From IMG/VR virus record IMGVR_UViG_3300026521_000151, positions 1 through 64,000 of that record: a stretch of 64,000 nt of DNA, one strand, 5' to 3'. Below the pieces are notes generated by a model. The model was not told the origin of the DNA, searched no databases, and saw only the letters and a list, made by a program, of their open reading frames with translations. The translations under genes and the position numbers were made by a program. Shown in pieces: positions 1 through 64,000 of the stretch. Every line of letters starts with the position of its first letter. Within the stretch, counting starts at the first letter, position 1. Origin of the DNA: a virus.

Positions 1-3
1 GAA

Positions 4-492
4 ATGGTTAAAGAGTTAAGAGATATTGCTGATGCGTGGGATATGAGATTTGGAGATGAAGAAATTGCTAAATCCTTAGATAATATAGCGCGTACTTTAA
101 AAGCAGAATTAAATCCTATCCAAGATGTTGTTAAATTAAATGAAGAGAGATACGGATTAACTTTCAATCCTACAAAGGCTACTGAAAAGTTAGACGAGGA
201 GTTAGCTGAATTTAAAGACGCTGTAAAAAATAATGACATCCACGAAATGGTAGATGCACTTAATGATTTGCGTACAGTAGCTATCGGGGAAATTAGGAAA
301 ATGGGTTATGATCCTATTTTAACTTTAAACGAAACAGTTAAAGAGATTAGTTCAAGAAAACAAGACCCTAAACAAAAACAAGCGTGGAAACAATATGGTA
401 TTCTTAAAGGAGATAAGTGGCAAAAAGATGTAAATCAATGTAGTGAAACGATATATAAAGCTGATTTTTCTTTATGTAAATTAAAGGATTAA
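4..492 (+). CDS. MazG-like all-alpha NTP pyrophosphatase (5' end may lie outside the window)
   Basis: 162 residues from the first visible ATG. The EELAE helix (65-69) followed by EMVDALND (81-88, with E81, D84 and D88) matches the EExxE...ExxD magnesium site of MazG/dUTPase-type all-alpha NTP pyrophosphatases. These hydrolyse (d)NTPs to the monophosphate and pyrophosphate, which in phages adjusts nucleotide pools or alarmones. Only three bases precede the ATG and no ribosome binding site is visible; the frame is still open upstream, so the true start may be earlier. The substrate cannot be told from sequence. Confidence 0.75.
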   Translation: MVKELRDIADAWDMRFGDEEIAKSLDNIARTLKAELNPIQDVVKLNEERYGLTFNPTKATEKLDEELAEFKDAVKNNDIHEMVDALNDLRTVAIGEIRKMGYDPILTLNETVKEISSRKQDPKQKQAWKQYGILKGDKWQKDVNQCSETIYKADFSLCKLKD

Positions 493-494
493 TT

Positions 495-758
495 ATGAGT
501 GATAAATTAGATAGACTTATTGATTCTGCAAAGAGCAGGAAATCAAGTGAAACACTTTATGGTGTTTCTCCTTGCCACTTTGCTAACTTAACTTACAAAG
601 GTGCATTATTAGAAAAAATAAGATTAGGTAAATTATTACTTAAAGACTTAATGAAAGACGAGTTTTGGTATATGAATAAAAGGGTAGATATAGTTGACCA
701 AGCTATATCATTTAATCACTTTTTATTAGATGAGATTAAACAATGTAAAGGTATTTAA
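495..758 (+). CDS. Hypothetical protein, 87 aa
   Basis: Starts two bases after the MazG-like gene with an AAAGGATT ribosome binding site, so it is in the same operon. The protein is mostly helical and rich in Lys/Leu, with no transmembrane segment and no recognised motif. Two isolated cysteines (27 and 84) do not form a zinc site. Function unknown; its position suggests the early recombination/regulation operon. Confidence 0.75.
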   Translation: MSDKLDRLIDSAKSRKSSETLYGVSPCHFANLTYKGALLEKIRLGKLLLKDLMKDEFWYMNKRVDIVDQAISFNHFLLDEIKQCKGI

Positions 759-759
759 A

Positions 760-1149
760 ATGCAATTTATTATAGAATTTATAAGAGAAAACAAACCTAC
801 ATTCAGTAAAGAGGTTGAGTTAGATAAATTAGAGTTACTTATATGTGAAGCAAAAGAGGCTATTTTAGATAAGGATTTAGTTGATAGTGTATTACTTTAC
901 ACCTATTGTGAGAACCAATTAAACTATTGTAGGTTTCAAATGTTACCTAATTTAGATAACAGATTAAAACAATATGAGGATAGTTTAGTTTGGCTTACCT
1001 TGTATACTGAACGTTATTTTAACGAAACAGATAAGAGTGTTTTTGATATTATGGTTAATAAAGGTTTAGACAGTTATTTGTGGGAACACGGAGATAGATT
1101 AACTAAAAGACTTATTAAGGTATACATAGAAGGACTTAATAATGCCTAA
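760..1149 (+). CDS. Hypothetical protein, 129 aa
   Basis: An ATG also exists at 730, but it overlaps the previous gene and lacks a ribosome binding site. The ATG at 760 has AAAGG upstream and begins just after the previous stop, so I chose it. The protein is helical, acidic and rich in Tyr/Leu. I do not recognise the family. It overlaps the next start by eight bases, which suggests translational coupling. Confidence 0.75.
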   Translation: MQFIIEFIRENKPTFSKEVELDKLELLICEAKEAILDKDLVDSVLLYTYCENQLNYCRFQMLPNLDNRLKQYEDSLVWLTLYTERYFNETDKSVFDIMVNKGLDSYLWEHGDRLTKRLIKVYIEGLNNA

Positions 1150-1651
1150 TATAGACGAATTAAAATTACATTACAGAAATTTACCTAAGCTTTGGGCTAA
1201 TTATAATAGAGCTATGTTTTCTATTTCAGAGGATAAATTAAGTAACTTAAAGGCTAAGCTCCTAAGTGTAGTAGAGAGTAATAAACAAATAAATTTATAT
1301 GTACAAGAGGGTTGTGGTTTATTAGTTAAAGAAACCTACAAGGAAATATCTTATTCTGGTCTTGACTTTAAAGACTATTTTGATAAAACATTTTCTAAAT
1401 CTGAGGATAATAGTGTTAGTTTTGATTCAAGAGCTTCTGTTATTGTTATTTACAATGTAGGGTTAGAAAAAGCATTAAATACAGAGTTTAGTGCTAAGCT
1501 TTTATTAGGTTTAATAAAACAAGCACAAGATTTAAACAAAGTCGTTATGTTATCTTCACATCTACGTTATAACGATTTCTACAAAAAATACCAAATAGAA
1601 TTTATAAACAAATTAACAATAAGTAAAAAACAAGAAGAAAAGATATTTTAA
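1142..1651 (+). CDS. Hypothetical protein, 169 aa; possible degenerate P-loop-like fold
   Basis: Residues 100-160 read like the second half of a small RecA/AAA fold: a hydrophobic strand (SVIVIYNVG) like a Walker B strand, a helix, then VVMLSSHLRY like a sensor strand. There is no Walker A motif in the first half, so ATP binding is not supported. Helicase-loader relatives sometimes look like this, but that is only a hint. The start overlaps the preceding gene by eight bases. Confidence 0.65.
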   Translation: MPNIDELKLHYRNLPKLWANYNRAMFSISEDKLSNLKAKLLSVVESNKQINLYVQEGCGLLVKETYKEISYSGLDFKDYFDKTFSKSEDNSVSFDSRASVIVIYNVGLEKALNTEFSAKLLLGLIKQAQDLNKVVMLSSHLRYNDFYKKYQIEFINKLTISKKQEEKIF

Positions 1652-1676
1652 TCTTTTCTTTCAGTAAAGGAGTATA

Positions 1677-2690
1677 ATGTATAAGGAATTGACAACTTTA
1701 TTAGGTAAAGCTAATAGGTTTATTATAACAGGAGATATTCATTTAGATTTAACTAAAAATACTGAATTTGAGTTAAATAGATTTAAGGAATATATTAATC
1801 TTTTAGATAAAGAGGCAGGTGTTATTGTGTTTGCTGGTGACCTATTTAATCGTGCTAAACCTACACTAATAGAAATAAAAGCTTTTTATGAAGCTATCAA
1901 CTTATTATCTATAAATCATAAGATAGTTATTATAGATGGTAATCACGAAAAGGTAGATAAGTATACCACTACATTTGATTATTTACCTCGAGATAAATTT
2001 ATATATCTTACAGCCCCTACTGTATATAAATACAACAAAGTTAATTTATGGTTTGTTGGGCATTCTCATTTAAAAGATGTTAACACTATCGAGTTATTAG
2101 AGGGTAAAAACTTGTTAGTATCACATTTTAGGTGTAGTTTAGGAGTTATCAAACAAGAGGTTAATGTAAATCAAATTAGTAAGGATTTTGATTATGTCAT
2201 TGTAGGTGACATACACCAACACTACAAACCTTTTAATAATGTAGAATATACAAGCCAACCTTACAACACGCACTATGACACACAAAAAGATAATGGTTAT
2301 ATTGTGTTAGATTTAAAACCACGAACGTATAAAGTTACTTATAAAAAAGTAAATCTCCCGAATAAGTATAAATTAGAGCTTACAGCCAAAGAGTATTTAG
2401 ATTTATTTCATAGTTTTAGTAAAGATAATTTATATAAAATAACTATCAAAGACAGGGTAGATAATGTTAAAAATTTAAGTAAAAGAGATAATGTATTACT
2501 TTCATTCTCACCAACTATAAATATAGACGAGGGACAATTAGATACAATTAAAGATGAGTTACGGGAAAGTGGTAACATAGATGTAGTTACAACAATGAAG
2601 AGGTTAATTAGAGAGAGCGAAGAGTTAAATGAAACTACTTTACGAAAAGGCGAGGAATTAGTTGAGCATATAGTTAAAGGTTATTTATAA
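1677..2690 (+). CDS. sbcD-like: SbcD/Mre11-like exonuclease subunit (T4 gp47-like)
   Basis: 337 residues with the full calcineurin-type metallophosphoesterase signature: GDIH (19-22), GDLFNRA (54-60), DGNHE (87-91), VSHFRC (148-153) and GDIHQH (177-182). These residues bind two metal ions in Mre11/SbcD/gp47 nucleases. The protein would pair with the SbcC-like ATPase encoded next to process DNA ends for recombination-dependent replication. The start has AAAGGAGTATAATG. The C-terminal third (240-337) is the expected capping/SbcC-binding region. Confidence 0.93.
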   Translation: MYKELTTLLGKANRFIITGDIHLDLTKNTEFELNRFKEYINLLDKEAGVIVFAGDLFNRAKPTLIEIKAFYEAINLLSINHKIVIIDGNHEKVDKYTTTFDYLPRDKFIYLTAPTVYKYNKVNLWFVGHSHLKDVNTIELLEGKNLLVSHFRCSLGVIKQEVNVNQISKDFDYVIVGDIHQHYKPFNNVEYTSQPYNTHYDTQKDNGYIVLDLKPRTYKVTYKKVNLPNKYKLELTAKEYLDLFHSFSKDNLYKITIKDRVDNVKNLSKRDNVLLSFSPTINIDEGQLDTIKDELRESGNIDVVTTMKRLIRESEELNETTLRKGEELVEHIVKGYL

Positions 2691-2703
2691 AATGGAGGTA
2701 CAA

Positions 2704-2781
2704 ATGATAGTTTATTTATTAGGTTCATTACTTATTTTCACATTAGCAACTTACACAATGTTAGGATGTCATTATGATTGA
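2704..2781 (+). CDS. Small membrane peptide, 25 aa
   Basis: A 25-codon frame lies between the two nuclease genes, with a GGAGG ribosome binding site six bases before its ATG. The product is one hydrophobic segment (residues 2-21, rich in Leu/Ile/Val/Thr), a Cys at 22 and a polar tail HYD. Its last eight bases overlap the start of the SbcC-like gene. No family is recognised; translation is likely because of the ribosome binding site. Confidence 0.55.
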   Translation: MIVYLLGSLLIFTLATYTMLGCHYD

Positions 2782-4414
2782 ATTTAAGTATATAGATATA
2801 GAAAATTTTATGTCTATTAAAAAAGAAAGAGTAGTGTTTGAAAATGGTATTTACTCATTATCAGGTAAAAATATGGCAGGTAAAACTACAACTATTTTAG
2901 CATTATTGCAAGGGCTTTATAATAAAAATATAAAGTCTGGTTCAGATAAAATAGAGGAAACTTACAATAAGATAACTAAATTACCTTATAAAATTGAGAT
3001 AAATTTCTTCAAAAATAATAAGGAGTATTTAGTTATAAATGATAGGGTTAATAATAGTATTTCTATATTAGAGGATGATATAGATATATCACCTAAATCT
3101 ATTAAAGCACAGTTAAAGAAAATTGAGGATATTATAGGATTTAGTTATACTATTTTTAGTTCATTTTATTATTTATCTACAACTACTTTGTTAGATATAT
3201 TTAATGTGAGCTCAGATAATAATTTAGTATATAAGTTTTTTGATATAGAAACTATTAAGTTATTAGAGAAAGAATTGAAAACAAGACAGAAAGAGTTAAA
3301 GTTAGATATTCAAATGGTATCAGCTAATTTGAAGTCTATTGATAAACAAATAAATATGCTTACTAATTTTAAGCAAATTGATAAAGAGGGTTTATTAAAT
3401 AAAAAAAGTATTTTACAAGAAGCATTATTAACACTGTTAGATAGTAATGAAAGTAAGAAAGTTAAATTACTACATAATGAAATTAGTAAATTAGATAACC
3501 AACTCAATAGTTTAAAAGTTGAGTATAAAGCTCATCAAGCTAAGTTAAGTATTTTAGAGAAACAAAAGGCAACATTTGATAGAGGTATATGTCCTGTGTG
3601 TGGAAGTAATGTCGAAAATATGACAACATCTTTAACACAAGAGTTAGAAGATTTACACAAATTAAAAGATAACATATTAGCTCAAAAGGTACAAATTGAT
3701 ACTAAAAAGGATAATATATTATCTATCTTAGTTGAAAGTGAAACTAACTTAAAAATCAAACAAACAGAGTTAAATAATGAAATACAATCTATTGATGCAC
3801 AACTTTTAGTTTATGAGGAAGAGGAACGAAGATACAAACAATTAGCTGATAATTTAATTCACTTAGAAAAAGAAAAGTTAATCTTTAAAGAAAAATATAG
3901 TGATATTCAAGATGAGTTAGCTTATATATCAGTTGCTTTAGCTGTGATTAAGTCTAATGCTATAACAAAAGAATACTTAAATAACTTTATTGTTTTATTA
4001 AATAGTAAGATAAAAGAGTTATCTGAATATGTAAATTTTACCACGGATATTATTATAAGTGAAACAAGAGGTAAATTAAAGTTTAAATTTGTTGAGGGTA
4101 ATATAGAAAAGACACTTAATGCTTTGTCTGCTGGTGAGAAAACAAGAGTAGCATTAATTACTTTATTTAGTGTATTAGAAACATTATCTATACTTGCTAA
4201 CAATAAGTTTAATCTGTTAGTGTTGGATGAGTTATTAGGTGTGTTAGATGAAGAGGGTGTAGAAACATTAAAATTATTATTACAAAAGTATAAAGATAAT
4301 ATGTGTATCTTTGTAGTTTTACACCACAACGAAATAGATAGTAACTTTTTTGACGGTGTATATAATGTACATAAAACAAATGGAATTACAAATATAGAAT
4401 ATAAAGGAAATTAA
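2774..4414 (+). CDS. sbcC-like: SbcC/Rad50-like ATPase subunit (T4 gp46-like)
   Basis: 546 residues. Walker A GKNMAGKTT is at 31-39. Long heptad-rich coiled coils flank a zinc hook CPVC near 273-276. The ABC signature LSAGEKTR is near 451-458 and Walker B LLVLDELLG near 482-490. This is a short SMC-type ATPase that gates the neighbouring SbcD-like nuclease. Cellular SbcC is about 1000 residues; phage versions have shortened coils, as here. Confidence 0.93.
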   Translation: MIEFKYIDIENFMSIKKERVVFENGIYSLSGKNMAGKTTTILALLQGLYNKNIKSGSDKIEETYNKITKLPYKIEINFFKNNKEYLVINDRVNNSISILEDDIDISPKSIKAQLKKIEDIIGFSYTIFSSFYYLSTTTLLDIFNVSSDNNLVYKFFDIETIKLLEKELKTRQKELKLDIQMVSANLKSIDKQINMLTNFKQIDKEGLLNKKSILQEALLTLLDSNESKKVKLLHNEISKLDNQLNSLKVEYKAHQAKLSILEKQKATFDRGICPVCGSNVENMTTSLTQELEDLHKLKDNILAQKVQIDTKKDNILSILVESETNLKIKQTELNNEIQSIDAQLLVYEEEERRYKQLADNLIHLEKEKLIFKEKYSDIQDELAYISVALAVIKSNAITKEYLNNFIVLLNSKIKELSEYVNFTTDIIISETRGKLKFKFVEGNIEKTLNALSAGEKTRVALITLFSVLETLSILANNKFNLLVLDELLGVLDEEGVETLKLLLQKYKDNMCIFVVLHHNEIDSNFFDGVYNVHKTNGITNIEYKGN

Positions 4415-4416
4415 AA

Positions 4417-4968
4417 ATGACAATAAATAAGAGAAATATAAAATACGAGGATTTTGTGAGAGAGAATCCTCATTTTATTGAGAGTAAAGTTAAGATGTTT
4501 TGTTTCAGCAAAGGTTATATACATCTTTACGATATTCTTTTAAGTGAAGCCCAAATCATTGTTTTAAACTCTATTGAAACATACGATAACGAACAAGGAA
4601 CACTTAAAGGTTGGATTAGTATTAATATACTTAATGGTTTAAGAAAGTTTATGAATAGTTACAATGAGTATAACAATACAAGTTTATACGAAATTCACGA
4701 TGTTGATAACTCAAAAGTACATATTGATTCGGATAGTTGTTTAGAGTTTCTTATTTATTTTGATAAGTTCAGCAAGGTAGAGCAGTTCATTATTGTATCT
4801 TATTTTTTTGAGAATGAAACTATAACTTATATATCAAAGTTGTTAGGTCTACCTCGCTATAAAATAAATAATGTAGTTGATAGTTACAGTGAGTTTATGA
4901 AATGTGTTAGAACACACACTACAAGTAACTTTGAGTTATTAGCTAAAGGTTCTATTAATGAATTATAG
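4417..4968 (+). CDS. Divergent sigma-70-family RNA polymerase sigma factor
   Basis: 183 residues. Residues 38-80 resemble sigma region 2: a helix with LLSEAQIIVLNSIETYD, then GTLKGWISINILNGLRKFM, matching the pattern 'fdp..gsf..Wl..ia.N.lrd..' of ECF-type sigma factors. Residues 117-155 (FSKVEQFIIVSYFFENETITY, then ISKLLGLPRYKINNVV) look like a region 4 helix-turn-helix. The product would direct host RNA polymerase to phage promoters. It follows the SbcC-like gene by two bases. It is divergent, so the call rests on pattern rather than exact motifs. Confidence 0.65.
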   Translation: MTINKRNIKYEDFVRENPHFIESKVKMFCFSKGYIHLYDILLSEAQIIVLNSIETYDNEQGTLKGWISINILNGLRKFMNSYNEYNNTSLYEIHDVDNSKVHIDSDSCLEFLIYFDKFSKVEQFIIVSYFFENETITYISKLLGLPRYKINNVVDSYSEFMKCVRTHTTSNFELLAKGSINEL

Positions 4969-6343
4969 AACACTTGAAAATATATATCAGGCGTTGGATG
5001 AGCTTTTGTTCCTCCCTGATATATACAGTAGGAAATATAGATATGAAAAACTACACAACCAATATCCTGACACATTAGATAAAATAGTAAGTTATACTTT
5101 TGAGCTTAACAAATTAAATGTTACCCCTATTTATAATGATTTTACAAATTTTGATTATTCTATTGATTTTGGTAATTTAGTTTACTGTAATATGAATGAT
5201 GAAGATTATCAAACTACTTTTACTCAACTACCATATCCTATACAAAAATTAATATACATTATTTTAAATAAAACACTTATAAATAAATTAGGTGAAGATT
5301 ACTTACTAATTAAAATGGATAAGTACTATAAACTATCTGAATTGCTTTTAGACTTGCAAATGCCTGATATTATAGATAAAGTAAGTGTAGGTATTCAAGG
5401 ATTAAAAAGAGATAAAATAAAGACAATAGAGTTTCCTATCTATTTATACCAAATCCCTAATAAATTATCATATGATAGGCTACAATACTTTATAAAAAAA
5501 GATGGAGAGTATGTTTCTAACATTAATTCAGGTGTTATCAGGGAATATATTAAAAACAATATAATGGAAGCTAATTATGGTGTTATAGGTATAACAACTA
5601 AGATACGAGGATTTAAGAGGAAATATAAGTTTATACCTTTATACTTTAATCTCAATAGTAATAATGTTAAATTATTGTATCAAAATAAAGGTGCTGAGTA
5701 CAGTAATGATTTAGACAGTTTAAATTTAGATAATATACCTAAACTAATTACTTTAAATAATGAGGATGAACTTAAAAACTTTATCTCTAAAAAGAAAAAG
5801 AAAGTTACTTACATAGTGTTATCTAATAATGGTGTAGAGGTTATGAAGCCTAACATAGAGTATAAGAATGTTAAAATACTTGATTACATTTATAATGATT
5901 ATTACGAAGCAAAAGGGTTAGTTGTTGAGTTTCAAGGCAGAAATTATGAAATATATTTTAATGTTATGGAAACTCACTATATAGATTCTATTGAGGATAA
6001 ATATGTAAGAATTAGTGTAGTTAATTATAAAGGTGTAGTTTTAAGTGTATATTACAACTCGGAGCTTAAATTATGGAGTAGGGTTAATAAGGTGTGTAAA
6101 GTGTGTGGTAAGGTTGATAGTAAGCATAATAGGGATGGTGTTTGTAATAGTTGTATTTATAAATTTGAAAGGTATGTTGAGATTGTTAATAGAGAGTGTA
6201 TTGTTGATTGTGTATCAGAATTTGAAACGACTGTAGGTAATTATAGTTTCAAAAGTGTAGGAGGTAAGTTAGTAGTAAGTTGTATAGGTGTTTGTCAGCA
6301 GAATTTAGATTTGTTCAAAGGGAAGCTTTGTGAGAGTATTTAA
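4958..6343 (+). CDS. Hypothetical protein, 461 aa, with C-terminal four-cysteine zinc site
   Basis: Overlaps the sigma-like gene by 11 bases, so the two are probably co-translated. The body is Tyr/Asn/Lys-rich with alternating strands and helices. Near residues 383-400 a CKVCGK...CNSC cluster should bind zinc. I do not recognise the family. Its coupling to the sigma factor makes a role in transcription control possible, but no DNA-binding motif is evident. Confidence 0.75.
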   Translation: MNYRTLENIYQALDELLFLPDIYSRKYRYEKLHNQYPDTLDKIVSYTFELNKLNVTPIYNDFTNFDYSIDFGNLVYCNMNDEDYQTTFTQLPYPIQKLIYIILNKTLINKLGEDYLLIKMDKYYKLSELLLDLQMPDIIDKVSVGIQGLKRDKIKTIEFPIYLYQIPNKLSYDRLQYFIKKDGEYVSNINSGVIREYIKNNIMEANYGVIGITTKIRGFKRKYKFIPLYFNLNSNNVKLLYQNKGAEYSNDLDSLNLDNIPKLITLNNEDELKNFISKKKKKVTYIVLSNNGVEVMKPNIEYKNVKILDYIYNDYYEAKGLVVEFQGRNYEIYFNVMETHYIDSIEDKYVRISVVNYKGVVLSVYYNSELKLWSRVNKVCKVCGKVDSKHNRDGVCNSCIYKFERYVEIVNRECIVDCVSEFETTVGNYSFKSVGGKLVVSCIGVCQQNLDLFKGKLCESI

Positions 6344-6350
6344 CTCTCAC
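6330..6350. terminator. Hairpin between convergent operons
   Basis: A perfect 8-bp stem (GTGAGAGT / ACTCTCAC) with a 5-base loop covers the stop codon of the plus-strand gene and the end of the minus-strand small gene. It sits exactly where transcription converges. Neither side has a strong U tract, so it may pause or protect transcripts more than terminate them. Confidence 0.5.
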
Positions 6351-6430
6351 TCATAATAACAACCCTCTAACTCACCTATTATAAATAGTGTAAAGCTACC
6401 TAATAAAAAACCTATGAAGAATGAAGTCAT
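6347..6430 (-). CDS. Small membrane peptide, 27 aa
   Basis: A 27-codon frame with ribosome binding site AGGAGC. Its ATG overlaps the stop of the upstream gene as ATGA, so translation is probably coupled. Residues 3-19 form one hydrophobic segment (FFIGFLLGSFTLFIIG); the tail is ELEGCYYE. Family unknown. Confidence 0.55.
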   Translation of the reverse strand: MTSFFIGFLLGSFTLFIIGELEGCYYE

Positions 6431-6678
6431 TTTAGCTCCTTTAATAATTCTCTAATATATTTTTCAGTTATTTTACTATAACTCCTATCAACTTCTAATC
6501 TTTTATGATTAACATAGTTTAAGTAGTTTTTACATTGGTTACTGCTAAAAAACTCTATATTATTTATCATATTATCTGTAATGATTATATCAGAGTATAT
6601 TGCTTGTGTTTTGTTATAATCATCTACATAAACTAAAACTATATATTTTCCTAAATTATATATTTTACATTTTTTCAT
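6427..6678 (-). CDS. Hypothetical protein, 83 aa
   Basis: Follows the primase gene by nine bases, with AAGGAAAAC before its ATG. The N-terminal half is beta-strand-like (KYIVLVYVDD) and the C-terminal half helical and basic. No motif recognised. It is the last normal-sized gene of the minus-strand replication operon before the convergent junction. Confidence 0.7.
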   Translation of the reverse strand: MKKCKIYNLGKYIVLVYVDDYNKTQAIYSDIIITDNMINNIEFFSSNQCKNYLNYVNHKRLEVDRSYSKITEKYIRELLKELK

Positions 6679-6687
6679 TTGTTTTCC

Positions 6688-7566
6688 TTACTTTCTAATT
6701 TCATTTTCAAAGTAATCACTGAAATCTTTATAACTTGATTTCATATAAGATTGTATCATAGTATCTTTGAATTTGTTAAGTGTTTTTACTTCAAAATAAT
6801 CATTTAATTCTGATTTTTTAAATAATTCTACTGCTTTTCTTCCAGCTTCATCTTTATCAAAACCTAAGTAAATAGTTTCAATTCCTTTTTCTAACAACTT
6901 CTTTATCTTATTATTACTCATATTGTAAGCAACACCAAAGTTACATATTGCTGAATAACCTAAATCCACGAAGGATAAAGTATCAAAAATACCCTCTGTT
7001 AAGATTACATAATTATTACTAAGTTGTGGATAAATTATATCTTTTACTTGGAAATTTTTACTATGTAAGTACTTTGGTTGTGTGTTACTGTCTAATGCTC
7101 TTGTTTCAAAAGCAACTATTTCATCTTTCTCTTTAATAGGTATTATCAACCTATTTCTAAATTTACCTTTACGACATACGTAAATACCTAAATCATTTAT
7201 AACTTGTTTAGATAACCCTCTGTAAGTTTTTATATCTTCATTCTTAGGCGGTAATATAATACTTGCTTTAACCTCATATTTACTCTTTATGTTTTCAGCA
7301 CCTTTTAACTTATTTTTAAGTTGTTGGTAATAACTTGCTCGTTCTAACTCTTCGGTATCAATTTCTTTATCTAACCAAAACCCTTTTTCCAACTTATAAC
7401 CACAAGTGTAACAAAATGCAAAGCCTGTATCAGTATTAATACTAAAAGATGGTTTACTGTCATTGTGGTGAGGATTAAGGCATTGAGATAATAAATATCC
7501 TTCACCTGATTTACTATATTTTATACTAAGTTTGTCTAACTTAGTTGTAATTATTTTCTCTAACAT
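6688..7566 (-). CDS. dnaG-like: DnaG-like DNA primase (CHC2 zinc finger + TOPRIM)
   Basis: 292 residues. The zinc ribbon uses C29, H33/H34, C52 and C55. The TOPRIM core has TEG (190-192) with the catalytic Glu and GFDKDEAG (235-242) with the metal-binding Asp pair. The protein makes RNA primers for lagging-strand synthesis, probably with the DnaB-like helicase nearby. It is about half the length of cellular DnaG and lacks the helicase-binding domain, as in many phages. Its start overlaps the preceding gene by seven bases. Confidence 0.9.
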   Translation of the reverse strand: MLEKIITTKLDKLSIKYSKSGEGYLLSQCLNPHHNDSKPSFSINTDTGFAFCYTCGYKLEKGFWLDKEIDTEELERASYYQQLKNKLKGAENIKSKYEVKASIILPPKNEDIKTYRGLSKQVINDLGIYVCRKGKFRNRLIIPIKEKDEIVAFETRALDSNTQPKYLHSKNFQVKDIIYPQLSNNYVILTEGIFDTLSFVDLGYSAICNFGVAYNMSNNKIKKLLEKGIETIYLGFDKDEAGRKAVELFKKSELNDYFEVKTLNKFKDTMIQSYMKSSYKDFSDYFENEIRK

Positions 7567-8024
7567 TTAAAATCCTTTGTTTTTATAAGCCCAAAAGTTT
7601 GTTCTGCGTTATAACCAAAAAGCTTTGTGAAACTTTTATAGGCACATTCCGAGCAACTTTTGTTCCATCTTATAACTTTTATTGTATAACCATTTGGGAG
7701 TATAATAGTGTTATTTACCCATTTAGCTTTATAAGGTTTCAAGATTGTTTTCTTTAACCAACCCAAAGACCATTTAAACCTTTTACCTCTCTTATCTTTA
7801 TTATAATACCAAACTCTACTATACTTTTCACCCTTTAACCTCTTTTTAATATATCTTTCATCTTGTAGAGAACCCCAAACAACACTATAAACAATATCTT
7901 CTGTCATATCACACTCAAACATATATTTTAGTTGTTTATATTTTCTTTCTTTCACTTTATTTATTATACCTCTTTTTCTGCCATTTAGTTTATTAAAATG
8001 ATAATTATAGTAATGTAGTTGCAT
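7560..8024 (-). CDS. Hypothetical basic protein, 154 aa
   Basis: Strongly basic (many Lys/Arg/Tyr/Trp), with a C-terminal CSEC and a final Cys that might bind metal. It lies between helicase and primase genes and overlaps the primase start, so a DNA-binding replication role is plausible but unproven. Ribosome binding site AAAGGAG is six bases before ATG. Confidence 0.7.
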   Translation of the reverse strand: MQLHYYNYHFNKLNGRKRGIINKVKERKYKQLKYMFECDMTEDIVYSVVWGSLQDERYIKKRLKGEKYSRVWYYNKDKRGKRFKWSLGWLKKTILKPYKAKWVNNTIILPNGYTIKVIRWNKSCSECAYKSFTKLFGYNAEQTFGLIKTKDFKC

Positions 8025-8052
8025 ATAGCTCCTTTAAATTATTTGTATTGAA

Positions 8053-8076
8053 ATTGTAACATAAGTTGCTTAAAGT
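8053..8076 (-). promoter_or_regulatory. Possible extended -10 promoter for the primase operon
   Basis: On the minus strand TGTTACAAT (an extended -10, TGnTAnAAT) lies about 30 bases before the ATG of the 154-aa gene, with TTTAAG ten bases before TACAAT. The same TTTAAG-N10-TACAAT arrangement occurs near 10033. There is no TTGACA at the normal distance. Confidence 0.35.
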
Positions 8077-8103
8077 TAGTTTAAATTATAGTTTATTGTG
8101 TGA

Positions 8104-8129
8104 AGAAGGCTCTAAAAAAAAAGCCTTCT
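8104..8129 (-). terminator. Hairpin downstream of the DnaB-like helicase gene
   Basis: An 8-bp perfect stem (AGAAGGCT / AGCCTTCT) flanks a 10-base loop containing eight T on the minus strand. It lies eight bases after the helicase stop. The T run is in the loop rather than after the stem, so termination efficiency is uncertain. Confidence 0.5.
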
Positions 8130-8136
8130 CGTAGTT

Positions 8137-9345
8137 TTATTCAATAACTGTATATAAGTCAGTGAATGACATTGTATCAAAATCATTCTTTACCATACAA
8201 GTTATCTTTTGTGCATTTCTTGCTTTCTCTACTATAATACGAGAAACATTTTCAGCTCTTTCTTCTTTGTCTTGATATATAACTAAAAATAATGATGAGC
8301 TATATATTAGTTCTTGGCTACCTCTACTTGATATTTGTATATGCCCATTTTTAGACACTTCTAAATTAACTTGCGTAGGTGATAGGATAACTACACCTGA
8401 TTCGATAGCAAGTTGATGTAACTCTTTAACAAGGTTTGCTAAACTTTTCCACTCGTCATTAACACTATCAAAAGCTACAAGGTTTAAATAATCAATAACA
8501 ATAAGTTTAACACCTTTGTCAATTAAATCTTTAATTGTATCTTTTAATCCTGATATAGTATATCTTTTATGTTTGATGTAAAACTTATTTTCTCTATCAA
8601 AGTACTTAACTTTCCACTTGTCTATTAACTCTTTTTTACTTGAATTTTGTAGTAACTCTTTATAGTTAGTCTTGTTAATTTGTGAGTACATACGTGTTAA
8701 AAGTAAGCTTTCATCTAATTCAAGTGAAAGGAAACCTACACTATGCCCTTGCTCATACGTGTATAATGCTTGTTGTAGAGATAATAAGGACTTACCCCCA
8801 CTCGACTTAGCACCAATGATAGATAATCCTGTAAAGTTAATTCCTCTATCTCTAAGTGTGTCTAAACAATTATCAATATAAGATAAATTAACATTCTTAA
8901 AATCAACATTTAAAATATCATCAACACCACTATCATCAACTTTATTAATTTTATTTTGTAAATCTAATAAAACAACTTTTAGTTTGTCTAAATCTTTGTT
9001 CTCAGCTAACTCAACTATCTTAGCAACCTCACTATCAACTGATTTAGCTACACTATCATACCTTAACTCAGATAGTAATTCATCTGTGTTTAACTCACTC
9101 TCTATTTTATTTAATGAATCTATAATAGCTGTGTAAGTTTCTGCTTTGTCTTTTGGTAATTTAGATTGAAACAGAGCTATTATATCATCTTTTGTGGGTA
9201 ATTTATTGTGTTTAGAATAATAAGTGTCAAATAACCTTACTATATTTTTATAAGCCCCTGAAAATAAGTTAGGTGTGAGCTTATTAAGTAACTGCACGTT
9301 TCTATCTTTTAGTAATTGTTTTAGTGCTATCTTTTGAAAGTTCAT
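8137..9345 (-). CDS. dnaB-like: DnaB-like replicative helicase
   Basis: 402 residues: an N-terminal helical domain (1-145) and a RecA-type motor. Walker A is GAKSSGGKS (178-186), Walker B LIVIDYLNLV (281-290), and the later SPTQVN and SRGSQELIYSS segments match DnaB motifs H3/H4. It would unwind the fork ahead of the family A polymerase. Start has AAAGGAGAATAAATG. Confidence 0.9.
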   Translation of the reverse strand: MNFQKIALKQLLKDRNVQLLNKLTPNLFSGAYKNIVRLFDTYYSKHNKLPTKDDIIALFQSKLPKDKAETYTAIIDSLNKIESELNTDELLSELRYDSVAKSVDSEVAKIVELAENKDLDKLKVVLLDLQNKINKVDDSGVDDILNVDFKNVNLSYIDNCLDTLRDRGINFTGLSIIGAKSSGGKSLLSLQQALYTYEQGHSVGFLSLELDESLLLTRMYSQINKTNYKELLQNSSKKELIDKWKVKYFDRENKFYIKHKRYTISGLKDTIKDLIDKGVKLIVIDYLNLVAFDSVNDEWKSLANLVKELHQLAIESGVVILSPTQVNLEVSKNGHIQISSRGSQELIYSSSLFLVIYQDKEERAENVSRIIVEKARNAQKITCMVKNDFDTMSFTDLYTVIE

Positions 9346-9420
9346 TTATTCTCCTTTAATTGTTCATTCATTATTAATCCTTTATTTTAGTAGAACCTAT
9401 ACTTAATATAAATTCAAATA

Positions 9421-9445
9421 AAATAAAGAGATTTCCTCTTTATTT
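9421..9445 (-). terminator. Intrinsic terminator after the 188-aa gene
   Basis: A perfect 10-bp stem (AAATAAAGAG / CTCTTTATTT) with a 5-base loop overlaps the stop codon of the minus-strand gene ending at 9440. On that strand it is followed by TTATTT, a moderate T-rich tail. Confidence 0.6.
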
Positions 9446-10006
9446 GTTGTTATTTTGTTTACCACAGAAAGTGTGTAACTCTTCGGGGATGTCTTCTACA
9501 CCTAACTCCATTAGTGTTGATACGTAGTCTGCGACATAAACTTGTAACCTAAATAAGAATGCTGCATAAATCTGTGTAAATCCTTTTGGTCGTTCTAAGA
9601 TTAAGGTATTAGTTGCAGAATTAATTTTAAAAGTGGTACTGCTATCTAAGTCTTTGTGTATATTTTTATTAAATAAATCTAAGCTAAACTTTTTATTCTT
9701 CGTTGTGTTTGTTAAATTAGTTAGAGGCTTTAACGTTTTACTGATATATAACAAATCACTTAAAACACAATAACCTCTTAATTTAATCTGACTATCTAAA
9801 CCTTTAAATGTAACACCTCTTTTATTAAATGACAAACCATAATAGCCTAAGTCTTTTTGGTAAATATAAAACACTTCGCCTTGGTAATGTGTCATACGTA
9901 GTATTGCAGTGTAAGGTAATAATTCTCCTTTATCACTATAAATAGTAACACCCATATTTAATAGTGTTTCAAAATACTTTTTAATTACAACTATATCTAA
10001 TCTCAT
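9440..10006 (-). CDS. Hypothetical protein, 188 aa
   Basis: No recognised domain. The protein is mixed alpha/beta with a QGEVFYIYQKDLGYYG strand pair in the middle and a helical C-terminus. It sits between the methyltransferase and helicase genes, has its own candidate extended -10 upstream and a terminator at its end, so it may be a single-gene unit. Confidence 0.7.
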   Translation of the reverse strand: MRLDIVVIKKYFETLLNMGVTIYSDKGELLPYTAILRMTHYQGEVFYIYQKDLGYYGLSFNKRGVTFKGLDSQIKLRGYCVLSDLLYISKTLKPLTNLTNTTKNKKFSLDLFNKNIHKDLDSSTTFKINSATNTLILERPKGFTQIYAAFLFRLQVYVADYVSTLMELGVEDIPEELHTFCGKQNNNK

Positions 10007-10032
10007 TTTAATCTCCTTTATTTGTTGTTAGA

Positions 10033-10055
10033 ATTGTAGCATAGTTTTCTTAAAC
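10033..10055 (-). promoter_or_regulatory. Possible extended -10 promoter for the 188-aa gene
   Basis: The minus strand reads TTTAAG, ten bases, TACAAT, with TG before the -10 (TGCTACAAT). This is the same layout as the element at 8053. It lies in the 54-bp gap before the ATG at 10006. Confidence 0.35.
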
Positions 10056-10060
10056 TCTAC

Positions 10061-10672
10061 TTAATCTCCTGTATAATTTTTATCATTTCTTAACCAATCT
10101 ATTGTAGGTTGTCCTACATAGTCTTTCCGCCAAATAAACCAAGCATAGCATATAGCATTACTTGTACCTGTATTAATACCATTTTTATACATAGGTTGTC
10201 TATTACTAAAAACTAATACATTCTTTAACATCATATTACTTGTAAAGAAATCATATCTTTTAATACTTTCTAAGAAGGTTATTTTTAGGGACATAGCCAC
10301 ACCTATCTCAGCAACAGCTAAACTCTTCTCTACAAAAGGTATAAGGAGTTTAGAATCATAAGGAGGGTTTGTTATAACCCAATCATACTTTTTATTAGGT
10401 TTCCATTGTAAGAAGTCAATACCACTTTCTACACTTGGTTCACCATAATCATATAAATCTACTGCCTTCACTTCACAATTTTTATGATATTGTTTTACTA
10501 ATTTTCCTATATTATTTTTACCTGCACAGGGTTCTGACACTTCATATAAATTATTGTCTAAGTAACCACTCTCTAATAATGATTTTGTAGATATATCAGG
10601 TGTAGGGTAAAAATCCCTACTACACCTTTCTGATTTACCTTTTCCGCCTGTCATTAAACTAACTCCTGCCAT
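10061..10672 (-). CDS. Adenine-specific DNA methyltransferase-like protein
   Basis: 203 residues. EPCAGKNNIG (47-56) corresponds to the S-adenosylmethionine motif I, and NPPY (102-105) is the catalytic motif IV of N6-adenine (or N4-cytosine) methyltransferases. It is short, with no obvious target recognition domain, like the Dam-type small phage enzymes thought to protect DNA from host restriction. Motif I lacks the usual final GxG spacing, so activity is likely but not certain. Confidence 0.8.
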   Translation of the reverse strand: MAGVSLMTGGKGKSERCSRDFYPTPDISTKSLLESGYLDNNLYEVSEPCAGKNNIGKLVKQYHKNCEVKAVDLYDYGEPSVESGIDFLQWKPNKKYDWVITNPPYDSKLLIPFVEKSLAVAEIGVAMSLKITFLESIKRYDFFTSNMMLKNVLVFSNRQPMYKNGINTGTSNAICYAWFIWRKDYVGQPTIDWLRNDKNYTGD

Positions 10673-10699
10673 TATCTATCCTTTTATTATATTTATTCT

Positions 10700-10903
10700 C
10701 TAACTTAAAATCCATTTGTCAACCTTATAAAATAAAAAAGCTAAGGCAAATTGAGTAATAAGTAAATGTATATACTCAGCATACTTATTTCCTTCACAGC
10801 ATTTATATTTAATTAAAAAGTAAAGTGGTATAAATGCTATAACACCACTTATCAACCATCTGGTTAAATATAATAAATAGTTTAAAGTTAAGTAATCAGT
10901 CAT
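10700..10903 (-). CDS. Small membrane protein, 67 aa, two transmembrane segments
   Basis: Hydrophobic segments at about 7-30 and 44-64 are separated by a short loop KYKCCEGNKYAE with two adjacent cysteines. Ribosome binding site GAAAGG. It lies downstream of the strong promoter and repeat locus at 11004-11194 and a 16-codon leader frame. Size and topology would also fit a holin or superinfection-exclusion protein, but nothing specific identifies it. Confidence 0.65.
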   Translation of the reverse strand: MTDYLTLNYLLYLTRWLISGVIAFIPLYFLIKYKCCEGNKYAEYIHLLITQFALAFLFYKVDKWILS

Positions 10904-10915
10904 TTCTAAACCTTT

Positions 10916-10966
10916 CTATTCTATTACTTCTATTTCCATATCTTTAATATCAATTTCTTTTATCAT
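10916..10966 (-). CDS. Very short leader-like ORF, 16 aa
   Basis: ATG with an excellent ribosome binding site (AAGGAGTTATAAAATG) opens a 16-codon frame, MIKEIDIKDMEIEVIE, ending 12 bases before the membrane protein gene. The acidic/hydrophobic peptide may be a leader whose translation opens the next gene's start site. Confidence 0.45.
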   Translation of the reverse strand: MIKEIDIKDMEIEVIE

Positions 10967-11003
10967 TTTATAACTCCTTATCTTTTAATTACTTCACAAA
11001 TTA

Positions 11004-11057
11004 CTTTTCAAGTATATAACTTTTTCTGAATGGTAATAAGTATTAACGGAACTTTTT
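11004..11057. repeat. 54-bp direct repeat, copy 1
   Basis: Identical to 11082-11135 over 54 bp, offset 78 bp. Lies in the transcribed leader below the minus-strand promoter at 11165, separated from copy 2 by an intrinsic terminator. Confidence 0.9.
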
Positions 11058-11059
11058 GT

Positions 11060-11086
11060 AAAAAAAGGTAGTCCAGACTACCTTTT
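11060..11086 (-). terminator. Intrinsic terminator between two 54-bp repeats
   Basis: On the minus strand GGTAGTC and GACTACC form a near-perfect palindrome, extended by AAAA/TTTT pairs, and are followed by seven T. This is a classical intrinsic terminator. It would end a short RNA begun at about 11158, giving a transcript of roughly 100 nt. Confidence 0.75.
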
Positions 11087-11135
11087 CAAGTATATAACTT
11101 TTTCTGAATGGTAATAAGTATTAACGGAACTTTTT
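11082..11135. repeat. 54-bp direct repeat, copy 2
   Basis: Exact copy of 11004-11057. This copy lies inside the predicted short RNA, the other lies beyond its terminator. Confidence 0.9.
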
Positions 11136-11138
11136 TAA

Positions 11139-11152
11139 GGGTACCGGTACCC
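11139..11152. promoter_or_regulatory. Perfect 14-bp palindrome, candidate operator
   Basis: GGGTACCGGTACCC is perfectly palindromic and strikingly GC-rich for this genome. It starts about six bases after the predicted start of transcription of the promoter at 11165-11194, an ideal position for a repressor site, or for a 5' RNA hairpin. Confidence 0.55.
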
Positions 11153-11164
11153 AAATCAAGTAAA

Positions 11165-11194
11165 ATTATAACAAAAAAATAAATTGTATGTCAA
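11165..11194 (-). promoter_or_regulatory. Sigma-70 promoter of the repeat locus
   Basis: Minus strand: TTGACA (11194-11189), 18 bp, TATAAT (11170-11165). Both hexamers are perfect consensus. It lies between the polymerase 3' exon and the repeats. Confidence 0.8.
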
Positions 11195-11215
11195 GTGTTT
11201 TACAAAAAGAGAAAG

Positions 11216-12034
11216 TCAAGAAAGTTTATTTAAAACTTCCTCAATCTCTTCTAATGTAGCGTTGTTAGATAAAATTTCTAACTCCCCTACACTATAACCT
11301 ATTTCTAAATCTGCCTCATTATCTACTTCCCAGCTCTCATCATATTTATAAGTCATCAGTTCAATTAAATTATCATTTAACCATTTAATAATCCCTGTGT
11401 CAGGTTTAACATATAACATAACGCTGTCGTGAACTGTGTTAGAAATTATTATATCTTCTATATAACCTTGCTTCTCTATTCTTTCTTGTAATTTAAAGAT
11501 AGTTCTAACCATCAGTAAAGCAAAAGATTGAATAGTTGTATTTACCATAGTTCTTAAAATACTTGCATATTGTCTATCATCACTCATATCTTTTAAATTA
11601 CTTCTTACCTTTAAACCAAAAGCACCTGTAACAAAACCTTTACTTAAAATTTGTTTTTCTATTTTACCCCAATACTTTTTAGTAACAGCATACATTTCCC
11701 AATATTTATCTAATATCTTTTGTGCTTCTTCTTTTGAGATTTTTAATGATTTACTTACAGCAATATGTGTACTTCCATAAGTTGCTCCAAATGTAACAGA
11801 CTTCCCCTGCTGCCTTAAATCTTTTATTTCATCTTTTAAAGAGTTAATACTTTCAGGGTTGTCTCTATTAAAAGTTATTCCTCTATTTTTTATTTCTTCT
11901 TCAAAATAGTATGTTGCTGCTAAAGTATGTCCATCAAATCCTTGTGTAAAAACTTTTATTTTATTAGGGTCTTTTGTTACATTAGCCCCTACTCTGTCTT
12001 CGCAATCTGTTATGAGGTTTGCTACACCTCTCTC
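11216..12034 (-). CDS. polA-like: Family A DNA polymerase, 3' exon (272 residues)
   Basis: Second exon of the polymerase, starting at GAG after the intron's terminal G. It carries the end of motif A (ERGVANL), motif B RQQGKSVTFGATYG (residues about 661-674 of the spliced 859-residue protein) and motif C VHDS (about 788-791). Motif C has Ser where E. coli Pol I has Glu, as seen in some phage polymerases. An unspliced ATG at 12070 exists inside the intron but would give only this fragment. Confidence 0.9.
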   Translation of the reverse strand, partial: ERGVANLITDCEDRVGANVTKDPNKIKVFTQGFDGHTLAATYYFEEEIKNRGITFNRDNPESINSLKDEIKDLRQQGKSVTFGATYGSTHIAVSKSLKISKEEAQKILDKYWEMYAVTKKYWGKIEKQILSKGFVTGAFGLKVRSNLKDMSDDRQYASILRTMVNTTIQSFALLMVRTIFKLQERIEKQGYIEDIIISNTVHDSVMLYVKPDTGIIKWLNDNLIELMTYKYDESWEVDNEADLEIGYSVGELEILSNNATLEEIEEVLNKLS

Positions 12035-12234
12035 CAATTTCTTGGAGTGTCGGACTATATCATCACCCACAGCATTATCTGTTTGGGTGGTACCTGTTTC
12101 GACTTCACTTGAAGCCTACCCTACTCCCTTTAAGGTTATTTTAATAACCCCATCTAATTTTATATAGGTGTCATTAGTCTTGTATCTGACAAGATGTAGG
12201 TTTCGGTAGTCTCTGAACCGATTAGTGTTTTATT

Positions 12235-12969
12235 CTATTTATCTTTATAAATAAATTTATAACCATTAAATACTTTATTATATCTTAAAGTACGACTTAT
12301 ATTACTATGGTTTGTATTAAAATATTCAGCAGCCTCTTTTATAGAATAGAACTCTTTTATAATATCACCTGTTGTAATATCAATTTGGTATAAAGGTTTC
12401 CTTAAAGTAGAAATTTTAGCTGGTTTAGGTCTAAATGTTCCTTCTTTATACCTCCATTTAAAATCACCTGTTGTTTTTCTTTCACCTCTACATACTTTAC
12501 CAATTAAAGCTGTGTGTAAATTATTTTGTTTAGCTGCTTCTGTTATAGATGGGTACTCTTCTAAAACTTCATTTGTATTTTTATCAATCTTTAAAACTTC
12601 TGTGGTTGGAACTTTAACTAACCCATTAGCTTGTGCATGTTGGTTATTTTCTTTAATTGTAACCCATTCTAAATTATTTAATGAATTATTTGTTTTGTTT
12701 CCATCTTTGTGATTAACACAACATTTATTTTCTGGGTTAGGTATAAAATGTAATGCTAATAATCTGTGAATAAAAACATTCTTTCTCTTTTTTGTTTTAG
12801 GTTGAACTAATGTTACCAAATAATAACCTACACCTTTATCTAAAACAGGTTTTAATTTTATCCATTTATCCCCTAAACCACTAATTTTATATTTATACCC
12901 ACTATAAACATCACCATTTTCTGTAATTTTATATACACCATTGTAACCATCAATCAACTTTTCTCTCAT
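12235..12969 (-). CDS. Intron-encoded HNH homing endonuclease
   Basis: 244 residues. A NUMOD4-like N-terminus (DGYNGVYKITENGDVYS) precedes the HNH core, with IHRLLALHF, VNHKDGNKTNNSLNNLEWVT and the ENNQHA helix. Two NUMOD1-like DNA-binding repeats follow (about 118-168 and 188-242). It nicks or cuts intronless polymerase genes so the intron is copied in. It has its own ribosome binding site (AAGGGG) and promoter inside the intron. Confidence 0.92.
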   Translation of the reverse strand: MREKLIDGYNGVYKITENGDVYSGYKYKISGLGDKWIKLKPVLDKGVGYYLVTLVQPKTKKRKNVFIHRLLALHFIPNPENKCCVNHKDGNKTNNSLNNLEWVTIKENNQHAQANGLVKVPTTEVLKIDKNTNEVLEEYPSITEAAKQNNLHTALIGKVCRGERKTTGDFKWRYKEGTFRPKPAKISTLRKPLYQIDITTGDIIKEFYSIKEAAEYFNTNHSNISRTLRYNKVFNGYKFIYKDK

Positions 12970-12991
12970 TTAAACCCCTTAATTTTCTTAT

Positions 12992-13020
12992 ATTATATCA
13001 AAAAATTAAGGAAATATCAA
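12992..13020 (-). promoter_or_regulatory. Sigma-70-like promoter for the intron HNH gene
   Basis: Minus strand TTGATA, 17 bp, TATAAT, about 25 bases before the HNH start. It lies within the intron between the Q element and the HNH gene, so the endonuclease can be made independently of polymerase transcription. Confidence 0.65.
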
Positions 13021-13129
13021 GAACAAAACACTAACTTGGCTGCTGATTGTCCTCAACTTTACTTGTTAGGATTTCCAGCAATTAAGGTACTTTTCATAAA
13101 AGGTTTCCCTTTTATGCCCCCGATTTGTT

Positions 13130-14890
13130 AAGGGCTGAAAAATCAGAGTAAGCAACTAAATAACCTTTCGGTGCTATCTGTGTTTTTTTAAAATCTTTTC
13201 CATAACCTGATGTTGCTGGGGTATTTTGAAAATTTATCTGACCTGAACTTGATAACCTACCAGAAACTACTTTTGCTGTATTAAAATTTGATACTATTCT
13301 TTTATTTCCATCAATATCATCTAAAACTATTTTAGGGATTTTATCTGTAAATGATGTAATAACTGTCTTAACTTTTGCTATTTCTAATAAATCATATACA
13401 ATTTGATATTCTTCACTATCTTCACCAACCTCTTTCAATAAATTCTCTAAAACTTCTTTTCCTGTTGCTTCACTACCACTTTTAGTTTTTTCTAAAACAG
13501 GTAACCCTAAAACATCGTATAACAATACTCTTACTTGATTGCTTGACTTTGGGTTAAAATCTAACTTAATATCATCTATTGTTAGTTGTTTAGTTTTTAA
13601 TTTAGCATTTCTTTTTATCATTTCTCTTTCTTTTAATATATAAGTAGTTTCTTTTACTGCTTCCCTATCTCTTAAATCGTCTAATGCTTTATTGTAAGTT
13701 TCTTTTAATTTATCATTTAATTCATTCATTTTACCAATATCAAAAACTACACCTTGTAATTCTACTTTTAATAATGATAATAAAGCAGGTTTATATATAT
13801 TAAAATAAATATCTTCTTGGTTTTCTTCAAGCAATAAATTAGAAAGCTTATTATATAAGTAATAAGTCCCTATTGTATCTAACCCATTATACTTACCTGT
13901 GTCTTCATAATTAGTATTTATTAAATTACTTTGGTCTATATCATCATCATAATTCCCAAGAAAATCATAAACTAATTTTTTAAGCCCTAATTCAGGTCTA
14001 TCTACTGAGTTATAACATAAATAAGCCATTTGTAATGTGTCTTCATAGCCTTTAAAATAGTTAGCACCTTTTATAGCTCCTTTAACATCACCTAAACCTT
14101 GCATCCAATATCTATACACAAAAAACTTTAAGTCAAATTTACCATTATGTAAAATAAATCTACCTTTATAATTTTCAAAAAATGATTTCACTAATTTATT
14201 TAATTTTTGGTAATCATCTGAATAAACTTTATGTAAAGGTATAACAACTGCTGATTTATCATCTTCACTGAATGATACAGTTAATAACTCATCTTCCCAA
14301 AAATTAAGTCCCGTTGTTTCAATATCCATAGCTAATAAATCTTTATTTATAAGTTTTTTTAACTCATTTTTTGCTTCTTCATAAGTATTACATAATTTAA
14401 TATCAAATGTTTTAAAAAGTTCCTCTTTGTTATCTCTATACATTCCTTGATACAAGGCTTTTAAAAGTCCTAACCCTTTATTTAGTAACTCTTTCTTATT
14501 TGGTTGAAAAGATAATACTTGATAATTTACAATAGGTAGAATTTTCAAACCATCTTTTTCTCTCAAACTTCCAATTTCTCTTTCAAAAGCAGGTTTCTTT
14601 TTTTCTTCTAAAATAAACTTATAATAATCTGTATTAGCAACCATAATTTTATCTATTCCGTAAGTTTCAACTAACTCATATACTGCTTCTAACTCTTCCA
14701 TTGCTATACTTTTTTTTAAGCTTCCTTTTTCGGGGGTAAATACACCTACTACTAAAACTCTACCTCTAAACTCACCTAAGGGGGTTATATAGTTATTTAA
14801 TACGGCTGGTAAACTATTTGTAGCTTTCTCAGGTAAGATTAGCAATGTATCTATATTTTCACTGTTTTTATTTATTGATAATAATCTCAT
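13130..14890 (-). CDS. polA-like: Family A DNA polymerase, 5' exon (587 residues)
   Basis: Holds the 3'-5' exonuclease domain (AMDIETTGLNFW with the metal-binding Asp/Glu near residues 187-189; later LHNGKFDLKFF and the YNGLDTIGTYYLYN exo III region) and the start of the polymerase palm, ending in VAYSDFSAL within motif A. Reading through the intron adds five residues and stops at 13112, so full activity needs splicing. With the 3' exon the protein is 859 residues. No 5' nuclease domain is present. Confidence 0.92.
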
Positions 14891-15177
14891 TTTATTTCCT
14901 TTTGTTCTAATAAATCTAATTTTATATATTTATTGTCATTATCTAAGTAACCTACAATCTCTTGTTCTACAATAAAACCATAAAAGTCTTTATACTCTTT
15001 AATCATTCTCTCTGCTAATTGTTGATTACATTCTTGATACGTTTTAGTTCTGTGGTCCTTTATATACCATTTACCCTCATATAAAGGTCTATCACTGAAC
15101 TTATAAAAATACCTTAAACTTATATTTCCAAATAACTCTACCTTACGGTACCATTGTAAATTCCTGTGCAATTTCAT
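14887..15177 (-). CDS. Hypothetical protein, 96 aa
   Basis: I chose the ATG at 15177 because the AAGGA ribosome binding site is almost touching the alternative ATG at 15183. Basic and aromatic, with WYRKVELFGNISLRYFYKF and a helix ending in FYGF. The stop overlaps the polymerase ATG by four bases, so the two are coupled. No family recognised. Confidence 0.7.
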   Translation of the reverse strand: MKLHRNLQWYRKVELFGNISLRYFYKFSDRPLYEGKWYIKDHRTKTYQECNQQLAERMIKEYKDFYGFIVEQEIVGYLDNDNKYIKLDLLEQKEIK

Positions 15178-15190
15178 TATCATCCTTCTT

Positions 15191-15493
15191 TTAAAATATA
15201 ATAGCTAATGTAATATCATAATCTTTATTTTCTGTATTAGCATAAACACCTATCCTACCTGTACACACACAATCTGCTTTATCTAAGATTATATTGACTA
15301 CCAAATGTACTAACAAATCTATAACGTTATTATAAGTTATATCCTTTATTGCCCAACTCCAAGAATTCACCCTACTCAATGTAAGAAAGGCACTAATAAA
15401 ATCATCGTGCTCCTTTACTAATATATCTGTTATTTTACTTTCTAACTTACCCTTCCTCATCCACTTTTGAACTGTACCATAGTTTAAATACAT
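15191..15493 (-). CDS. Hypothetical protein, 100 aa
   Basis: First gene of the polymerase operon on this strand, with AAAAGGAG before ATG. Mixed helix and strand; cysteines at 79 and 81 (DCVCTG) do not form an obvious metal site. Function unknown. Confidence 0.7.
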   Translation of the reverse strand: MYLNYGTVQKWMRKGKLESKITDILVKEHDDFISAFLTLSRVNSWSWAIKDITYNNVIDLLVHLVVNIILDKADCVCTGRIGVYANTENKDYDITLAIIF

Positions 15494-15510
15494 TTATTCT
15501 CCTTTTTGTA

Positions 15511-15539
15511 ATTATACCTTATTGGTTTAATAATGTTTG
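15511..15539 (-). promoter_or_regulatory. Weak promoter candidate for the polymerase operon
   Basis: Minus strand TATAAT with CAAACA 17 bp upstream. The -10 is very close to the ribosome binding site, so the true start may lie elsewhere. Just upstream, at 15557-15571, is a perfect GTGTAA-TAC-TTACAC inverted repeat that could be an operator. Confidence 0.3.
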
Positions 15540-15579
15540 ACATCGTATGTAATTTAGTGTAATACTTACACCTTTAAGC

Positions 15580-15608
15580 TAAAAGAAAAGAGAAACTATT
15601 TAAGTTTC
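15580..15608 (-). terminator. Intrinsic terminator after thyX
   Basis: The stem GAAACT/AGTTTC overlaps the thyX stop codon, and on the minus strand it is followed by TCTTTTCTTTT. A short stem but a good T-rich tail. Confidence 0.6.
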
Positions 15609-16441
15609 CCCTCTGTTAATTCTTTCATTTTCTCTGCTAACTCTCTTGTAGGCTCTTGTGTAGCTTTCTCTAATCTTAAATCAAAGAAAGTTTCTAATTG
15701 TTTTTTAGGAAATAGTTGCCAAATCGTTGTGTATAAAGCAACAGGTAACACTACTCTTGCGTCTTCTGGTTTCCACCCTTGTGCTAATAATAAATTATAT
15801 TTATCAAGGTGTGAGCTATAATCAATAGGTTCCTTATTAGAGAATTGATAAAATTCAAAATTACCTTTTGTGTATCTCCTGCTAAGTTCGTTTGCAACTA
15901 CTCTGTGTCTAATAGTATGTCTAACTACAAAAATAGGAACTTTATACCTAAAACAAAATGTATTCTCAAAAATCATTTTAAAATCTTGCTCTGATTTATT
16001 AAACCAACCTGAAATATCTTTGTTAAAATACTTAATACTCATAAAATTATCATTTAATAGAGCTCGTAAATTAGTAATAATATAAGGTTTTTTATCTTGT
16101 CCTACTACAACCTCACTATATTTCAAACAATGAGGTTGATATGGTTGTGTAGTTTTGTTATAAACTACACTTGCTAACTCTTGTAAGTAATTCATTTCTA
16201 ATTGACCTAGCACCACAGGAATAAACTCAAATGACGTGTTAGGTCTTGAAGCATTCTCTTTCATTAGTCTATGGTAAAGTTTTTCAGGGTTCTTACTCTC
16301 ATCTTTACCAAAACTGATTGATGCAATCCTCGTAACAACATCAATTCTGTTATCTTCACTTTTATTAGCTTGTGAATTATCCCATAACTCTACAAACCCT
16401 ATATTATCATTATACAAAGCTATTTTACCTAAAAGTTTCAT
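15596..16441 (-). CDS. thyX: Flavin-dependent thymidylate synthase ThyX
   Basis: 281 residues. The signature RHRVVANELSRRY is at 178-190, preceded by VVRHTI. ThyX makes dTMP from dUMP with FAD, NADPH and methylene-tetrahydrofolate. The usual signature is RHR-x7-S; here it is RHR-x6-S, one residue shorter, and the first Ser of the loop is missing. The rest of the protein follows the family, so it is probably active or nearly so. Its ATG overlaps the stop of the 68-aa gene upstream. Confidence 0.88.
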   Translation of the reverse strand: MKLLGKIALYNDNIGFVELWDNSQANKSEDNRIDVVTRIASISFGKDESKNPEKLYHRLMKENASRPNTSFEFIPVVLGQLEMNYLQELASVVYNKTTQPYQPHCLKYSEVVVGQDKKPYIITNLRALLNDNFMSIKYFNKDISGWFNKSEQDFKMIFENTFCFRYKVPIFVVRHTIRHRVVANELSRRYTKGNFEFYQFSNKEPIDYSSHLDKYNLLLAQGWKPEDARVVLPVALYTTIWQLFPKKQLETFFDLRLEKATQEPTRELAEKMKELTEGKLK

Positions 16442-16647
16442 TATAACTCCTTAATCTTATTTAATTTATCTACCAGTATATCTATATCGAAATCCTCAGC
16501 TAATCTATTAAGAATACTATCTAAGGGTAACTCTGTAAGTATATCTAATAAATCCTCTTTATGTAATTCTAATGGTATATTTATAGCTACTTTATTACCT
16601 CTAACCTCTACTTCCATTGTTTGTTTATATTCTGTTCTTATATCCAT
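16441..16647 (-). CDS. Hypothetical protein, 68 aa
   Basis: A small acidic protein with a beta hairpin (KQTMEVEVRGNKVAINIPLE) and two short helices. Stop and thyX start overlap (ATGA type), so it is coupled to thyX. Ribosome binding site AAAGGATAAATT. Unknown function. Confidence 0.65.
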   Translation of the reverse strand: MDIRTEYKQTMEVEVRGNKVAINIPLELHKEDLLDILTELPLDSILNRLAEDFDIDILVDKLNKIKEL

Positions 16648-16657
16648 AATTTATCCT

Positions 16658-16948
16658 TTATAGTACCACAACTTTATCATTATAAAAATATAATGGTTGT
16701 ATTCCTTTTTCTCTTAAAGCTAACTCTAAATGACTTACTAAAAATAAATCACAATCTATCACACATTTAGTACACTTAGCTTTCACTACTAATTCAGCAA
16801 GTCTGTATGCTACTCTTCTCAAATCATCTCTATTAGGTTTATCAGTAAATATCAGTAAATTGTTAACCTCTTCAATGTTTGTTGGATTATACACAAACGC
16901 CTCATTAATTTGTCTTAACTTTGTATTCTTTGTTAAGTTAAATATCAT
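16658..16948 (-). CDS. Hypothetical protein, 96 aa, Rossmann-like pattern
   Basis: An alpha/beta pattern with VAYRLAELVVKAKCTKCVID followed by a helix (FLVSHLELALREKG) and a strand (IQPLYFY), as in small Rossmann-like domains. Two cysteines (59 and 62) precede CVID. I do not know the family. Ribosome binding site AAAGGAG. Confidence 0.65.
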   Translation of the reverse strand: MIFNLTKNTKLRQINEAFVYNPTNIEEVNNLLIFTDKPNRDDLRRVAYRLAELVVKAKCTKCVIDCDLFLVSHLELALREKGIQPLYFYNDKVVVL

Positions 16949-16988
16949 AATTTCTCCTTTCTTACTTAGAATTATATCATTTTTAAAC

Positions 16989-17609
16989 TTAAAGTTTCCT
17001 TAAATTAATTAAATTTTTAAGTTTTTCTTTATGTGTTATATTATTTTCTTGACCTTTTATAATAAAATCATACAATTTTAAATCATTTTTATAAAAAATT
17101 AAAGCAAATTGGTTTATATTATAAGTTTTCTTTATATAGTGTACAATGTATTCTATTGTTTGCTTACTTCTATTGTCTAATTTATATACAAAATTATAGT
17201 ATGTATTTGTATAATCTATAACCACACCTATAAAATCCTTAGTTATTTTTGGTAATTTTATAGGAAGTTGTATATTTAAAGTAGTTTCAATAGTGTTATA
17301 CCTGTATTTAGCTACTAAAACCTTTTTCAATATAAATTGATAAGCTTTGAATGATTGAAAATCTTGTAATTTTAAGAAATTTATCATTTTTTCTTTGGGT
17401 ATATTACCACTATTTAACTCGTGAAGTAATACTTTAAATTCTTTTATTGTATTCTTAAAAGCTAACTTCTTAGGTGTAGCAACTATTAAATTAAACTTTT
17501 TATAGTTAGGATTCACACATAAGTAAATCAACTCCTGGCTAATACTACAATCTTTTAATTTTATCTTATTTTCACATAGATTATTAAATTCTATAATACT
17601 CTTTACCAT
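16989..17609 (-). CDS. Hypothetical protein, 206 aa
   Basis: Lysine-rich, mixed alpha/beta. Residues 118-175 (PKITKDFIGVVIDYTNTYYN...KQTIEYIVHYI) have alternating strands and helices that might form a compact nucleic-acid-binding or PIN/RNase H-like fold, but no catalytic residues can be assigned. It sits under the B1 and A1 repeat elements, which make up its leader. Confidence 0.65.
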   Translation of the reverse strand: MVKSIIEFNNLCENKIKLKDCSISQELIYLCVNPNYKKFNLIVATPKKLAFKNTIKEFKVLLHELNSGNIPKEKMINFLKLQDFQSFKAYQFILKKVLVAKYRYNTIETTLNIQLPIKLPKITKDFIGVVIDYTNTYYNFVYKLDNRSKQTIEYIVHYIKKTYNINQFALIFYKNDLKLYDFIIKGQENNITHKEKLKNLINLRKL

Positions 17610-17630
17610 TATTAATCCTTTATATCATAC

Positions 17631-17717
17631 ATAGCTCTATAAGGCTTATACTTTGCTTCTAAGCAACTTTATTAAGTTTTAGGTGTATTTGTATATCTAA
17701 GTATAAAAAGTTGCTTA
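17631..17717 (-). repeat. B element, copy 1 (87 bp)
   Basis: 87-bp intergenic element in the leader of the 206-aa gene. Its reverse complement recurs at 18991-19077 with two mismatches, and a second variant recurs at 22749 and 23667. The ends TAAGCAACTTT and AAAGTTGCTTA-type arms pair as a hairpin. Confidence 0.85.
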
Positions 17718-17773
17718 GAATGCTTTATTTAATAACATTCATTGTGTATAAACTAAAATAACCTATAAAATTC

Positions 17774-17875
17774 AATGTCATTAAAATTAGTATAAAAATA
17801 TAAAATCCCTAAATTAAGGTAAATACCCTATGGGAAATTTTATATAATAAATATATACTAATAATAAAGTTATTT
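17774..17875 (-). repeat. A element, copy 1 (102 bp)
   Basis: Begins at the stop of the 76-aa gene and reads toward the 206-aa gene. Core in reading direction: an AT-rich block with TATTATATAAAAT, then CCCATAGGG, then CCTTAATTTAGG, ending in AATGACATT. Possible promoter/leader cassette. Confidence 0.85.
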
Positions 17876-18105
17876 TATAGCTCTTGTAAGTCTTTATATA
17901 ATTTTATTTTACTACTAACTGTTTGGTGTAAAGTATGTCTTAACTCTTTTATAACTGTACTCTTAGCTTCTACCTTTACCTGTAAATCTTTAATAGTTTG
18001 TCTAAGTAGTAGTAAATCATTCACAGTAATACTAACTTTATCCTCACCTTTTAATTCATAACTTGCTTTGTTTATTTGTTGTAATAAAAAATCTATTCTT
18101 TTCAT
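17875..18105 (-). CDS. Hypothetical coiled-coil protein, 76 aa
   Basis: Almost entirely helical with heptads of Leu/Ile (LLLLRQTIKDLQVKVEAKST, then VIKELRHTL), so it probably dimerises. One base after the stop of the upstream 52-aa gene. The A1 element starts at its stop codon. Function unknown. Confidence 0.65.
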   Translation of the reverse strand: MKRIDFLLQQINKASYELKGEDKVSITVNDLLLLRQTIKDLQVKVEAKSTVIKELRHTLHQTVSSKIKLYKDLQEL

Positions 18106-18106
18106 T

Positions 18107-18265
18107 TTATATCCTTATAATTCTTGTGGATTGTCTATACACCATTTTATCATTTTGAAATTCATAATCTATGTTAGCCTCAAAAGACTCTCTATCATCT
18201 TTTAAATTTAATACTTCTAAAACTACTATATTGTCATATTCATTTATTACTGTAACTTTAAACAT
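18107..18265 (-). CDS. Small hypothetical protein, 52 aa
   Basis: Reads MFKVTVINEYDNIVVLEVLN and on to a basic end RIIRI. ATG overlaps the upstream stop as TAATG, with AAAGGATG just before, so it is translationally coupled. Beta-strand rich. Unknown. Confidence 0.6.
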   Translation of the reverse strand: MFKVTVINEYDNIVVLEVLNLKDDRESFEANIDYEFQNDKMVYRQSTRIIRI

Positions 18266-18573
18266 TATACATCCTTTACTAATTTATTTATTAATTGTTT
18301 TCTTTTATTTCTGTACTCTCTCATATATTTCCTTCTCTTTTCTTTATTATAGTTAGCTTTTTTGTACTCATTATTTTGCTCTAAAAATAAATCATAACTG
18401 TTAGGCTTTACAATAAATCTGATAGTCGACTTAGACACCTTGTATATTTCTTTTAAATCATTATAACTATAAAGCCCCGACGCATACAATTCTTTTATTT
18501 TTTGTTTGTCTTCATCACTTAGTTTTTTTCGCCTATCTACCCCTAAGTTTGATAAATTAACTTGTTTTATCAT
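18265..18573 (-). CDS. Helix-turn-helix DNA-binding protein, 102 aa
   Basis: Residues 16-57 (LSDEDKQKIKELYASGLYSY then NDLKEIYKVSKSTIRFIV) form a resolvase/homeodomain-like helix-turn-helix. A very basic tail (YKKANYNKEKRRKYMREYRN) follows. I chose the ATG at 18573, which has TTTAGGAG upstream; the ATG at 18600 belongs to the repeat A2. Likely a regulator, or a remnant of an HNH-type protein that kept only its DNA-binding end. Confidence 0.7.
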   Translation of the reverse strand: MIKQVNLSNLGVDRRKKLSDEDKQKIKELYASGLYSYNDLKEIYKVSKSTIRFIVKPNSYDLFLEQNNEYKKANYNKEKRRKYMREYRNKRKQLINKLVKDV

Positions 18574-18592
18574 TATTTTACTCCTAAAATTC

Positions 18593-18693
18593 AATGTCAT
18601 TAAAATTAGTATAAAAATATAAAATCCCTAAATTAAGGTAAATACCCTATGGGAAATTTTATATAATAAATATATACTATAATAAAGTTATTT
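18593..18693 (-). repeat. A element, copy 2 (101 bp)
   Basis: Same core as copy 1, one base shorter in the AT-rich block. Starts at the stop of the 91-aa gene and ends 20 bases before the ATG of the helix-turn-helix gene. Confidence 0.85.
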
Positions 18694-18968
18694 TATTTAC
18701 TTTTATTACTTAATTGTAATATATTTATTTCAACGCTTTTGTATAAATCAATATAACAATTATATAAATTTATTTTTATTAAATTATCATAATCCTTTTG
18801 TTGATACACTTCCGCTCTCGTCAGCACACAAATACTATCCATACAAAACTTAATATAGTAATGTCTATTATTTTTAATGTGTCCTACCTTATCTATAATT
18901 TTATACTCAACCAAACAATTAAACAAACTTTCTTTTGTTAAATCGATTAAATTAATCTTACATAACAT
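18693..18968 (-). CDS. Hypothetical protein, 91 aa
   Basis: Strong ribosome binding site AAAGGAGG. Strand-rich first half (YYIKFCMDSICVLTRAEVY) with several cysteines at irregular spacing. No family recognised. It is flanked by repeat B2 upstream and A2 downstream. Confidence 0.65.
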   Translation of the reverse strand: MLCKINLIDLTKESLFNCLVEYKIIDKVGHIKNNRHYYIKFCMDSICVLTRAEVYQQKDYDNLIKINLYNCYIDLYKSVEINILQLSNKSK

Positions 18969-18990
18969 ACTACCTCCTTTTAAAGTGTTT

Positions 18991-19077
18991 TAAGCAACTT
19001 TATATACTTAGATATACAAATACACCTAAAACTTAATAAAGTTGCTTAGAAGCAAAGTATGAGCCTTATAGAGCTAT
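18991..19077 (+). repeat. B element, copy 2 (87 bp, inverted)
   Basis: Reverse complement of copy 1 with two mismatches. It begins within the last codons of the SF2 helicase gene. With copy 1 it forms an inverted pair around 17.7-19.0 kb. Confidence 0.85.
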
Positions 19078-20409
19078 ATACTTATCAAACTTCACAACTC
19101 TCTTACTGTCTTTCTCTTTAACTACTAATTTATTTATATCATTATACCTTTGTTTACATTGTTTAGTTAATACACCACCAAACATAATGTCAATAAATAA
19201 AGGTTTTTGTTTTGTACTATGTTCACGTACTAATCTACCTCTAAGCTGTTCTAAGTTTTCTTTTGTAAGTGTAGATAAATTAATAATAGTGTCCAACCTC
19301 TCTATTGATACACCTTTATTTAAAATAACCCCTGAAATAATAATATCTAATTCCTCATCTCCAAAATTATTTATTATCTCCTCTCTATCACTCTTTTTCA
19401 CTTTACTATTGATGATACCGACTTTTAATCCTATGTCTTCTAATAGTAACTTATAGTATTCCATAACGATACTGTAATTAGTGTAAAGTAGAATTTGTCT
19501 ATTTTCCTTTTTAAGTTGAGTTATTAGGTTTATAACATATTTACTAAACTCTTCATTGCACACAATGTTTGAGTAAGCATCAGCAAATGAATTACCGTCC
19601 CATTTAGTTCTCCACGAGGTCAAATCTAAAATATCCCATTGTACTTTTAGACCTTTATTTAATCCTACTACTTCATTACTTCCAAATAAATCTCTAAGTA
19701 ATTCAGTTAAACCATCAGACCTTGTAGGAGTAGCCGTAACAAATAATTGGTATGCGTGATTCAAATTAGCTAAAACATCTCTATAAGTTTCAGCTCCTAA
19801 AATGTGTGCCTCATCTACAATCACAAATCCTACAATTTTAGATAATTCTTGTACTATGTCAGCATTCCTATGTAAAAATTGAAATGTAGTAATATAAACG
19901 TCTTTTGTTATGTCTAATTTTTTATCCTTTACAATTTGGTAATTTCCATTTGAGTTATGTTTGAATTCTTTACTCATTTGCTCTACTAAAAACTTTCTAT
20001 CTACAATAATTAAAGTTTTTTGATTAATTTCCTCCACAATAAAAGGTAAAATAAAACTTTTACCGAAACCACAAGGAGCTACTAATAAACAATCGCCTTT
20101 GTTTTTTAAATTTTCAATAACTTTGTTTACTGCTATTTCTTGGTTAGGTCTAAGTTTCAAGTTATCTGACTTCCTAAAATTAGTTAGATTATTTTTAGTT
20201 GTTTTGTCTATTATTTTTAAACTACCTAAAACATTTTTTAATTTATCTATATCTCTCGGGAATTTAATATAATCTTTACCTACTTTTGTGGAGGTCACTA
20301 TTTTGTAATCAAAATTACTACCTTGCCTATAAGAATACTTTTTAATAGCTTCTAAACTATTCTTAGTTTTTGGTACAATATAAAACCCTGATTTTATTAC
20401 CTCTATCAT
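19066..20409 (-). CDS. SF2 DNA helicase (UvsW-like / DEAD-DEAH family)
   Basis: 447 residues. Walker A APCGFGKS (111-118), DEAH (199-202), VTATPTR (motif III) and the C-terminal LRGRLVR arginine-finger motif VI are all present. An 80-residue N-terminal domain precedes the motor. UvsW-type helicases remodel recombination intermediates and R-loops, which fits the phage's SbcCD pair. Start has AAAGGAGGTGCAAAATG and overlaps the previous stop. Confidence 0.88.
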   Translation of the reverse strand: MIEVIKSGFYIVPKTKNSLEAIKKYSYRQGSNFDYKIVTSTKVGKDYIKFPRDIDKLKNVLGSLKIIDKTTKNNLTNFRKSDNLKLRPNQEIAVNKVIENLKNKGDCLLVAPCGFGKSFILPFIVEEINQKTLIIVDRKFLVEQMSKEFKHNSNGNYQIVKDKKLDITKDVYITTFQFLHRNADIVQELSKIVGFVIVDEAHILGAETYRDVLANLNHAYQLFVTATPTRSDGLTELLRDLFGSNEVVGLNKGLKVQWDILDLTSWRTKWDGNSFADAYSNIVCNEEFSKYVINLITQLKKENRQILLYTNYSIVMEYYKLLLEDIGLKVGIINSKVKKSDREEIINNFGDEELDIIISGVILNKGVSIERLDTIINLSTLTKENLEQLRGRLVREHSTKQKPLFIDIMFGGVLTKQCKQRYNDINKLVVKEKDSKRVVKFDKYIAL

Positions 20410-20675
20410 TTTGCACCTCCTTTGTAATAATTCACTAAATTAACTAAGTCTTCAATCTCTAAGTCTAAATCTTGTAAAGTGACTGTTATATACCCTAAGG
20501 TAGTCCAATCATAATCCTCACAACCTTTATACACATAAGGTCTATTTGTGCCAAATTCTATTTCTACTCTATCTATTATGTTATCCACCATATACTCTAA
20601 TATCTCTAAGACATAATCAGATAAAGCTATTGCAAAAGCCTCTTCTATGTCGTGTGCTTCTATTGTTAAACTCAT
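20406..20675 (-). CDS. Hypothetical acidic protein, 89 aa
   Basis: The ATG at 20675 has AAAAAGGATT in front; an upstream ATG at 20711 lies in repeat A3. The product is very acidic and helical (EAFAIALSDYVLEILEYMVD), with a strand pair near GYITVTLQDLDLEIEDLV. Acidity and size would fit a DNA mimic or inhibitor, but this is speculation. Confidence 0.65.
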   Translation of the reverse strand: MSLTIEAHDIEEAFAIALSDYVLEILEYMVDNIIDRVEIEFGTNRPYVYKGCEDYDWTTLGYITVTLQDLDLEIEDLVNLVNYYKGGAK

Positions 20676-20703
20676 TTTATAATCCTTTTTCTTATGTATT
20701 TTT

Positions 20704-20805
20704 AATGTCATTATTTTACACCTATTTTTATAAAATCCCTAAATTAAGGATAATACCCTATGGGAAATTTTATATAATAAATATATACTAATAATAAAGT
20801 TATTT
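20704..20805 (-). repeat. A element, copy 3 (102 bp)
   Basis: Second sequence subtype, with TTTTATAAAAATAGGTGTAAAATAAT-type downstream half in reading direction. Ends 28 bases before the ATG of the 89-aa gene, and its similarity to copies 4 and 5 continues through the ribosome binding site. Confidence 0.85.
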
Positions 20806-20993
20806 TTAACTATCTAAATCAAATCTATTTTCGTTTAAAATATCACATATTTTCTGTGCATCTTTTTCTGTTTTAAAATAAACTCTATCAGGAAAATAAA
20901 AATAATCTGTTATACTTGTTATCCATTGTTCATTGTTTTCTTCTACAAAAATCTTTTTTAAAACCAAACAATTCTATCTAATGTATCACTCAT
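20806..20993 (-). pseudogene. Frameshifted small gene (about 62 codons)
   Basis: An ATG at 20993 opens MSDTLDRIVWF and stops at once. A different frame then runs on without a stop for about 50 codons (KIFVEENNEQWITSITDYFY and on to NRFDLDS) and has no start of its own. A single-base indel near TTTTAAAAAAG would join them. Programmed -1 slippage is less likely because the codons would pair poorly. Confidence 0.45.
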
Positions 20994-21005
20994 TTATTTA
21001 TCCTT

Positions 21006-21308
21006 TTATTTATGTAATTGTTTTAAACTAAAACAATTACATCCGAAATAATCTGAAACTTTTGGATAATAATCTTCATATTCTTCTATTTCTGTATTAT
21101 ATATTTGTTGTGTTAAACAATTACTAACACATTCTTCTCCGTTATAGTATATACAGTTTTTACATATTCTATTTTCAAAATCATCATATATTTTATTTAT
21201 TAAAAATCTTACATCAGTTGTTTTCACTACTTTTTCAGTTACTGCTTTGTCATCATCTTCATATCTTGTTACTTTAAAATTTAAAGCTTTTTCTCTTGTT
21301 AATTCCAT
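21006..21308 (-). CDS. Hypothetical cysteine-rich protein, 100 aa
   Basis: The C-terminal half carries CKNC, C, C, then CNC spacing (cysteines near 54, 57, 66, 70, 89, 91), suggesting a metal or disulfide site. The N-terminal half is charged and helical. Ribosome binding site AAAGAGGTG. No family recognised. Confidence 0.65.
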   Translation of the reverse strand: MELTREKALNFKVTRYEDDDKAVTEKVVKTTDVRFLINKIYDDFENRICKNCIYYNGEECVSNCLTQQIYNTEIEEYEDYYPKVSDYFGCNCFSLKQLHK

Positions 21309-21623
21309 TTTACACCTCTTTTTATACGACTAATAAGACTTGGATTAACTCCAAATTTTATAGCTAGATCTTTATTCTTATAACAGTTTTTAACATATTT
21401 TTTAGCTCTTTAACTTTTCTTCATTTAATCTTGCTCTATTATGGTTTTCTCTTTTTAAGTTTCTTAATCCTTACTCATTACAAGCTTTTCTACAATTTTC
21501 ACCCCTTGTTGTATACTCTAAATTTTCTGCATTATTATTTCTTGCTACTTCATTATCAATTAGTATTAACTCTTTATAAGATCCTGATAATTCAAATCTT
21601 ATTTTAAGCTCTTCTATATCCAT
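21309..21623 (-). pseudogene. Decayed HNH homing endonuclease (C-terminal remnant)
   Basis: From the ATG at 21623 the frame gives NNNAENLEYTTRGEN, matching the 'K.NN...NLEWvT..EN' segment of HNH proteins like the intron endonuclease at 12235. It then meets a stop, followed by GLRNLKRENHNRARLNEEKL, another stop, and in another frame DLAIKFGVNPSLISRIKRG, the usual helix-turn-helix end of such proteins. The catalytic His-rich part is missing, so the gene is dead. Confidence 0.65.
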
Positions 21624-21659
21624 TAAATGATAAGAAGTATTTTTGCATTTCTTCTAATT

Positions 21660-21869
21660 TTATTTGTTTTTCTTTTCAATAACAAAATAAATAGTTATGT
21701 CCTTACAGTTAGAGTCAATTTGTAAAATATTGATTTGATCTATTTCATCCTTATAAGGAAACCATACATCATTTAGTAACAAATATCTTAACCTTGATAT
21801 ATAAAAATTTCCAACATTTTCTATTGTATGTTCAATAATTTTTCCGTGATTATACCCAAATACTCTCAT
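21660..21869 (-). CDS. Hypothetical protein, 69 aa
   Basis: Ribosome binding site AAAAGGAG. Strand-rich, with a mid segment YISRLRYLLLNDVWFPYKDE and a hydrophobic strand near ITIYFVIEKK. It lies just upstream of the decayed HNH gene. No family recognised. Confidence 0.6.
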   Translation of the reverse strand: MRVFGYNHGKIIEHTIENVGNFYISRLRYLLLNDVWFPYKDEIDQINILQIDSNCKDITIYFVIEKKNK

Positions 21870-21941
21870 TTTAAGCTCCTTTTGTAGTTTATGTATATTT
21901 TATAATTATATTTGCTATCTTACCTCTAAGCATACTTTATG

Positions 21942-22259
21942 TTAAATTGTACTAACTATGTCATCAATTACTAAATCCGGACGACTTAATAAGATTTTAA
22001 CTAAATCCCACGAATCTTTTAACTCTTCATACTTTAACTTAGAATTAATGTACTCTAAATGACTTGATTTTAGTACATTATTACTTTGGTAAAACTCTCC
22101 TAATACTTTATCTTTTGCTGTTCTATCTTTTGGATTATCTTTTTTCCACTCATTATATAACTTAGTTTCTAAGTGTTCTAAATCAACTTTATTACTTATA
22201 TACTCAAATCTTGCTACTGCTAAACTACCTTTTAACTCTTTAATTTTATTTAAACTCAT
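21942..22259 (-). CDS. Hypothetical helical protein, 105 aa
   Basis: Almost wholly helical and charged; coiled-coil-like. Overlaps the stop of the 65-aa gene upstream by four bases (ATGA), so the pair is coupled and may form a complex. No motif recognised. Confidence 0.65.
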   Translation of the reverse strand: MSLNKIKELKGSLAVARFEYISNKVDLEHLETKLYNEWKKDNPKDRTAKDKVLGEFYQSNNVLKSSHLEYINSKLKYEELKDSWDLVKILLSRPDLVIDDIVSTI

Positions 22260-22453
22260 TTTTGATCCTTTTTGTTTTGTTTATTTTGTGCTTTTATTTT
22301 AGTAAATTTTTTCTCTAAGTGTAGTAACACCCGCTCATTATCTTCTACATAACCTGAACCTAAATCATAAAGCTCAGTTAAACAAGCATCACTGAACTCT
22401 AATAACTCTTCAACTACTCTAATTAATTTTTTATTTTGTTTTTCTAATTTCAT
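22256..22453 (-). CDS. Hypothetical helical protein, 65 aa
   Basis: Helical, with heptads in the first half (LEKQNKKLIRVVEELLEFSD) and a Lys-rich tail. Its ribosome binding site and ATG lie at the downstream end of repeat A4. Unknown. Confidence 0.65.
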   Translation of the reverse strand: MKLEKQNKKLIRVVEELLEFSDACLTELYDLGSGYVEDNERVLLHLEKKFTKIKAQNKQNKKDQK

Positions 22454-22481
22454 TTTTTAATCCTTTTTCTTATGTATTTTT

Positions 22482-22583
22482 AATGTCATTATTTTACACC
22501 TATTTTTATAAAACCCCTAAATTAAGGATAATACCCTATGGGAAATTTTATATAATAAATATATACTAATAATAAAGTTATTT
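22482..22583 (-). repeat. A element, copy 4 (102 bp)
   Basis: Identical to copy 6 (38589-38690), including 28 extra bases upstream up to 22611. Starts at the tail of the decayed gene copy and reads toward the 65-aa gene. Confidence 0.88.
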
Positions 22584-22585
22584 TA

Positions 22586-22725
22586 TGTTTATTTAATTAT
22601 CATTTATATTGTTTAGTACAACATAATCAACCCTAAACCGTTGTTCTTTAAACAACCACTTACTGTCAGTTCTTAGTTGAGCTTCAAATTCTACATATTC
22701 CTACGATAACAGCTCTTTTTATAAT
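22586..22725 (-). pseudogene. Decayed partial copy of the 140-aa gene at 23201-23623
   Basis: Short stretches match the downstream intact gene in order: the AAAGAG-TGTTATC region near its start, GGAATATGTAGAA, TTTGAAGCTCAAC and GTGGTTGTTTAAAGAACAA near its end. The start codon and two internal blocks are deleted; one deletion joins two CTACAT words. B3 lies above it just as B4 lies above the intact gene, so gene and element were duplicated together. Confidence 0.75.
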
Positions 22726-22748
22726 TTTACTTTACCTTACTATTATAC

Positions 22749-22835
22749 ATAGCTCTATAAGGCTCATACTTTGCTTCTAAGCAACTTTATTAAGTTTTAT
22801 AAGCAAACATACTATAAGCCTTTTAAAGTTGCTTA
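22749..22835 (-). repeat. B element, copy 3 (87 bp)
   Basis: Same as copy 4 (23667-23753). Shares the left half with copies 1 and 2 but has a different, equally long right half. Begins four bases after the 71-aa gene's stop. Confidence 0.85.
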
Positions 22836-22839
22836 AAAC

Positions 22840-23055
22840 TCAATAGGGTTGTCTTATAGGGCTATTACCTTTTGTTTTATCAATTATTTTATTTAGTGAT
22901 ATTGTGTACTCCACGTCTACACTACTTCCGTCTTTAAAAATATACCTAATTATTTTATGTTTCTGCTCTTCTTTTAAGTAAATAGTATCTAAAACCTCAC
23001 TAAAATACTCACTAACATTTTCAGCTTTTATTATTTTATCACTTGTATACTTCAT
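22840..23055 (-). CDS. Hypothetical protein, 71 aa
   Basis: Ribosome binding site AAAAAGGATT at the end of repeat A5. A helix (NVSEYFSEVLDTIYLKEEQ) then two strands (KIIRYIFKDGSSVDVEYTIS). No family recognised. Confidence 0.65.
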   Translation of the reverse strand: MKYTSDKIIKAENVSEYFSEVLDTIYLKEEQKHKIIRYIFKDGSSVDVEYTISLNKIIDKTKGNSPIRQPY

Positions 23056-23082
23056 TTTTAATCCTTTTTCTTATGTATTTCC

Positions 23083-23183
23083 ACTGTCATTAAAATTAGT
23101 ATAAAAATATAAAATCCCTAAATTAAGGATAATACCCTATGGGAAATTTTATATAATAAATATATACTATAATAAAGTTATTT
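23083..23183 (-). repeat. A element, copy 5 (101 bp)
   Basis: Core identical to the others; the last motif is AATGACAGT in reading direction. Lies between the 140-aa gene and the 71-aa gene. Confidence 0.85.
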
Positions 23184-23200
23184 TTAACTATCTGAATTAA

Positions 23201-23623
23201 CTAAATAGACTCTAAATATAAATCATCTATCTTATTATTTAGTACATCATAATCAGCTCTAAACCATTGTTCTTTAAACAACCACTCCCCGTTTTCTTTT
23301 ATAACCACAACTGTTATGTAACAATACGGTGGTTGATCCTCCATTAAATCCCTAAAATCTATGTTTAGACTACAACTAACCGTGCAAGTATCACTAATTA
23401 ATTTACAGTTTTTTAACTCGTGGAGTATAAAGTGTTTTGAATAAATACCTCCGTCATCTTTTGGTTGAGCTTCAAATTCTACATAATCAATAGCCCCTAT
23501 TTTTCTATTTACAATGTTTTCTAACTTTCTAACTAATCGTGTAGTTGTTATAAAATCATCTATTTCTAATTCATTTTCTACATATTCCTGTGATAACAAC
23601 TCTTTTGGTGTATTCCATTTCAT
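23201..23623 (-). CDS. Hypothetical acidic protein, 140 aa
   Basis: Mixed alpha/beta, acidic, with ISDTCTVSCSLNIDFRDLME in the centre and an aromatic strand WLFKEQWFRADYDVL near the end. A decayed second copy lies at 22586. Ribosome binding site AAAAGGATTAT. Unknown function; duplication and loss suggest a dispensable accessory role. Confidence 0.7.
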   Translation of the reverse strand: MKWNTPKELLSQEYVENELEIDDFITTTRLVRKLENIVNRKIGAIDYVEFEAQPKDDGGIYSKHFILHELKNCKLISDTCTVSCSLNIDFRDLMEDQPPYCYITVVVIKENGEWLFKEQWFRADYDVLNNKIDDLYLESI

Positions 23624-23666
23624 TTTATAATCCTTTTTATAATTTTACTTTACCTTACTATTATAC

Positions 23667-23753
23667 ATAGCTCTATAAGGCTCATACTTTGCTTCTAAGC
23701 AACTTTATTAAGTTTTATAAGCAAACATACTATAAGCCTTTTAAAGTTGCTTA
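23667..23753 (-). repeat. B element, copy 4 (87 bp)
   Basis: Begins exactly with the TAA stop of the 63-aa gene and forms the leader of the 140-aa gene. Arms AAGCAACTTT/AAAGTTGCTT can pair, as can GGCT...TTTGCTT with AAGCAAA...AGCC in interleaved order. Confidence 0.85.
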
Positions 23754-23942
23754 AATCCTTTTATTTTTACTAATTATTTCGAAGTCAATAAATGATACAG
23801 GAATTAGCACAAAGGTTTCAAGTGTTTGTTTATAACCGTAAAGGTAAAATTTACCTACATTTCCTGCTAAACCGTCAAACACTAATTTATAATTTCTTAC
23901 TCTTATAACTTGTCCTTTTGTTAAGTAAATAATACTATTCAT
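23751..23942 (-). CDS. Hypothetical protein, 63 aa
   Basis: Strand-rich, SH3-like alternation of hydrophobic strands (IIYLTKGQVIRVRNYKLVFD, then VPVSFIDFEI). Ribosome binding site AAGGAGTAAG. Overlaps the upstream stop by four bases. Unknown. Confidence 0.65.
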   Translation of the reverse strand: MNSIIYLTKGQVIRVRNYKLVFDGLAGNVGKFYLYGYKQTLETFVLIPVSFIDFEIISKNKRI

Positions 23943-24259
23943 CTCTTACTCCTTTTCTTTTTATTTTGTTTGAAATACTTTATATTTTGTGGGTTTTTAA
24001 TTATAATTCCTACCTTTTCAGTAGTTAACCCACTTAAATAATGATAGGTAACACCCTCAAACTCTATAATATAAGTTTGGTATTTTTTCAGTATTTTATA
24101 TTTTGTTTGTCCTTTTCTGTGATTTTCAACCCATAAATGTTCTCTAAAATCATCCCAGGTGGAAGTAGTAGGGTTATATTTTGTTACATTTAGTAACAAA
24201 ACTAAGTCTTTATAGCCAACTTTACTGAATTTTGCTACTCTTGCTCTAAATTTATCCAT
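23939..24259 (-). CDS. Hypothetical basic protein, 106 aa
   Basis: Basic with a Lys/Arg tail KQNKKKRSKR; strand-rich centre (YQTYIIEFEGVTYHYLSG). The basic tail suggests nucleic-acid contact. Ribosome binding site is weak. It follows the peptidase gene by 11 bases. Confidence 0.65.
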   Translation of the reverse strand: MDKFRARVAKFSKVGYKDLVLLLNVTKYNPTTSTWDDFREHLWVENHRKGQTKYKILKKYQTYIIEFEGVTYHYLSGLTTEKVGIIIKNPQNIKYFKQNKKKRSKR

Positions 24260-24270
24260 AATTTATCCAT

Positions 24271-25095
24271 TTATTGTATAAAATTTAGACAATCAGCACA
24301 TACAAAATAACCATTAGCATCATAAAGTTTTGTATGTTCTCCACATACCTCACAAACAATAGGTGTATTTTCTATAAAAAAATCATCATAATATGGTAAC
24401 TCCTCCACCTCAAATTGTTTTTTACTAACTTGTCGAATAAACTCTTGATTTTGTAAGAGTTTCAAAGTTTCTACCATTTTATCATAATAGATTATTTCGT
24501 TTTTAGTGTGTTCATTGTCATACCCTACTGATAAATTTATCATAGCAACTTTTGTATGTTCAGCAACCGTCACCCCGTCTGTGTAGCTTCCCATACCCTC
24601 TTGAAAACCTAAATCTAAAAATATGTTATTTAAGTCTTGTGCATCAAAACCATAAGTAGCAAATTCATTTACTCCATTTGGACTTCTACGGTCTAATGAA
24701 ATAATACACGACCAATTTTCATCTTTATACAAAGTATTACACCAAGTACCTACACCTATTCCTCCTATCTCTTCATCCGTAGTAAGTAAAATATCGTAAT
24801 CATTTATACTATTTTTTAGTAAAGATTCAACAATCCATACACCACATCTATCATCGCCACCTAAACAACTTGCTTTACTTTTCTTATTTAGTGTTATTGT
24901 GTTACCTATAATATCTAAATCAGTGCTATTCAGTGCTGATTTATACCTGTGAGTGTTTATCGTGTCCAAGTGGGCTGTTAAAAGAGGTTTCAAGCCCTCT
25001 TTACTTCCTTTAATAAGTACAGCACCTGCCGTTATCTCATATTTTTTTATTAAGCTATTCTGTGTTTCTTTTAGTAATTGTATTAAGTTTTTCAT
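24271..25095 (-). CDS. Zinc metallopeptidase of the M20/M28/M42 type with C-terminal zinc ribbon
   Basis: 274 residues. A complete two-metal aminopeptidase site is visible: AHLD (H42, D44), GGDDRCG (bridging D81 or D82), TTDEEIGG (catalytic E108 and E109), ISLD (D135) and NEHTKNE (H196). Residues 248-269 add a CxxC...CxxC zinc ribbon that is not part of the family. Such enzymes trim peptides or amidated substrates. A phage copy is unusual. It shares an operon with the 462-aa gene. Confidence 0.8.
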   Translation of the reverse strand: MKNLIQLLKETQNSLIKKYEITAGAVLIKGSKEGLKPLLTAHLDTINTHRYKSALNSTDLDIIGNTITLNKKSKASCLGGDDRCGVWIVESLLKNSINDYDILLTTDEEIGGIGVGTWCNTLYKDENWSCIISLDRRSPNGVNEFATYGFDAQDLNNIFLDLGFQEGMGSYTDGVTVAEHTKVAMINLSVGYDNEHTKNEIIYYDKMVETLKLLQNQEFIRQVSKKQFEVEELPYYDDFFIENTPIVCEVCGEHTKLYDANGYFVCADCLNFIQ

Positions 25096-25117
25096 TTTTA
25101 AAATCCTTTATTTTTTT

Positions 25118-26506
25118 TTAGTTTAGTTCCTCAAAATCGATATTGCTATCGTTTTTCAGTGTTTCTATTTCGTCCTCATTTAACTCACATAGTTCTGGTA
25201 TAAAAGTAGGTTGTCCGTTTATTGTTACCAAATTACCGTCTATTTCGTCATCATCTAAGACTATTTCATAACCGAAATAGTCTGACAGCTCATAATAATT
25301 GAAATAATTAGCTACATTTTCAGTGTGGTACAATGCACGGTTTGAACTTTCGATACCATAAGTTGTTATAATTCCCTCAGTAGTACTATAAATACTGTTA
25401 TTAGCTTCTGATACATACTCTTGTATCACTTCATCATATATTACTTCATCTTCTGGTAGATAGTCGTCAGTATCTAAACAGTAATAAGCCTCATCACTTT
25501 CTATGTATGCATCTAATTGTTCAGAATATACATAATATCTCTCTAAACACTGTGAGCATATATTCATTAGCCCTTCTCCATATACCTCAATTTCATTCAT
25601 TTCACTATCTGCCTCATCACAATACTCACACATTATCTGAGTGTATTCACCACAAGTAGAATCCAACACCACTGACTGTTCATCATTAGTTAGGTAATTC
25701 GTTTCTATGTGCTCACAATAACTTAATGTGTCTAAAAATGGTAAATAATACTGGTCTAAATCTACATAGTCCTCATGTTTTGTATGTACTTTTATATCAT
25801 CATAAAAAACTTTATTCTCATAAATGAAACTCCCTTTTTCCTGGTATGATTGATATTTTTTGAACACCATATTGTTTTTTGTTGCATACTGTTGAAAAAA
25901 ATGTAGGTATTTTTCCTCAGTGTAGTAAATTCTATCCATAAAATCTACTGTCTGATTAAGTTGTGGAAAATATACATTTTTCCATAATAGTGCTCTCGCA
26001 ATTAATGTGTTTTTACTGTTAGTTAAATAAAGAACCCCCACATCGAAATTTTCCATTAGAAAAGTGTAATAACTTCCATTATTTCGCATACAACTATTTC
26101 CAACAGTTCCTTTTGGGTAGTGTTCAAGATTATAAATCGCTTCAATATCACTTGATTTTAACATTTTTAAGTCTTTATCTATTTTATACTTTATACCCCA
26201 TTCTGCAACTATTTTTCCAATAATAGTGCTATCTAATTCAGGGAAAATAGATTTCAGGATTTTTCCTAATTTCACAGGGTTTTCAGGGTTACTTTTAAAA
26301 TACCAATTTCCACTCGCTCCGTTGTATAAATAGTTTGTATTAGGTTCTGATTTATAGTTTTTATCTACTAAAACCTCGTACAAGGTTTTGTTTTCATTGT
26401 TTGCAACTGTGGTTAATGATTCCTCAGATATTAAGTTTTCATTCACTGTTGCCATAACTTCCATAAGTCTATCCATTGATAGACGCGATATATATAATAT
26501 GTTCAT
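25118..26506 (-). CDS. Large acidic protein of unknown function, 462 aa
   Basis: Residues 130-225 contain GNSCMRNN, a ligand-like strand set, NTLIARALLWKN and MDRIYY, a pattern I associate with large uncharacterised phage proteins. Near 288-310 there is a CEYC...CSQC zinc site. The C-terminal third is extremely acidic (Asp/Glu/Tyr). First gene of its transcript, below the promoter at 26689, with a 175-nt hairpin-rich leader. Function unknown. Confidence 0.7.
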   Translation of the reverse strand: MNILYISRLSMDRLMEVMATVNENLISEESLTTVANNENKTLYEVLVDKNYKSEPNTNYLYNGASGNWYFKSNPENPVKLGKILKSIFPELDSTIIGKIVAEWGIKYKIDKDLKMLKSSDIEAIYNLEHYPKGTVGNSCMRNNGSYYTFLMENFDVGVLYLTNSKNTLIARALLWKNVYFPQLNQTVDFMDRIYYTEEKYLHFFQQYATKNNMVFKKYQSYQEKGSFIYENKVFYDDIKVHTKHEDYVDLDQYYLPFLDTLSYCEHIETNYLTNDEQSVVLDSTCGEYTQIMCEYCDEADSEMNEIEVYGEGLMNICSQCLERYYVYSEQLDAYIESDEAYYCLDTDDYLPEDEVIYDEVIQEYVSEANNSIYSTTEGIITTYGIESSNRALYHTENVANYFNYYELSDYFGYEIVLDDDEIDGNLVTINGQPTFIPELCELNEDEIETLKNDSNIDFEELN

Positions 26507-26688
26507 TTTTAAGTCCTTTTTGTTTTGATTTTATTTTGTGTTTGCACCTAATGACTACACAAATATAAGGGTAATTTCATATTACTGAAAAAATTACCCT
26601 TATATTTATATAACATTGTGATTTAATTCTACTTAATAAATCACCTTATTTATGGGAAGTGGTGATTATTATTTAGTGTTTTTCATAT
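26507..26688 (-). other. Structured 5' leader of the 462-aa gene
   Basis: No gene. The minus-strand leader holds a perfect 17-bp hairpin (26561-26577 with 26591-26607, loop 13) and a second one near 26631-26673 built on AAATCACC/GGTGATT. Neither is followed by a T tract, so they look like mRNA structure or attenuation elements rather than terminators. Confidence 0.6.
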
Positions 26689-26717
26689 TTTATAAAATAA
26701 TTGTATAACATTGTCAA
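26689..26717 (-). promoter_or_regulatory. Sigma-70 promoter for the 462-aa/peptidase operon
   Basis: Minus strand TTGACA (26717-26712), 17 bp, TATAAA (26694-26689). One mismatch in the -10. Confidence 0.7.
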
Positions 26718-26733
26718 ACATTAATCAGTTATG

Positions 26734-26771
26734 ACTACCTTACAAAATTTTTTTATTTTTTGTAAGGTAGT
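26734..26771 (-). terminator. Strong hairpin ending the upstream small-gene operon
   Basis: Perfect 14-bp stem (ACTACCTTACAAAA / TTTTGTAAGGTAGT) with a 10-base A/T loop. It lies after the 23-aa gene and the tandem repeat, just upstream of the next promoter. The T run is inside the stem, so it is a probable but not classical terminator. Confidence 0.55.
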
Positions 26772-26790
26772 GAAATTTTTGTAAGTTTTT

Positions 26791-26874
26791 GAGTTCAGTT
26801 TTTTGAGTTCAGTTTTTTGAGTTCAGTTTTTTGAGTTCAGTTTTTTGAGTTCAGTTTTTTGAGTTCAGTTTTTT
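26791..26874. repeat. 14-bp tandem repeat, six copies
   Basis: Six exact copies of GAGTTCAGTTTTTT in a row, with partial units at both ends (TTTTT before, GAACTT after). Noncoding, between a small ORF stop and a hairpin terminator. Confidence 0.95.
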
Positions 26875-26878
26875 GAAC

Positions 26879-26950
26879 TTAATGGAACATCGCCGAAAAA
26901 CCAAGTAAAAAGCTGAACGAAATTATTATGTCGATTTTGTTGTATCTCAT
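26879..26950 (-). CDS. Small membrane peptide, 23 aa
   Basis: AAAGGATTCAAAATG opens MRYNKIDIIISFSFLLGFSA then MFH. One hydrophobic segment (8-22) after a basic start. The tandem repeat follows its stop directly. The same ribosome binding site string precedes the 55-aa gene upstream. Confidence 0.5.
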   Translation of the reverse strand: MRYNKIDIIISFSFLLGFSAMFH

Positions 26951-26986
26951 TTTGAATCCTTTATTTTTTATTTTTTAAATTACATT

Positions 26987-27154
26987 TTAATTTTTTAAAT
27001 AAGCTTGAAAATCAGCTATCACAAAATTGATTTCAGATAGCTTTAAATTTTCTTTGAAGAGTTGGTCTTTAATTTGTATTAACATTTTAACCTGCTCTTT
27101 TTTATTTAGTTCTTTGAAAAACTCCACTAAGTTTATATAATCATTTAATTTCAT
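26987..27154 (-). CDS. Small helical protein, 55 aa
   Basis: Helical and charged (LVEFFKELNKKEQVKMLIQI). Ribosome binding site AAAGGATTC; its ATG overlaps the stop of the 96-aa gene as ATGA. Unknown. Confidence 0.6.
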   Translation of the reverse strand: MKLNDYINLVEFFKELNKKEQVKMLIQIKDQLFKENLKLSEINFVIADFQAYLKN

Positions 27155-27441
27155 TTTGAATCCTTTATTAAAGTTTCTAAATTAGCTTTTAAATTGTAAG
27201 AGCTTACTACGATACAACCTCCACAGTCTTTTCCACGGTATTTTTTCCCGCCAATTTCCCTGCTTATTTTTAAAGCTTGATTAAACAATTTAGAAATAGA
27301 ATTTATGTCTATTTTATAATCAATCTCTTTTAATCTAAGAAAATACAAAAAGTGAATCACATATCTAGGGTTACCATTCACATCGTTCTTAACTCTTTTA
27401 TACTCAACTTCTACATCATTTACAGTTACATAGTTAACCAT
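27151..27441 (-). CDS. Hypothetical protein, 96 aa
   Basis: A TTG at 27447 could extend it by two residues, but AAAGGATTTGAATATG places the start at ATG 27441. Contains KKYRGKDCGGCIVVSS near residues 74-89, a Gly/Cys turn between helix and strand that may bind metal. Unknown family. Confidence 0.65.
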   Translation of the reverse strand: MVNYVTVNDVEVEYKRVKNDVNGNPRYVIHFLYFLRLKEIDYKIDINSISKLFNQALKISREIGGKKYRGKDCGGCIVVSSYNLKANLETLIKDSK

Positions 27442-27771
27442 ATTCAAATCCTTTAAATTTAATTTTGTGATATTCTATTTACATAATGAGAACATCATCA
27501 AACTAAATCGTTTGATTGAACCTTTAAACAACACTCCAATGCACTTCCAACACTTGGTAGCCAACCTTTAAAAGTTCCTTAACAACAAATTATCAAATAT
27601 CGTTTATAGTGTTATGATGATTTAATCAAACCACTTGGTGCTATTGTTTGGATTATGTTTTTAGTATTTTGAAAATACTTTATGTAATCCTTGCACCTTT
27701 TAAATAAATAAAAACTCAAACCTTTTTGAAAGAAACTTTTAATCTCTTTCAAGCCGTTTGTTTGTTTATGA
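27442..27771 (-). other. Long structured leader RNA (about 330 nt)
   Basis: Lies between a consensus promoter and the 96-aa gene with no credible coding frame. Local hairpins on the minus strand include TTGAAAGA/TCTTTCAA, AGTATTTT/AAAATACT, TTGG-CTA-CCAA and ATCAAAC/GTTTGAT. Longer-range complementarity exists between TTTAAAGGTT-type segments. A regulatory leader or a stable RNA is plausible. Confidence 0.45.
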
Positions 27772-27777
27772 GTTGGA

Positions 27778-27806
27778 ATTATAGTAAATTTTTGTTTGAA
27801 TGTCAA
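27778..27806 (-). promoter_or_regulatory. Sigma-70 promoter of the structured leader
   Basis: Minus strand TTGACA (27806-27801), exactly 17 bp, TATAAT (27783-27778); perfect consensus. Confidence 0.82.
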
Positions 27807-27903
27807 GTGATTTTTAATAAATTTATACACAAATTTTAATGAATGTTTAATAAAGTCCGTAAATAAGGGTTATAAAATTATTGTAAATTTTGTTATTTTT
27901 AGT

Positions 27904-28118
27904 GTAGATAGCTTGAAGGTGTATTATAATAGTTATAATAGATTATATGATAGCTTGGAGGTGTATTATAGATAGCTGTATGGAGGTGTATTATAATAGT
28001 TATAATAGATTATATGATAGCTTGGAGGTGTATTATAGATAGCTGTATGGAGGTGTATTATAATAGTTATAATAGATTATATGATAGCTTGGAGGTGTAT
28101 TATAATAGTGTTATTAGT
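27904..28118. repeat. 67-bp tandem repeat, about three copies
   Basis: Copies align at 27918, 27985 and 28052 (GGT of GGTGTATTATAATAG), period 67 bp, the third truncated. Each unit itself contains two copies of GGTGTATTATA and AT-rich words such as TTATAATAGATTATAT. Noncoding; a candidate iteron array or origin. Confidence 0.85.
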
Positions 28119-28356
28119 GGAGTGTGCTTCCATTATATGTTTGACTCAAACATAATGATACAGGGGGATGTTAGTTTGAGATTTTTAGTGGTTGTTTTGG
28201 AGAGTACAAAACACTCTCAAACACGTTATGTAATATATACTCTGAGTATAATTAAATACTATTGGAGAGCGTCACAAAACACTCTCAAACACGTTATGCA
28301 ATATAGATATACACAATATCTAAGTTAATTCTACTAAACACAAAACACTCTCAAAA
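28119..28356. repeat. Intergenic region with dispersed CTCTC hairpin repeats
   Basis: ACAAAACACTCTCAAACACG and following bases recur at 28206 and 28274 (spacing 68 bp), with a shorter copy at 28340 ending next to the dNMP kinase stop. GGAGAGT/ACTCTC and GAGAG/CTCTC form small hairpins. No gene seen here. Confidence 0.6.
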
Positions 28357-28929
28357 TCACACCACCAATTTTCGCCCCAAAACCTTTGCCTGATTGTCTA
28401 ATGAATGTAAATCAGAGTTATTATCAATATCATTCGGGAAACTAATGTCATCAAAACTTAATTCTGATTTATGAGTATCTAAAACACCTTTAAATTGTTT
28501 ATTAACTTTAACAAAAACACAATCATAAGAATCAAATACTTTACTTTCATAAGGGTATCTATAATCAGGTATTAATACAAAATCATAATTAACTCCCACC
28601 GATTCTATATATGATTTTAAAACTAAACTCCAATACAATTTCCCTTTACACTCCTTAACCGATTCTGCGTAGTGTTGTATAAACTGCCTCCAAGTCAAAC
28701 TCCCTGAAGGACTTACTAATGAACTACTATTCTTTAATCTGTCTAAACACACTACACTAAACCCAAATAACTTACTTATTTCCTCTTTTACTTTATCAGC
28801 AAAATGGACTACCAAAACTCTCTTTCCTCTAAATTCTAAATAGTCTTGAAGGAAAGTAGCAAAGGTATCCTTCCCTGACCTTTGCTTCCCTGCTATAAAT
28901 ACTAACTTAGGTTTCTTAGTACTACTCAT
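28357..28929 (-). CDS. Deoxynucleoside monophosphate kinase (T4 gp1-like)
   Basis: 190 residues with a P-loop GKQRSGKD (14-21), HFADKVKEE after strand 2, a mid LTWRQFIQHYAESV segment and IPDYRYPYE followed by THKSELSFDD, all typical of phage dNMP kinases. It phosphorylates dNMPs made by ThyX and by host DNA breakdown. Last gene of the nucleotide operon. Confidence 0.85.
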   Translation of the reverse strand: MSSTKKPKLVFIAGKQRSGKDTFATFLQDYLEFRGKRVLVVHFADKVKEEISKLFGFSVVCLDRLKNSSSLVSPSGSLTWRQFIQHYAESVKECKGKLYWSLVLKSYIESVGVNYDFVLIPDYRYPYESKVFDSYDCVFVKVNKQFKGVLDTHKSELSFDDISFPNDIDNNSDLHSLDNQAKVLGRKLVV

Positions 28930-28930
28930 T

Positions 28931-29158
28931 TTATCTCCTTCCTTTTTCTCTTTTCATTTGTGTCATCCTACCATAATAATTATCAGGGACTCCAATATCA
29001 TTATGACATTTTAATGTTACTATTTTACTTATTGTCTTTTGTGTTGTGTTATACTCTTTAGCTAAATCACTTTGACTAATTCCTTCTAAGTAATCTATCC
29101 TTATTTTTAACAACTCTTCCTCTGACCAAGCTTTCTGTATTCCTACTCTTTTCTTCAT
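28931..29158 (-). CDS. Helix-turn-helix protein, 75 aa
   Basis: WSEEELLKIRIDYLEGISQS then DLAKEYNTTQKTISKIV (12-48) is a homeodomain/resolvase-type helix-turn-helix. The basic tail is RMTQMKREKGRR. Likely a small DNA-binding regulator. It starts two bases upstream of the kinase gene unit. Confidence 0.7.
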   Translation of the reverse strand: MKKRVGIQKAWSEEELLKIRIDYLEGISQSDLAKEYNTTQKTISKIVTLKCHNDIGVPDNYYGRMTQMKREKGRR

Positions 29159-29173
29159 TTTATCTCCTCACCA

Positions 29174-29404
29174 TTATAACTTAGAAATAGTGAAATCGGA
29201 TAATTGATTTAATTCTTTTAAAAAAGAAACACTCACATTATTTATTTGTCCAACATAATAATCTTTATGGTGTTCTAATTCTGATTTCATCTTTTTAATC
29301 CAAGCTTTCACGCCTAAGTTATAATCATTTGCTTCCATTTTATATCTAAACGCTCTTTTATACACTTTATAAGCTAATTTAGCTTCATCTCTTGTTACTT
29401 CCAT
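29174..29404 (-). CDS. Hypothetical helical protein, 76 aa
   Basis: Helical, Lys/Tyr-rich, no motif. Lies within the ribonucleotide reductase operon. Ribosome binding site AAAGG. Confidence 0.65.
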   Translation of the reverse strand: MEVTRDEAKLAYKVYKRAFRYKMEANDYNLGVKAWIKKMKSELEHHKDYYVGQINNVSVSFLKELNQLSDFTISKL

Positions 29405-29422
29405 TTTATTACCTTTGTTGTT

Positions 29423-29641
29423 TTACCTAACTTCATAATCTTCATCATCTACCAATAACACACTACCTCTGTACTTATTTATAAAATCATAAATATAATT
29501 AAAATCTACTGTAATTGGTATTTCTTCAGGTTTTAGAAAACCTATTTTAGTAGGTAATCTTCCTGCTACATAATGTAGTTTATCATCAATCACAAAAGTA
29601 TCACAATAGTATTTTAAAAATAAATCAGTTACACTTTTCAT
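29423..29641 (-). CDS. Hypothetical protein, 72 aa
   Basis: Mixed alpha/beta, acidic C-terminus (LLVDDEDYEVR). Directly follows nrdB by 19 bases. The size is close to that of glutaredoxin/NrdH, but there is no CxxC, so it is not a redoxin. Confidence 0.65.
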   Translation of the reverse strand: MKSVTDLFLKYYCDTFVIDDKLHYVAGRLPTKIGFLKPEEIPITVDFNYIYDFINKYRGSVLLVDDEDYEVR

Positions 29642-29660
29642 ATTTTATCCTTCATTTGTG

Positions 29661-30692
29661 TTATAAATCGCTCCAGCCATCTAAAATAGTAGGTTGTTTA
29701 TAATTTATACTTGTTACCTCAAAATTGTTTGTTCTACTTGTTGTTTCATCAATAACCCCTGATTGTAAATCTAAATGCTTATAAGGATTAGTTGTTTCAT
29801 TGTAAATAGGGTTAAATTCTATTTGTTTCAATAACCAATCACATCTGTATTTAGCATATTGTGTTACACTCTCTGATGATTGTCCTAACACTTTATCACC
29901 TAAAATAGAAACACTGAATTTTATCTCCCACTCTGTTGCTTGTCTGAATAAGTCATAGATAACGTCTGTGTATTCCTCTTTAAGTTCAGGGTATTCATTC
30001 CAAATCTCTAAGAATATGTTTCTAAATAATACAATGTGGAGTTCCTCTTCCTGTCTAATATATCTAATTTGTGTGTCTGTTGATGACATCAGACCTCTTG
30101 AATTTAGATTATGGAAGAATTGGAATCCGTTGTAAAAATACAAACCCTCTAAGATGTAGTTCCCTATAATAGATTTCATAAATGTTGCTTCACAAGGATT
30201 ATCTATAAAATCTTGATAAATACTCGCTATAAACTTATTTCTTTCTAACAATAACTTATTATCTCTCCAACGATAAACAATTTCAGTAGCCTCTTTATGA
30301 CTAAATAATGAACTTAGTATATGTCCATAACTTAAACTGTGATTACTTTCTTCATAAGTTTGGAAAGCTAAACAAATAACAACCTCTGGTGCTGTGATAT
30401 AGTCAGCTATATTAGGTATATTATTTGTTTGTACACTATCTAAGAAAACTAAAAAACTAATAATATCTTTGTATGCCTCTTGCTCTGCTTTTGTTAAGCT
30501 AAACCAAGTTTCTTTGTCAGGGAGCATATCTACTTTATAAGGTATCCACACCTTAGTGAACATACTCTCATATAGCTTAATAGCCCATTTATATTTACTT
30601 GTTTCTAAGTTTAGTAAATTAGTTGTGTTACCATTTATTATTCTTATATTGTTATCATCGCCTGTTGGGTTAAATAATCTCTTCTTTTCCAT
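29661..30692 (-). CDS. nrdB: Class I ribonucleotide reductase small subunit NrdB
   Basis: 343 residues. The diiron ligands D85, E115 and H118 and the radical Tyr122 appear in FLDS and EESNHSLSY, at almost the same numbering as E. coli R2; the second set is in EEELHIVLFRNIF. It generates the tyrosyl radical passed to NrdA to make deoxyribonucleotides. Directly downstream of nrdA in one operon. Confidence 0.95.
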   Translation of the reverse strand: MEKKRLFNPTGDDNNIRIINGNTTNLLNLETSKYKWAIKLYESMFTKVWIPYKVDMLPDKETWFSLTKAEQEAYKDIISFLVFLDSVQTNNIPNIADYITAPEVVICLAFQTYEESNHSLSYGHILSSLFSHKEATEIVYRWRDNKLLLERNKFIASIYQDFIDNPCEATFMKSIIGNYILEGLYFYNGFQFFHNLNSRGLMSSTDTQIRYIRQEEELHIVLFRNIFLEIWNEYPELKEEYTDVIYDLFRQATEWEIKFSVSILGDKVLGQSSESVTQYAKYRCDWLLKQIEFNPIYNETTNPYKHLDLQSGVIDETTSRTNNFEVTSINYKQPTILDGWSDL

Positions 30693-30746
30693 TATATTCC
30701 TTTATAATTTATGTTATGCTAACCTCTTAAAAAGAGGGTGATTGTC

Positions 30747-33737
30747 TTAATTTGCACAATCAATACATTTATTTGATTCTTTTGAATCAATAGTTAAGCT
30801 ATAATACACTGCTTTCAATTCTTTATTTTTAAAAGCATTCAATATACTATCACTAATAAGTTTTATATTAGTATTTTCAGGATTGATAAATAACTCCATT
30901 GAAATACCTGTATCGACCCATCTCTGTAACCTTGTTGTCATATGCACTATATCGTGTGCAGGTATTTGATACTTAGCTTTATAACTCCAATAGTTAGTTT
31001 TTATAAATTTAGGCATAACAGGTACATTCATACCCCCTAACTTTTGATAAAAGAACTTTTCTTGTGGCGGTAAGTAACTTGCCGTCGTACCCATAAGTAA
31101 TCCTGTTGAAGTGTTAGGTGCTATTGCTAACAACCAACCATTCCTTAGTCCATACTTATTTATGTCATTTATTAAACCAACCCAATCTAAATTGTTTAAA
31201 CTTCTTTGGTTTAACTCTTCTGGTAATGTACCAAATAATGTCTTAATACCATTAAAAGCTTTGTAACTACCTTTTTCCTTAGCTATTTCCATACTACCTT
31301 TAAATGTATAGAATGAAATAAGTTCTATTAGTTTTTCAGCCTCGTAATAACCTTTTTCACTGTTATAAACAACATTCTTACTTGCTAAATAATCAGCTAA
31401 CCCTAAAATACCTATTCCTATATTTCTAAACAACTCTGATGAATTCTTAGCCTCTGGTACAGGCATTGTTCCAGTATCAATAGAATTGTCTAACATTTCT
31501 ACTGCACATTTAGCTACCTCCTCAATATCATATTTGTCTATATCCGCTACATTAATAGAAATCAAACTACAACTATGGTATAAACCATCTGATGTATAAT
31601 TAGTTATTTTATCCTCAACAACATCTAAGCTATATTTAGTAGCTGGTTTAATTAGGCTATAACTTTCTTGACATTGTCCTGTACATAAACCATTAAACAT
31701 ACCTAAATGTTTTTTAGACTCTGTAAAACACCAAGTAGGTTCTATTTTACCTTCATCTACAATAGCTGTTACTTGTATAAACTGTTCAGCGTTTCTACTA
31801 GGTTGTCTTAATTTAGGTTGTAGTCTAAATGTCTTTAAACCAAGACTTAGTAAAGCTTGAACACCATTCTCTCCGATAAGTAACCTATAACTATCCTCAC
31901 GTTTGTTTAAAGTAGTTACAACACCTAATGTCTGTAGCATCAGTAAAACATTATGTAAAAATATATAATTCTTGTCCTTTATTTGAATACTATAATCACC
32001 AAACAAAATACCATTATTATCCATAAGCTGTGCTAACCACCTTAACCTACTTTGTACTGTATAAGCTTTATCAGGTACAAAATAATCACCTGATTTAAGA
32101 TTAGTACAAGAAAATTCTTTATACCCATCAATAATAGGTAAGTCAAATTTAATTAGTTTATCACCTATATGCAACTCATATGCACGCTTTTCAATAGTTT
32201 TACCCGCAATAGCCACATAAAATTTATGGTAAGGAGTACATTCAATAGTACCTCCGTTTGTTTCTACTTTTACTACTTTCTGTCCTTCACTTGTCTTAAC
32301 AATAGTAGTTTCACTCCACTCACTACCATTCCACACATTCACTTGTTGGTCTTCTAAGTCTATAATCTCTTTATATCCATACTCTTTTGTTAAAATCTTA
32401 GTATCTCCAACAACACACAGATTCCCACAAGTAGCTACACCAATATCTTGATGTCTATTATCTATGTTTAAGTTGTCTTTGTGATTTATATAAAAATCTC
32501 CAGTTTCAATGTAAATCTCTAAGTACCTTTTCCATAATTCTTTAGCTTTTACTTTTCTAAAATGCTTTAATTTACCGTCTTCAATTAACTTTACTATTTT
32601 ACTATAAGTGTCTTTAAAAGCATCGCCTATTAAATAAGGTATCACTACATTTAATAATTTACCTGCTTCATAATGGTCAAATTGATATACAAAGTCATCA
32701 TTTAAAACTGCGTCTATAAACACATCATCTACAACAATTTGTGGGAATAAATCAAATGCTTTTAACCTTAACTCTCCTGCTGTTTCTGTTTTCATTTCTA
32801 CAAAATCATTACTGTCTAAATGATACCAATCGATAGCTGGTGTTATAGCACCTTTCCTATTAGCACTTGCTTGTGTTACTGAATTAGCTATATCATTAAA
32901 GAACCTAACCCAATTCATTATATTACCAGCACTCGGTATTTTATCTGACTTACTTCCTTGTGGTCTTATAGGAGTAACATATACACCTAAACCTCCACCG
33001 GCTCTCGATATAACACCTGCATCCATAATAGCCTTTGCAATACCTTCCCAACTATCAGAAATAGGTAGAATAAAGCAACTACCTGTGTTACCATTAGGTA
33101 CTCTTAAATTTCTTTTAAATGGTGTAGCTAAACTGATAACATTATTGTTAAGTAAATTAAAGTATTGTTTAGCTTTACTGACTCTATCTGTATAATTATT
33201 AGCTAAAATCATTGCATTAACTAAATTAGCCCATATAGGATATTCTGTTATGCTGCCATTTAACTTTAGTAGATATTTTGATTTTAAACTTGCTACTTGT
33301 GCTATTGTAAGCTCAAAATCTTGTAAATTACCGTCAATAAATTTACTTAACTCAGCTAAATCATCTTTCGTGTAATTACTTAAAAGATTAAAATTATACA
33401 AATTATTATCAACAGCAAATGTTGTTATAAACTCATAAAAATTATGATAGTCTAATTTAGTTTGTTTATAAACTTGTCTATATAATTGCCACATAGCTAA
33501 TCTACCAGCTACTTTAATCATATCAGGTTCATCTAATGATGTAAGCTTTATAGCAGTTGTCATAATAACATCTTGTAAATCAGTTGTAGTTACTACCTCA
33601 CTTGTTATTTTTAACTTACTCTCAATTTCGAGGGGATTAATATCTGTATCTTTACAAGCAAACTCTAACTGCCTCCTAATTTTAAGTACATCAAATTCCT
33701 CTAACTCACCACTTCTTTTTATAACGTTTTTAATCAT
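30747..33737 (-). CDS. nrdA: Class I ribonucleotide reductase large subunit NrdA, with intein
   Basis: 996 residues, 748 after intein removal. It has an N-terminal ATP-cone-like region, the GSCFILPI active-site Cys, NLC-QES around the thiyl-radical Cys (split by the intein), SCSLISIN with the partner Cys, and a C-terminal CIDC redox pair. It reduces NDPs to dNDPs with NrdB. Start has AAAAAGGAG. First gene of its operon, under the promoter at 33773. Confidence 0.95.
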   Translation of the reverse strand: MIKNVIKRSGELEEFDVLKIRRQLEFACKDTDINPLEIESKLKITSEVVTTTDLQDVIMTTAIKLTSLDEPDMIKVAGRLAMWQLYRQVYKQTKLDYHNFYEFITTFAVDNNLYNFNLLSNYTKDDLAELSKFIDGNLQDFELTIAQVASLKSKYLLKLNGSITEYPIWANLVNAMILANNYTDRVSKAKQYFNLLNNNVISLATPFKRNLRVPNGNTGSCFILPISDSWEGIAKAIMDAGVISRAGGGLGVYVTPIRPQGSKSDKIPSAGNIMNWVRFFNDIANSVTQASANRKGAITPAIDWYHLDSNDFVEMKTETAGELRLKAFDLFPQIVVDDVFIDAVLNDDFVYQFDHYEAGKLLNVVIPYLIGDAFKDTYSKIVKLIEDGKLKHFRKVKAKELWKRYLEIYIETGDFYINHKDNLNIDNRHQDIGVATCGNLCVVGDTKILTKEYGYKEIIDLEDQQVNVWNGSEWSETTIVKTSEGQKVVKVETNGGTIECTPYHKFYVAIAGKTIEKRAYELHIGDKLIKFDLPIIDGYKEFSCTNLKSGDYFVPDKAYTVQSRLRWLAQLMDNNGILFGDYSIQIKDKNYIFLHNVLLMLQTLGVVTTLNKREDSYRLLIGENGVQALLSLGLKTFRLQPKLRQPSRNAEQFIQVTAIVDEGKIEPTWCFTESKKHLGMFNGLCTGQCQESYSLIKPATKYSLDVVEDKITNYTSDGLYHSCSLISINVADIDKYDIEEVAKCAVEMLDNSIDTGTMPVPEAKNSSELFRNIGIGILGLADYLASKNVVYNSEKGYYEAEKLIELISFYTFKGSMEIAKEKGSYKAFNGIKTLFGTLPEELNQRSLNNLDWVGLINDINKYGLRNGWLLAIAPNTSTGLLMGTTASYLPPQEKFFYQKLGGMNVPVMPKFIKTNYWSYKAKYQIPAHDIVHMTTRLQRWVDTGISMELFINPENTNIKLISDSILNAFKNKELKAVYYSLTIDSKESNKCIDCAN
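31674..32417 (-). other. Intein in NrdA (248 aa)
   Basis: Residues 441-688. Block A CVVGDTKILT at its start, block B with TPYH at intein residues 61-64, block F TWCFTESKKHLGM at 228-240, and a C-terminal GQ followed by the +1 Cys of the extein. Splicing ligates NL to CQES. The last residue is Gln instead of Asn. A half LAGLIDADG-like motif LAQLMDNNG is at 128-136, with no second copy. Confidence 0.92.
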
Positions 33738-33772
33738 CGTCTAAATTCTCCTTTTTGTTTATTTAGATTGAC

Positions 33773-33801
33773 ATTATAATCTAAATTCTACACATTGTCA
33801 A
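33773..33801 (-). promoter_or_regulatory. Sigma-70 promoter of the nrd operon
   Basis: Minus strand TTGACA (33801-33796), 17 bp, TATAAT (33778-33773); perfect consensus, about 35 bases before the nrdA ATG. Confidence 0.82.
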
Positions 33802-33849
33802 GTTAATTATACTCAAAGTATATATTTTAGTATTAAAAAAGCTGATATT

Positions 33850-34047
33850 TCACAGCTTTAATATAAAATTAACAAAATATATCATTATATAATATATAAC
33901 TAATAACCACCAACACACCACTAAAAACAACAAAATACCTACTTTTGTTAAATCATCTTTTGGTTTTATAACATCTCTATCATTATAAATAAAAATACCT
34001 GCAAAAAACAAACCTACAATTAGATAATCTAATAATAGAAAAATCAT
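33850..34047 (-). CDS. Small membrane protein, 65 aa
   Basis: Two hydrophobic segments (3-21 and 37-62) around a charged loop YNDRDVIKPKDDLTK. Ribosome binding site AGGAGG, overlapping the stop of the 52-aa gene. Holin-like in size, but the location away from the lysis genes argues against it. Confidence 0.65.
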   Translation of the reverse strand: MIFLLLDYLIVGLFFAGIFIYNDRDVIKPKDDLTKVGILLFLVVCWWLLVIYYIMIYFVNFILKL

Positions 34048-34202
34048 CTCAACCTCCTACTTATTTCTTTACTATTTATAAACATATAATCATTCCTATA
34101 AACTAAAACATAAGCTACACCTGTTAAAACTAATGTTAAAATTATAAAATATATAGTTACAAGTAACCTAAATTGTTTATAATTACTATCATATAATATC
34201 AT
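34044..34202 (-). CDS. Small membrane protein, 52 aa
   Basis: ATG within the end of the zinc-ribbon gene, preceded by AAAGGAAG. One transmembrane segment (13-35, LLVTIYFIILTLVLTGVAY) and a basic C-terminus. Its stop overlaps the next ATG as ATGA. Unknown; may pair with the 65-aa membrane protein. Confidence 0.55.
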   Translation of the reverse strand: MILYDSNYKQFRLLVTIYFIILTLVLTGVAYVLVYRNDYMFINSKEISRRLR

Positions 34203-34440
34203 TAACTACTTCCTTTGACATATATAATATAGGTGCTAATATATATGTTATATCACTTTTAAATTTGACTAATTTTGTATCTATATATGCCTCTACAATA
34301 TCGAAGTCTTCGTCTTTATCACAATATATAAAGTGAAATCTATCGTCCTTTAAAAAGCCTATATGACCACAACTACATAATCTATTAGTATAAAGTATAT
34401 CATTACACTTATTGCACTTTACAGCTTTTACCCTATCCAT
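34189..34440 (-). CDS. Zinc-ribbon protein, 83 aa
   Basis: CNKC (9-12) and CSCG (22-25) make a treble-clef or ribbon zinc site at the N-terminus. The rest is mixed alpha/beta. ATG overlaps the preceding stop. Perhaps a small nucleic-acid- or protein-binding adaptor. Confidence 0.65.
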   Translation of the reverse strand: MDRVKAVKCNKCNDILYTNRLCSCGHIGFLKDDRFHFIYCDKDEDFDIVEAYIDTKLVKFKSDITYILAPILYMSKEVVNDII

Positions 34441-34708
34441 TCTTTAACCTATCTAAAACTAATTCATCTAACTTTAACCTATCTTCATCAAATCTATCTA
34501 AGTCTTTAATAACAATAATAGGTATGTTTTTAGTTAATGTTTTAAGTTGTGAATTATCTCTTGTTAGTGAGTATTTTTGCTTCACCACATTTAAAGTTCT
34601 GTCAGAAATACCAAACACCTTAGCTATCTCTTTGTCTGTAAGGAAAGGTAATAATGATTTCAATAACCTTAAATCATCACCTCTCCAATTATTCTTTCTC
34701 TTTTTCAT
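34433..34708 (-). CDS. Helix-turn-helix protein, 91 aa
   Basis: LKSLLPFLTDKEIAKVFGIS and DRTLNVVKQKYSL (16-48) form a SANT/homeodomain-like helix-turn-helix, after a basic start MKKRKNNWRGDD. It lies directly after the large terminase gene. Probably DNA-binding. Confidence 0.7.
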   Translation of the reverse strand: MKKRKNNWRGDDLRLLKSLLPFLTDKEIAKVFGISDRTLNVVKQKYSLTRDNSQLKTLTKNIPIIVIKDLDRFDEDRLKLDELVLDRLKNG

Positions 34709-34718
34709 TTAAACACCT

Positions 34719-36089
34719 TTAAAGTACTACAATATCATTAACATTATAGCTTTTCTCAAATGTATAAATTCCATAACGCATTGAGGCTACTAAGTCGAAG
34801 TGGTGTCCTTTAACTCTCTTAAAAGGGTCAGGACTACTACCGTTATTAGTAGTTTCTTTCCACTCTATTAACTCAATCTCTGTAATTAATTGTTTCATAT
34901 TGTCTGTAATAAATAGTTTTTCATTTCGAAATAACATATTTAAAGTGCTTATACCCTCTCTTACATTATTCTTTGCGGGATAAAAATATAAATCATAATT
35001 ATTACTTAATGAAACAATCATCATTTTAGCTGATGGGTCACAAAATCTAACTTGTGGTTTAACATTCCATTTAGCCTCTAACTCTTTTATCTTCTGGGCT
35101 ATAAGCTTTTCATCTAAACCACTTTCAGCAAAACCATCAAAAATGTAGTATTTACCATTTTCTACTTTTATTAATAAGTAAGCAGTGGCATCAACAAAAC
35201 CTACATCTAATGCCCCAATAATTGTGCTATCTTTATCTATAAATTTTTCAACATTAGACAGAGGTATAACATTCACATTATGTTTAAAACTATTAAATAC
35301 ATCTGTACCTCCGACATCTATTAGCTCTGCCTCATACTCTCGTTTATATGTTGCTTCATCTAAAACAGCTCTTTGACTTTCTAAGAACTCTTTTGTGTTC
35401 ATAGGATTTAACTTTGAAGGTAGTCTAAATGATACGAAACCTCTCTCTTTATTTAATCCTTTATAATAATACTGTTTATACTCTTTTGCACCACTCTTAT
35501 ATGTACCCGAACACACAACTCTACCTAAAGGTAAGCCTGTATTTGGTATATTACCATAAGACGCTAATGAGGGAGATAAAGAATTAAGCACAGCGTCGAT
35601 AGAGTTCATAATTCCTGCTTCATCAATTAAAATTAAACTTGCTCTCCTACCTTCTGCACTATCTAATCTTGTTTGGTTAGCAACAACCATAGTGCTTCCA
35701 TTTTCTAACTCTAAATGAAAATCACTATTATTAACACTCTTAAAACCTATATTTAATTGTTTTAAATACTTAACAACATCTTTAAATATAATACCTGCTT
35801 GTTTAGCATAAGGTGCTACAATAATAGTTGAGCTAAATGGTAACATCAACTCTGTTAAAGCTATCATAACTAATGTATGTGTTTTACCAAACCTCCTCGC
35901 AATAATAAGAATAAAGAAGTAATAATCTTCCCACTTATTGTCGTAAGAATCTAATATCAACTGCTGACCTTTGTGGGGAGTAAAACCTAACAACTTAAAC
36001 ATTTTACTTACTTTAGGTCGTTTAGTACTTAAAGCTACTTGTCTGTAACAATCTATTTCAGGATTTGATATAATTATATTATCTTCCAT
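34719..36089 (-). CDS. terL: Terminase large subunit
   Basis: 456 residues. ATPase: Walker A ARRFGKT (64-70) and Walker B LILIDEAG (152-159). Nuclease: GALDVGFVDATA with the first metal Asp near 291, and further acidic residues near FCDPS. It cuts concatemeric DNA and pumps it into the prohead through the portal. Unusually it is transcribed away from the head genes, on the opposite strand. Confidence 0.93.
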   Translation of the reverse strand: MEDNIIISNPEIDCYRQVALSTKRPKVSKMFKLLGFTPHKGQQLILDSYDNKWEDYYFFILIIARRFGKTHTLVMIALTELMLPFSSTIIVAPYAKQAGIIFKDVVKYLKQLNIGFKSVNNSDFHLELENGSTMVVANQTRLDSAEGRRASLILIDEAGIMNSIDAVLNSLSPSLASYGNIPNTGLPLGRVVCSGTYKSGAKEYKQYYYKGLNKERGFVSFRLPSKLNPMNTKEFLESQRAVLDEATYKREYEAELIDVGGTDVFNSFKHNVNVIPLSNVEKFIDKDSTIIGALDVGFVDATAYLLIKVENGKYYIFDGFAESGLDEKLIAQKIKELEAKWNVKPQVRFCDPSAKMMIVSLSNNYDLYFYPAKNNVREGISTLNMLFRNEKLFITDNMKQLITEIELIEWKETTNNGSSPDPFKRVKGHHFDLVASMRYGIYTFEKSYNVNDIVVL

Positions 36090-36099
36090 ATCAATCCTT

Positions 36100-36489
36100 T
36101 TACGCTAATTGATTAAGTACATTGATAATTACATTCTCACCACCTGCACCTAATCTCTTTTTCTCAGTTTCTTTCATCATTGCATTTGTCGTATTTATAA
36201 CATCTAAAATATCTCTACCTCTGCCTAACAAATCAGTCATATTTTCAGCATTCTCTGTTAGCTCATCTGTAAGGTCATTAAGTATCTCACTTTGCTTTAC
36301 TTTAAGTAATAACTCTCTATGTTCTACAATTTCAACTAATTTATCTTTTATATTAGGTTTAACAAATACTTTGTTTATAGCTTTTATTGGTAAATCTAAT
36401 TTATAAGCTATGTCTTTTCTTGAATAACCTTTAGTATAAAGTTCTAAGACTTGTTCATCTAACTCTGTAAATTTAACTAACTCATTCAT
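36100..36489 (-). CDS. terS-like: Probable terminase small subunit
   Basis: 129 residues. I chose the ATG at 36489 because it has AAAAGG upstream; an ATG-like start 22 codons earlier overlaps another gene. The N-terminal helix-turn-helix (DEQVLELYTKGYSRKDIAYK and following) and helical middle are typical of TerS DNA-recognition subunits. Position just before terL supports this. Confidence 0.7.
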   Translation of the reverse strand: MNELVKFTELDEQVLELYTKGYSRKDIAYKLDLPIKAINKVFVKPNIKDKLVEIVEHRELLLKVKQSEILNDLTDELTENAENMTDLLGRGRDILDVINTTNAMMKETEKKRLGAGGENVIINVLNQLA

Positions 36490-36691
36490 CGTTATACCTT
36501 TTAGGTAATTTATTTGTATAACCACATTTATATTTAACAAACTGTATAAAATCACTGATAGACGCCACTACATCTGAATCCTTACTCCTAAGTTTTCTAT
36601 AAGCCTCTTCACAAACATCACAAGTATTTTTATCGTCTTGAATACGTTTACCGCAACTGCAATATCTCCTATTTTTCTTTAATCTTACCAT
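36482..36691 (-). CDS. Zinc-finger protein, 69 aa
   Basis: CSCG (11-14) and CDVC (24-27) form a CxC...CxxC zinc ribbon after a basic start VRLKKNRRY. Overlaps the TerS start. Unknown role, perhaps DNA binding in packaging or replication. Confidence 0.65.
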   Translation of the reverse strand: MVRLKKNRRYCSCGKRIQDDKNTCDVCEEAYRKLRSKDSDVVASISDFIQFVKYKCGYTNKLPKRYNDE

Positions 36692-36692
36692 A

Positions 36693-38207
36693 TTAACTCA
36701 CCTTATCTCGATAGCTTGATTTAGCTTTCATACCACTACGAGTTAATGTTACTACATTTTGTGCTATAGAGGCTAACAATTCTATCGAATATATATTATG
36801 CTTAGCTTTCTTCATAAACTTAGCGTAGTCTTCTTCATTATCTTTAAAGTTAGCTGATTTAAAATAACTTACTAACTCTTCAGCAGGAATACTACATAAA
36901 ATTAAGTCAAATAAAGTTACCATATCTTTATCTTTTTGTAAGTCAAAACTACCAATTAAAATAAATAGCTCTTTTACTTCCTCTCTATATTTTCTATAAG
37001 TCTTAATATCTACCTCTGCTAACCTTGCTAATCTATTATAGAACCCTACACCTTCCATAATATGATCAATAGTTGTTGCTCCTGTGTCTATTGCTATTGC
37101 TAAATTAGTAATAATCTTTATCAGCATTTTAGAGTGTATAGTTTTAGTTAAGTCTAAATAATACTCTCTTGTAAATTTAGAATAAACAGGATTATAATTA
37201 TCCTCTGTAAAATTAAATACAGATAATGCTATGTTCTCTACCTCACTATTGTATAAAGGTATTCTAAATCTCTCATTCTCTCTCATTGCTATCTCCTTAA
37301 ATTCTACATAACTTAATCCATTTCTATGTGCCTCAAACCCTAATAAAGTAAGATTACTAAGTAAAGCTTTATTCCTACCACCGACATTAACTTTACTTAA
37401 ATCAACTAATTGCTTAGTTATAAACTTACTTTTTGTTTCAAAATTAAACTCTTTTATTGTGAATCTACTAAGTTTATTTAACATTGTTGCTACAACACAA
37501 TTAACAATCTCTTTACTACTAATAAAATCTGTTAGATTAAATATAGTATTATTAAACTTATGTTCGTGTTGTAAAGGATTTCTCATTATATAACCTGCTG
37601 CATTCAAATCACCATTAAATAAGGCATTCATTTGTCCTACCACATATTTATATAAAACAGTAGATAATGAGCTTTTGTTAGCTATGAAATGGTCTAATGT
37701 AAATAATATGTGCCAACCTTTCTTAGTCTTAGTGATAAAAGAAGGTAATTTACCAAACTTAGCCGTACAAAACTTCTCAATATCTTTAAAAGACTTAAAT
37801 TGTTTTCTATCATCAATATCAACAGGTACAACTTTACTACCTAAAATACCATTACTTGTAGGCTTAATTTGTATAAAATAAGCTGTATTGATAGCAATGT
37901 TATTAAATGTTTTATCTGTTGCCGCTTTCTTATCTTTGGCTAATGAGCACTGCATTAGCCTTTGGTTGTTTACATAATAACTTAAATGTTCCTTAGGTAG
38001 ATTTTTACCTACTCTTTTTCTACCTGTCGGGCTATATTGTAATTGATGTTTATCTACACCTTTTAAAATAGAATTAAGCTCTGTTAACTCTCTATTAAAT
38101 TTAGTCTTAGCTTTAATAACTCCTTTCGGCAGCTTAGGTCCACTAAACATATTAGAAAGTTCATTTTTAAATTTTGATTTTATATCATCTATTATTTGTT
38201 TATTCAT
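36693..38207 (-). CDS. Archaeo-eukaryotic-type primase / plasmid-type replicase
   Basis: 504 residues. VDIDD (129-133) fits the catalytic DxD, GWH (164-166) the sxH motif, and YIMRNPLQHEH (206-216) resembles the KNP-type segment of ColE2-like replicases. A PriCT-1-like helical domain (VGGRNKALLSNLTLLGFEAH) lies at about 280-345. It could prime or initiate replication. It coexists with a DnaG-like primase. First gene after the divergent promoter. Confidence 0.65.
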   Translation of the reverse strand: MNKQIIDDIKSKFKNELSNMFSGPKLPKGVIKAKTKFNRELTELNSILKGVDKHQLQYSPTGRKRVGKNLPKEHLSYYVNNQRLMQCSLAKDKKAATDKTFNNIAINTAYFIQIKPTSNGILGSKVVPVDIDDRKQFKSFKDIEKFCTAKFGKLPSFITKTKKGWHILFTLDHFIANKSSLSTVLYKYVVGQMNALFNGDLNAAGYIMRNPLQHEHKFNNTIFNLTDFISSKEIVNCVVATMLNKLSRFTIKEFNFETKSKFITKQLVDLSKVNVGGRNKALLSNLTLLGFEAHRNGLSYVEFKEIAMRENERFRIPLYNSEVENIALSVFNFTEDNYNPVYSKFTREYYLDLTKTIHSKMLIKIITNLAIAIDTGATTIDHIMEGVGFYNRLARLAEVDIKTYRKYREEVKELFILIGSFDLQKDKDMVTLFDLILCSIPAEELVSYFKSANFKDNEEDYAKFMKKAKHNIYSIELLASIAQNVVTLTRSGMKAKSSYRDKVS

Positions 38208-38249
38208 ACAATCTCCTTTTATTTATTTTTGTATCAGTAAATTACTTGT

Positions 38250-38278
38250 ATTATATCAAATTTTTAAAGTAATGTCAA
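38250..38278 (-). promoter_or_regulatory. Sigma-70 promoter for the replicase/terminase operon
   Basis: Minus strand TTGACA (38278-38273), 17 bp, TATAAT (38255-38250); perfect consensus, about 45 bases before the ATG. Confidence 0.82.
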
Positions 38279-38472
38279 GGGTTTTATAAAGAAATTTTAA
38301 AAAACTTCACACTCTCTATAAGTATATTACACCCCACTGTACAAAGTTTTAGGTTTTTTATGTGTTGCTAAGTGCGATGACGCCCACCAATTAGGTAAGT
38401 AAGAAATTTGTAAATTTAAATATACTATAAGTATTATATACCTATTTCTGTTAATTTTAGTTTTAATGATAG

Positions 38473-38484
38473 CTAACGCGTTAG
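38473..38484. promoter_or_regulatory. Perfect 12-bp palindrome, candidate operator
   Basis: CTAACGCGTTAG is a perfect palindrome with a CG-rich centre in an AT-rich stretch. A TATAAT lies eight bases to its right on the plus strand. Possible regulator binding site. Confidence 0.45.
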
Positions 38485-38588
38485 TGTAGTTTATAATGTA
38501 GTGTTGAGTAGAGTGACATAAATCAGTGGAGTGGTTGTAATTAGTTAGTCTATATTAGAGCAATATAAATGATAATTAAATAAACATA

Positions 38589-38690
38589 AAATAACTTTAT
38601 TATTAGTATATATTTATTATATAAAATTTCCCATAGGGTATTATCCTTAATTTAGGGGTTTTATAAAAATAGGTGTAAAATAATGACATT
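38589..38690 (+). repeat. A element, copy 6 (102 bp)
   Basis: Plus-strand copy upstream of DNA ligase, identical to copy 4. Identity extends left to 38561, so 130 bp (38561-38690) match 22482-22611 exactly in reverse complement. Confidence 0.9.
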
Positions 38691-38731
38691 GAATTTTATG
38701 GGTTATTTATACAAATTTCTTTATAAAACTC

Positions 38732-38760
38732 TTGACATTATTTTAAAAATTTGGTATAAT
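38732..38760 (+). promoter_or_regulatory. Sigma-70 promoter for DNA ligase
   Basis: TTGACA (38732-38737), 17 bp, TATAAT (38755-38760); perfect consensus, 28 bases before the ligase ATG. Confidence 0.83.
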
Positions 38761-38788
38761 TGTGTATAAATACACAAAAAGGATTTAG

Positions 38789-40135
38789 ATGAAATCTATT
38801 ATAGACAGACTTAGTAATGTAAGTTCTCGTAAAGAGAAAGAGCGTATTTTAACAGAACATAAAGAAAATGAACTATTTAAAAAAGTGTTAAAAGCTACAT
38901 ATGATAATAGTATAAAGTATTATATAACTGATTGTGTTTTCACTCCTACCAACGAAAACATAACATTAGATAATGCAATAGACTATCTGTTAAATGAAAT
39001 AGCTACACGTAAAGTAACAGGTAACTTAGCACAAGAAACAGTTAATAAAATATATTCATCATTACCTACCGATGATAGATATGTTTTTAAGCTTGTTTTA
39101 GAGAGGAATTTAGGTTGTGGTATATCAACTACTACAATCAATAAAGTCTTCTCTGAGCTCATTACAGACCCTAAGAAACTATATATGCGTTGTAGTACGT
39201 ATGATAAAAGTAAAATAAGTAAGATAGCAAAACCAAATGACCTATTTTATGTTCAAGAAAAGTTAGATGGTTTATATTGTAATTATGATATTAATAATCA
39301 AGACTTTATAACAAGGAACTTAAAACAATTACCTTTGTTTGTAAATCAGTATGAAGCTTTTGTCGATATTGTAAGGGGTGTTAATAACACACAACTAAGT
39401 AATGGTGATTATATTTTACAAGGTGAGTTATTAATTAAAGACAAAATAACTAATGAGATACTACCTCGCGAGGTTGGTAATGGTATGTTAAACAGTAAGA
39501 ACAATTTATTAGATTTAACTAAGTATAAAGTAGTGTATTACGTGTGGGATGTGATAAGTAAAAATGTATGGTTAGGTAAGCAACAATCTAAACCTTATTA
39601 TGATAGACTACAATTTTTACAAGATAATGTTAAGTTTCTTAACGATTGTGTAGTAGTACCTCAAACAATTCAAATATACCATAATGGGAGTTTTGAATCA
39701 GAAGTAGATAAATTATTAGATTTATTTTTAAGTAGGGGTAGTGAGGGAATTGTAATTAAACATAGTAAGATGTTATGGGAGGGTAAAACAAGTAAATATC
39801 AATTAAAATATAAAAAGGTGATTGAGGTTGATTTACTAATTACTGATTTATTAAATGGTGTTACAGGAAGCAATAAAGGTAAATTATCTATATTACACTG
39901 TGAGAGTTTAGAGGGGGAGTTACAAGTTAATGTCGGCATAGGTTTGAGTGACGAAGTATTAGAGGACATTAGAAATAATATGAATAATTGGTTAGGTAAG
40001 GTTGTAGCTATTAAAGCATTTGGTATTACAACTAATGATAATGGTTATAGTTTATTCTTACCTCGTTTTGTAGAGTTAAGGTTAGATAAAGATGAACCTG
40101 ATAGTATAGATAGAATAAAAGAAATAGATAGTTAA
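38789..40135 (+). CDS. ATP-dependent DNA ligase
   Basis: 448 residues. The adenylated lysine K158 is in EKLDG, followed by LQGELLI (motif III), SEGIVIKH (motif IV) and YQLKYKK (motif V). An N-terminal helical DNA-binding domain (1-145) and a C-terminal OB fold are expected for this length. It seals nicks in phage replication and recombination. A7 begins right at its stop codon. Confidence 0.92.
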   Translation: MKSIIDRLSNVSSRKEKERILTEHKENELFKKVLKATYDNSIKYYITDCVFTPTNENITLDNAIDYLLNEIATRKVTGNLAQETVNKIYSSLPTDDRYVFKLVLERNLGCGISTTTINKVFSELITDPKKLYMRCSTYDKSKISKIAKPNDLFYVQEKLDGLYCNYDINNQDFITRNLKQLPLFVNQYEAFVDIVRGVNNTQLSNGDYILQGELLIKDKITNEILPREVGNGMLNSKNNLLDLTKYKVVYYVWDVISKNVWLGKQQSKPYYDRLQFLQDNVKFLNDCVVVPQTIQIYHNGSFESEVDKLLDLFLSRGSEGIVIKHSKMLWEGKTSKYQLKYKKVIEVDLLITDLLNGVTGSNKGKLSILHCESLEGELQVNVGIGLSDEVLEDIRNNMNNWLGKVVAIKAFGITTNDNGYSLFLPRFVELRLDKDEPDSIDRIKEIDS

Positions 40136-40236
40136 AATAATTTTATTATTAGTATATATTTATTATATAAAATTTCCCATAGGGTATTATCCTTAATTTA
40201 GGGATTTTATATTTTTATATTAATTTTAATGACATT
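40135..40236 (+). repeat. A element, copy 7 (102 bp)
   Basis: Starts at the ligase stop and ends 27 bases before the ATG of the 95-aa gene. Belongs to the subtype with a TTTTATATTTTTATA-like middle. Confidence 0.85.
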
Positions 40237-40263
40237 GGAAATATACAATAAAAAGGAGTTTAA

Positions 40264-40551
40264 ATGAGTCATTTAAACTCTAAAAAGGTAGAATTGATAA
40301 GAGAGTTGGCTGAGTTAGTTATAGACTACTACGATTTAACTTACTTACCCAAAGATGATTTAGTTGAGTTAGTTGTGCGTGATATTAAGAAGTGTGATTT
40401 TAAAAGTAAGAAAGCAGTTATTAATAAAGTATTGAAAGTGTTTAGTTGTATTGAGTTGACAGATAACTTAGGGTTATCTTACTATATAAGTTTAAAATAT
40501 AAGTATCTACCTAAGCAATTAAAACGTAAGTTGAAAACAAAATTTGTATAA
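40264..40551 (+). CDS. Hypothetical helical basic protein, 95 aa
   Basis: Helical, with a very basic C-terminal end (KYKYLPKQLKRKLKTKFV). Ribosome binding site AAAAAGGAG. Driven from A7 or from read-through of the ligase promoter. Unknown. Confidence 0.65.
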   Translation: MSHLNSKKVELIRELAELVIDYYDLTYLPKDDLVELVVRDIKKCDFKSKKAVINKVLKVFSCIELTDNLGLSYYISLKYKYLPKQLKRKLKTKFV

Positions 40552-40598
40552 TAGTAGGGTAAAATACCGAGAGTATAATTAAATTTACAAGAAATTTT

Positions 40599-40630
40599 AT
40601 ACCTTATTTTAGGTATTTATTTATAATTTT
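40599..40630 (+). terminator. Intrinsic terminator before the head genes
   Basis: Stem ATACCT/AGGTAT with a 6-base loop followed by TTATTTATAATTTT. It separates the ligase unit from the portal gene, so the virion operon should have its own promoter. I could not identify a sigma-70 one. Confidence 0.5.
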
Positions 40631-40718
40631 AAGTAAAAATATGCTAAAAGTTTATACACTGATAGGCATTATACCTATAGAGAGCGTGGTTGATGAGCCA
40701 CAAACAAAGGAAATGTTT

Positions 40719-42044
40719 ATGGGAATTTTAAAAAACATATTTGGGAAAGATAAATCCCCGCCAAAACAAAGTAATGAATTTAAAAACACAATACCATTAG
40801 AACAGAAAGCAAGTAAAAATAATAGGCTATTAGTTGATAATGTTAGTAAACCTACCTCAACTACTTACACTAATGCTTATAAGAATGCTGATATAGTTAA
40901 TGCGTGTGTATCATACAGTGCTGATATAGCAAGTCAAATAAAATTGAAAGTTATGACAGATAATAATGGAGAGTTAATCCCTATAAATGACAAGAAGATA
41001 AATGATTGGGTTAAACAACCTAATCCATTTATGAGTTGGGCAACATTGTTCCAACTTTATTTTCAAAGTTATTTAGTTACAGGGAATGCCTACTTAACAT
41101 TTGAGAAAGTAGGTATAGGTTATGAAAGTTGGGTTTTAGACCCTACTAAAACAGAAGTAGTACCTGATACAAGAAAGTATATATCAGGTTATATCTTTGA
41201 TTCACAAATTAGCTATAGAGCTTCCGAAGTTATATTTATGAAAAATGGAGATATAACAAATGGTTATTATGGTTTAAGCCCAATAGCAAGTTTAATAGAT
41301 ATGTTAAGCATTGAGGGTTATGCTGTTGATGATTTAAAAGATTTTTATAGTAACTCAATGATTATGCAAGGTTTATTTACTTCGGAGTATCAACTAAATG
41401 AAACTCAAATTGAAAGTTTAAGAACACAATTTAGAGCTTTATATGGTAAAGGTGGAGAAGATAGATTTGGTCATTTATTTATGGGTAACAATTTAAAGTA
41501 TCAACCTATGAAAGTGAATGTTAAAGACGGAATGCTTTTAGATGCTTTAAATATAAGTGAAGATAGAATATATAAACTATTTAGAATTAATCCTATTCTG
41601 TTAGGAGTAGGTAGAAGTAATTCAGGTGATGATATTAGATTGGCTAAAGAAAATTATTTAAACAATTTTATAAGACCTTTGGTTAATAAATTAATAGGTG
41701 AATTTACTACATTCTTTAGACGTGTGCTAAAGAACAATAATGTAGAAGTTATTTGTGATTACTCTAACATACCTGAAATAACAAATGCTATACAACAAAA
41801 AGTAGATTATGTTAGTAAAGCACAACAAAACGGTATATTGAGTGTTAATGAAAGTAGAGATTTACTAAACTTACCAAAAGTAAGTGATAAGTGGGCTAAT
41901 GAAAGGTTCTTACCTTCATTTTTATTAGGTACTCAACCTATTAGTTTGAATGGTGAACAAATAGATTTAAGCCCAACTAATCAACAAGTCAGTCCTTCAA
42001 ATGCTAATGTTAATGGTGGTGGAGAGAATGATAATTTAAGATAA
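40719..42044 (+). CDS. HK97-family portal protein
   Basis: 441 residues from ATG 40719, eight bases after AAAGGA; an in-frame upstream ATG (40641) has no ribosome binding site. The pattern ADIVNACVSYSADIAS, QPNPFMSWATLFQLYFQSYL and GNAYLTFEK is the classical start of HK97 portal proteins. The dodecameric portal is the gate for DNA packaging and the tail attachment site. Confidence 0.9.
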   Translation: MGILKNIFGKDKSPPKQSNEFKNTIPLEQKASKNNRLLVDNVSKPTSTTYTNAYKNADIVNACVSYSADIASQIKLKVMTDNNGELIPINDKKINDWVKQPNPFMSWATLFQLYFQSYLVTGNAYLTFEKVGIGYESWVLDPTKTEVVPDTRKYISGYIFDSQISYRASEVIFMKNGDITNGYYGLSPIASLIDMLSIEGYAVDDLKDFYSNSMIMQGLFTSEYQLNETQIESLRTQFRALYGKGGEDRFGHLFMGNNLKYQPMKVNVKDGMLLDALNISEDRIYKLFRINPILLGVGRSNSGDDIRLAKENYLNNFIRPLVNKLIGEFTTFFRRVLKNNNVEVICDYSNIPEITNAIQQKVDYVSKAQQNGILSVNESRDLLNLPKVSDKWANERFLPSFLLGTQPISLNGEQIDLSPTNQQVSPSNANVNGGGENDNLR

Positions 42045-42054
42045 TGGAGTTGTT

Positions 42055-42858
42055 ATGAAGAATAAAGTATTTTTAAATACACAAACTAAATTATTGTCTA
42101 ATGTTGAAGATGTGGCAATAATTGAAGGTTACGCTAATGCTAACACAAAAGATAGGGACGGAGATATAGTTATTCAGTATGGAATTGATTTAACTAACTT
42201 TAAGAAAAATCCTATTATGTTATATCAACACGATAGAAATAATCCTATCGGTAAAGTTGTTGCTGTTGAAGCTACCGATAAAGGGTTATATGTTAAATGT
42301 GAAATTTATAAAGCACTAAACCCACAAGCATATGCTGGTGTTGTTAATGGTGTATTAAAAACATTTAGTATAGGTTTTAGAGGTCTTGACGGGGAGTATA
42401 ATGATGACACTGATACATTTTATTTTACTAAAAGTGAGTTATTAGAAGTTTCAGTTGTATCAATCCCAGCAAATCAAGATAGTATTTTTGACTTAGTAGA
42501 GAGTCCCTGTGGTGATGGTTTTTGCTTATTAGGCAAAAAAGGTTATAAACCAGAGGGAAGTATAAAAAAAGAAATACAAGCAAAGGAACAAGATATGTCA
42601 GAAGAAGTTGTTAAGCTGTTAGAAGAGATAGCTAAATCAAATAAAGAGTTATTAGCTTTACAGTTAGAAAAACAAGAACAAGCTAAAGGTGAAGAAACAC
42701 CTGAGGTTGAGGAAGCACCTGAGGTTGAAGAGAAAGAGTTTAACTTAGTAGCTCACATAGAAGAGTTAGAAGTTAAAGAAGGACAATTTGAAGCTTTATT
42801 AAAAGCACAAGAAAAATTATCAGCAAAACTAAATAAATTTGTTGAAGAAAACATATAA
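42055..42858 (+). CDS. HK97-type prohead protease
   Basis: 267 residues. Catalytic His is in MLYQHD (about 55-60) and Ser in KTFSIGF (about 103-109); LEVSVVSIPAN completes the herpesvirus-type serine protease fold. The last 90 residues are acidic with two copies of a PEVEE unit and may act as scaffold. It matures the capsid encoded next. Confidence 0.9.
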   Translation: MKNKVFLNTQTKLLSNVEDVAIIEGYANANTKDRDGDIVIQYGIDLTNFKKNPIMLYQHDRNNPIGKVVAVEATDKGLYVKCEIYKALNPQAYAGVVNGVLKTFSIGFRGLDGEYNDDTDTFYFTKSELLEVSVVSIPANQDSIFDLVESPCGDGFCLLGKKGYKPEGSIKKEIQAKEQDMSEEVVKLLEEIAKSNKELLALQLEKQEQAKGEETPEVEEAPEVEEKEFNLVAHIEELEVKEGQFEALLKAQEKLSAKLNKFVEENI

Positions 42859-42873
42859 ACACAAGGAGTATTA

Positions 42874-44097
42874 ATGAGTTTAGAATTAGTTAGAAACCTT
42901 AAAGGTGAAGTAGAATCACTAAAGAAAGAGTTAGAATCAGCGAAAGAAGCTGGAAGTAAAGTAGCTGAGCTTGAAAAAGAGTTTGGAGTATTTAAAGCAG
43001 AAGCTGAAAGACAAGTACCAACAGCAGAGAAAGAATTACCTGTTGCTGAACTAAAAGAAAAAGCAGCAAACTTAAAACTTAAATCTATTCTAACAGGTAG
43101 AGAGATGACAGCAACAGCTGAATATAAACAAATTGCGGGACAAATTGAGAAAGCAATTAAACCTTCTGATATTCCTAATTGGGTAGAGGAAGCATTCGCA
43201 AGTGAAATTTTAACAAAAATGGAACTTGATTTAAAAGTTGCTTCATTATTTGGAAGTTATACAATTCCTGAGAATGTTCAAGTATTATCAGTACCAAGAT
43301 TAGACGCAGGTGCAGGTGAAGGTTTCTTAATTAATCCAGCAGATGACGCTATTGAAAGTGCATTAACAAGTGGTAAAGTACAATTCCAAGTTACTAAAAT
43401 TAAATCATTAGTTGTTACAGCTGACGAAGCAAACCAAGAAGCAGTTATCAGTACTTTAATGGATGTTGTTAAATCTGAATTAGGTAAATCACTTGCGAGA
43501 GGTGTTGAAAAAGCTATTGTAAATGGTGACCAAGACACAGGTGATGATAACATTAACGGTGACCCTGCTGCGACTGACGTAACAAGAGCTTATGCAAAAG
43601 GTCTTAGAAAATATGGTTTAGTAAATACAGTAGACGCTGGTGGTGATGCAATCACTCTTGATGATATTAAAGCAGCAAGAAAAGCTATGGGTGTATTTGG
43701 TGTTAATCCAGCTGATATGGCATTAATTATCAATCCTGAAACACTTTATGATTTACTTGGAATTGATGAAGTATTAACAGTTGACAAAATTGGTTCTGAT
43801 AGAGCTGTTTTAAGAACAGGTACAATCGCAAGTATCTTTGGTATCAATGTTATTATCTCTGAATATATCCCACATAATTTAGGTGCTGACGGTAAAGTAG
43901 CTGATGACGGTACAAAAACTGCTGCATTACTTGTACACTTACCTTCATTTAGAAGAGCAAAAAGAAATGCTGTATCATTAGAGCAAGATAGAAACATTGT
44001 AAATGGTACTAACTTATATGTTGGTCAAACTTACACTGACTTCAAAATGACATCAGTTGCTGGTAATTCAGTAGTATCAATCATTAACTTAGCTTAA
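42874..44097 (+). CDS. Major capsid protein, HK97 fold
   Basis: 407 residues. Residues 1-100 are a coiled-coil delta/scaffold domain (NLKGEVESLKKELESAKEAG) that the protease would remove. The rest follows HK97 gp5: IPNWVEEAFASEI near 100, EANQEAVISTLMD, and ADMALIINPETLYDL in the A domain. Codon usage is more balanced here than in neighbours, as expected for a highly expressed gene. Confidence 0.92.
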   Translation: MSLELVRNLKGEVESLKKELESAKEAGSKVAELEKEFGVFKAEAERQVPTAEKELPVAELKEKAANLKLKSILTGREMTATAEYKQIAGQIEKAIKPSDIPNWVEEAFASEILTKMELDLKVASLFGSYTIPENVQVLSVPRLDAGAGEGFLINPADDAIESALTSGKVQFQVTKIKSLVVTADEANQEAVISTLMDVVKSELGKSLARGVEKAIVNGDQDTGDDNINGDPAATDVTRAYAKGLRKYGLVNTVDAGGDAITLDDIKAARKAMGVFGVNPADMALIINPETLYDLLGIDEVLTVDKIGSDRAVLRTGTIASIFGINVIISEYIPHNLGADGKVADDGTKTAALLVHLPSFRRAKRNAVSLEQDRNIVNGTNLYVGQTYTDFKMTSVAGNSVVSIINLA

Positions 44098-44104
44098 TAG
44101 TTAA

Positions 44105-44131
44105 AACATAAAGGCTGTTTTCCTTTATGTT
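44105..44131 (+). terminator. Hairpin after the capsid gene
   Basis: Perfect 10-bp stem AACATAAAGG/CCTTTATGTT with a 7-base loop. No clear T tail, so it may stabilise the capsid mRNA 3' end. Confidence 0.5.
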
Positions 44132-44232
44132 ACTTCCACACAAGCTTACAAAATATATTGTGATTTGTATGTTCAACAAATCAGTAAATTAATAAGGAAG
44201 ACACTAATAAGTTGTCTTCATCTTTATTAGAT

Positions 44233-44287
44233 AAATTTCATATAAAGGCTGTTTTTCCTTCTTTTCAGCCTTTATATGAAATTTTAA
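44233..44287 (+). terminator. Strong intrinsic terminator downstream of the capsid gene
   Basis: A perfect 19-bp stem (44233-44251 with 44266-44284) with a 14-base pyrimidine loop, followed by TTAATT. It begins with the same AAAGGCTGTTTT word as the hairpin at 44105. A partial terminator here would raise capsid mRNA over downstream genes. Confidence 0.65.
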
Positions 44288-44301
44288 TTAAAGGATTATA
44301 G

Positions 44302-44556
44302 ATGAGTTATAAAGTACAACTAAAAGATAAAGGTTCTATGATTATTGACGGGGAAAAATACCCATTCAATCAAATTAGAACTGTAAGTAAAAAAGTATTT
44401 GAGTACATTAAAGTTACATTTCCTACTAAGTTTAATTTCTTTGGTGAGCCTGAGAGAAAGGTTGTTAAAACAAAAGAAAGTAAAGTTGAAGAGAGGGCAA
44501 AAGAAAAAGTAACAGAGGAAGGTAAAGGTTATACAAGAAAATCTTCTAAAAAGTAA
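44302..44556 (+). CDS. Hypothetical small protein, 84 aa
   Basis: First 50 residues are strand-rich (SYKVQLKDKGSMIIDGEKYP), the last 30 charged and repetitive (VVKTKESKVEERAKEKVTEE). Located between the capsid and connector genes, where head decoration or connector accessory proteins occur. No family recognised. Confidence 0.65.
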   Translation: MSYKVQLKDKGSMIIDGEKYPFNQIRTVSKKVFEYIKVTFPTKFNFFGEPERKVVKTKESKVEERAKEKVTEEGKGYTRKSSKK

Positions 44557-44566
44557 GGAGCTATAA

Positions 44567-45118
44567 ATGGCTGATAATAAATTTTTAGATGAATTTAAAG
44601 AGTACAAAGATATTCCTACGGATAACACAGATACTGACACTATTTTAAATAAAGTATTAGATGGGGCTGAAAGCTACCTTAAAACACAATACTATGTTTA
44701 TTTAGAAAAAGAAAGTTTAACTAAAAAATTGAATGGTAAAAACTATAATTTTGTTGTTCTACCTAATAAGTATATTAGTTTAACTTCTGTTAAAATTGAT
44801 GGTGTAGATATTGATTTAGCTAATTTCTATGTTTCAGGTAATTTAGTTTATTACATAAATAACATATTTAGTTTTGGTGTACAAAACATTGAAGTAGATT
44901 TTGACATAGGTTTTGAAGATAGTGATGATATTCCTGCTGACTTAAAAGTAGCTTTCTTTATTGTAGCTGATAAGTTGTACGAGAATGTACAACAAAATAC
45001 TAACACGATAGATTACAGCGCTGATAGTAATTTTGGTAGAGTTAAAACATTAAATACACTACCTGATACTTTCTATCGTTTATTACAACCACACATAAGT
45101 CCTGTGCTTGGTGTGTAA
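44567..45118 (+). CDS. Head-tail connector (adaptor) protein
   Basis: 183 residues with the helical-hairpin plus beta layout of gp6-like connectors; the C-terminal IPADLKVAFFIVADKLYENV is the characteristic helix. It would sit under the portal. Ribosome binding site AAGGAGC. Confidence 0.75.
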   Translation: MADNKFLDEFKEYKDIPTDNTDTDTILNKVLDGAESYLKTQYYVYLEKESLTKKLNGKNYNFVVLPNKYISLTSVKIDGVDIDLANFYVSGNLVYYINNIFSFGVQNIEVDFDIGFEDSDDIPADLKVAFFIVADKLYENVQQNTNTIDYSADSNFGRVKTLNTLPDTFYRLLQPHISPVLGV

Positions 45119-45121
45119 GTT

Positions 45122-45736
45122 ATGAGTAAGCTAACTACTGAGAGTATTAGATTACTTAAATACTTAGATGAACTATTAGCTTTTAATCATACTTTTGATT
45201 CAGGTATTGGAAAGAAAAAGATAAAAGGTGTTTCGGGTACTATGTATAGTGTGTTACTAAACACTATGGCTGAAGAGGTTAAAAAGGCAGAGAGTGAGTG
45301 GATAAAGGAATTAAAACCTAAATTATCTACACCACTACCTTATAAGTATAAATACAAAAAGCGACCACAAGGTAGAATGTTTCCTTTTAGAATACCTAAG
45401 TCAAATGATTTAGTTAATTCTCTATCGACTGATTTTGTAAGTAATTACACGAATGGTACTATTGACATTAAAGCTTGGGCTGAGATAAATTCATTACACG
45501 CTTTATTAACTAATTATGGTTTTAGTAGAGCAGGTAAAGGTACATCTAAAGGTAAGTGGGCTGAGAATAATTGGATGGAAAAAGTGTTTTACTCTGACAA
45601 ACCTTATGGTAATAGCAAATATGGTTATGTAACTTCGTTTTCTACAATAGTGCATAATATATTTAGAAGTAAAAGATTATATAATAGAATTTACTACCTT
45701 AAAAAGAAATTAAGGGGGGAGTTAAACTTTGAGTAA
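45122..45736 (+). CDS. Probable head-tail joining/neck protein (HK97 gp10-like position)
   Basis: 204 residues, basic, in the place where HK97-like gp10 or neck proteins lie. LVNSLSTDFVS and the following strands fit the fold in outline only. Function is assigned mainly from gene order. Confidence 0.55.
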   Translation: MSKLTTESIRLLKYLDELLAFNHTFDSGIGKKKIKGVSGTMYSVLLNTMAEEVKKAESEWIKELKPKLSTPLPYKYKYKKRPQGRMFPFRIPKSNDLVNSLSTDFVSNYTNGTIDIKAWAEINSLHALLTNYGFSRAGKGTSKGKWAENNWMEKVFYSDKPYGNSKYGYVTSFSTIVHNIFRSKRLYNRIYYLKKKLRGELNFE

Positions 45737-46136
45737 GAGAAAAGATATATTTGATAAAATAGTAGATATTGTAAGTAACAATGATAACATCAAACACACC
45801 TATATAAACGTTGCACCTACTTGGGGTAATGTTAGAGTGTTTCCTGCATCTGCTGTATTATTAGATACAGAAAATATAGAATTAAAAGAATATAGTTGCT
45901 CTACAGATAGAGAACTAACTGTGCTTATATTGATTTATAATAAGCATAAGAACAATGATTATTCAGATATACTATCGGATATTTTAGATAGTATAGAGGA
46001 TGATTTGAAGAACGATAGTGATTTAAGGGACTTAACTACTATTAGTTATCCTGAAACAATTACACAAGATGGTGGGATTTTATATCCTTTCACTATGGCA
46101 GAAATAGCTTTCAAGGTTAGATATTTTGAAAGCTAA
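45729..46136 (+). CDS. Probable tail terminator protein
   Basis: 135 residues. Starts at TTG, supported by a strong AAGGGGGGAG ribosome binding site and overlap with the preceding stop. The sequence from VFPASAVLLD through LTVLILIY to ILSDILDSIEDDL fits the alpha/beta tail terminator fold, which caps the tail tube. Position before the tail tube gene agrees. Confidence 0.7.
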   Translation: MSKRKDIFDKIVDIVSNNDNIKHTYINVAPTWGNVRVFPASAVLLDTENIELKEYSCSTDRELTVLILIYNKHKNNDYSDILSDILDSIEDDLKNDSDLRDLTTISYPETITQDGGILYPFTMAEIAFKVRYFES

Positions 46137-46155
46137 AATTAGATAAGGAGCTTAA

Positions 46156-47223
46156 ATGGCAAGAAAGACGAGAGGGATAGTAACTCAAATTAAAAAAGAG
46201 GATACTTTCAATGGTGGGGCTACATTTGATGATAGCGATGTAGTAGTAGCTAATGAGGCAACAATTACACCTAAAACTGATATGGTTGATAGAAAATTTT
46301 TAAACTGTGACATTGTTAAATTAGGTGGTGTACCTGTTAGAAATACAACAGATGGTACAGTTAGTGTTGAGATAGTTGCAGATACATCTGATACTGACAC
46401 AGATTTCTTCGGTAAGGTTTTATTTGGTGCTGGTTTTGGTTATAAAAACGTACCAGGGCACGCAGGAGATGATACTGATAATGGTAAAGGTGGATTTGTA
46501 GGTAAAGATAGTGCAGGTAATGACGCTGATATGGTATCACTTGCTGATGATAATACAGCAGGTACTGATATTGTTTATTATGTTGCACATAAAGCAAGTG
46601 GTAATACTGCTGGTGAAGAATCAACTTACTCAATCGCAGTTAGAAAATTCTACGACGCTGACACAGTATGTTTATATACAACAGGTGTAAGAGCAAATAA
46701 AGTTGATATTTCAGTACCAACAGCTGATATTATTACAGCAAGTTTTGGTGTTGAAGGAAGTGATTATACAACTCCAACTGACCAAACTAAACCAGCTTGT
46801 AGCACAATTACTGCTGCACCTTTTGTAGGTAAAAGTGCTACATTCAAGTATAAAGGTAATACTGTAAATGCTATGGATTTACAAGTTTCAGTAGCTAATA
46901 CAATCGCTAATGAAGATTCATTAACAAGTGCTGGTTATACTGATAAAATTATTACTGAAAAAGCAATTAGTGGTTCATTTAAAATCTTATTTGAAGATTT
47001 CAGTTACTTAGATGAGTTAAAAGAACAAACTATTGGTACACTTTATCTAAACGTTAAAGTAGGTGATAATGAGTTTGGTTTATATTTACCGAGAGTTAAA
47101 GTTCAAGATTATCAAGTAACGGATAACTCAAATATGTTAGTTGAAGCTACTGTTAATTTCATAGGTGAAACAGATACATCATTAGTACCTGCTCCTGAAG
47201 CTATTTTAGTGGGGATTAAATAA
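46156..47223 (+). CDS. Major tail (tube) protein
   Basis: 355 residues, long for the class. Strand-rich, with KISGSFKILFEDF-like strands at the end. Residues 100-230 (Gly/Asp/Ser/Thr-rich) look like an inserted surface domain. Gene order, between tail terminator and tape measure region, supports tube identity. Ribosome binding site AAGGAGC. Confidence 0.75.
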   Translation: MARKTRGIVTQIKKEDTFNGGATFDDSDVVVANEATITPKTDMVDRKFLNCDIVKLGGVPVRNTTDGTVSVEIVADTSDTDTDFFGKVLFGAGFGYKNVPGHAGDDTDNGKGGFVGKDSAGNDADMVSLADDNTAGTDIVYYVAHKASGNTAGEESTYSIAVRKFYDADTVCLYTTGVRANKVDISVPTADIITASFGVEGSDYTTPTDQTKPACSTITAAPFVGKSATFKYKGNTVNAMDLQVSVANTIANEDSLTSAGYTDKIITEKAISGSFKILFEDFSYLDELKEQTIGTLYLNVKVGDNEFGLYLPRVKVQDYQVTDNSNMLVEATVNFIGETDTSLVPAPEAILVGIK

Positions 47224-47240
47224 TAGTCTGACTAACTTGT

Positions 47241-47260
47241 AACCCTTTTGGGTTGCTTTG
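47241..47260 (+). terminator. Weak terminator after the tail tube gene
   Basis: AACCC-TTTT-GGGTT stem-loop followed by GCTTTG. A second inverted repeat (GCTTTGTTTAA/TTAAACAAAGC) follows at 47255-47292. Likely tunes expression of downstream genes below the tube protein. Confidence 0.45.
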
Positions 47261-47316
47261 TTTAAGAACATTAAGGTGAATTTAAACAAAGCAAAAATAA
47301 AATTAAGGAGCTTAAA

Positions 47317-47709
47317 ATGGCAATCAAAGCAATCAAAAGACAAAGTGAATATAAATATATTCCATTAGAAGAAAGAGGAGAAAAGAAACCTACTACTTTC
47401 TATTTTAAACCATTAGATAAAGAAACAAAAGCAAGACTTGAAGATAAATTAGTAACAGTTAATAAAGATGAAACAATTAATATCAGTAATGCTACTTATA
47501 TTTTAGAAGCATTTAGAATTTGTGTAGTTAAAGTTGAAAACTTTGTTGATGAAAAAAATAGAGAAGTACCTATCGTTAGAGGTAAAGATGGTTTAGTTGT
47601 ATATGACTTTTTAGATATGCTACCTGATAGTATTATTCAAGAAGTAGGACAAACAATTATTAACATTTCAAAATTCCCAGATAAAGCTGACTTATTCTTA
47701 GGTGAATAA
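47317..47709 (+). CDS. Probable tail assembly chaperone
   Basis: 130 residues, in the gpG position between tube and tape measure. Contains a strand pair (TTFYFKPLDKETKARLEDKL) and a helical C-terminus. No slippery site for a gpG-T frameshift is evident and the next gene has its own start. Confidence 0.6.
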   Translation: MAIKAIKRQSEYKYIPLEERGEKKPTTFYFKPLDKETKARLEDKLVTVNKDETINISNATYILEAFRICVVKVENFVDEKNREVPIVRGKDGLVVYDFLDMLPDSIIQEVGQTIINISKFPDKADLFLGE

Positions 47710-47723
47710 ATAGGTAAACATAG

Positions 47724-47765
47724 CCTACCACTCCTACTATAGAGGGTCTTCGGTAGGTTTTTATT
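47724..47765 (+). terminator. Intrinsic terminator before the 221-aa gene
   Basis: CCTACC pairs with GGTAGG across a 22-base loop that can form its own small stem (CCTCT-type), followed by TTTTTATTATATTTT. Confidence 0.6.
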
Positions 47766-47771
47766 ATATTT

Positions 47772-47800
47772 TAGACATTATTTGATTTTTAAAATATAAT
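47772..47800 (+). promoter_or_regulatory. Possible sigma-70 promoter before the 221-aa gene
   Basis: TAGACA, 17 bp, TATAAT. One mismatch in the -35. However, the -10 ends 14 bases before the ATG, so transcription would start inside the ribosome binding site. Function doubtful. Confidence 0.35.
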
Positions 47801-47813
47801 AAAAAGGAACACA

Positions 47814-48479
47814 ATGGATAAATACCCTATACATAAATTAGAATTTACTTACAAAACTCATTTAGTTGATGAAGGTTTACCTGTAATAATTGAGTATAGA
47901 GTTCTATCTAAAGCTGAATTACTCAATTTACATTCAAAATACTACATACAAAACTCTCCAAATAATACATATAAATTTAAAATAGTTTATACTTCCCTCC
48001 TTAATGCTTACAAAGAATACACAGAACTACTTTCCGATAATGAACTAAATGATATATATAATAACATAGTAAAATACTCTACAATTAATGTAGACACACT
48101 TGAAGAACTTAAAGATAGCTTTACAATATCAAGTCACCAACCTTTACAGACAGATACATTTGATTGTGCATATTGTAAAGAAACAGGTTATTTACAGAAA
48201 ACAAGGAATTGCGGGTATTTAACTGATTGTTCAGATTGTAACAAAGACTTTACTTACGTTATTGACGGTAAACTGTATAGACAATGCCCAAAGAGTTTAG
48301 TTAATACAATGCTACTTAAAGCTGGTTATGACTGTTATTTTATGTATAATAAAGGTTTATTACCCGAACAAGGTGGTATGTTAGACCAAACAGAGTTTTT
48401 TAACGAGGTTAGTATTAGTATGTTTAATTGGTTAAAAAAATATGAAAATGACATACTAAGTAAATCTGACGACCGATAG
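47814..48479 (+). CDS. Tail-region protein with cysteine cluster, 221 aa
   Basis: Helical N-terminal half. The middle has CAYC, then C, C, CSDC and a later C (near 121-162), like a zinc-binding insertion. The end is helical (FFNEVSISMFNWLKKYENDI). Lies directly before the tape measure gene, where a second assembly chaperone is usual, but zinc clusters are not typical there. Confidence 0.6.
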   Translation: MDKYPIHKLEFTYKTHLVDEGLPVIIEYRVLSKAELLNLHSKYYIQNSPNNTYKFKIVYTSLLNAYKEYTELLSDNELNDIYNNIVKYSTINVDTLEELKDSFTISSHQPLQTDTFDCAYCKETGYLQKTRNCGYLTDCSDCNKDFTYVIDGKLYRQCPKSLVNTMLLKAGYDCYFMYNKGLLPEQGGMLDQTEFFNEVSISMFNWLKKYENDILSKSDDR

Positions 48480-48496
48480 ATAGAAAAGGAATATAA

Positions 48497-51400
48497 ATGT
48501 TTAATAATGACAACAATAAAGTAAAGATAGACTTAGGTGTTGATTTTTCTCTTTTAGGGGAGAAGTCAGCCGAAGAGGCTTTTTACAAACTACAAGGTAA
48601 GGCTAAAACACTCACAGCCGAATTACTAAAATTACAGCAAATAGCGAGTAACACTGAATCATTTAAGAAGTATGATTTAGGTATTACAGCTCTTGCAGAG
48701 GACTTAGGAAAATTAGCAATAGATAGTAAGAATGTTGATTTAACAAGTGTAGCTAAAGAGGTAGCTTATTTAGAGAGCGTAACTAAATCACTTACTAAAC
48801 AATTAACTACAATGAGTACAGCTGTTGAATCAGATGTGACTAAATCTATTGACGTACTTTCAAACAAATTTACACTACTTAACAAACAACTTATAACTTT
48901 TAAATCTCAAAATAATAACTTACTCCCTGATAATATGAAACAATCATTAACTACGAGGGAAACACAATTAAATAAATTTATTAGTACTATTCATAATTAT
49001 AAAAAAGAGTTAATAAACTTACAAAAAGTGTATGATAATAGTTTAAATAATGGTGATAGTAATGGAGCAAAACAGACGCTACAATCTATTGAGTCTATTA
49101 AATCTAAGATAAAAGAATTAAATAAAGACTACACTATTTATAATAGTAGAGTTAGAGATAGTATTAAACAAGCTAAAGATAGTATAGTTGTAGATAAAGA
49201 TAAATTAAATTATCTAACTAGATATAAAAAAGGGTTAATAGAGCTTGAAAGACAATATAAAGTTTTAGAATCATTTAAAGGTTATAAAGATGTTGTTGTT
49301 GATGATAGTATGTTACTTAACTCAAAGAAACATATAACAGACTTAAACGCTTTAATCAAAGACACAGATAATTTAAGTATGGATGACTTACTTAGTGGTT
49401 ATAATAAATTAGACCACGCTATTAAGTCTATTAAACAGAATGTTAAAGATTTAGCTCCTGCACTTACAAAACAAGATTCACTTAAAATTATAAATGATTA
49501 TGAAAAGAAATTAGCTAATTTACAGAAAACTATTAATAACAGAAGTCATTTAGCTCCTGACGAATCTATAAAAAAATCAAGAGAATATGTTGTATCATTA
49601 GAAAAAGAGATAAATAGATTAAAGAAAGCTTATCAATCTGAAACAACTGCATTTCTTAAATCAGGGCATACACATAACTCTACATTAATTGAAGCTAAGA
49701 AAAATGTTAATAGTTTAAATAAAGATATAGCTGTACTAACAGAGGGTTTAAATAAACAAAGCCACACTAAATTTTTTGGTGAGATAGCTAAAAGGGCTAC
49801 TGTGTATATGGGGCTATTCCAAACTATTAGCTTTATTCAAAATACATTAGCTAATGGTGTAAGGTTTATAGCTGAGTACGATGGGGCATTACATAAACTA
49901 CAAGCAGTAATGGGTGTATCAAACCAAGAAGCTAAAAGTTTAGAACAAACATTTATGCAGTTAGGGCAAACATTTGGTGGGAGTTTAGAATCTATTAACA
50001 AAGTAGCGTTAGATTTAGGAAGAGCAGGTATTGCTTCGAAAGATTTAGCTGATGCTACTAAGGTAACTATACAAATGGCACTACTTACAGGTGATACATA
50101 TGAAGTATCAACACAAGCTATTGTAGGTTACTATACAACATTCGGTAAAATGGTAGCAGAGCAGTATAATGGTGCAAATGCTATGGAAGTTATAGGTAAT
50201 AAGTTAGCTAAAATAGCCAATGATTCAAGACTTACAACACAAGACATAGCAACATCAGGGAACTACTTACTACAAATGACTAAAAATGTTGGAGCAAGTA
50301 TTGATATGGTTGGTGCTTTACAAGTAGCTTTATCAAATGCAGGTGTTAACGCCTCTACAATAGGTACGAGTGTATCAAGATTTTTTACTATTTTAAAATC
50401 AGGTAGTAAGGACACAAAAGATTTATTCTTCCAATTAGGTATAAACACTAAAAACTTTGTAGCTGATTTAAAGAAAGGTGGTAAAGTAGGTAAAGACGCT
50501 TTCAACCAATTTTTAATTAAATTAAAACAAGTAGATAAAGTTAAATTTGATAACCTTACAAGTAACTTGCAAATACTTGACCAAAAAGCACTACTCGGTG
50601 TATATAACAATGTTGATGCTATTATTGAAGAGTTTAAAACATTAGGTGAAACATCTGCTGGTGAATTAGATTCAGCAAGTATTATAGCTAATTCTTACGT
50701 TAATATATGGGAAAGATTTAAAAATTTATTAGGTGAAATAGCGACTAAGATTAAACCTGTTACAGATATAGCTGTTAAAGGTTTACAGAGTGCTGGTTGG
50801 GTTGCAAGTTTAGCTATGAATCCTAATCAAACATTAGATAAATATAACATAGCTCAAAAAGCTACTGACATCACGACAAAAGAACAAGAGCTAAAAAGAT
50901 TAGAAGCTTTACAGAAAGTTACAGGTAATTATACGGATGAGATTAGAAACCTTAAGCTTGAATTGATTAGTTTAAAACAACAACTTAAATTTCTAAATAA
51001 TAGTTTTAGTACTAAGACCGTTATAGCAGACACAAATAAAGAATTTAGTGCTTATAGTAAATATGATAGTGTCACAAAAGGTGTTGAAACTACTCAAGAT
51101 ATAACAAATATGAGTAGGAGGTTCTTAGCTAACAATAAAGCTGATGAATTAGCTAAATACTTAGACATATTACATACTAAAAATGAAAAAGTGTATGATA
51201 AAGTGATGAATGCTTTATTGTCTAAAGCTAAAACTGATGAAACTTTTGGGTCTATGTTTAAAAGTGCTTTAGGTGTTTCTAATGATTTTTTAAATTATAG
51301 TATGAAGTTTCAAGAACTCTTAGGTAAATATGCTATGAGTAATAAAGCTAATGCTAATAATTTACAAACATTAGCTCCTAATATGAACTTAGACGTAAGT

Positions 51401-54400
51401 AAAAAAGGTACATTTGTTGGTTATAATGATATTACTTACACTGACGATAAAGCTACTAAAAGTAACAACACAGAGCTAATGAATAGTTTAGACCTTTACA
51501 CTGCGATAGGTAAAGCCTCTACTAATTATTTAAAAGATGTTAAAGCTTATAGAAAAGAATTAGCAAGTATTTTAAAGTTATCTGCTGATGTTGAAAAACA
51601 TGATTTAGCTCTAACTAAAAAGAACTTTAATAAACAAGCACCTAATGGGCTTAAAAACTTTATACAAGATGCTAAAAGTTACACAGAGGTTGTAACAAAA
51701 CTTTCAGGTAAATTAGTGGAACTACAAAAAGAGAAAGCACAAGCAACTAACAAAACTGATAAAGACAATATTGATAAAAAAATAAACTCTGTCAAAGCAA
51801 CTCTTAACATAGCTAAAGAAAGAGTTAATATAGACGGTACACAAATACAAATTAGAAAGAAATTAAACGTAGCTACTATTGATTACTATAAACAATATAA
51901 AGAAAAACTTGATAGTACTTATGTAGCGTTAACTAAATATAAACAAGTTAGTGCAGATATAGCTAATATAGAAAAACTCAGAGTTCAAGGTAAAATTACC
52001 TCTAAACAAGCTAATGAGTTAACACAATTAGCTGAAAGAGATAGGTTAGAAAAAGACTATCTTAAACTATTACAAGGTAAAGGCAACTTGTCTTCAGGTG
52101 ATTTATTAAGTAAATTAGATAGTTTAAACAATGGTTATTCTGCTATCAACACAAAAGGTAAATACACTGATAGAGTAAATCAAACATCGGACGCAAGTAC
52201 TACTGTTTATAACAAAGCTATCGGTAACTTTATGTCTAATGATTTGAGTTCTATTATTGAAGCAAGAAATAAAGAGATAGAACAAATCAAATTCAAAACT
52301 TTATTAGGTGAGAAATTAACTAAAAAAGAAAAAGAAAAATTAGATATTTTAGAAAAAGAAAACAAAGCAGACAAAGAGAAACTCTTAGAGAACAACTTAC
52401 TTAAAGCAAGTGTAATGGCAACAGCTGATGTATTTACTAAATTAGGTACAGGTCAGTATAAAAATATAAAGTCATTCCTTAAAGATTTAGGTAATCAAAT
52501 AACTCAAAGTATCACGAGTTCTTTAATGCAAAGCTTTACAAGTTCTGTTATAGATAGTTTAACACAAAGTACCACTAAAGCCGCGGTAAATAGTGCTACA
52601 CAAAGTGCTGAGAGTGGTGCTACAACCTCTATAATGGGTACTGGTCAAAGTAGAGTAGGTAGAGCTATGGTTGCTTATGGTGCAGGTAACATAGCAGGTA
52701 GTATAGGTGATACTATTACAGGTACAAAAACAAAAGCGGGGCAATATGCTGGTTTAGGTGCAGGTACTGCAATGTTATTTGGTGCTACACCTCAAACTGC
52801 CGCCGCGATAGGTGTAGCAGGTTTAATATATGGAGGTATGAAAGGCTCTAAGGCTTTAAAAGATAGTGGTGTTAGTTTTAGTAGTGGTAGTTCAAATGCT
52901 ACAAGTGGTTTAGACACATTTAAAGACTATAAAAGGTCATCTTGGTTTGGTGATAAAGCTTGGACTGAATATGAAACAGCTTCGTACGGTATTGTAAAAC
53001 AAACACAAGATTTATTCAAAACTTATGGTTATTTAAAAGATAAATTAGGTGCTGGTTCAGATATTTATATACAAGCAGGGGATTATAATAATGGTGAGTT
53101 AGCTAAAGAATTCACTAAACAATTATTAAAACCTTTTACAAATAACTACGATAAAGTAGCAGATGAATGGGCTGATTATGCTGATAAAACAGACACAGAC
53201 TTAAATCAATTAATAACAGAAAGTATGAGTAATTACTTTGCTGAGTTAGACAAAGTGAAACAAGCATACTACAAATCAATAAATGATAGTGTAGCAGGGG
53301 CTAAATTAGCTTTAACAAATGCTACTAAGGACTTAGACTACTATAAAGAATACTTAAATGTTGATGATGTGACATTAAAGAATTATGAGAGTTTATATAA
53401 AGCACAAATGAAAACAAACCCTACACCTGACACTATTGAGAATTGGAATCAGTTAGGTGACGCTTTAATTGCGGCACAAGAGGCAGAGAAAACTTACTAT
53501 GACACATTAAGACAACAAACGTATGATGATAATTTGTTTGCCCAATCGTGGTCAAATTATGTTAATCAACAATTAGTAGATTATTCAAATAGTATTATTA
53601 GTGTATTTAACAGTATTTTAAATAGTTTAAATGACTTAAGAAATAGTTGGCAAGATGACACAGCTACTAACTATACTGACAGTGTTAAGACTTATTTAGA
53701 ATCAAAAGATACTTTATTAGGTATGTATGATGATAAAGGTAATTTGAAAGATACCTATAAAGCCGAGGATGTACAAAAAGTATATAATGACTTTATATCT
53801 GCTTCAAACGCTTTGAAGAGTTCATCAGATGATTTAATAAACTTTGATACACAAGACTTAACACAACAAATAGCATTGTCTGATATTGACCAAATATCTA
53901 ACCTAACTACAAACTTAGATACAGTAATGAAAGTTAATGTAGTAGGTAATGACGCTAATTTAGCTGTTAGTGACGACTTGAGTCCTATCCAACAGTCATT
54001 AATGACGTTAGAAGAGTATAAATACTTAACTCCTGATGATATAACAGACGTTGATAAAACATTAAAAGATGTAGTAGACGGTGTTGCTGGAGTTGCTGAT
54101 AATGTTGATTCAGACAAAGATAGTACAGCTGATTTCTTAACTAAGGTTGAGGATGCTATTAATATATTGAAAGAGGCTAACATAGTTGAGGCAGGGACAA
54201 CACAAGACACAATAAACTTATTAAAAGATAGTGAGGTAATTAATGCGTCTGATATAACGTTAGCGACTGATAATTCTACAGAGGATATTAAGAATGCTTT
54301 AAGTATTTTACAAGATACGGAAACAAGTAATCTAACTGACATTCAAAATGCTACTGAATTAATTAGTGGTAATGGCGAGTATGACTTAGACACTGTAAGA

Positions 54401-56089
54401 GCTTCAATTAAGAGCTTAGAGGATAATGAGGATATTAATTCTGATGATATAAACACAGCAGTAAATAACTTAACTGACGCAACTAACATTAATTTAGACG
54501 ACGTACAAAATGCTATCACTATTCTTAATAATGACCAAAATGATTTATTAGACAGTGGTGGTATTAGTGTAGCTGACGCCTTAGCATATTTGACTGATGA
54601 TAATGGTGTGAACTTAGAAGATGTGAAAGTAGCCTCATCAACATTAACAAGTGTAAATGGTTTAGATGATAACTTACCAATATCTATTGCTAAAGATGAT
54701 ATAGGGTTATCGTTAGATAGCACGTTAGGTGATGTATCTACTTACACACAAGCAACAGCAGAGGCATTAGGTGCTAATAAAGATATTACTTGGGATAATG
54801 TTACATTTGATAGTAATCTTTACACAGATGAACAGAAGAAAAATATCATTGACACCTTAGGTATTACTAATCAAGATGATTTAACAAGTACTTTACAAGA
54901 TTTAAGTAACATTAAATATAGTGGTGGTGATTATCTTAGTCAGTTATCCGTGAATGATGCTAACAACTTAATATCTGAAATAAACAAACTAAATCTTGAC
55001 CCTACATCAATTTCAGGGTTAGATTCATTATCTATGGCTAATTTAGATATGTCAGGTGTGGATGTTAGTAGTTTAGGTTATACAAGTTTAAGTGCAAATA
55101 ATGTAGAAAGTTCAGTATATTCAGGGAATCCTGAGATTAAGGATTTAACAGATGGTGGTCTAATCTCATTATCTAAAACTAACAATGTCTTAGATACATT
55201 CAACAACTTAGACTCAGCTATAAATTATGATTTGTATGATACCTTAGGTAATTATATGACAGATGAAGATTATAGTAAATTGAGTGATTATTATAACGAT
55301 AAGTCTTCATATATAAATGATAATGTAATTCAAGAATCTATAGATTTTTTACATTTATTAGACGCCCCTTTGGTTGATACACATAATTCTTGGAAAACTG
55401 CGTCTAATTTATTAGCACTATCTAATTTAGACACCGACGGTGATTACTCTGCTTGGTTAGACGCATTAAAGTTATTACCTGAAGATACAAAAATAAGTTA
55501 TACTAATGGTTATAATCAAGACGACAGTATGACAGTAAAAGATATTTTAAATAAATATCCTGACGCACTTAGTTGGGCTGACCAACAAATACATAATAGA
55601 TACTCTCCACAATTTGCAGATAATGCCCAAGAGTTTTTGAATAAATACTTGCAGGGGTTTTTAGGAGATACAACTCGTTATTTTTATAACAAGTATGCTT
55701 CACAGGGTTATGCTAATGGAGGTTACACAGGTATAGGTCAAGGGTACGCAGATGAAACGGGTGAAACCGTAGCAGGGATTGTGCACGCAGGTGAATGGGT
55801 TGCCCCAAAATGGATGGTACAACAAGTACCAGAGTTATTTGCAAGTTTAGAGGGTGCAAGAAAGAATAAAAGTATAAACAATAATACCTATGCTAACGGA
55901 GGTTTTACTGATTTACTATTAGATAAATCAACACCAATACAACCTATTGTTTATAACAGCACTACTGATTTAACAGAAACAAATAATATAATGAAAGAAC
56001 AATTATATTACCAAATAAAAATGTATAAAATTTTAGATAGAATTGATAGAAATGGTGTTGGGACTTACACAGTTTCAGCTCCTGCTTAA
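48497..56089 (+). CDS. Tail tape measure protein, 2530 aa
   Basis: Very long. Coiled-coil-rich N-terminus (1-400), a TP901-type tape measure core (about 440-620, with AEYDGALHKLQAVMG), hydrophobic Ala/Gly-rich stretches near 1380-1450, degenerate 18-residue repeats near 1880-2060, and the typical end GGYTGIGQGYADETGE...AGIVHAGEWVAP near 2409. At about 0.15 nm per residue the tail would be near 380 nm long. Ribosome binding site AAAAGGAAT. Confidence 0.93.
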   Translation: MFNNDNNKVKIDLGVDFSLLGEKSAEEAFYKLQGKAKTLTAELLKLQQIASNTESFKKYDLGITALAEDLGKLAIDSKNVDLTSVAKEVAYLESVTKSLTKQLTTMSTAVESDVTKSIDVLSNKFTLLNKQLITFKSQNNNLLPDNMKQSLTTRETQLNKFISTIHNYKKELINLQKVYDNSLNNGDSNGAKQTLQSIESIKSKIKELNKDYTIYNSRVRDSIKQAKDSIVVDKDKLNYLTRYKKGLIELERQYKVLESFKGYKDVVVDDSMLLNSKKHITDLNALIKDTDNLSMDDLLSGYNKLDHAIKSIKQNVKDLAPALTKQDSLKIINDYEKKLANLQKTINNRSHLAPDESIKKSREYVVSLEKEINRLKKAYQSETTAFLKSGHTHNSTLIEAKKNVNSLNKDIAVLTEGLNKQSHTKFFGEIAKRATVYMGLFQTISFIQNTLANGVRFIAEYDGALHKLQAVMGVSNQEAKSLEQTFMQLGQTFGGSLESINKVALDLGRAGIASKDLADATKVTIQMALLTGDTYEVSTQAIVGYYTTFGKMVAEQYNGANAMEVIGNKLAKIANDSRLTTQDIATSGNYLLQMTKNVGASIDMVGALQVALSNAGVNASTIGTSVSRFFTILKSGSKDTKDLFFQLGINTKNFVADLKKGGKVGKDAFNQFLIKLKQVDKVKFDNLTSNLQILDQKALLGVYNNVDAIIEEFKTLGETSAGELDSASIIANSYVNIWERFKNLLGEIATKIKPVTDIAVKGLQSAGWVASLAMNPNQTLDKYNIAQKATDITTKEQELKRLEALQKVTGNYTDEIRNLKLELISLKQQLKFLNNSFSTKTVIADTNKEFSAYSKYDSVTKGVETTQDITNMSRRFLANNKADELAKYLDILHTKNEKVYDKVMNALLSKAKTDETFGSMFKSALGVSNDFLNYSMKFQELLGKYAMSNKANANNLQTLAPNMNLDVSKKGTFVGYNDITYTDDKATKSNNTELMNSLDLYTAIGKASTNYLKDVKAYRKELASILKLSADVEKHDLALTKKNFNKQAPNGLKNFIQDAKSYTEVVTKLSGKLVELQKEKAQATNKTDKDNIDKKINSVKATLNIAKERVNIDGTQIQIRKKLNVATIDYYKQYKEKLDSTYVALTKYKQVSADIANIEKLRVQGKITSKQANELTQLAERDRLEKDYLKLLQGKGNLSSGDLLSKLDSLNNGYSAINTKGKYTDRVNQTSDASTTVYNKAIGNFMSNDLSSIIEARNKEIEQIKFKTLLGEKLTKKEKEKLDILEKENKADKEKLLENNLLKASVMATADVFTKLGTGQYKNIKSFLKDLGNQITQSITSSLMQSFTSSVIDSLTQSTTKAAVNSATQSAESGATTSIMGTGQSRVGRAMVAYGAGNIAGSIGDTITGTKTKAGQYAGLGAGTAMLFGATPQTAAAIGVAGLIYGGMKGSKALKDSGVSFSSGSSNATSGLDTFKDYKRSSWFGDKAWTEYETASYGIVKQTQDLFKTYGYLKDKLGAGSDIYIQAGDYNNGELAKEFTKQLLKPFTNNYDKVADEWADYADKTDTDLNQLITESMSNYFAELDKVKQAYYKSINDSVAGAKLALTNATKDLDYYKEYLNVDDVTLKNYESLYKAQMKTNPTPDTIENWNQLGDALIAAQEAEKTYYDTLRQQTYDDNLFAQSWSNYVNQQLVDYSNSIISVFNSILNSLNDLRNSWQDDTATNYTDSVKTYLESKDTLLGMYDDKGNLKDTYKAEDVQKVYNDFISASNALKSSSDDLINFDTQDLTQQIALSDIDQISNLTTNLDTVMKVNVVGNDANLAVSDDLSPIQQSLMTLEEYKYLTPDDITDVDKTLKDVVDGVAGVADNVDSDKDSTADFLTKVEDAINILKEANIVEAGTTQDTINLLKDSEVINASDITLATDNSTEDIKNALSILQDTETSNLTDIQNATELISGNGEYDLDTVRASIKSLEDNEDINSDDINTAVNNLTDATNINLDDVQNAITILNNDQNDLLDSGGISVADALAYLTDDNGVNLEDVKVASSTLTSVNGLDDNLPISIAKDDIGLSLDSTLGDVSTYTQATAEALGANKDITWDNVTFDSNLYTDEQKKNIIDTLGITNQDDLTSTLQDLSNIKYSGGDYLSQLSVNDANNLISEINKLNLDPTSISGLDSLSMANLDMSGVDVSSLGYTSLSANNVESSVYSGNPEIKDLTDGGLISLSKTNNVLDTFNNLDSAINYDLYDTLGNYMTDEDYSKLSDYYNDKSSYINDNVIQESIDFLHLLDAPLVDTHNSWKTASNLLALSNLDTDGDYSAWLDALKLLPEDTKISYTNGYNQDDSMTVKDILNKYPDALSWADQQIHNRYSPQFADNAQEFLNKYLQGFLGDTTRYFYNKYASQGYANGGYTGIGQGYADETGETVAGIVHAGEWVAPKWMVQQVPELFASLEGARKNKSINNNTYANGGFTDLLLDKSTPIQPIVYNSTTDLTETNNIMKEQLYYQIKMYKILDRIDRNGVGTYTVSAPA

Positions 56090-56108
56090 TAAAGGAGGAT
56101 AAAATAAA

Positions 56109-57299
56109 GTGAATATATTATTAGAAAAAGGTAGGAGTGAGTTTTCTAACTCCTCTCTATTTTATGAGATAGAAATTTATGACGAAGATAATACATATGA
56201 TGACGGAGATGAAGTTATCTACTTAAAAGACGGGCACAAATACACTTCTAAAAAGGATGGAAATGATGACCCTCTTGATGATGATGATAGTTGGGATGAT
56301 AATGGGGAATGGGATAAAGTTTATATCTATGATTTTTGGGAAAATGGGAAAGAGTACAACAAATTAGATTTAGTAAGGTCTGGTTCACACGGTTACCAAT
56401 CATTAGTAAGTAATAACACAAAACCATTAGATAACACCGAGTATTGGAATGATTTAGGTGAGGATAAATACTATCACACAATATGGGATAGTAGCACATC
56501 TTATAGTACAGATGATATAGTTATCTACAAAAAAGATGATGATTTCTATTACTTATTTCAATCTATGAAAGATGATAACGATAGTGAGCCAACTACTAAT
56601 ATAGATTGGTATGAACTAACAACTCAAAATGCTTACAAAGCTTTTGATATTTATCTAAATACACACACAACAGCAAAAGATAGTTTATCAATTTGGTTAG
56701 ACTTAACTAAGTGTAATTACACTGCTTTATTATCTTTATTAGGTGAGAAAATAAGAATACGTGCATACTCTTCAAGTATGGAAAAATTAGATGATATTGA
56801 GATAGACTTAGTAACTAACATAGAAGGTTGGGAGGACTATTTTTATGGAGATTTAGATGAGTTTTTAAGTAGTGTGTTTGAGGATATAACATATTCTTAT
56901 ACAGGTTATCTTAGAGTAGATTTAACAGGTTCACAAAATCCTATATTATTAGGTAAAGCCTTAGTTGGCTATAAAAAAGAATTAGGTGCTACTTTATTAG
57001 GATTAAGAGGAAGTATAACCGACTATTCTACAAAAGAAACAGATGATTATGGAAATATATATTTGAAACAAGGAGCTTATGCTATCGAGAGTTCAGGTAG
57101 AATAATGGTAGATAATAATAACTTAGATTATCTATTTAGAAAGTTAGCAAGTTTAAGAGCTACACCTGTGTTGTGGTTGAGTGGGGCAGAAGATACATAC
57201 AAAACATTAAATACATATGGTTACTACAAAGATTTTAGTATCATATTCGATAACAATGTTACATCAACTTGTGATTTGACAATACAAGGTATTATATGA
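56109..57299 (+). CDS. Distal tail-type protein with three carbohydrate-binding-like modules
   Basis: 396 residues from GTG 56109, with AAAGGAGG nine bases upstream. Three repeats in residues 25-172 share W/Y...Y..GD.V.y...Y.s...N..P.....W, resembling CBM5/12 (chitin-binding) modules. The C-terminal half (190-396) looks like a distal tail or baseplate hub. It follows the tape measure gene, as expected. Confidence 0.6.
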   Translation: MNILLEKGRSEFSNSSLFYEIEIYDEDNTYDDGDEVIYLKDGHKYTSKKDGNDDPLDDDDSWDDNGEWDKVYIYDFWENGKEYNKLDLVRSGSHGYQSLVSNNTKPLDNTEYWNDLGEDKYYHTIWDSSTSYSTDDIVIYKKDDDFYYLFQSMKDDNDSEPTTNIDWYELTTQNAYKAFDIYLNTHTTAKDSLSIWLDLTKCNYTALLSLLGEKIRIRAYSSSMEKLDDIEIDLVTNIEGWEDYFYGDLDEFLSSVFEDITYSYTGYLRVDLTGSQNPILLGKALVGYKKELGATLLGLRGSITDYSTKETDDYGNIYLKQGAYAIESSGRIMVDNNNLDYLFRKLASLRATPVLWLSGAEDTYKTLNTYGYYKDFSIIFDNNVTSTCDLTIQGII

Positions 57300-57329
57300 T
57301 GAATATAAAAGATATAGAAGGATTAATAA

Positions 57330-60300
57330 ATGGCTAAAATAAATCAAAAAATAAGTACTTTACCTGATGTTAAAGATAGAAGAGATGCGGATTTCATACA
57401 ATCTGCTGATACTTTCTTAGACATCTTACCTAATTTTAGTAGTGAATTAGATACATTCGGTGCAGAGGCAAATAACCTTAGGGATGAAGTAAATGATTTA
57501 CAAGAAGCTACTAAGAGTTATAGAGATGAGGCTTACAAAAAAGCGGAAGAAGCAAAAGCAGTAGTTATTCCAGAGGAGGCTACGTATAGTGAAGAAGAAA
57601 TAGAGTTAAGAGCTTTAACAATAGGTGAAGCTCAATTTAAAGCTTTACAAGAACAAAGAAAAAAAGAATATGCTGGAAGTGGTTTTGTTGAATGGGGTAA
57701 CAACCCAGTGCATATACCTTTGATAAACCAATCAATGTATGTTCATTATGATGATTGGAAATCAATGTATATGACTTACGGTGGGTTAACAGAGTTAAAT
57801 ATAAATGGTGATTTAATAAGATTAGTAAGTATTAATTATGCTGGGGCTTCAAACAAAATAGGACTACCAAACCCAACTACTTCATTATTCACAATCACTA
57901 ACTCAACTTCATTAAATGGAGATATGAAACAAGGTGATTTCGCTATCTTAAAAGATTTAGATAGAGAATTAGTTACTAATGGAACTTTTGATGATAACAT
58001 TGATGGTTGGGTTTTTAATCAGTGTGATGGGTCATATGATGACGATAATAATAGAATGAAAGTTGAGTGTACAGATGAATACTCTGTTATACTACAAAAT
58101 GACGATAATAGAAAACATTTGATTAAAGATATTAAATATTTGATTAAGGTAAAAGTCGATACTGATGAAAATCCTGACGATATGGTATTTTTAGAGTATT
58201 CATCAGGACCAGCAACTTATCATCATTTTAATTTTGATAGTAACGGTAATGGTGTATTAGAGTTTATTCCTAAATCAACATTTAATGCTTATAAATTTTT
58301 TATTCCTCATAAAAAAGATAAAGTATACTATCTAGACAATATCTCAATCAAACAAGTAGAAGAACAGCCTATTGTATCATTACAAGACACAACAGAAGGT
58401 ATCGATGTTTATGAAAACTCTTCATTATTTGAAGCAAGAGATAGTGTATCGAGACAAGACTTAGTATTCTTAGAATCATTTGAAGTTGATGTAACTACGA
58501 GATTAGCTTACCCATTTGGTAATACACAATATAGAGGTGGTAATGTTGATAGACTATCTGGTATTGGTGAAGGTGATTTTGAAGGTGCTGATACTTACTC
58601 ATTATTTGGTAATTGGCAACAACCTGGAGATTTAGTAGGGAAAGGCTATAAATGGGACGACCTTAGCATTGAAGACAAGATTAAATTTGTTAGTAATCCA
58701 GAACATAATGTATATCTTAGTAAAGATGGTAAGTTTATCCAAGTTCAATACAGAATTAGAGTTGTTAAAGGTTTAGGTAATGAATGGAGTAATATAGATC
58801 CTCAAATTATACATGGAAGATTAACTTACGATAGTAGTGCCAATAACAGAGTTCAAGTAAAAGGTTGGTTAAATAATATAAGTAATGATACAGGAAAATA
58901 TAATGAGTTTACCTCGTTAGGAGAATTTTATAATGAACCTTCTTATTATGAAATAGAAAACGGTATTTTTAAAAATAATGCAAGTGATTTAGACGACGAA
59001 AACAAAGTATTTGCTCTCCCGATAGCACTTGTTCAAAGGGTAAACGATGGAATTTTTCATAAAATCTATAACCTGCAAGGAACAGCTTATCTAATCAATG
59101 ACAATGGTGATGACTTAGTACCATTCGAAGAATTTGCTTTAGATAATACATACATCACAAGCTTAGAAGATTGCTTTAACATTTCTAAAATTGCTTATAA
59201 AGATAGTGACGGGAATTATGTTAAGGGAGATGATGATTCTGCTGTAACGAGAACAGGAACTATCGCAAGTGCTATTACTGCTAATGAGAGTGGTAGATAC
59301 TCTGACGAGATTAATGAAATGGATGTTGAAGATTTAAGAATGTCAGCACATAAAAAAGTGTTAAAAGAGATACACGATGTTGAAAGAATGACTGACATAA
59401 ATGGTAAGAGAAGAGGTAAGGAAACATCTACTTATTTTAATGGAAATATAGATTTAACTGATAAAACTGAGTGGAAACATTACCCTAATGATATTGAAGA
59501 TATTACTTACTTATCAGAGAAAACTCACCAATTCAACAACACACTAATACAAACAGACATCATTGGAGATCCAAGAAAACTATCAGATAGGATTGAATAT
59601 ACGGTAACAGATACAGATGAAACTATTTCAATTCATAAAAATGAATATATTAAATGTGATGACGATACAAATAATGGTGGTACAACAGGACATTTATATA
59701 GATTATTAGCTGGTGATATAAGTAATATCCATAGTAACTCAACTGATGGTGATGCGAATACAGAAGATGGTCATATTGATTTCTCTGATACTGATGTATG
59801 GTTAGACTTAGGTGATGATTTAACTACAGGCGGGTATAAAGATGAGTGGTTAGAGAAAGGTTTTAATGGAACCCCTTTGATTGTTGGAGAGAATGGTGAG
59901 AGTTTACTACCTATTGCTGTTGGAATATATGACGACACAGCTTTAAAAATAAAAGTTATTAAAAAATATGTAAATTATTATAAGTTGTATGTATCTGATA
60001 AAAATGGTAATTTTATTAACTACAGTAAAGGTGACTTACATAATCAAAATAAATATAATGTAAATAATACATTAAATGTTTATTACATAAATATAAATAA
60101 TTCTTATTCAGATTTAGGTTATGATTCAGAACAAGAAATGTTAGATTTAATGAAAGTAGTTGTTATATATGAAACACAAACAAATACTATGGAATTAGCC
60201 AATAATAGTAAAGTGTTAGATGTTTATCCGATGGCTGAAAAAGGTTATAGTAGTGATATAAACGAAGGTGTTTTTGTTACAAGTAATTTAATAAATAAGA

Positions 60301-60665
60301 TACCTACTAATGGTATTATGTCAATAAATACTGAAAGTCAAACACTAACATTTACAAAAGTATCAGATAATACCTTAGATGGAGGTGGTGTTATGATACC
60401 TAAAAATAATTCATTCGATTTTAGTAATTCATCACATATGCCACAAATCAAACAATTCACATACTTAACACAAGAAAACAACAGGCTTTATTTACAGTAT
60501 GTATTTAAAGAACTTAAATATGATGATGATACACATACTTGGGGTGATGATAATAAATTCCAAATAGTAAGTAATGTATCAACAACAACTGATGACAATG
60601 GAAATACAGTATTATACGGACAAAAAAGAATTCCATTACCTTATTTCTACAACGAGGAGGATTAA
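57330..60665 (+). CDS. Large tail fibre / host-recognition protein, 1111 aa
   Basis: N-terminal coiled coil (45-80, with YRDEAYKKAEEAKAVV). Residues about 213-360 start LVTNGTFDDNIDGW and resemble a CBM4/9-type carbohydrate-binding domain. From 374 on, SRQDLVFLESFEVDV and FGNTQYRGG match a pattern I know from large phage tail proteins. Ribosome binding site AAGGATT. Likely contacts the host surface. Confidence 0.65.
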   Translation: MAKINQKISTLPDVKDRRDADFIQSADTFLDILPNFSSELDTFGAEANNLRDEVNDLQEATKSYRDEAYKKAEEAKAVVIPEEATYSEEEIELRALTIGEAQFKALQEQRKKEYAGSGFVEWGNNPVHIPLINQSMYVHYDDWKSMYMTYGGLTELNINGDLIRLVSINYAGASNKIGLPNPTTSLFTITNSTSLNGDMKQGDFAILKDLDRELVTNGTFDDNIDGWVFNQCDGSYDDDNNRMKVECTDEYSVILQNDDNRKHLIKDIKYLIKVKVDTDENPDDMVFLEYSSGPATYHHFNFDSNGNGVLEFIPKSTFNAYKFFIPHKKDKVYYLDNISIKQVEEQPIVSLQDTTEGIDVYENSSLFEARDSVSRQDLVFLESFEVDVTTRLAYPFGNTQYRGGNVDRLSGIGEGDFEGADTYSLFGNWQQPGDLVGKGYKWDDLSIEDKIKFVSNPEHNVYLSKDGKFIQVQYRIRVVKGLGNEWSNIDPQIIHGRLTYDSSANNRVQVKGWLNNISNDTGKYNEFTSLGEFYNEPSYYEIENGIFKNNASDLDDENKVFALPIALVQRVNDGIFHKIYNLQGTAYLINDNGDDLVPFEEFALDNTYITSLEDCFNISKIAYKDSDGNYVKGDDDSAVTRTGTIASAITANESGRYSDEINEMDVEDLRMSAHKKVLKEIHDVERMTDINGKRRGKETSTYFNGNIDLTDKTEWKHYPNDIEDITYLSEKTHQFNNTLIQTDIIGDPRKLSDRIEYTVTDTDETISIHKNEYIKCDDDTNNGGTTGHLYRLLAGDISNIHSNSTDGDANTEDGHIDFSDTDVWLDLGDDLTTGGYKDEWLEKGFNGTPLIVGENGESLLPIAVGIYDDTALKIKVIKKYVNYYKLYVSDKNGNFINYSKGDLHNQNKYNVNNTLNVYYININNSYSDLGYDSEQEMLDLMKVVVIYETQTNTMELANNSKVLDVYPMAEKGYSSDINEGVFVTSNLINKIPTNGIMSINTESQTLTFTKVSDNTLDGGGVMIPKNNSFDFSNSSHMPQIKQFTYLTQENNRLYLQYVFKELKYDDDTHTWGDDNKFQIVSNVSTTTDDNGNTVLYGQKRIPLPYFYNEED

Positions 60666-60666
60666 T

Positions 60667-61320
60667 ATGAGTAATCATAATAACTACAAGATCAAAGAAG
60701 ATTTAGACAGAGTTGTAACTAATAAGAAACCAGAAAGTGTTATAAAAACTTTCTTTGTTTCTTACAAACAAGGTTTAGCATATCAAGAATTTATAGATAG
60801 TGTAAGGGTAGAATATAATGAAAAATACCCTAATGATATTAATTATTTAGTTTATGATAAGCTAAAAACTATTATTGACGAAAATGGTGAAGAGCAGTCA
60901 ATACCTGATATAGATAATCCTAATGACTTACCTTTAAAACCTACATTTAATTTATGTTTACAAGGAGTATTAGAGCATTACACAGACCCCGTAATATCAG
61001 ACGAAGAGTTTAATGAATTCTATAAACCTTATAAGAGAGAGTTATTAAACAAACAAAGAGATGAGGAAGTTGCTAACTTAACTATTGACCTTACTTTAAA
61101 CGATGAAGTAGTACCTTTTGACGCAGATGAAGTATCACAACTTAGAATTACAAGAGCTTTACAAGTGTTAGAGGATGATGATGACACATTAGATTGGATT
61201 GATGCAAATGGTGATATTAGAACACTCACAAAAGCACAAATCAATGAAGGACTTAAATTAGCAAGTTATAAGCAATCAAATATCTTTATGCGTTATGCTA
61301 AGTTAAAGGAAGAATTATGA
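60667..61320 (+). CDS. Tail fibre assembly/DUF4376-like protein, 217 aa
   Basis: The start is ATG 60667, with CGAGGAGG upstream; an earlier in-frame ATG (60574) lies inside the fibre gene. The C-terminal 60 residues (PFDADEVSQLRITRALQVLE, WIDANGDIRTLTKAQINEGL) fit the DUF4376 pattern often found beside fibres. Overlaps the next gene by four bases. Confidence 0.6.
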   Translation: MSNHNNYKIKEDLDRVVTNKKPESVIKTFFVSYKQGLAYQEFIDSVRVEYNEKYPNDINYLVYDKLKTIIDENGEEQSIPDIDNPNDLPLKPTFNLCLQGVLEHYTDPVISDEEFNEFYKPYKRELLNKQRDEEVANLTIDLTLNDEVVPFDADEVSQLRITRALQVLEDDDDTLDWIDANGDIRTLTKAQINEGLKLASYKQSNIFMRYAKLKEEL

Positions 61321-61673
61321 AAAAATTAGCTATATTAAGTTTGATTTTGTTACTCCCTATTACATTTTTATTTGCAGAAACTAACAATTTCTTAGATAAA
61401 GACTTTTGGGAAAGTAAAGACAAACAAGAACACTTCGGAGGTTCTTTTGTTTTATCAAGTGTTATAGTCCCTGAATTATACAAAAGTTTATCAGAAACAA
61501 AACCAACGAAAACAGAGGTGTTTCTAATATCTGTAGGCTCAACTATGTTAATAGGCTGGGCTAAGGAAGTTCGTGACGGGCAAGGTTATGGTAATAAAGA
61601 TATAAATGACTTAGACGCAGATGTATTAGGTGCTTTATTAGGTGCATTTGTTAATATCACAATTAGGTGGTGA
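61317..61673 (+). CDS. YfiM-like exported protein, 118 aa
   Basis: A signal peptide is clear (MKKLAILSLILLLPITFLFA, cleavage after 20). The mature part has KDKQEHFGGSFVLSS, AKEVRDGQGYG and NDLDADVLGALLGAF, the pattern of YfiM/DUF2279 periplasmic proteins. It opens the probable lysis group. Phage function is unknown. Confidence 0.65.
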   Translation: MKKLAILSLILLLPITFLFAETNNFLDKDFWESKDKQEHFGGSFVLSSVIVPELYKSLSETKPTKTEVFLISVGSTMLIGWAKEVRDGQGYGNKDINDLDADVLGALLGAFVNITIRW

Positions 61674-61674
61674 T

Positions 61675-62118
61675 GTGGAACATAAAGTTATAGTAGCCTT
61701 TTACAAAGCTAATCAACCTAAGGCTACTATCTTTGATAAATTAATAGCTTGGTACACAGGAGGAGCTTATTCACACGTAGAACTAATTATTGGTAGTATT
61801 ATGTACTCATCATCAAGTAGAGATGGAGGTGTTAGGTGTAAAACACATAGTTTTGACAGTGATGTTTGGGACTACATACAGATAGAGGTAGACAATATAA
61901 CAGAAATCTTATTATTTTATTCTCTAACTGAGAATGCTAAATATGATTGGTTAGGTGTGTTTAGATTTTTAAACCCTATTATTAAACAAAACCATGAGAA
62001 GTATTTTTGTAGTGAGTGGGTAACTAATGCACTACAACGTGTAAACAAACAAATGTTAAAAGTAAAACCTGAAAATATAAGTCCAAACGGTTTATATAAA
62101 TTATTAAAACAGAGATGA
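61675..62118 (+). CDS. NlpC/P60-like (permuted papain-fold) enzyme
   Basis: 147 residues from GTG 61675, with AGGTGG seven bases upstream. AYSHVELIIG supplies the catalytic His strand and KYFCSEWV the Cys helix, in the circularly permuted order of YiiX/YaeF-type NlpC/P60 proteins. Such enzymes cut peptidoglycan peptides or lipids, so this may be the endolysin or a tail-associated hydrolase. Confidence 0.65.
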   Translation: MEHKVIVAFYKANQPKATIFDKLIAWYTGGAYSHVELIIGSIMYSSSSRDGGVRCKTHSFDSDVWDYIQIEVDNITEILLFYSLTENAKYDWLGVFRFLNPIIKQNHEKYFCSEWVTNALQRVNKQMLKVKPENISPNGLYKLLKQR

Positions 62119-62129
62119 AAGAGTAAGAA

Positions 62130-62486
62130 ATGGTAAAGTATGAACAAATGAATGATATACCTATAATGCTATATATTATAGTGTTTGGTTTAGGTATGTG
62201 GGGAGCTATCCTAAATTACTTTAAAAGAGAAGACGATAAAGTTAGCAGGACTAAGTTACAAAAATTAGGTATATTTATACTTGATTTAGTGTCAAGTATG
62301 GGACTTAGTGTTATAACATTTCTTTCTTTATTGGGTTTAGGTATGAACGACATTATAGCTGTAGCTTTTAGTGGTTGGGTAGCTCATCAAGGAACAAGAG
62401 CTATTTATTTAGTTGAATTAATAATAGCAGAAAAATTAGGCAGTAAAGTAATGAAAGACGAGGTCTTAAAGTACAATGAAAAATGA
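62130..62486 (+). CDS. Putative holin, 118 aa
   Basis: Two or three hydrophobic segments (10-30, 46-68 and a weaker one at 70-88) with a charged loop between. Position between the NlpC/P60-like gene and small membrane peptides supports a holin. No family motif is decisive. Confidence 0.55.
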   Translation: MVKYEQMNDIPIMLYIIVFGLGMWGAILNYFKREDDKVSRTKLQKLGIFILDLVSSMGLSVITFLSLLGLGMNDIIAVAFSGWVAHQGTRAIYLVELIIAEKLGSKVMKDEVLKYNEK

Positions 62487-62601
62487 ATGTAAATTAGACT
62501 TACATAAAGAAATAGAGAAAGCTAAACGAGAGGCTAAGGTTAACTTACTTGTTACTATCTTAGCTTTCTCTTTAATTATATTATCTACTCTTTATGTATG
62601 A
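62476..62601 (+). CDS. Small membrane protein, 41 aa
   Basis: Charged amphipathic N-terminus (1-21, CKLDLHKEIEKAKREAK), then a single transmembrane segment (22-40). Overlaps the putative holin end by 11 bases. Could be an antiholin or small spanin-like subunit; no Cys lipidation box with signal peptide is present. Confidence 0.55.
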   Translation: MKNECKLDLHKEIEKAKREAKVNLLVTILAFSLIILSTLYV

Positions 62602-62616
62602 CAAAAGGAATTAAAA

Positions 62617-62838
62617 ATGTTAAGTACATTAGTTACAATGATATATGAAATGAGTATAGCTATATTAGGTAGAGTAGCTTGGACGGCTGTATTTGAAAGA
62701 TTCTACACAAGACTACTTATTTATAGTTTAAAGAAAATACAAACTATGAGTACTAATGATGTAGTAGATTCAACTGTTGAAGACATTATAAATAGCCTAA
62801 AAGGTAAAAAATTAGCTGTGGTAGATAAAGGAGTTTAA
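62617..62838 (+). CDS. Hypothetical protein, 73 aa
   Basis: An amphipathic/hydrophobic first half (MLSTLVTMIYEMSIAILGRV) and a soluble end. Ribosome binding site AAAGGAATT. Could be membrane-associated; lies in the lysis region. Confidence 0.6.
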   Translation: MLSTLVTMIYEMSIAILGRVAWTAVFERFYTRLLIYSLKKIQTMSTNDVVDSTVEDIINSLKGKKLAVVDKGV

Positions 62839-62839
62839 T

Positions 62840-63184
62840 ATGCTCCTTAAAAAGATAGATAGATGGATAACAGCTGACGAAGATGTAGATATTGCTGATG
62901 AGATAAACTCTATGAAATCAGATGTTAATGACCTACAAGAAGCTGACGATAACAAAGATGAAGACGGAAACTACGTAGATATTATCCACGGAGAGATTTA
63001 TGATGATAGAACTAAACAAATCTTCGAAGTTATATGTGATTATGGTATAGACTATTACAAATTAAATGCTTATTACAAAGTAGATGATGATACTTATATT
63101 ACAGGTATTATTGATTCTACCCCTTTCCTCCCTGTTATTAGGTATTTACAGCAGGAAGCATTTAGTGTAGGGAGTGTATTATGA
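62840..63184 (+). CDS. Hypothetical acidic protein, 114 aa
   Basis: Very acidic N-terminal half with DNKDEDGNYVD, strand-rich C-terminal half. Starts one base after the previous stop and overlaps the next start by four bases. Unknown; perhaps virion-associated. Confidence 0.65.
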   Translation: MLLKKIDRWITADEDVDIADEINSMKSDVNDLQEADDNKDEDGNYVDIIHGEIYDDRTKQIFEVICDYGIDYYKLNAYYKVDDDTYITGIIDSTPFLPVIRYLQQEAFSVGSVL

Positions 63185-63624
63185 TTGATAGCCCTGCATA
63201 TAACACATATTTTATAGGTCAAAGTATTGTTAAAGGTATTAAAATTAAAAGTAGTTTTTGGACAAGACCTCGTAGTAATGATATAAAACTTTATATATCA
63301 CTTACTATTGACCCACTAAATAAAACTGAATTAAATGTAGGTGTAGTTGAAGACAATGGATTTTATTGGACTAACCCGTTTACCTTAGATGAAGTAGGAG
63401 AGTATATAATACATTGGTATAGTATGTCTTACGGTATAGACTATAAACAAACATTTACAGTGATACCTTATAGTGATTTAAACACTGCATTAGAGGAATT
63501 AGAGAACAAACTACAAACAAGTCAAGATAGTATTACACAAATCTTAATTAGTTTAGGCGAGAACATAGAAGCGACTAAACAAGAGATACAATTAGATAAC
63601 AATATAGGTAAAATTGTATTCTGA
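63181..63624 (+). CDS. Hypothetical Ig-like protein, 147 aa
   Basis: Strand pattern of a beta sandwich (about 8-95: FIGQSIVKGIKIKSS, KLYISLTIDP, VGEYIIHWYS), then a coiled-coil tail (LNTALEELENKLQTSQDSIT). This layout fits a small surface or fibre accessory protein. Confidence 0.6.
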   Translation: MIDSPAYNTYFIGQSIVKGIKIKSSFWTRPRSNDIKLYISLTIDPLNKTELNVGVVEDNGFYWTNPFTLDEVGEYIIHWYSMSYGIDYKQTFTVIPYSDLNTALEELENKLQTSQDSITQILISLGENIEATKQEIQLDNNIGKIVF

Positions 63625-63675
63625 GTATTGACCTAAGTAAGTCAGTAAACTACTTATATTTTTAAAGGAGCATAT

Positions 63676-64000
63676 ATGGCTAACATTAAGAAAGCAGGGG
63701 TACCATTTATTGTAACATTAGATTTAACACCAGATTTATCAGATAATGCTGATAAATTTAAAGTTATTTTAAGAAAGAACATAGATGGGTCTGAAACTAC
63801 AATAGTTGATGGTAGTGACGGTGCAGAGGTTACAGAGTTAGATAGTTTAGCTGGTACATACCAATTTGAAATGATGATTGATGAAGTAGGAGATTATACT
63901 TTATTAGTTGACGCTGATATTACAGCATTTAATAAAGTGGCAGCAGCATTCGTTGTTACATCAGCAAGTATTGACGATGTTAAAGCAGTTGTTGATGATA
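63676..64000 (+). CDS. Ig-like protein, 5' part only
   Basis: ATG 63676 with AAAGGAG upstream; the frame is open to the window edge (108 codons seen). Strands such as PFIVTLDLTP, KFKVILRKN, YQFEMMIDEVGDYTLLVD repeat the beta-sandwich pattern of the previous gene, and IDDVKAVVDD may begin a coiled coil. Probably a paralogue. Truncated by the window. Confidence 0.7.
   Translation, partial: MANIKKAGVPFIVTLDLTPDLSDNADKFKVILRKNIDGSETTIVDGSDGAEVTELDSLAGTYQFEMMIDEVGDYTLLVDADITAFNKVAAAFVVTSASIDDVKAVVDD

Follow-up and report, generated by a model that had tools for sequence, protein, structure and literature searches.

The viral record IMGVR_UViG_3300026521_000151 contains seven copies of an intergenic repeat, element A, which is best explained, with a probability of roughly 45%, as a dispersed intercistronic cassette of stop codon, RNA hairpin and ribosome-binding site (RBS) that also acts as a source of homology for the shuffling of ORFs. 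This reading builds on the observed position, orientation and boundaries of the copies, the mosaic of their versions, the duplication of a gene fragment along with A, and the asymmetry of the fold between strands. The window, the whole stretch of DNA analyzed, comprises the first 64,000 nucleotides of this uncultured virus record, whose complete length is 67,626 bp (67.6 kb). The phage is a T5-like siphovirus distantly related to T5.

Distribution and Boundaries of Element A

BLAST comparison across the complete 67,626-bp record yields seven A copies in total, with E-values of 1e-49 to 3e-33, and a covariance model of A finds the identical seven loci in the window with no other significant match. 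The near-identical copies listed in the first-pass annotation are thus all recovered at their sites and on their strands. The units are 101 to 103 bp long with a GC content of 14 to 19%. The near identity of the units, as first described, holds for the first 77 nt, which are 95 to 100% identical among copies, and not for the 3' ∼25 bp, which occur in two versions: version I in A1, A2, A5, and A7 and version II in A3, A4, and A6. The common terminal sequence assumed to precede the downstream gene also has an exception, with A5 terminating in ATGACAGT instead of ATGACATT. There are exactly seven occurrences of CCCATAGGG and seven of CCTTAATTTAGG, all of them in the A copies and none in coding sequence.

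All seven copies are oriented toward the downstream gene, in agreement with the annotation, five of them in minus-strand gene blocks and two in plus-strand blocks. Each copy spans from the upstream stop codon to the RBS region of the next gene; every gap holding A contains a single copy, and the flanking ORFs are mostly without known function. The start at or after an upstream stop is likewise found; the upstream ORF is not always intact, being a gene fragment before A4 and A6 and frameshifted before A3. GATAGTTAAAA precedes A3, A5, and A7, so that the homology there takes in the stop codon. The similarity said to continue through the RBS to the ATG in copies 3 to 5 is indeed present in A3 to A5 and partly also in A7. 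Two copies do not directly precede their gene: a B repeat intervenes after A1, and a perfect TTGACA-N17-TATAAT promoter, starting at 38732, lies between A6 and the ligase gene (Table 1). Since A6 is located upstream of the sigma-70 promoter of its gene, only transcripts that read through from a more distant upstream start would include it, which speaks against the cassette reading.

B is a second hairpin repeat that alternates with A around small ORFs and, unlike A, has no constant orientation relative to genes. A leader peptide at the end of A (ATG ACA TTx) was considered and rejected: only version II has the Shine-Dalgarno sequence AGGTG in front of it, and the codons are not conserved.

Table 1. 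Coordinates of the A and B repeats and of associated features in the window
Feature	Position	Strand	Description
A1	17774-17875	-	Version I, flank class a; abuts stop of 17875-18105; followed by B repeat and gene 16989-17609
A2	18593-18693	-	Version I, flank class a; 5' arm shortened by small deletion; gene 18693-18968 upstream, HTH gene 18265-18570 downstream
A3	20704-20806	-	Version II, flank class b, RBS included; frameshifted ORF ∼20807-20992 upstream, 20406-20672 and helicase 19066-20409 downstream
A4	22482-22584	-	Version II, flank class b; preceded by fragment of 23201-23623 paralogue
A5	23083-23183	-	Version I, flank class b; 5' arm shortened by small deletion; gene 23201-23623 upstream, 22840-23055 downstream
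A6	38589-38690	+	Version II, flank class a; sigma-70 promoter 3' of copy
A7	40135-40236	+	Version I with one C-to-T change; flank class b-like; begins inside DNA ligase stop codon; 40264-40551, gene before portal, downstream
B repeat	17597-17719	-	71%; between A1 and gene 16989-17609
B repeat	18981-19080	+	Opposite to surrounding minus-strand genes; upstream of gene 18693-18968
B repeat	22715-22837	-	Hairpin with 14-bp arms; upstream of gene fragment preceding A4
B repeat	23633-23755	-	100% identical to 22715-22837; directly upstream of 23201-23623
Small ORF	23201-23623	-	3' part recurs decayed before A4 (22587-22700) and A6 (38561-38586)
Sigma-70-family-like protein	4417-4968	+	183 aa; directly after SbcC-like gene
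Perfect sigma-70 promoter	38732-38760	+	TTGACA-N17-TATAAT; between A6 and ligase gene

Mosaic Structure of the Copies

All four combinations of version (I or II) and downstream flank class (a or b) are present among the copies, as are all four combinations of the small 5'-arm deletion and the apical change TTTACC/TTATCC, which indicates that the copies have recombined. The A4 and A6 loci further have 133 nt in common at 99% identity, including 28 nt of an upstream gene fragment that traces back to a paralogue of the gene upstream of A5. The mosaic copies and this co-duplication with a gene fragment show recombination at A. In the version II 3' arm, 12 of 16 bases agree with version I in reverse complement (p of about 0.008), hinting that one of the two arms arose through a small inversion.

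Predicted RNA Fold

In both versions, the gene-sense RNA of A folds as a single long hairpin of 30 to 34 bp, rich in G-U pairs, which the antisense strand does not form, with minimum free energies of −16 to −19 kcal/mol for sense compared to −6 to −13 kcal/mol for antisense. Relative to GC-matched windows of the genome, the sense fold falls within the lowest 1 to 7%, compared to 18 to 78% for the antisense fold; the gap between sense and antisense is exceeded by 0.1 to 0.6% of matched windows for version II and by 3 to 8% for version I. As the A copies are not independent, the seven fold results amount to about two draws. The 3' arms of versions I and II both pair with the same 5' arm, and at the two single-base differences in the paired arms (A to G and C to T), the pair survives as G-U on the sense strand only. 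No pair is altered on both sides, and one shows a one-sided change from U-A to U-G, the lack of covariation being due to the near identity of the copies. Shuffling gives z-scores of only −1.1 to −1.5, and when the variable 3' segment alone is shuffled, p values of 0.07 to 0.5 are obtained, without clear significance, for which reason the hairpin is not claimed as proven. This evidence modestly favors a strand-specific RNA hairpin in A, as predicted by folding. The downstream RBS is itself predicted to be paired in A5 and A7, a further point against the cassette reading. Rfam covariance models find no match at the gathering threshold in the window, and in the A6-A7 region up to an E-value of 5, they give nothing except a chance miRNA model.

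Search for Relatives

Exact and degenerate patterns of the A core, run against viral contigs and genome contigs, detect no relatives; two 17-mer core matches fall in unrelated sequence that lacks the remainder of A. Single-sequence searches for related loci with the ligase, TerL, portal, and NrdA return nothing, and a TerL alignment search reaches only T5-like contigs of ∼25% identity. In 51 of these T5-like loci, the covariance model of A finds nothing significant.

Alternative Explanations

The first-pass annotation proposed A as a promoter, possibly read by a sigma-like factor encoded at 4417. The gene is a plausible candidate for such a factor: its product matches phrog_1740 with an E-value of 8.7e-5 and TIGR02937 with an E-value of 0.0036, which is below the TIGR02937 cutoff, while the AlphaFold2 model (pLDDT of 35) is too poor for use. 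A phage-specific promoter whose only element is −10-like, TTATATAAAAT, and which is recognized by the host RNA polymerase together with this protein, would resemble the promoters used by the phiEco32 sigma factor phi32_gp36, which consist of the single element tAATGTAtA (PMC8948821). Such a promoter fits with the direction of every A copy toward the next gene, often with the RBS included, and with TATATAAAAT being ∼20 times as dense in intergenic sequence as inside genes, but A itself accounts for this excess (seven of the eight intergenic sites). A phage sigma factor would be expected to serve late genes, whereas in this genome, 8- to 10-mers of the core show no clear reuse ahead of 76 other genes, among them late genes. 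Moreover, the fold covers the proposed −10 and start region, so that a transcript starting there would be without the 5' arm. T5 employs sigma-70 for all gene classes (PMC7472727), and A6 is followed by a perfect sigma-70 promoter of its own. This role for A is rather unlikely, even though co-oriented dispersed repeats in the distant T5-like contig L072 hold sigma-70 promoters (9 to 12 of 12 positions). Those repeats, together with the promoter-plus-stem-loop cassettes (PeSLs) of T4 as outlined in PMC4503421, would also be a precedent for A as a host sigma-70 promoter cassette. This is very improbable: no copy has a sigma-70 −35, in line with the earlier remark that TTGACA is missing at sigma-70 distance, and the best match is 8 of 12 in every copy, compared to a shuffled mean of 8.4 to 8.7 (p of 0.90 to 0.97), while perfect 12-of-12 promoters occur at five sites elsewhere in the genome.

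A selfish or neutral repeat of the MITE or REP kind, spread by recombination or copying and merely tolerated in the gaps, is compatible with the high identity of the copies, the decayed neighboring genes, the recent duplication together with a gene fragment, and the dispersal of a second family, B, in the same region. It is nevertheless unlikely: no terminal inverted repeats or target duplications are seen at the edges of A, the orientation relative to genes is constant in seven of seven copies, unlike that of B, and A closely meets stop codons and RBSs, with one copy located between the ligase gene and the gene preceding the portal gene. Improbable to a greater degree is a weak AT-rich intrinsic terminator, in which the hairpin ATCCTTAATTTAGGGAT and a U-rich tail would end transcription after each ORF. 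Version I can form a short hairpin (−7.4 kcal/mol) with such a tail, and a comparable hairpin is present at 40595 to 40625, before the portal gene; however, version II has no U tail, the apical change of A1 and A2 disrupts the ATCCTTAATTTAGGGAT hairpin and lengthens an alternative one, a terminator scan detects no site in A, and the phage possesses ordinary strong terminator-like hairpins elsewhere (e.g., in 44098 to 44301 and 8025 to 8136). The restriction of the dyads CCCATAGGG and CCTTAATTTAGG to A could point to a site that acts at the level of DNA, in replication or packaging or as the target of a DNA-binding protein. This is scarcely credible, given that the DNA fold of A is at the shuffled level and that A is closely tied to the stop codon and the RBS. 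The fold owes its strand asymmetry to G-U pairs, which would be superfluous in a DNA palindrome; this asymmetry disfavors a palindrome or cruciform.

A as a Proposed Intercistronic Connector

From the annotation's reading of A as a cassette, the dispersed, phage-specific, orientation-preserving, and intergenic nature of the element and the frequent inclusion of the downstream RBS are retained, and the promoter role is not supported. The 5' edge of A meets or supplies the stop codon of the upstream ORF, and the 3' edge extends to the downstream RBS, which four copies include. In the preferred reading, A would be transcribed within a polycistronic early mRNA, where the hairpin may separate neighboring messages through cleavage of the RNase III type or through protection of the upstream 3' end. 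Any ORF between two cassettes would then work as its own unit. The repetition of A at high identity would allow homologous recombination to duplicate, swap, and delete small ORFs between copies, and this shuffling may be the selected role of the element. Doubtful in its full form is the more specific proposal of a self-contained connector of stop, RNA hairpin, and RBS without a promoter of its own, which would be both message separator and recombination socket and thus PeSL-like at the RNA level.

Comparison with Known Systems

Repeated regulatory cassettes that allow small genes to be exchanged are documented for T4-like phages, and A would be a similar cassette, though without a promoter, in a T5-like phage. 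The PeSLs (promoter early stem-loops) of T4-like phages were reportedly treated by Arbiol et al. in 2010 and Comeau et al. in 2014. PeSLs combine an early promoter with a terminator stem-loop (PMC4503421). They resemble A as short, gene-oriented cassettes repeated between small ORFs; they lie in plastic regions and offer homology for ORF shuffling, as A would. A differs in having no recognizable host early promoter in any of its seven copies (8 of 12 positions, at or below shuffled) and apparently no standard terminator, with a predicted long sense hairpin filling nearly the whole unit, no scan site, and a U-rich tail only in version I; the A phage is also a T5-like siphovirus.

The dispersed repeats of L072 and other distant T5-like contigs, which are linked to the A phage through TerL at ∼25% identity, are likewise co-oriented, intergenic, and arranged around small ORFs. 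In contrast to A, the L072 repeats contain TTGACA-17-GATAAT/TATAAT promoters, and their sequences are unrelated to A. If the connector reading is true, A and these promoter-bearing repeats would point to a repeated origin of connector cassettes across unrelated phage groups and to an ability of such cassettes to work via RNA instead of promoters. The seven copies form a compact natural test set for promoter versus RNA-processing function.

The Campylobacter group II phages CP21 and CP220 share with the A phage a low GC content and a similar repeat unit length, with units of 72 to 86 bp implicated in module shuffling (PMC4546147). Unlike A, the repeats of CP21 are clustered around large modules, with arrays that reach 18 units per arm, and occur in both orientations (PMC4546147). 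A occurs once in each gap, keeps the direction of the genes, and is closely associated with stop codons and RBSs. The intercistronic RNase III sites of T7 and the REP, ERIC, and Correia repeats are transcribed intergenic hairpins between cistrons, as A would be, with functions in processing or 3'-end protection. Compared to these by description only, A is distinguished as a phage-specific element of ∼102 bp with a GC content of 14 to 19% and a strand-asymmetric fold.

Copies, orientation and recombination of the A unit

The seven intergenic A units reported in the first-pass annotation are all present, and no further copy occurs anywhere in the full virus record of 67,626 bp, of which the window covers bases 1 to 64000. 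CCCATAGGG and CCTTAATTTAGG are confined to these copies. All seven face the next gene, as described earlier, an agreement with a chance probability below 1% if orientations were random and independent, which those of related copies are not. A1, A2, A3 and A7 start at the upstream stop codon, A5 starts ∼18 nt past the annotated stop, and A4 and A6 start ∼12 nt past the stop of a gene fragment. The likeness of A3, A4 and A5 up to the ATG, likewise noted before, extends across AAAAAGGATT and the short spacer, rich in A, that follows it; the downstream end of A7 resembles this ribosome-binding-site (RBS) end but has diverged. GATAGTTAAAA is common to A3, A5 and A7.

Coordinates of the A and B repeats and of other features in the window
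Feature	Coordinates	Strand	Remarks
A1	17774-17875	minus	version I, flank a
A2	18593-18693	minus	version I, flank a
A3	20704-20806	minus	version II, flank b
A4	22482-22584	minus	version II, flank b
A5	23083-23183	minus	version I, flank b
A6	38589-38690	plus	version II, flank a
A7	40135-40236	plus	version I with one C-to-T change, flank b
B	17597-17719	minus	
B	18981-19080		inverted relative to other three
B	22715-22837	minus	
B	23633-23755	minus	
Sigma-like gene	4417-4968	plus	183 aa
Direct repeat	11004-11135		exact, 54 bp, 78 bp apart; terminator-like hairpin between
Perfect promoter	11194	minus	upstream of direct repeat
DNA polymerase gene	11216-14890	minus	interrupted by HNH ORF
HNH endonuclease ORF	12235-12969		
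Group I intron matches	12031-12259, 12975-13140		flank HNH ORF; sub-threshold (E 8e-6, 0.0025)
Decayed HNH-endonuclease-like sequence	21309-21659	minus	plastic region of A3-A5; by eye, frame-broken translation
Gene-free stretch	26507-28356		1.85 kb without recognised gene; tandem repeats 6.5 x 14 bp and 3 x 67 bp
Perfect sigma-70 promoter	27806	minus	inside gene-free stretch
NrdA-like protein	30747-33737	minus	996 aa; aligns along its entire length to profile positions 61-794 of 975
Divergent promoter region	38208-38788		two perfect sigma-70 promoters pointing apart, A6 between
Inverted repeat	38250-38304 / 38706-38760		55 bp; holds both divergent promoters

Positions 1 to 77 of A are nearly invariant, followed by version I (ATTTTTATACTAATTTT) or II (AAAAATAGGTGTAAAAT) and a downstream flank of class a (GAATTTTA...) or b (RBS included). 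All four combinations of version and flank occur (I-a, II-a, I-b, II-b), as do all four of the small 5'-arm gap (A2, A5) with the TTTACC/TTATCC difference. By this four-gamete pattern, the copies have evidently recombined with one another. Pieces of genes evidently move together with the unit, since a block of 133 nt, common to the A4 and A6 loci at 99%, includes the terminal codons of a paralogue, now decayed, of gene 23201-23623. The small ORFs are flanked by alternating A and B repeats, the latter a second hairpin element with arms of 14 bp (AAGCAACTTTA...TAAAGTTGCTT) and a fold z of ∼-3.1 in two of three copies tested.

Genome and distant kin

The phage (28.5% GC in the window) is a distant T5-like siphovirus, because the best terminase matches are Demerecviridae at ∼27% identity; no close relative was found. 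Window proteins match phage terminase, portal, head protease and capsid families, as well as DNA ligase, NrdA/NrdB, SbcCD-like proteins, DnaB-like helicase, DNA polymerase and thymidylate synthase; the tape measure protein has 2530 aa. The window yielded no tRNA and no Rfam match at gathering level. The profile-match span of the NrdA-like protein suggests an internal, perhaps intein-like, insertion, and the gene-free stretch is possibly a replication origin or leader region.

T5-like contigs obtained through terminase alignment commonly carry repeats scattered over the intergenic spaces around small ORFs; L072, L050, L066 and L063 each have their own, those of L050 and L066 being GC-rich hairpins adjoining TTGACA. 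The habit of dispersed connectors evidently exists in these distant kin, because the L072 repeats are co-oriented with genes and carry sigma-70 promoters (9-12/12). In contrast, A has no recognisable sigma-70 promoter, and the kin loci searched hold no significant A homologue.

Possible RNA connector or promoter

The sense RNA of every copy is predicted to fold into a single long hairpin, with ATATAAAATTTC/GGGATTTTATAT as its central helix, TAGGG/CCTTA pairing at the apex and a further helix at the base; one 5' arm serves both versions, pairing with the 3' arm of either. The sense fold has an energy of -16.1 to -19.2 kcal/mol, compared to -6.2 to -13.2 for the antisense, and falls in the lowest 1-7% of GC-matched windows of the same genome, where the antisense is ordinary. 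The gap between strands is extreme in version II (0.1-0.6% of windows) and moderately extreme in version I (3-8%), and is likely due to G-U pairs, present in sense RNA only; two single-base differences in the paired arms leave G-U pairing on that strand alone. The hairpin is likely rather than established, because dinucleotide-shuffle z-scores are weak, shuffling the variable segment alone gives no significant result, and the seven copies show no covariation of paired arms.

The genome contains five perfect TTGACA-N16-18-TATAAT sites, all intergenic, and additional sites scoring 11/12, whereas A reaches at most 8/12, a score reached in 90-97% of shuffles. In T5, host sigma-70 transcribes all gene classes (PMC7472727). 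The main rival explanation, the earlier proposal that A is a promoter for the phage sigma-like factor, draws on phiEco32-like phages, whose sigma uses the single-element promoter tAATGTAtA (PMC8948821), and on the protein encoded at 4417, plausibly a divergent sigma. The phiEco32 precedent keeps it a candidate, though a less likely one than the RNA reading: no A sub-motif is clearly enriched or reused upstream of 76 other genes, and nothing ties the 4417 protein to A.

The most likely mechanism, at a probability of roughly 0.45, is an intercistronic RNA connector: A would act at the RNA level between cistrons, and its copies would double as homology for ORF shuffling. The A finding itself is real and useful. 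Because promoter early stem-loops (PeSLs) of T4-like phages are defined by a promoter, which A lacks, the units are not classed as PeSLs, although they are alike in architecture and in recombination footprint.
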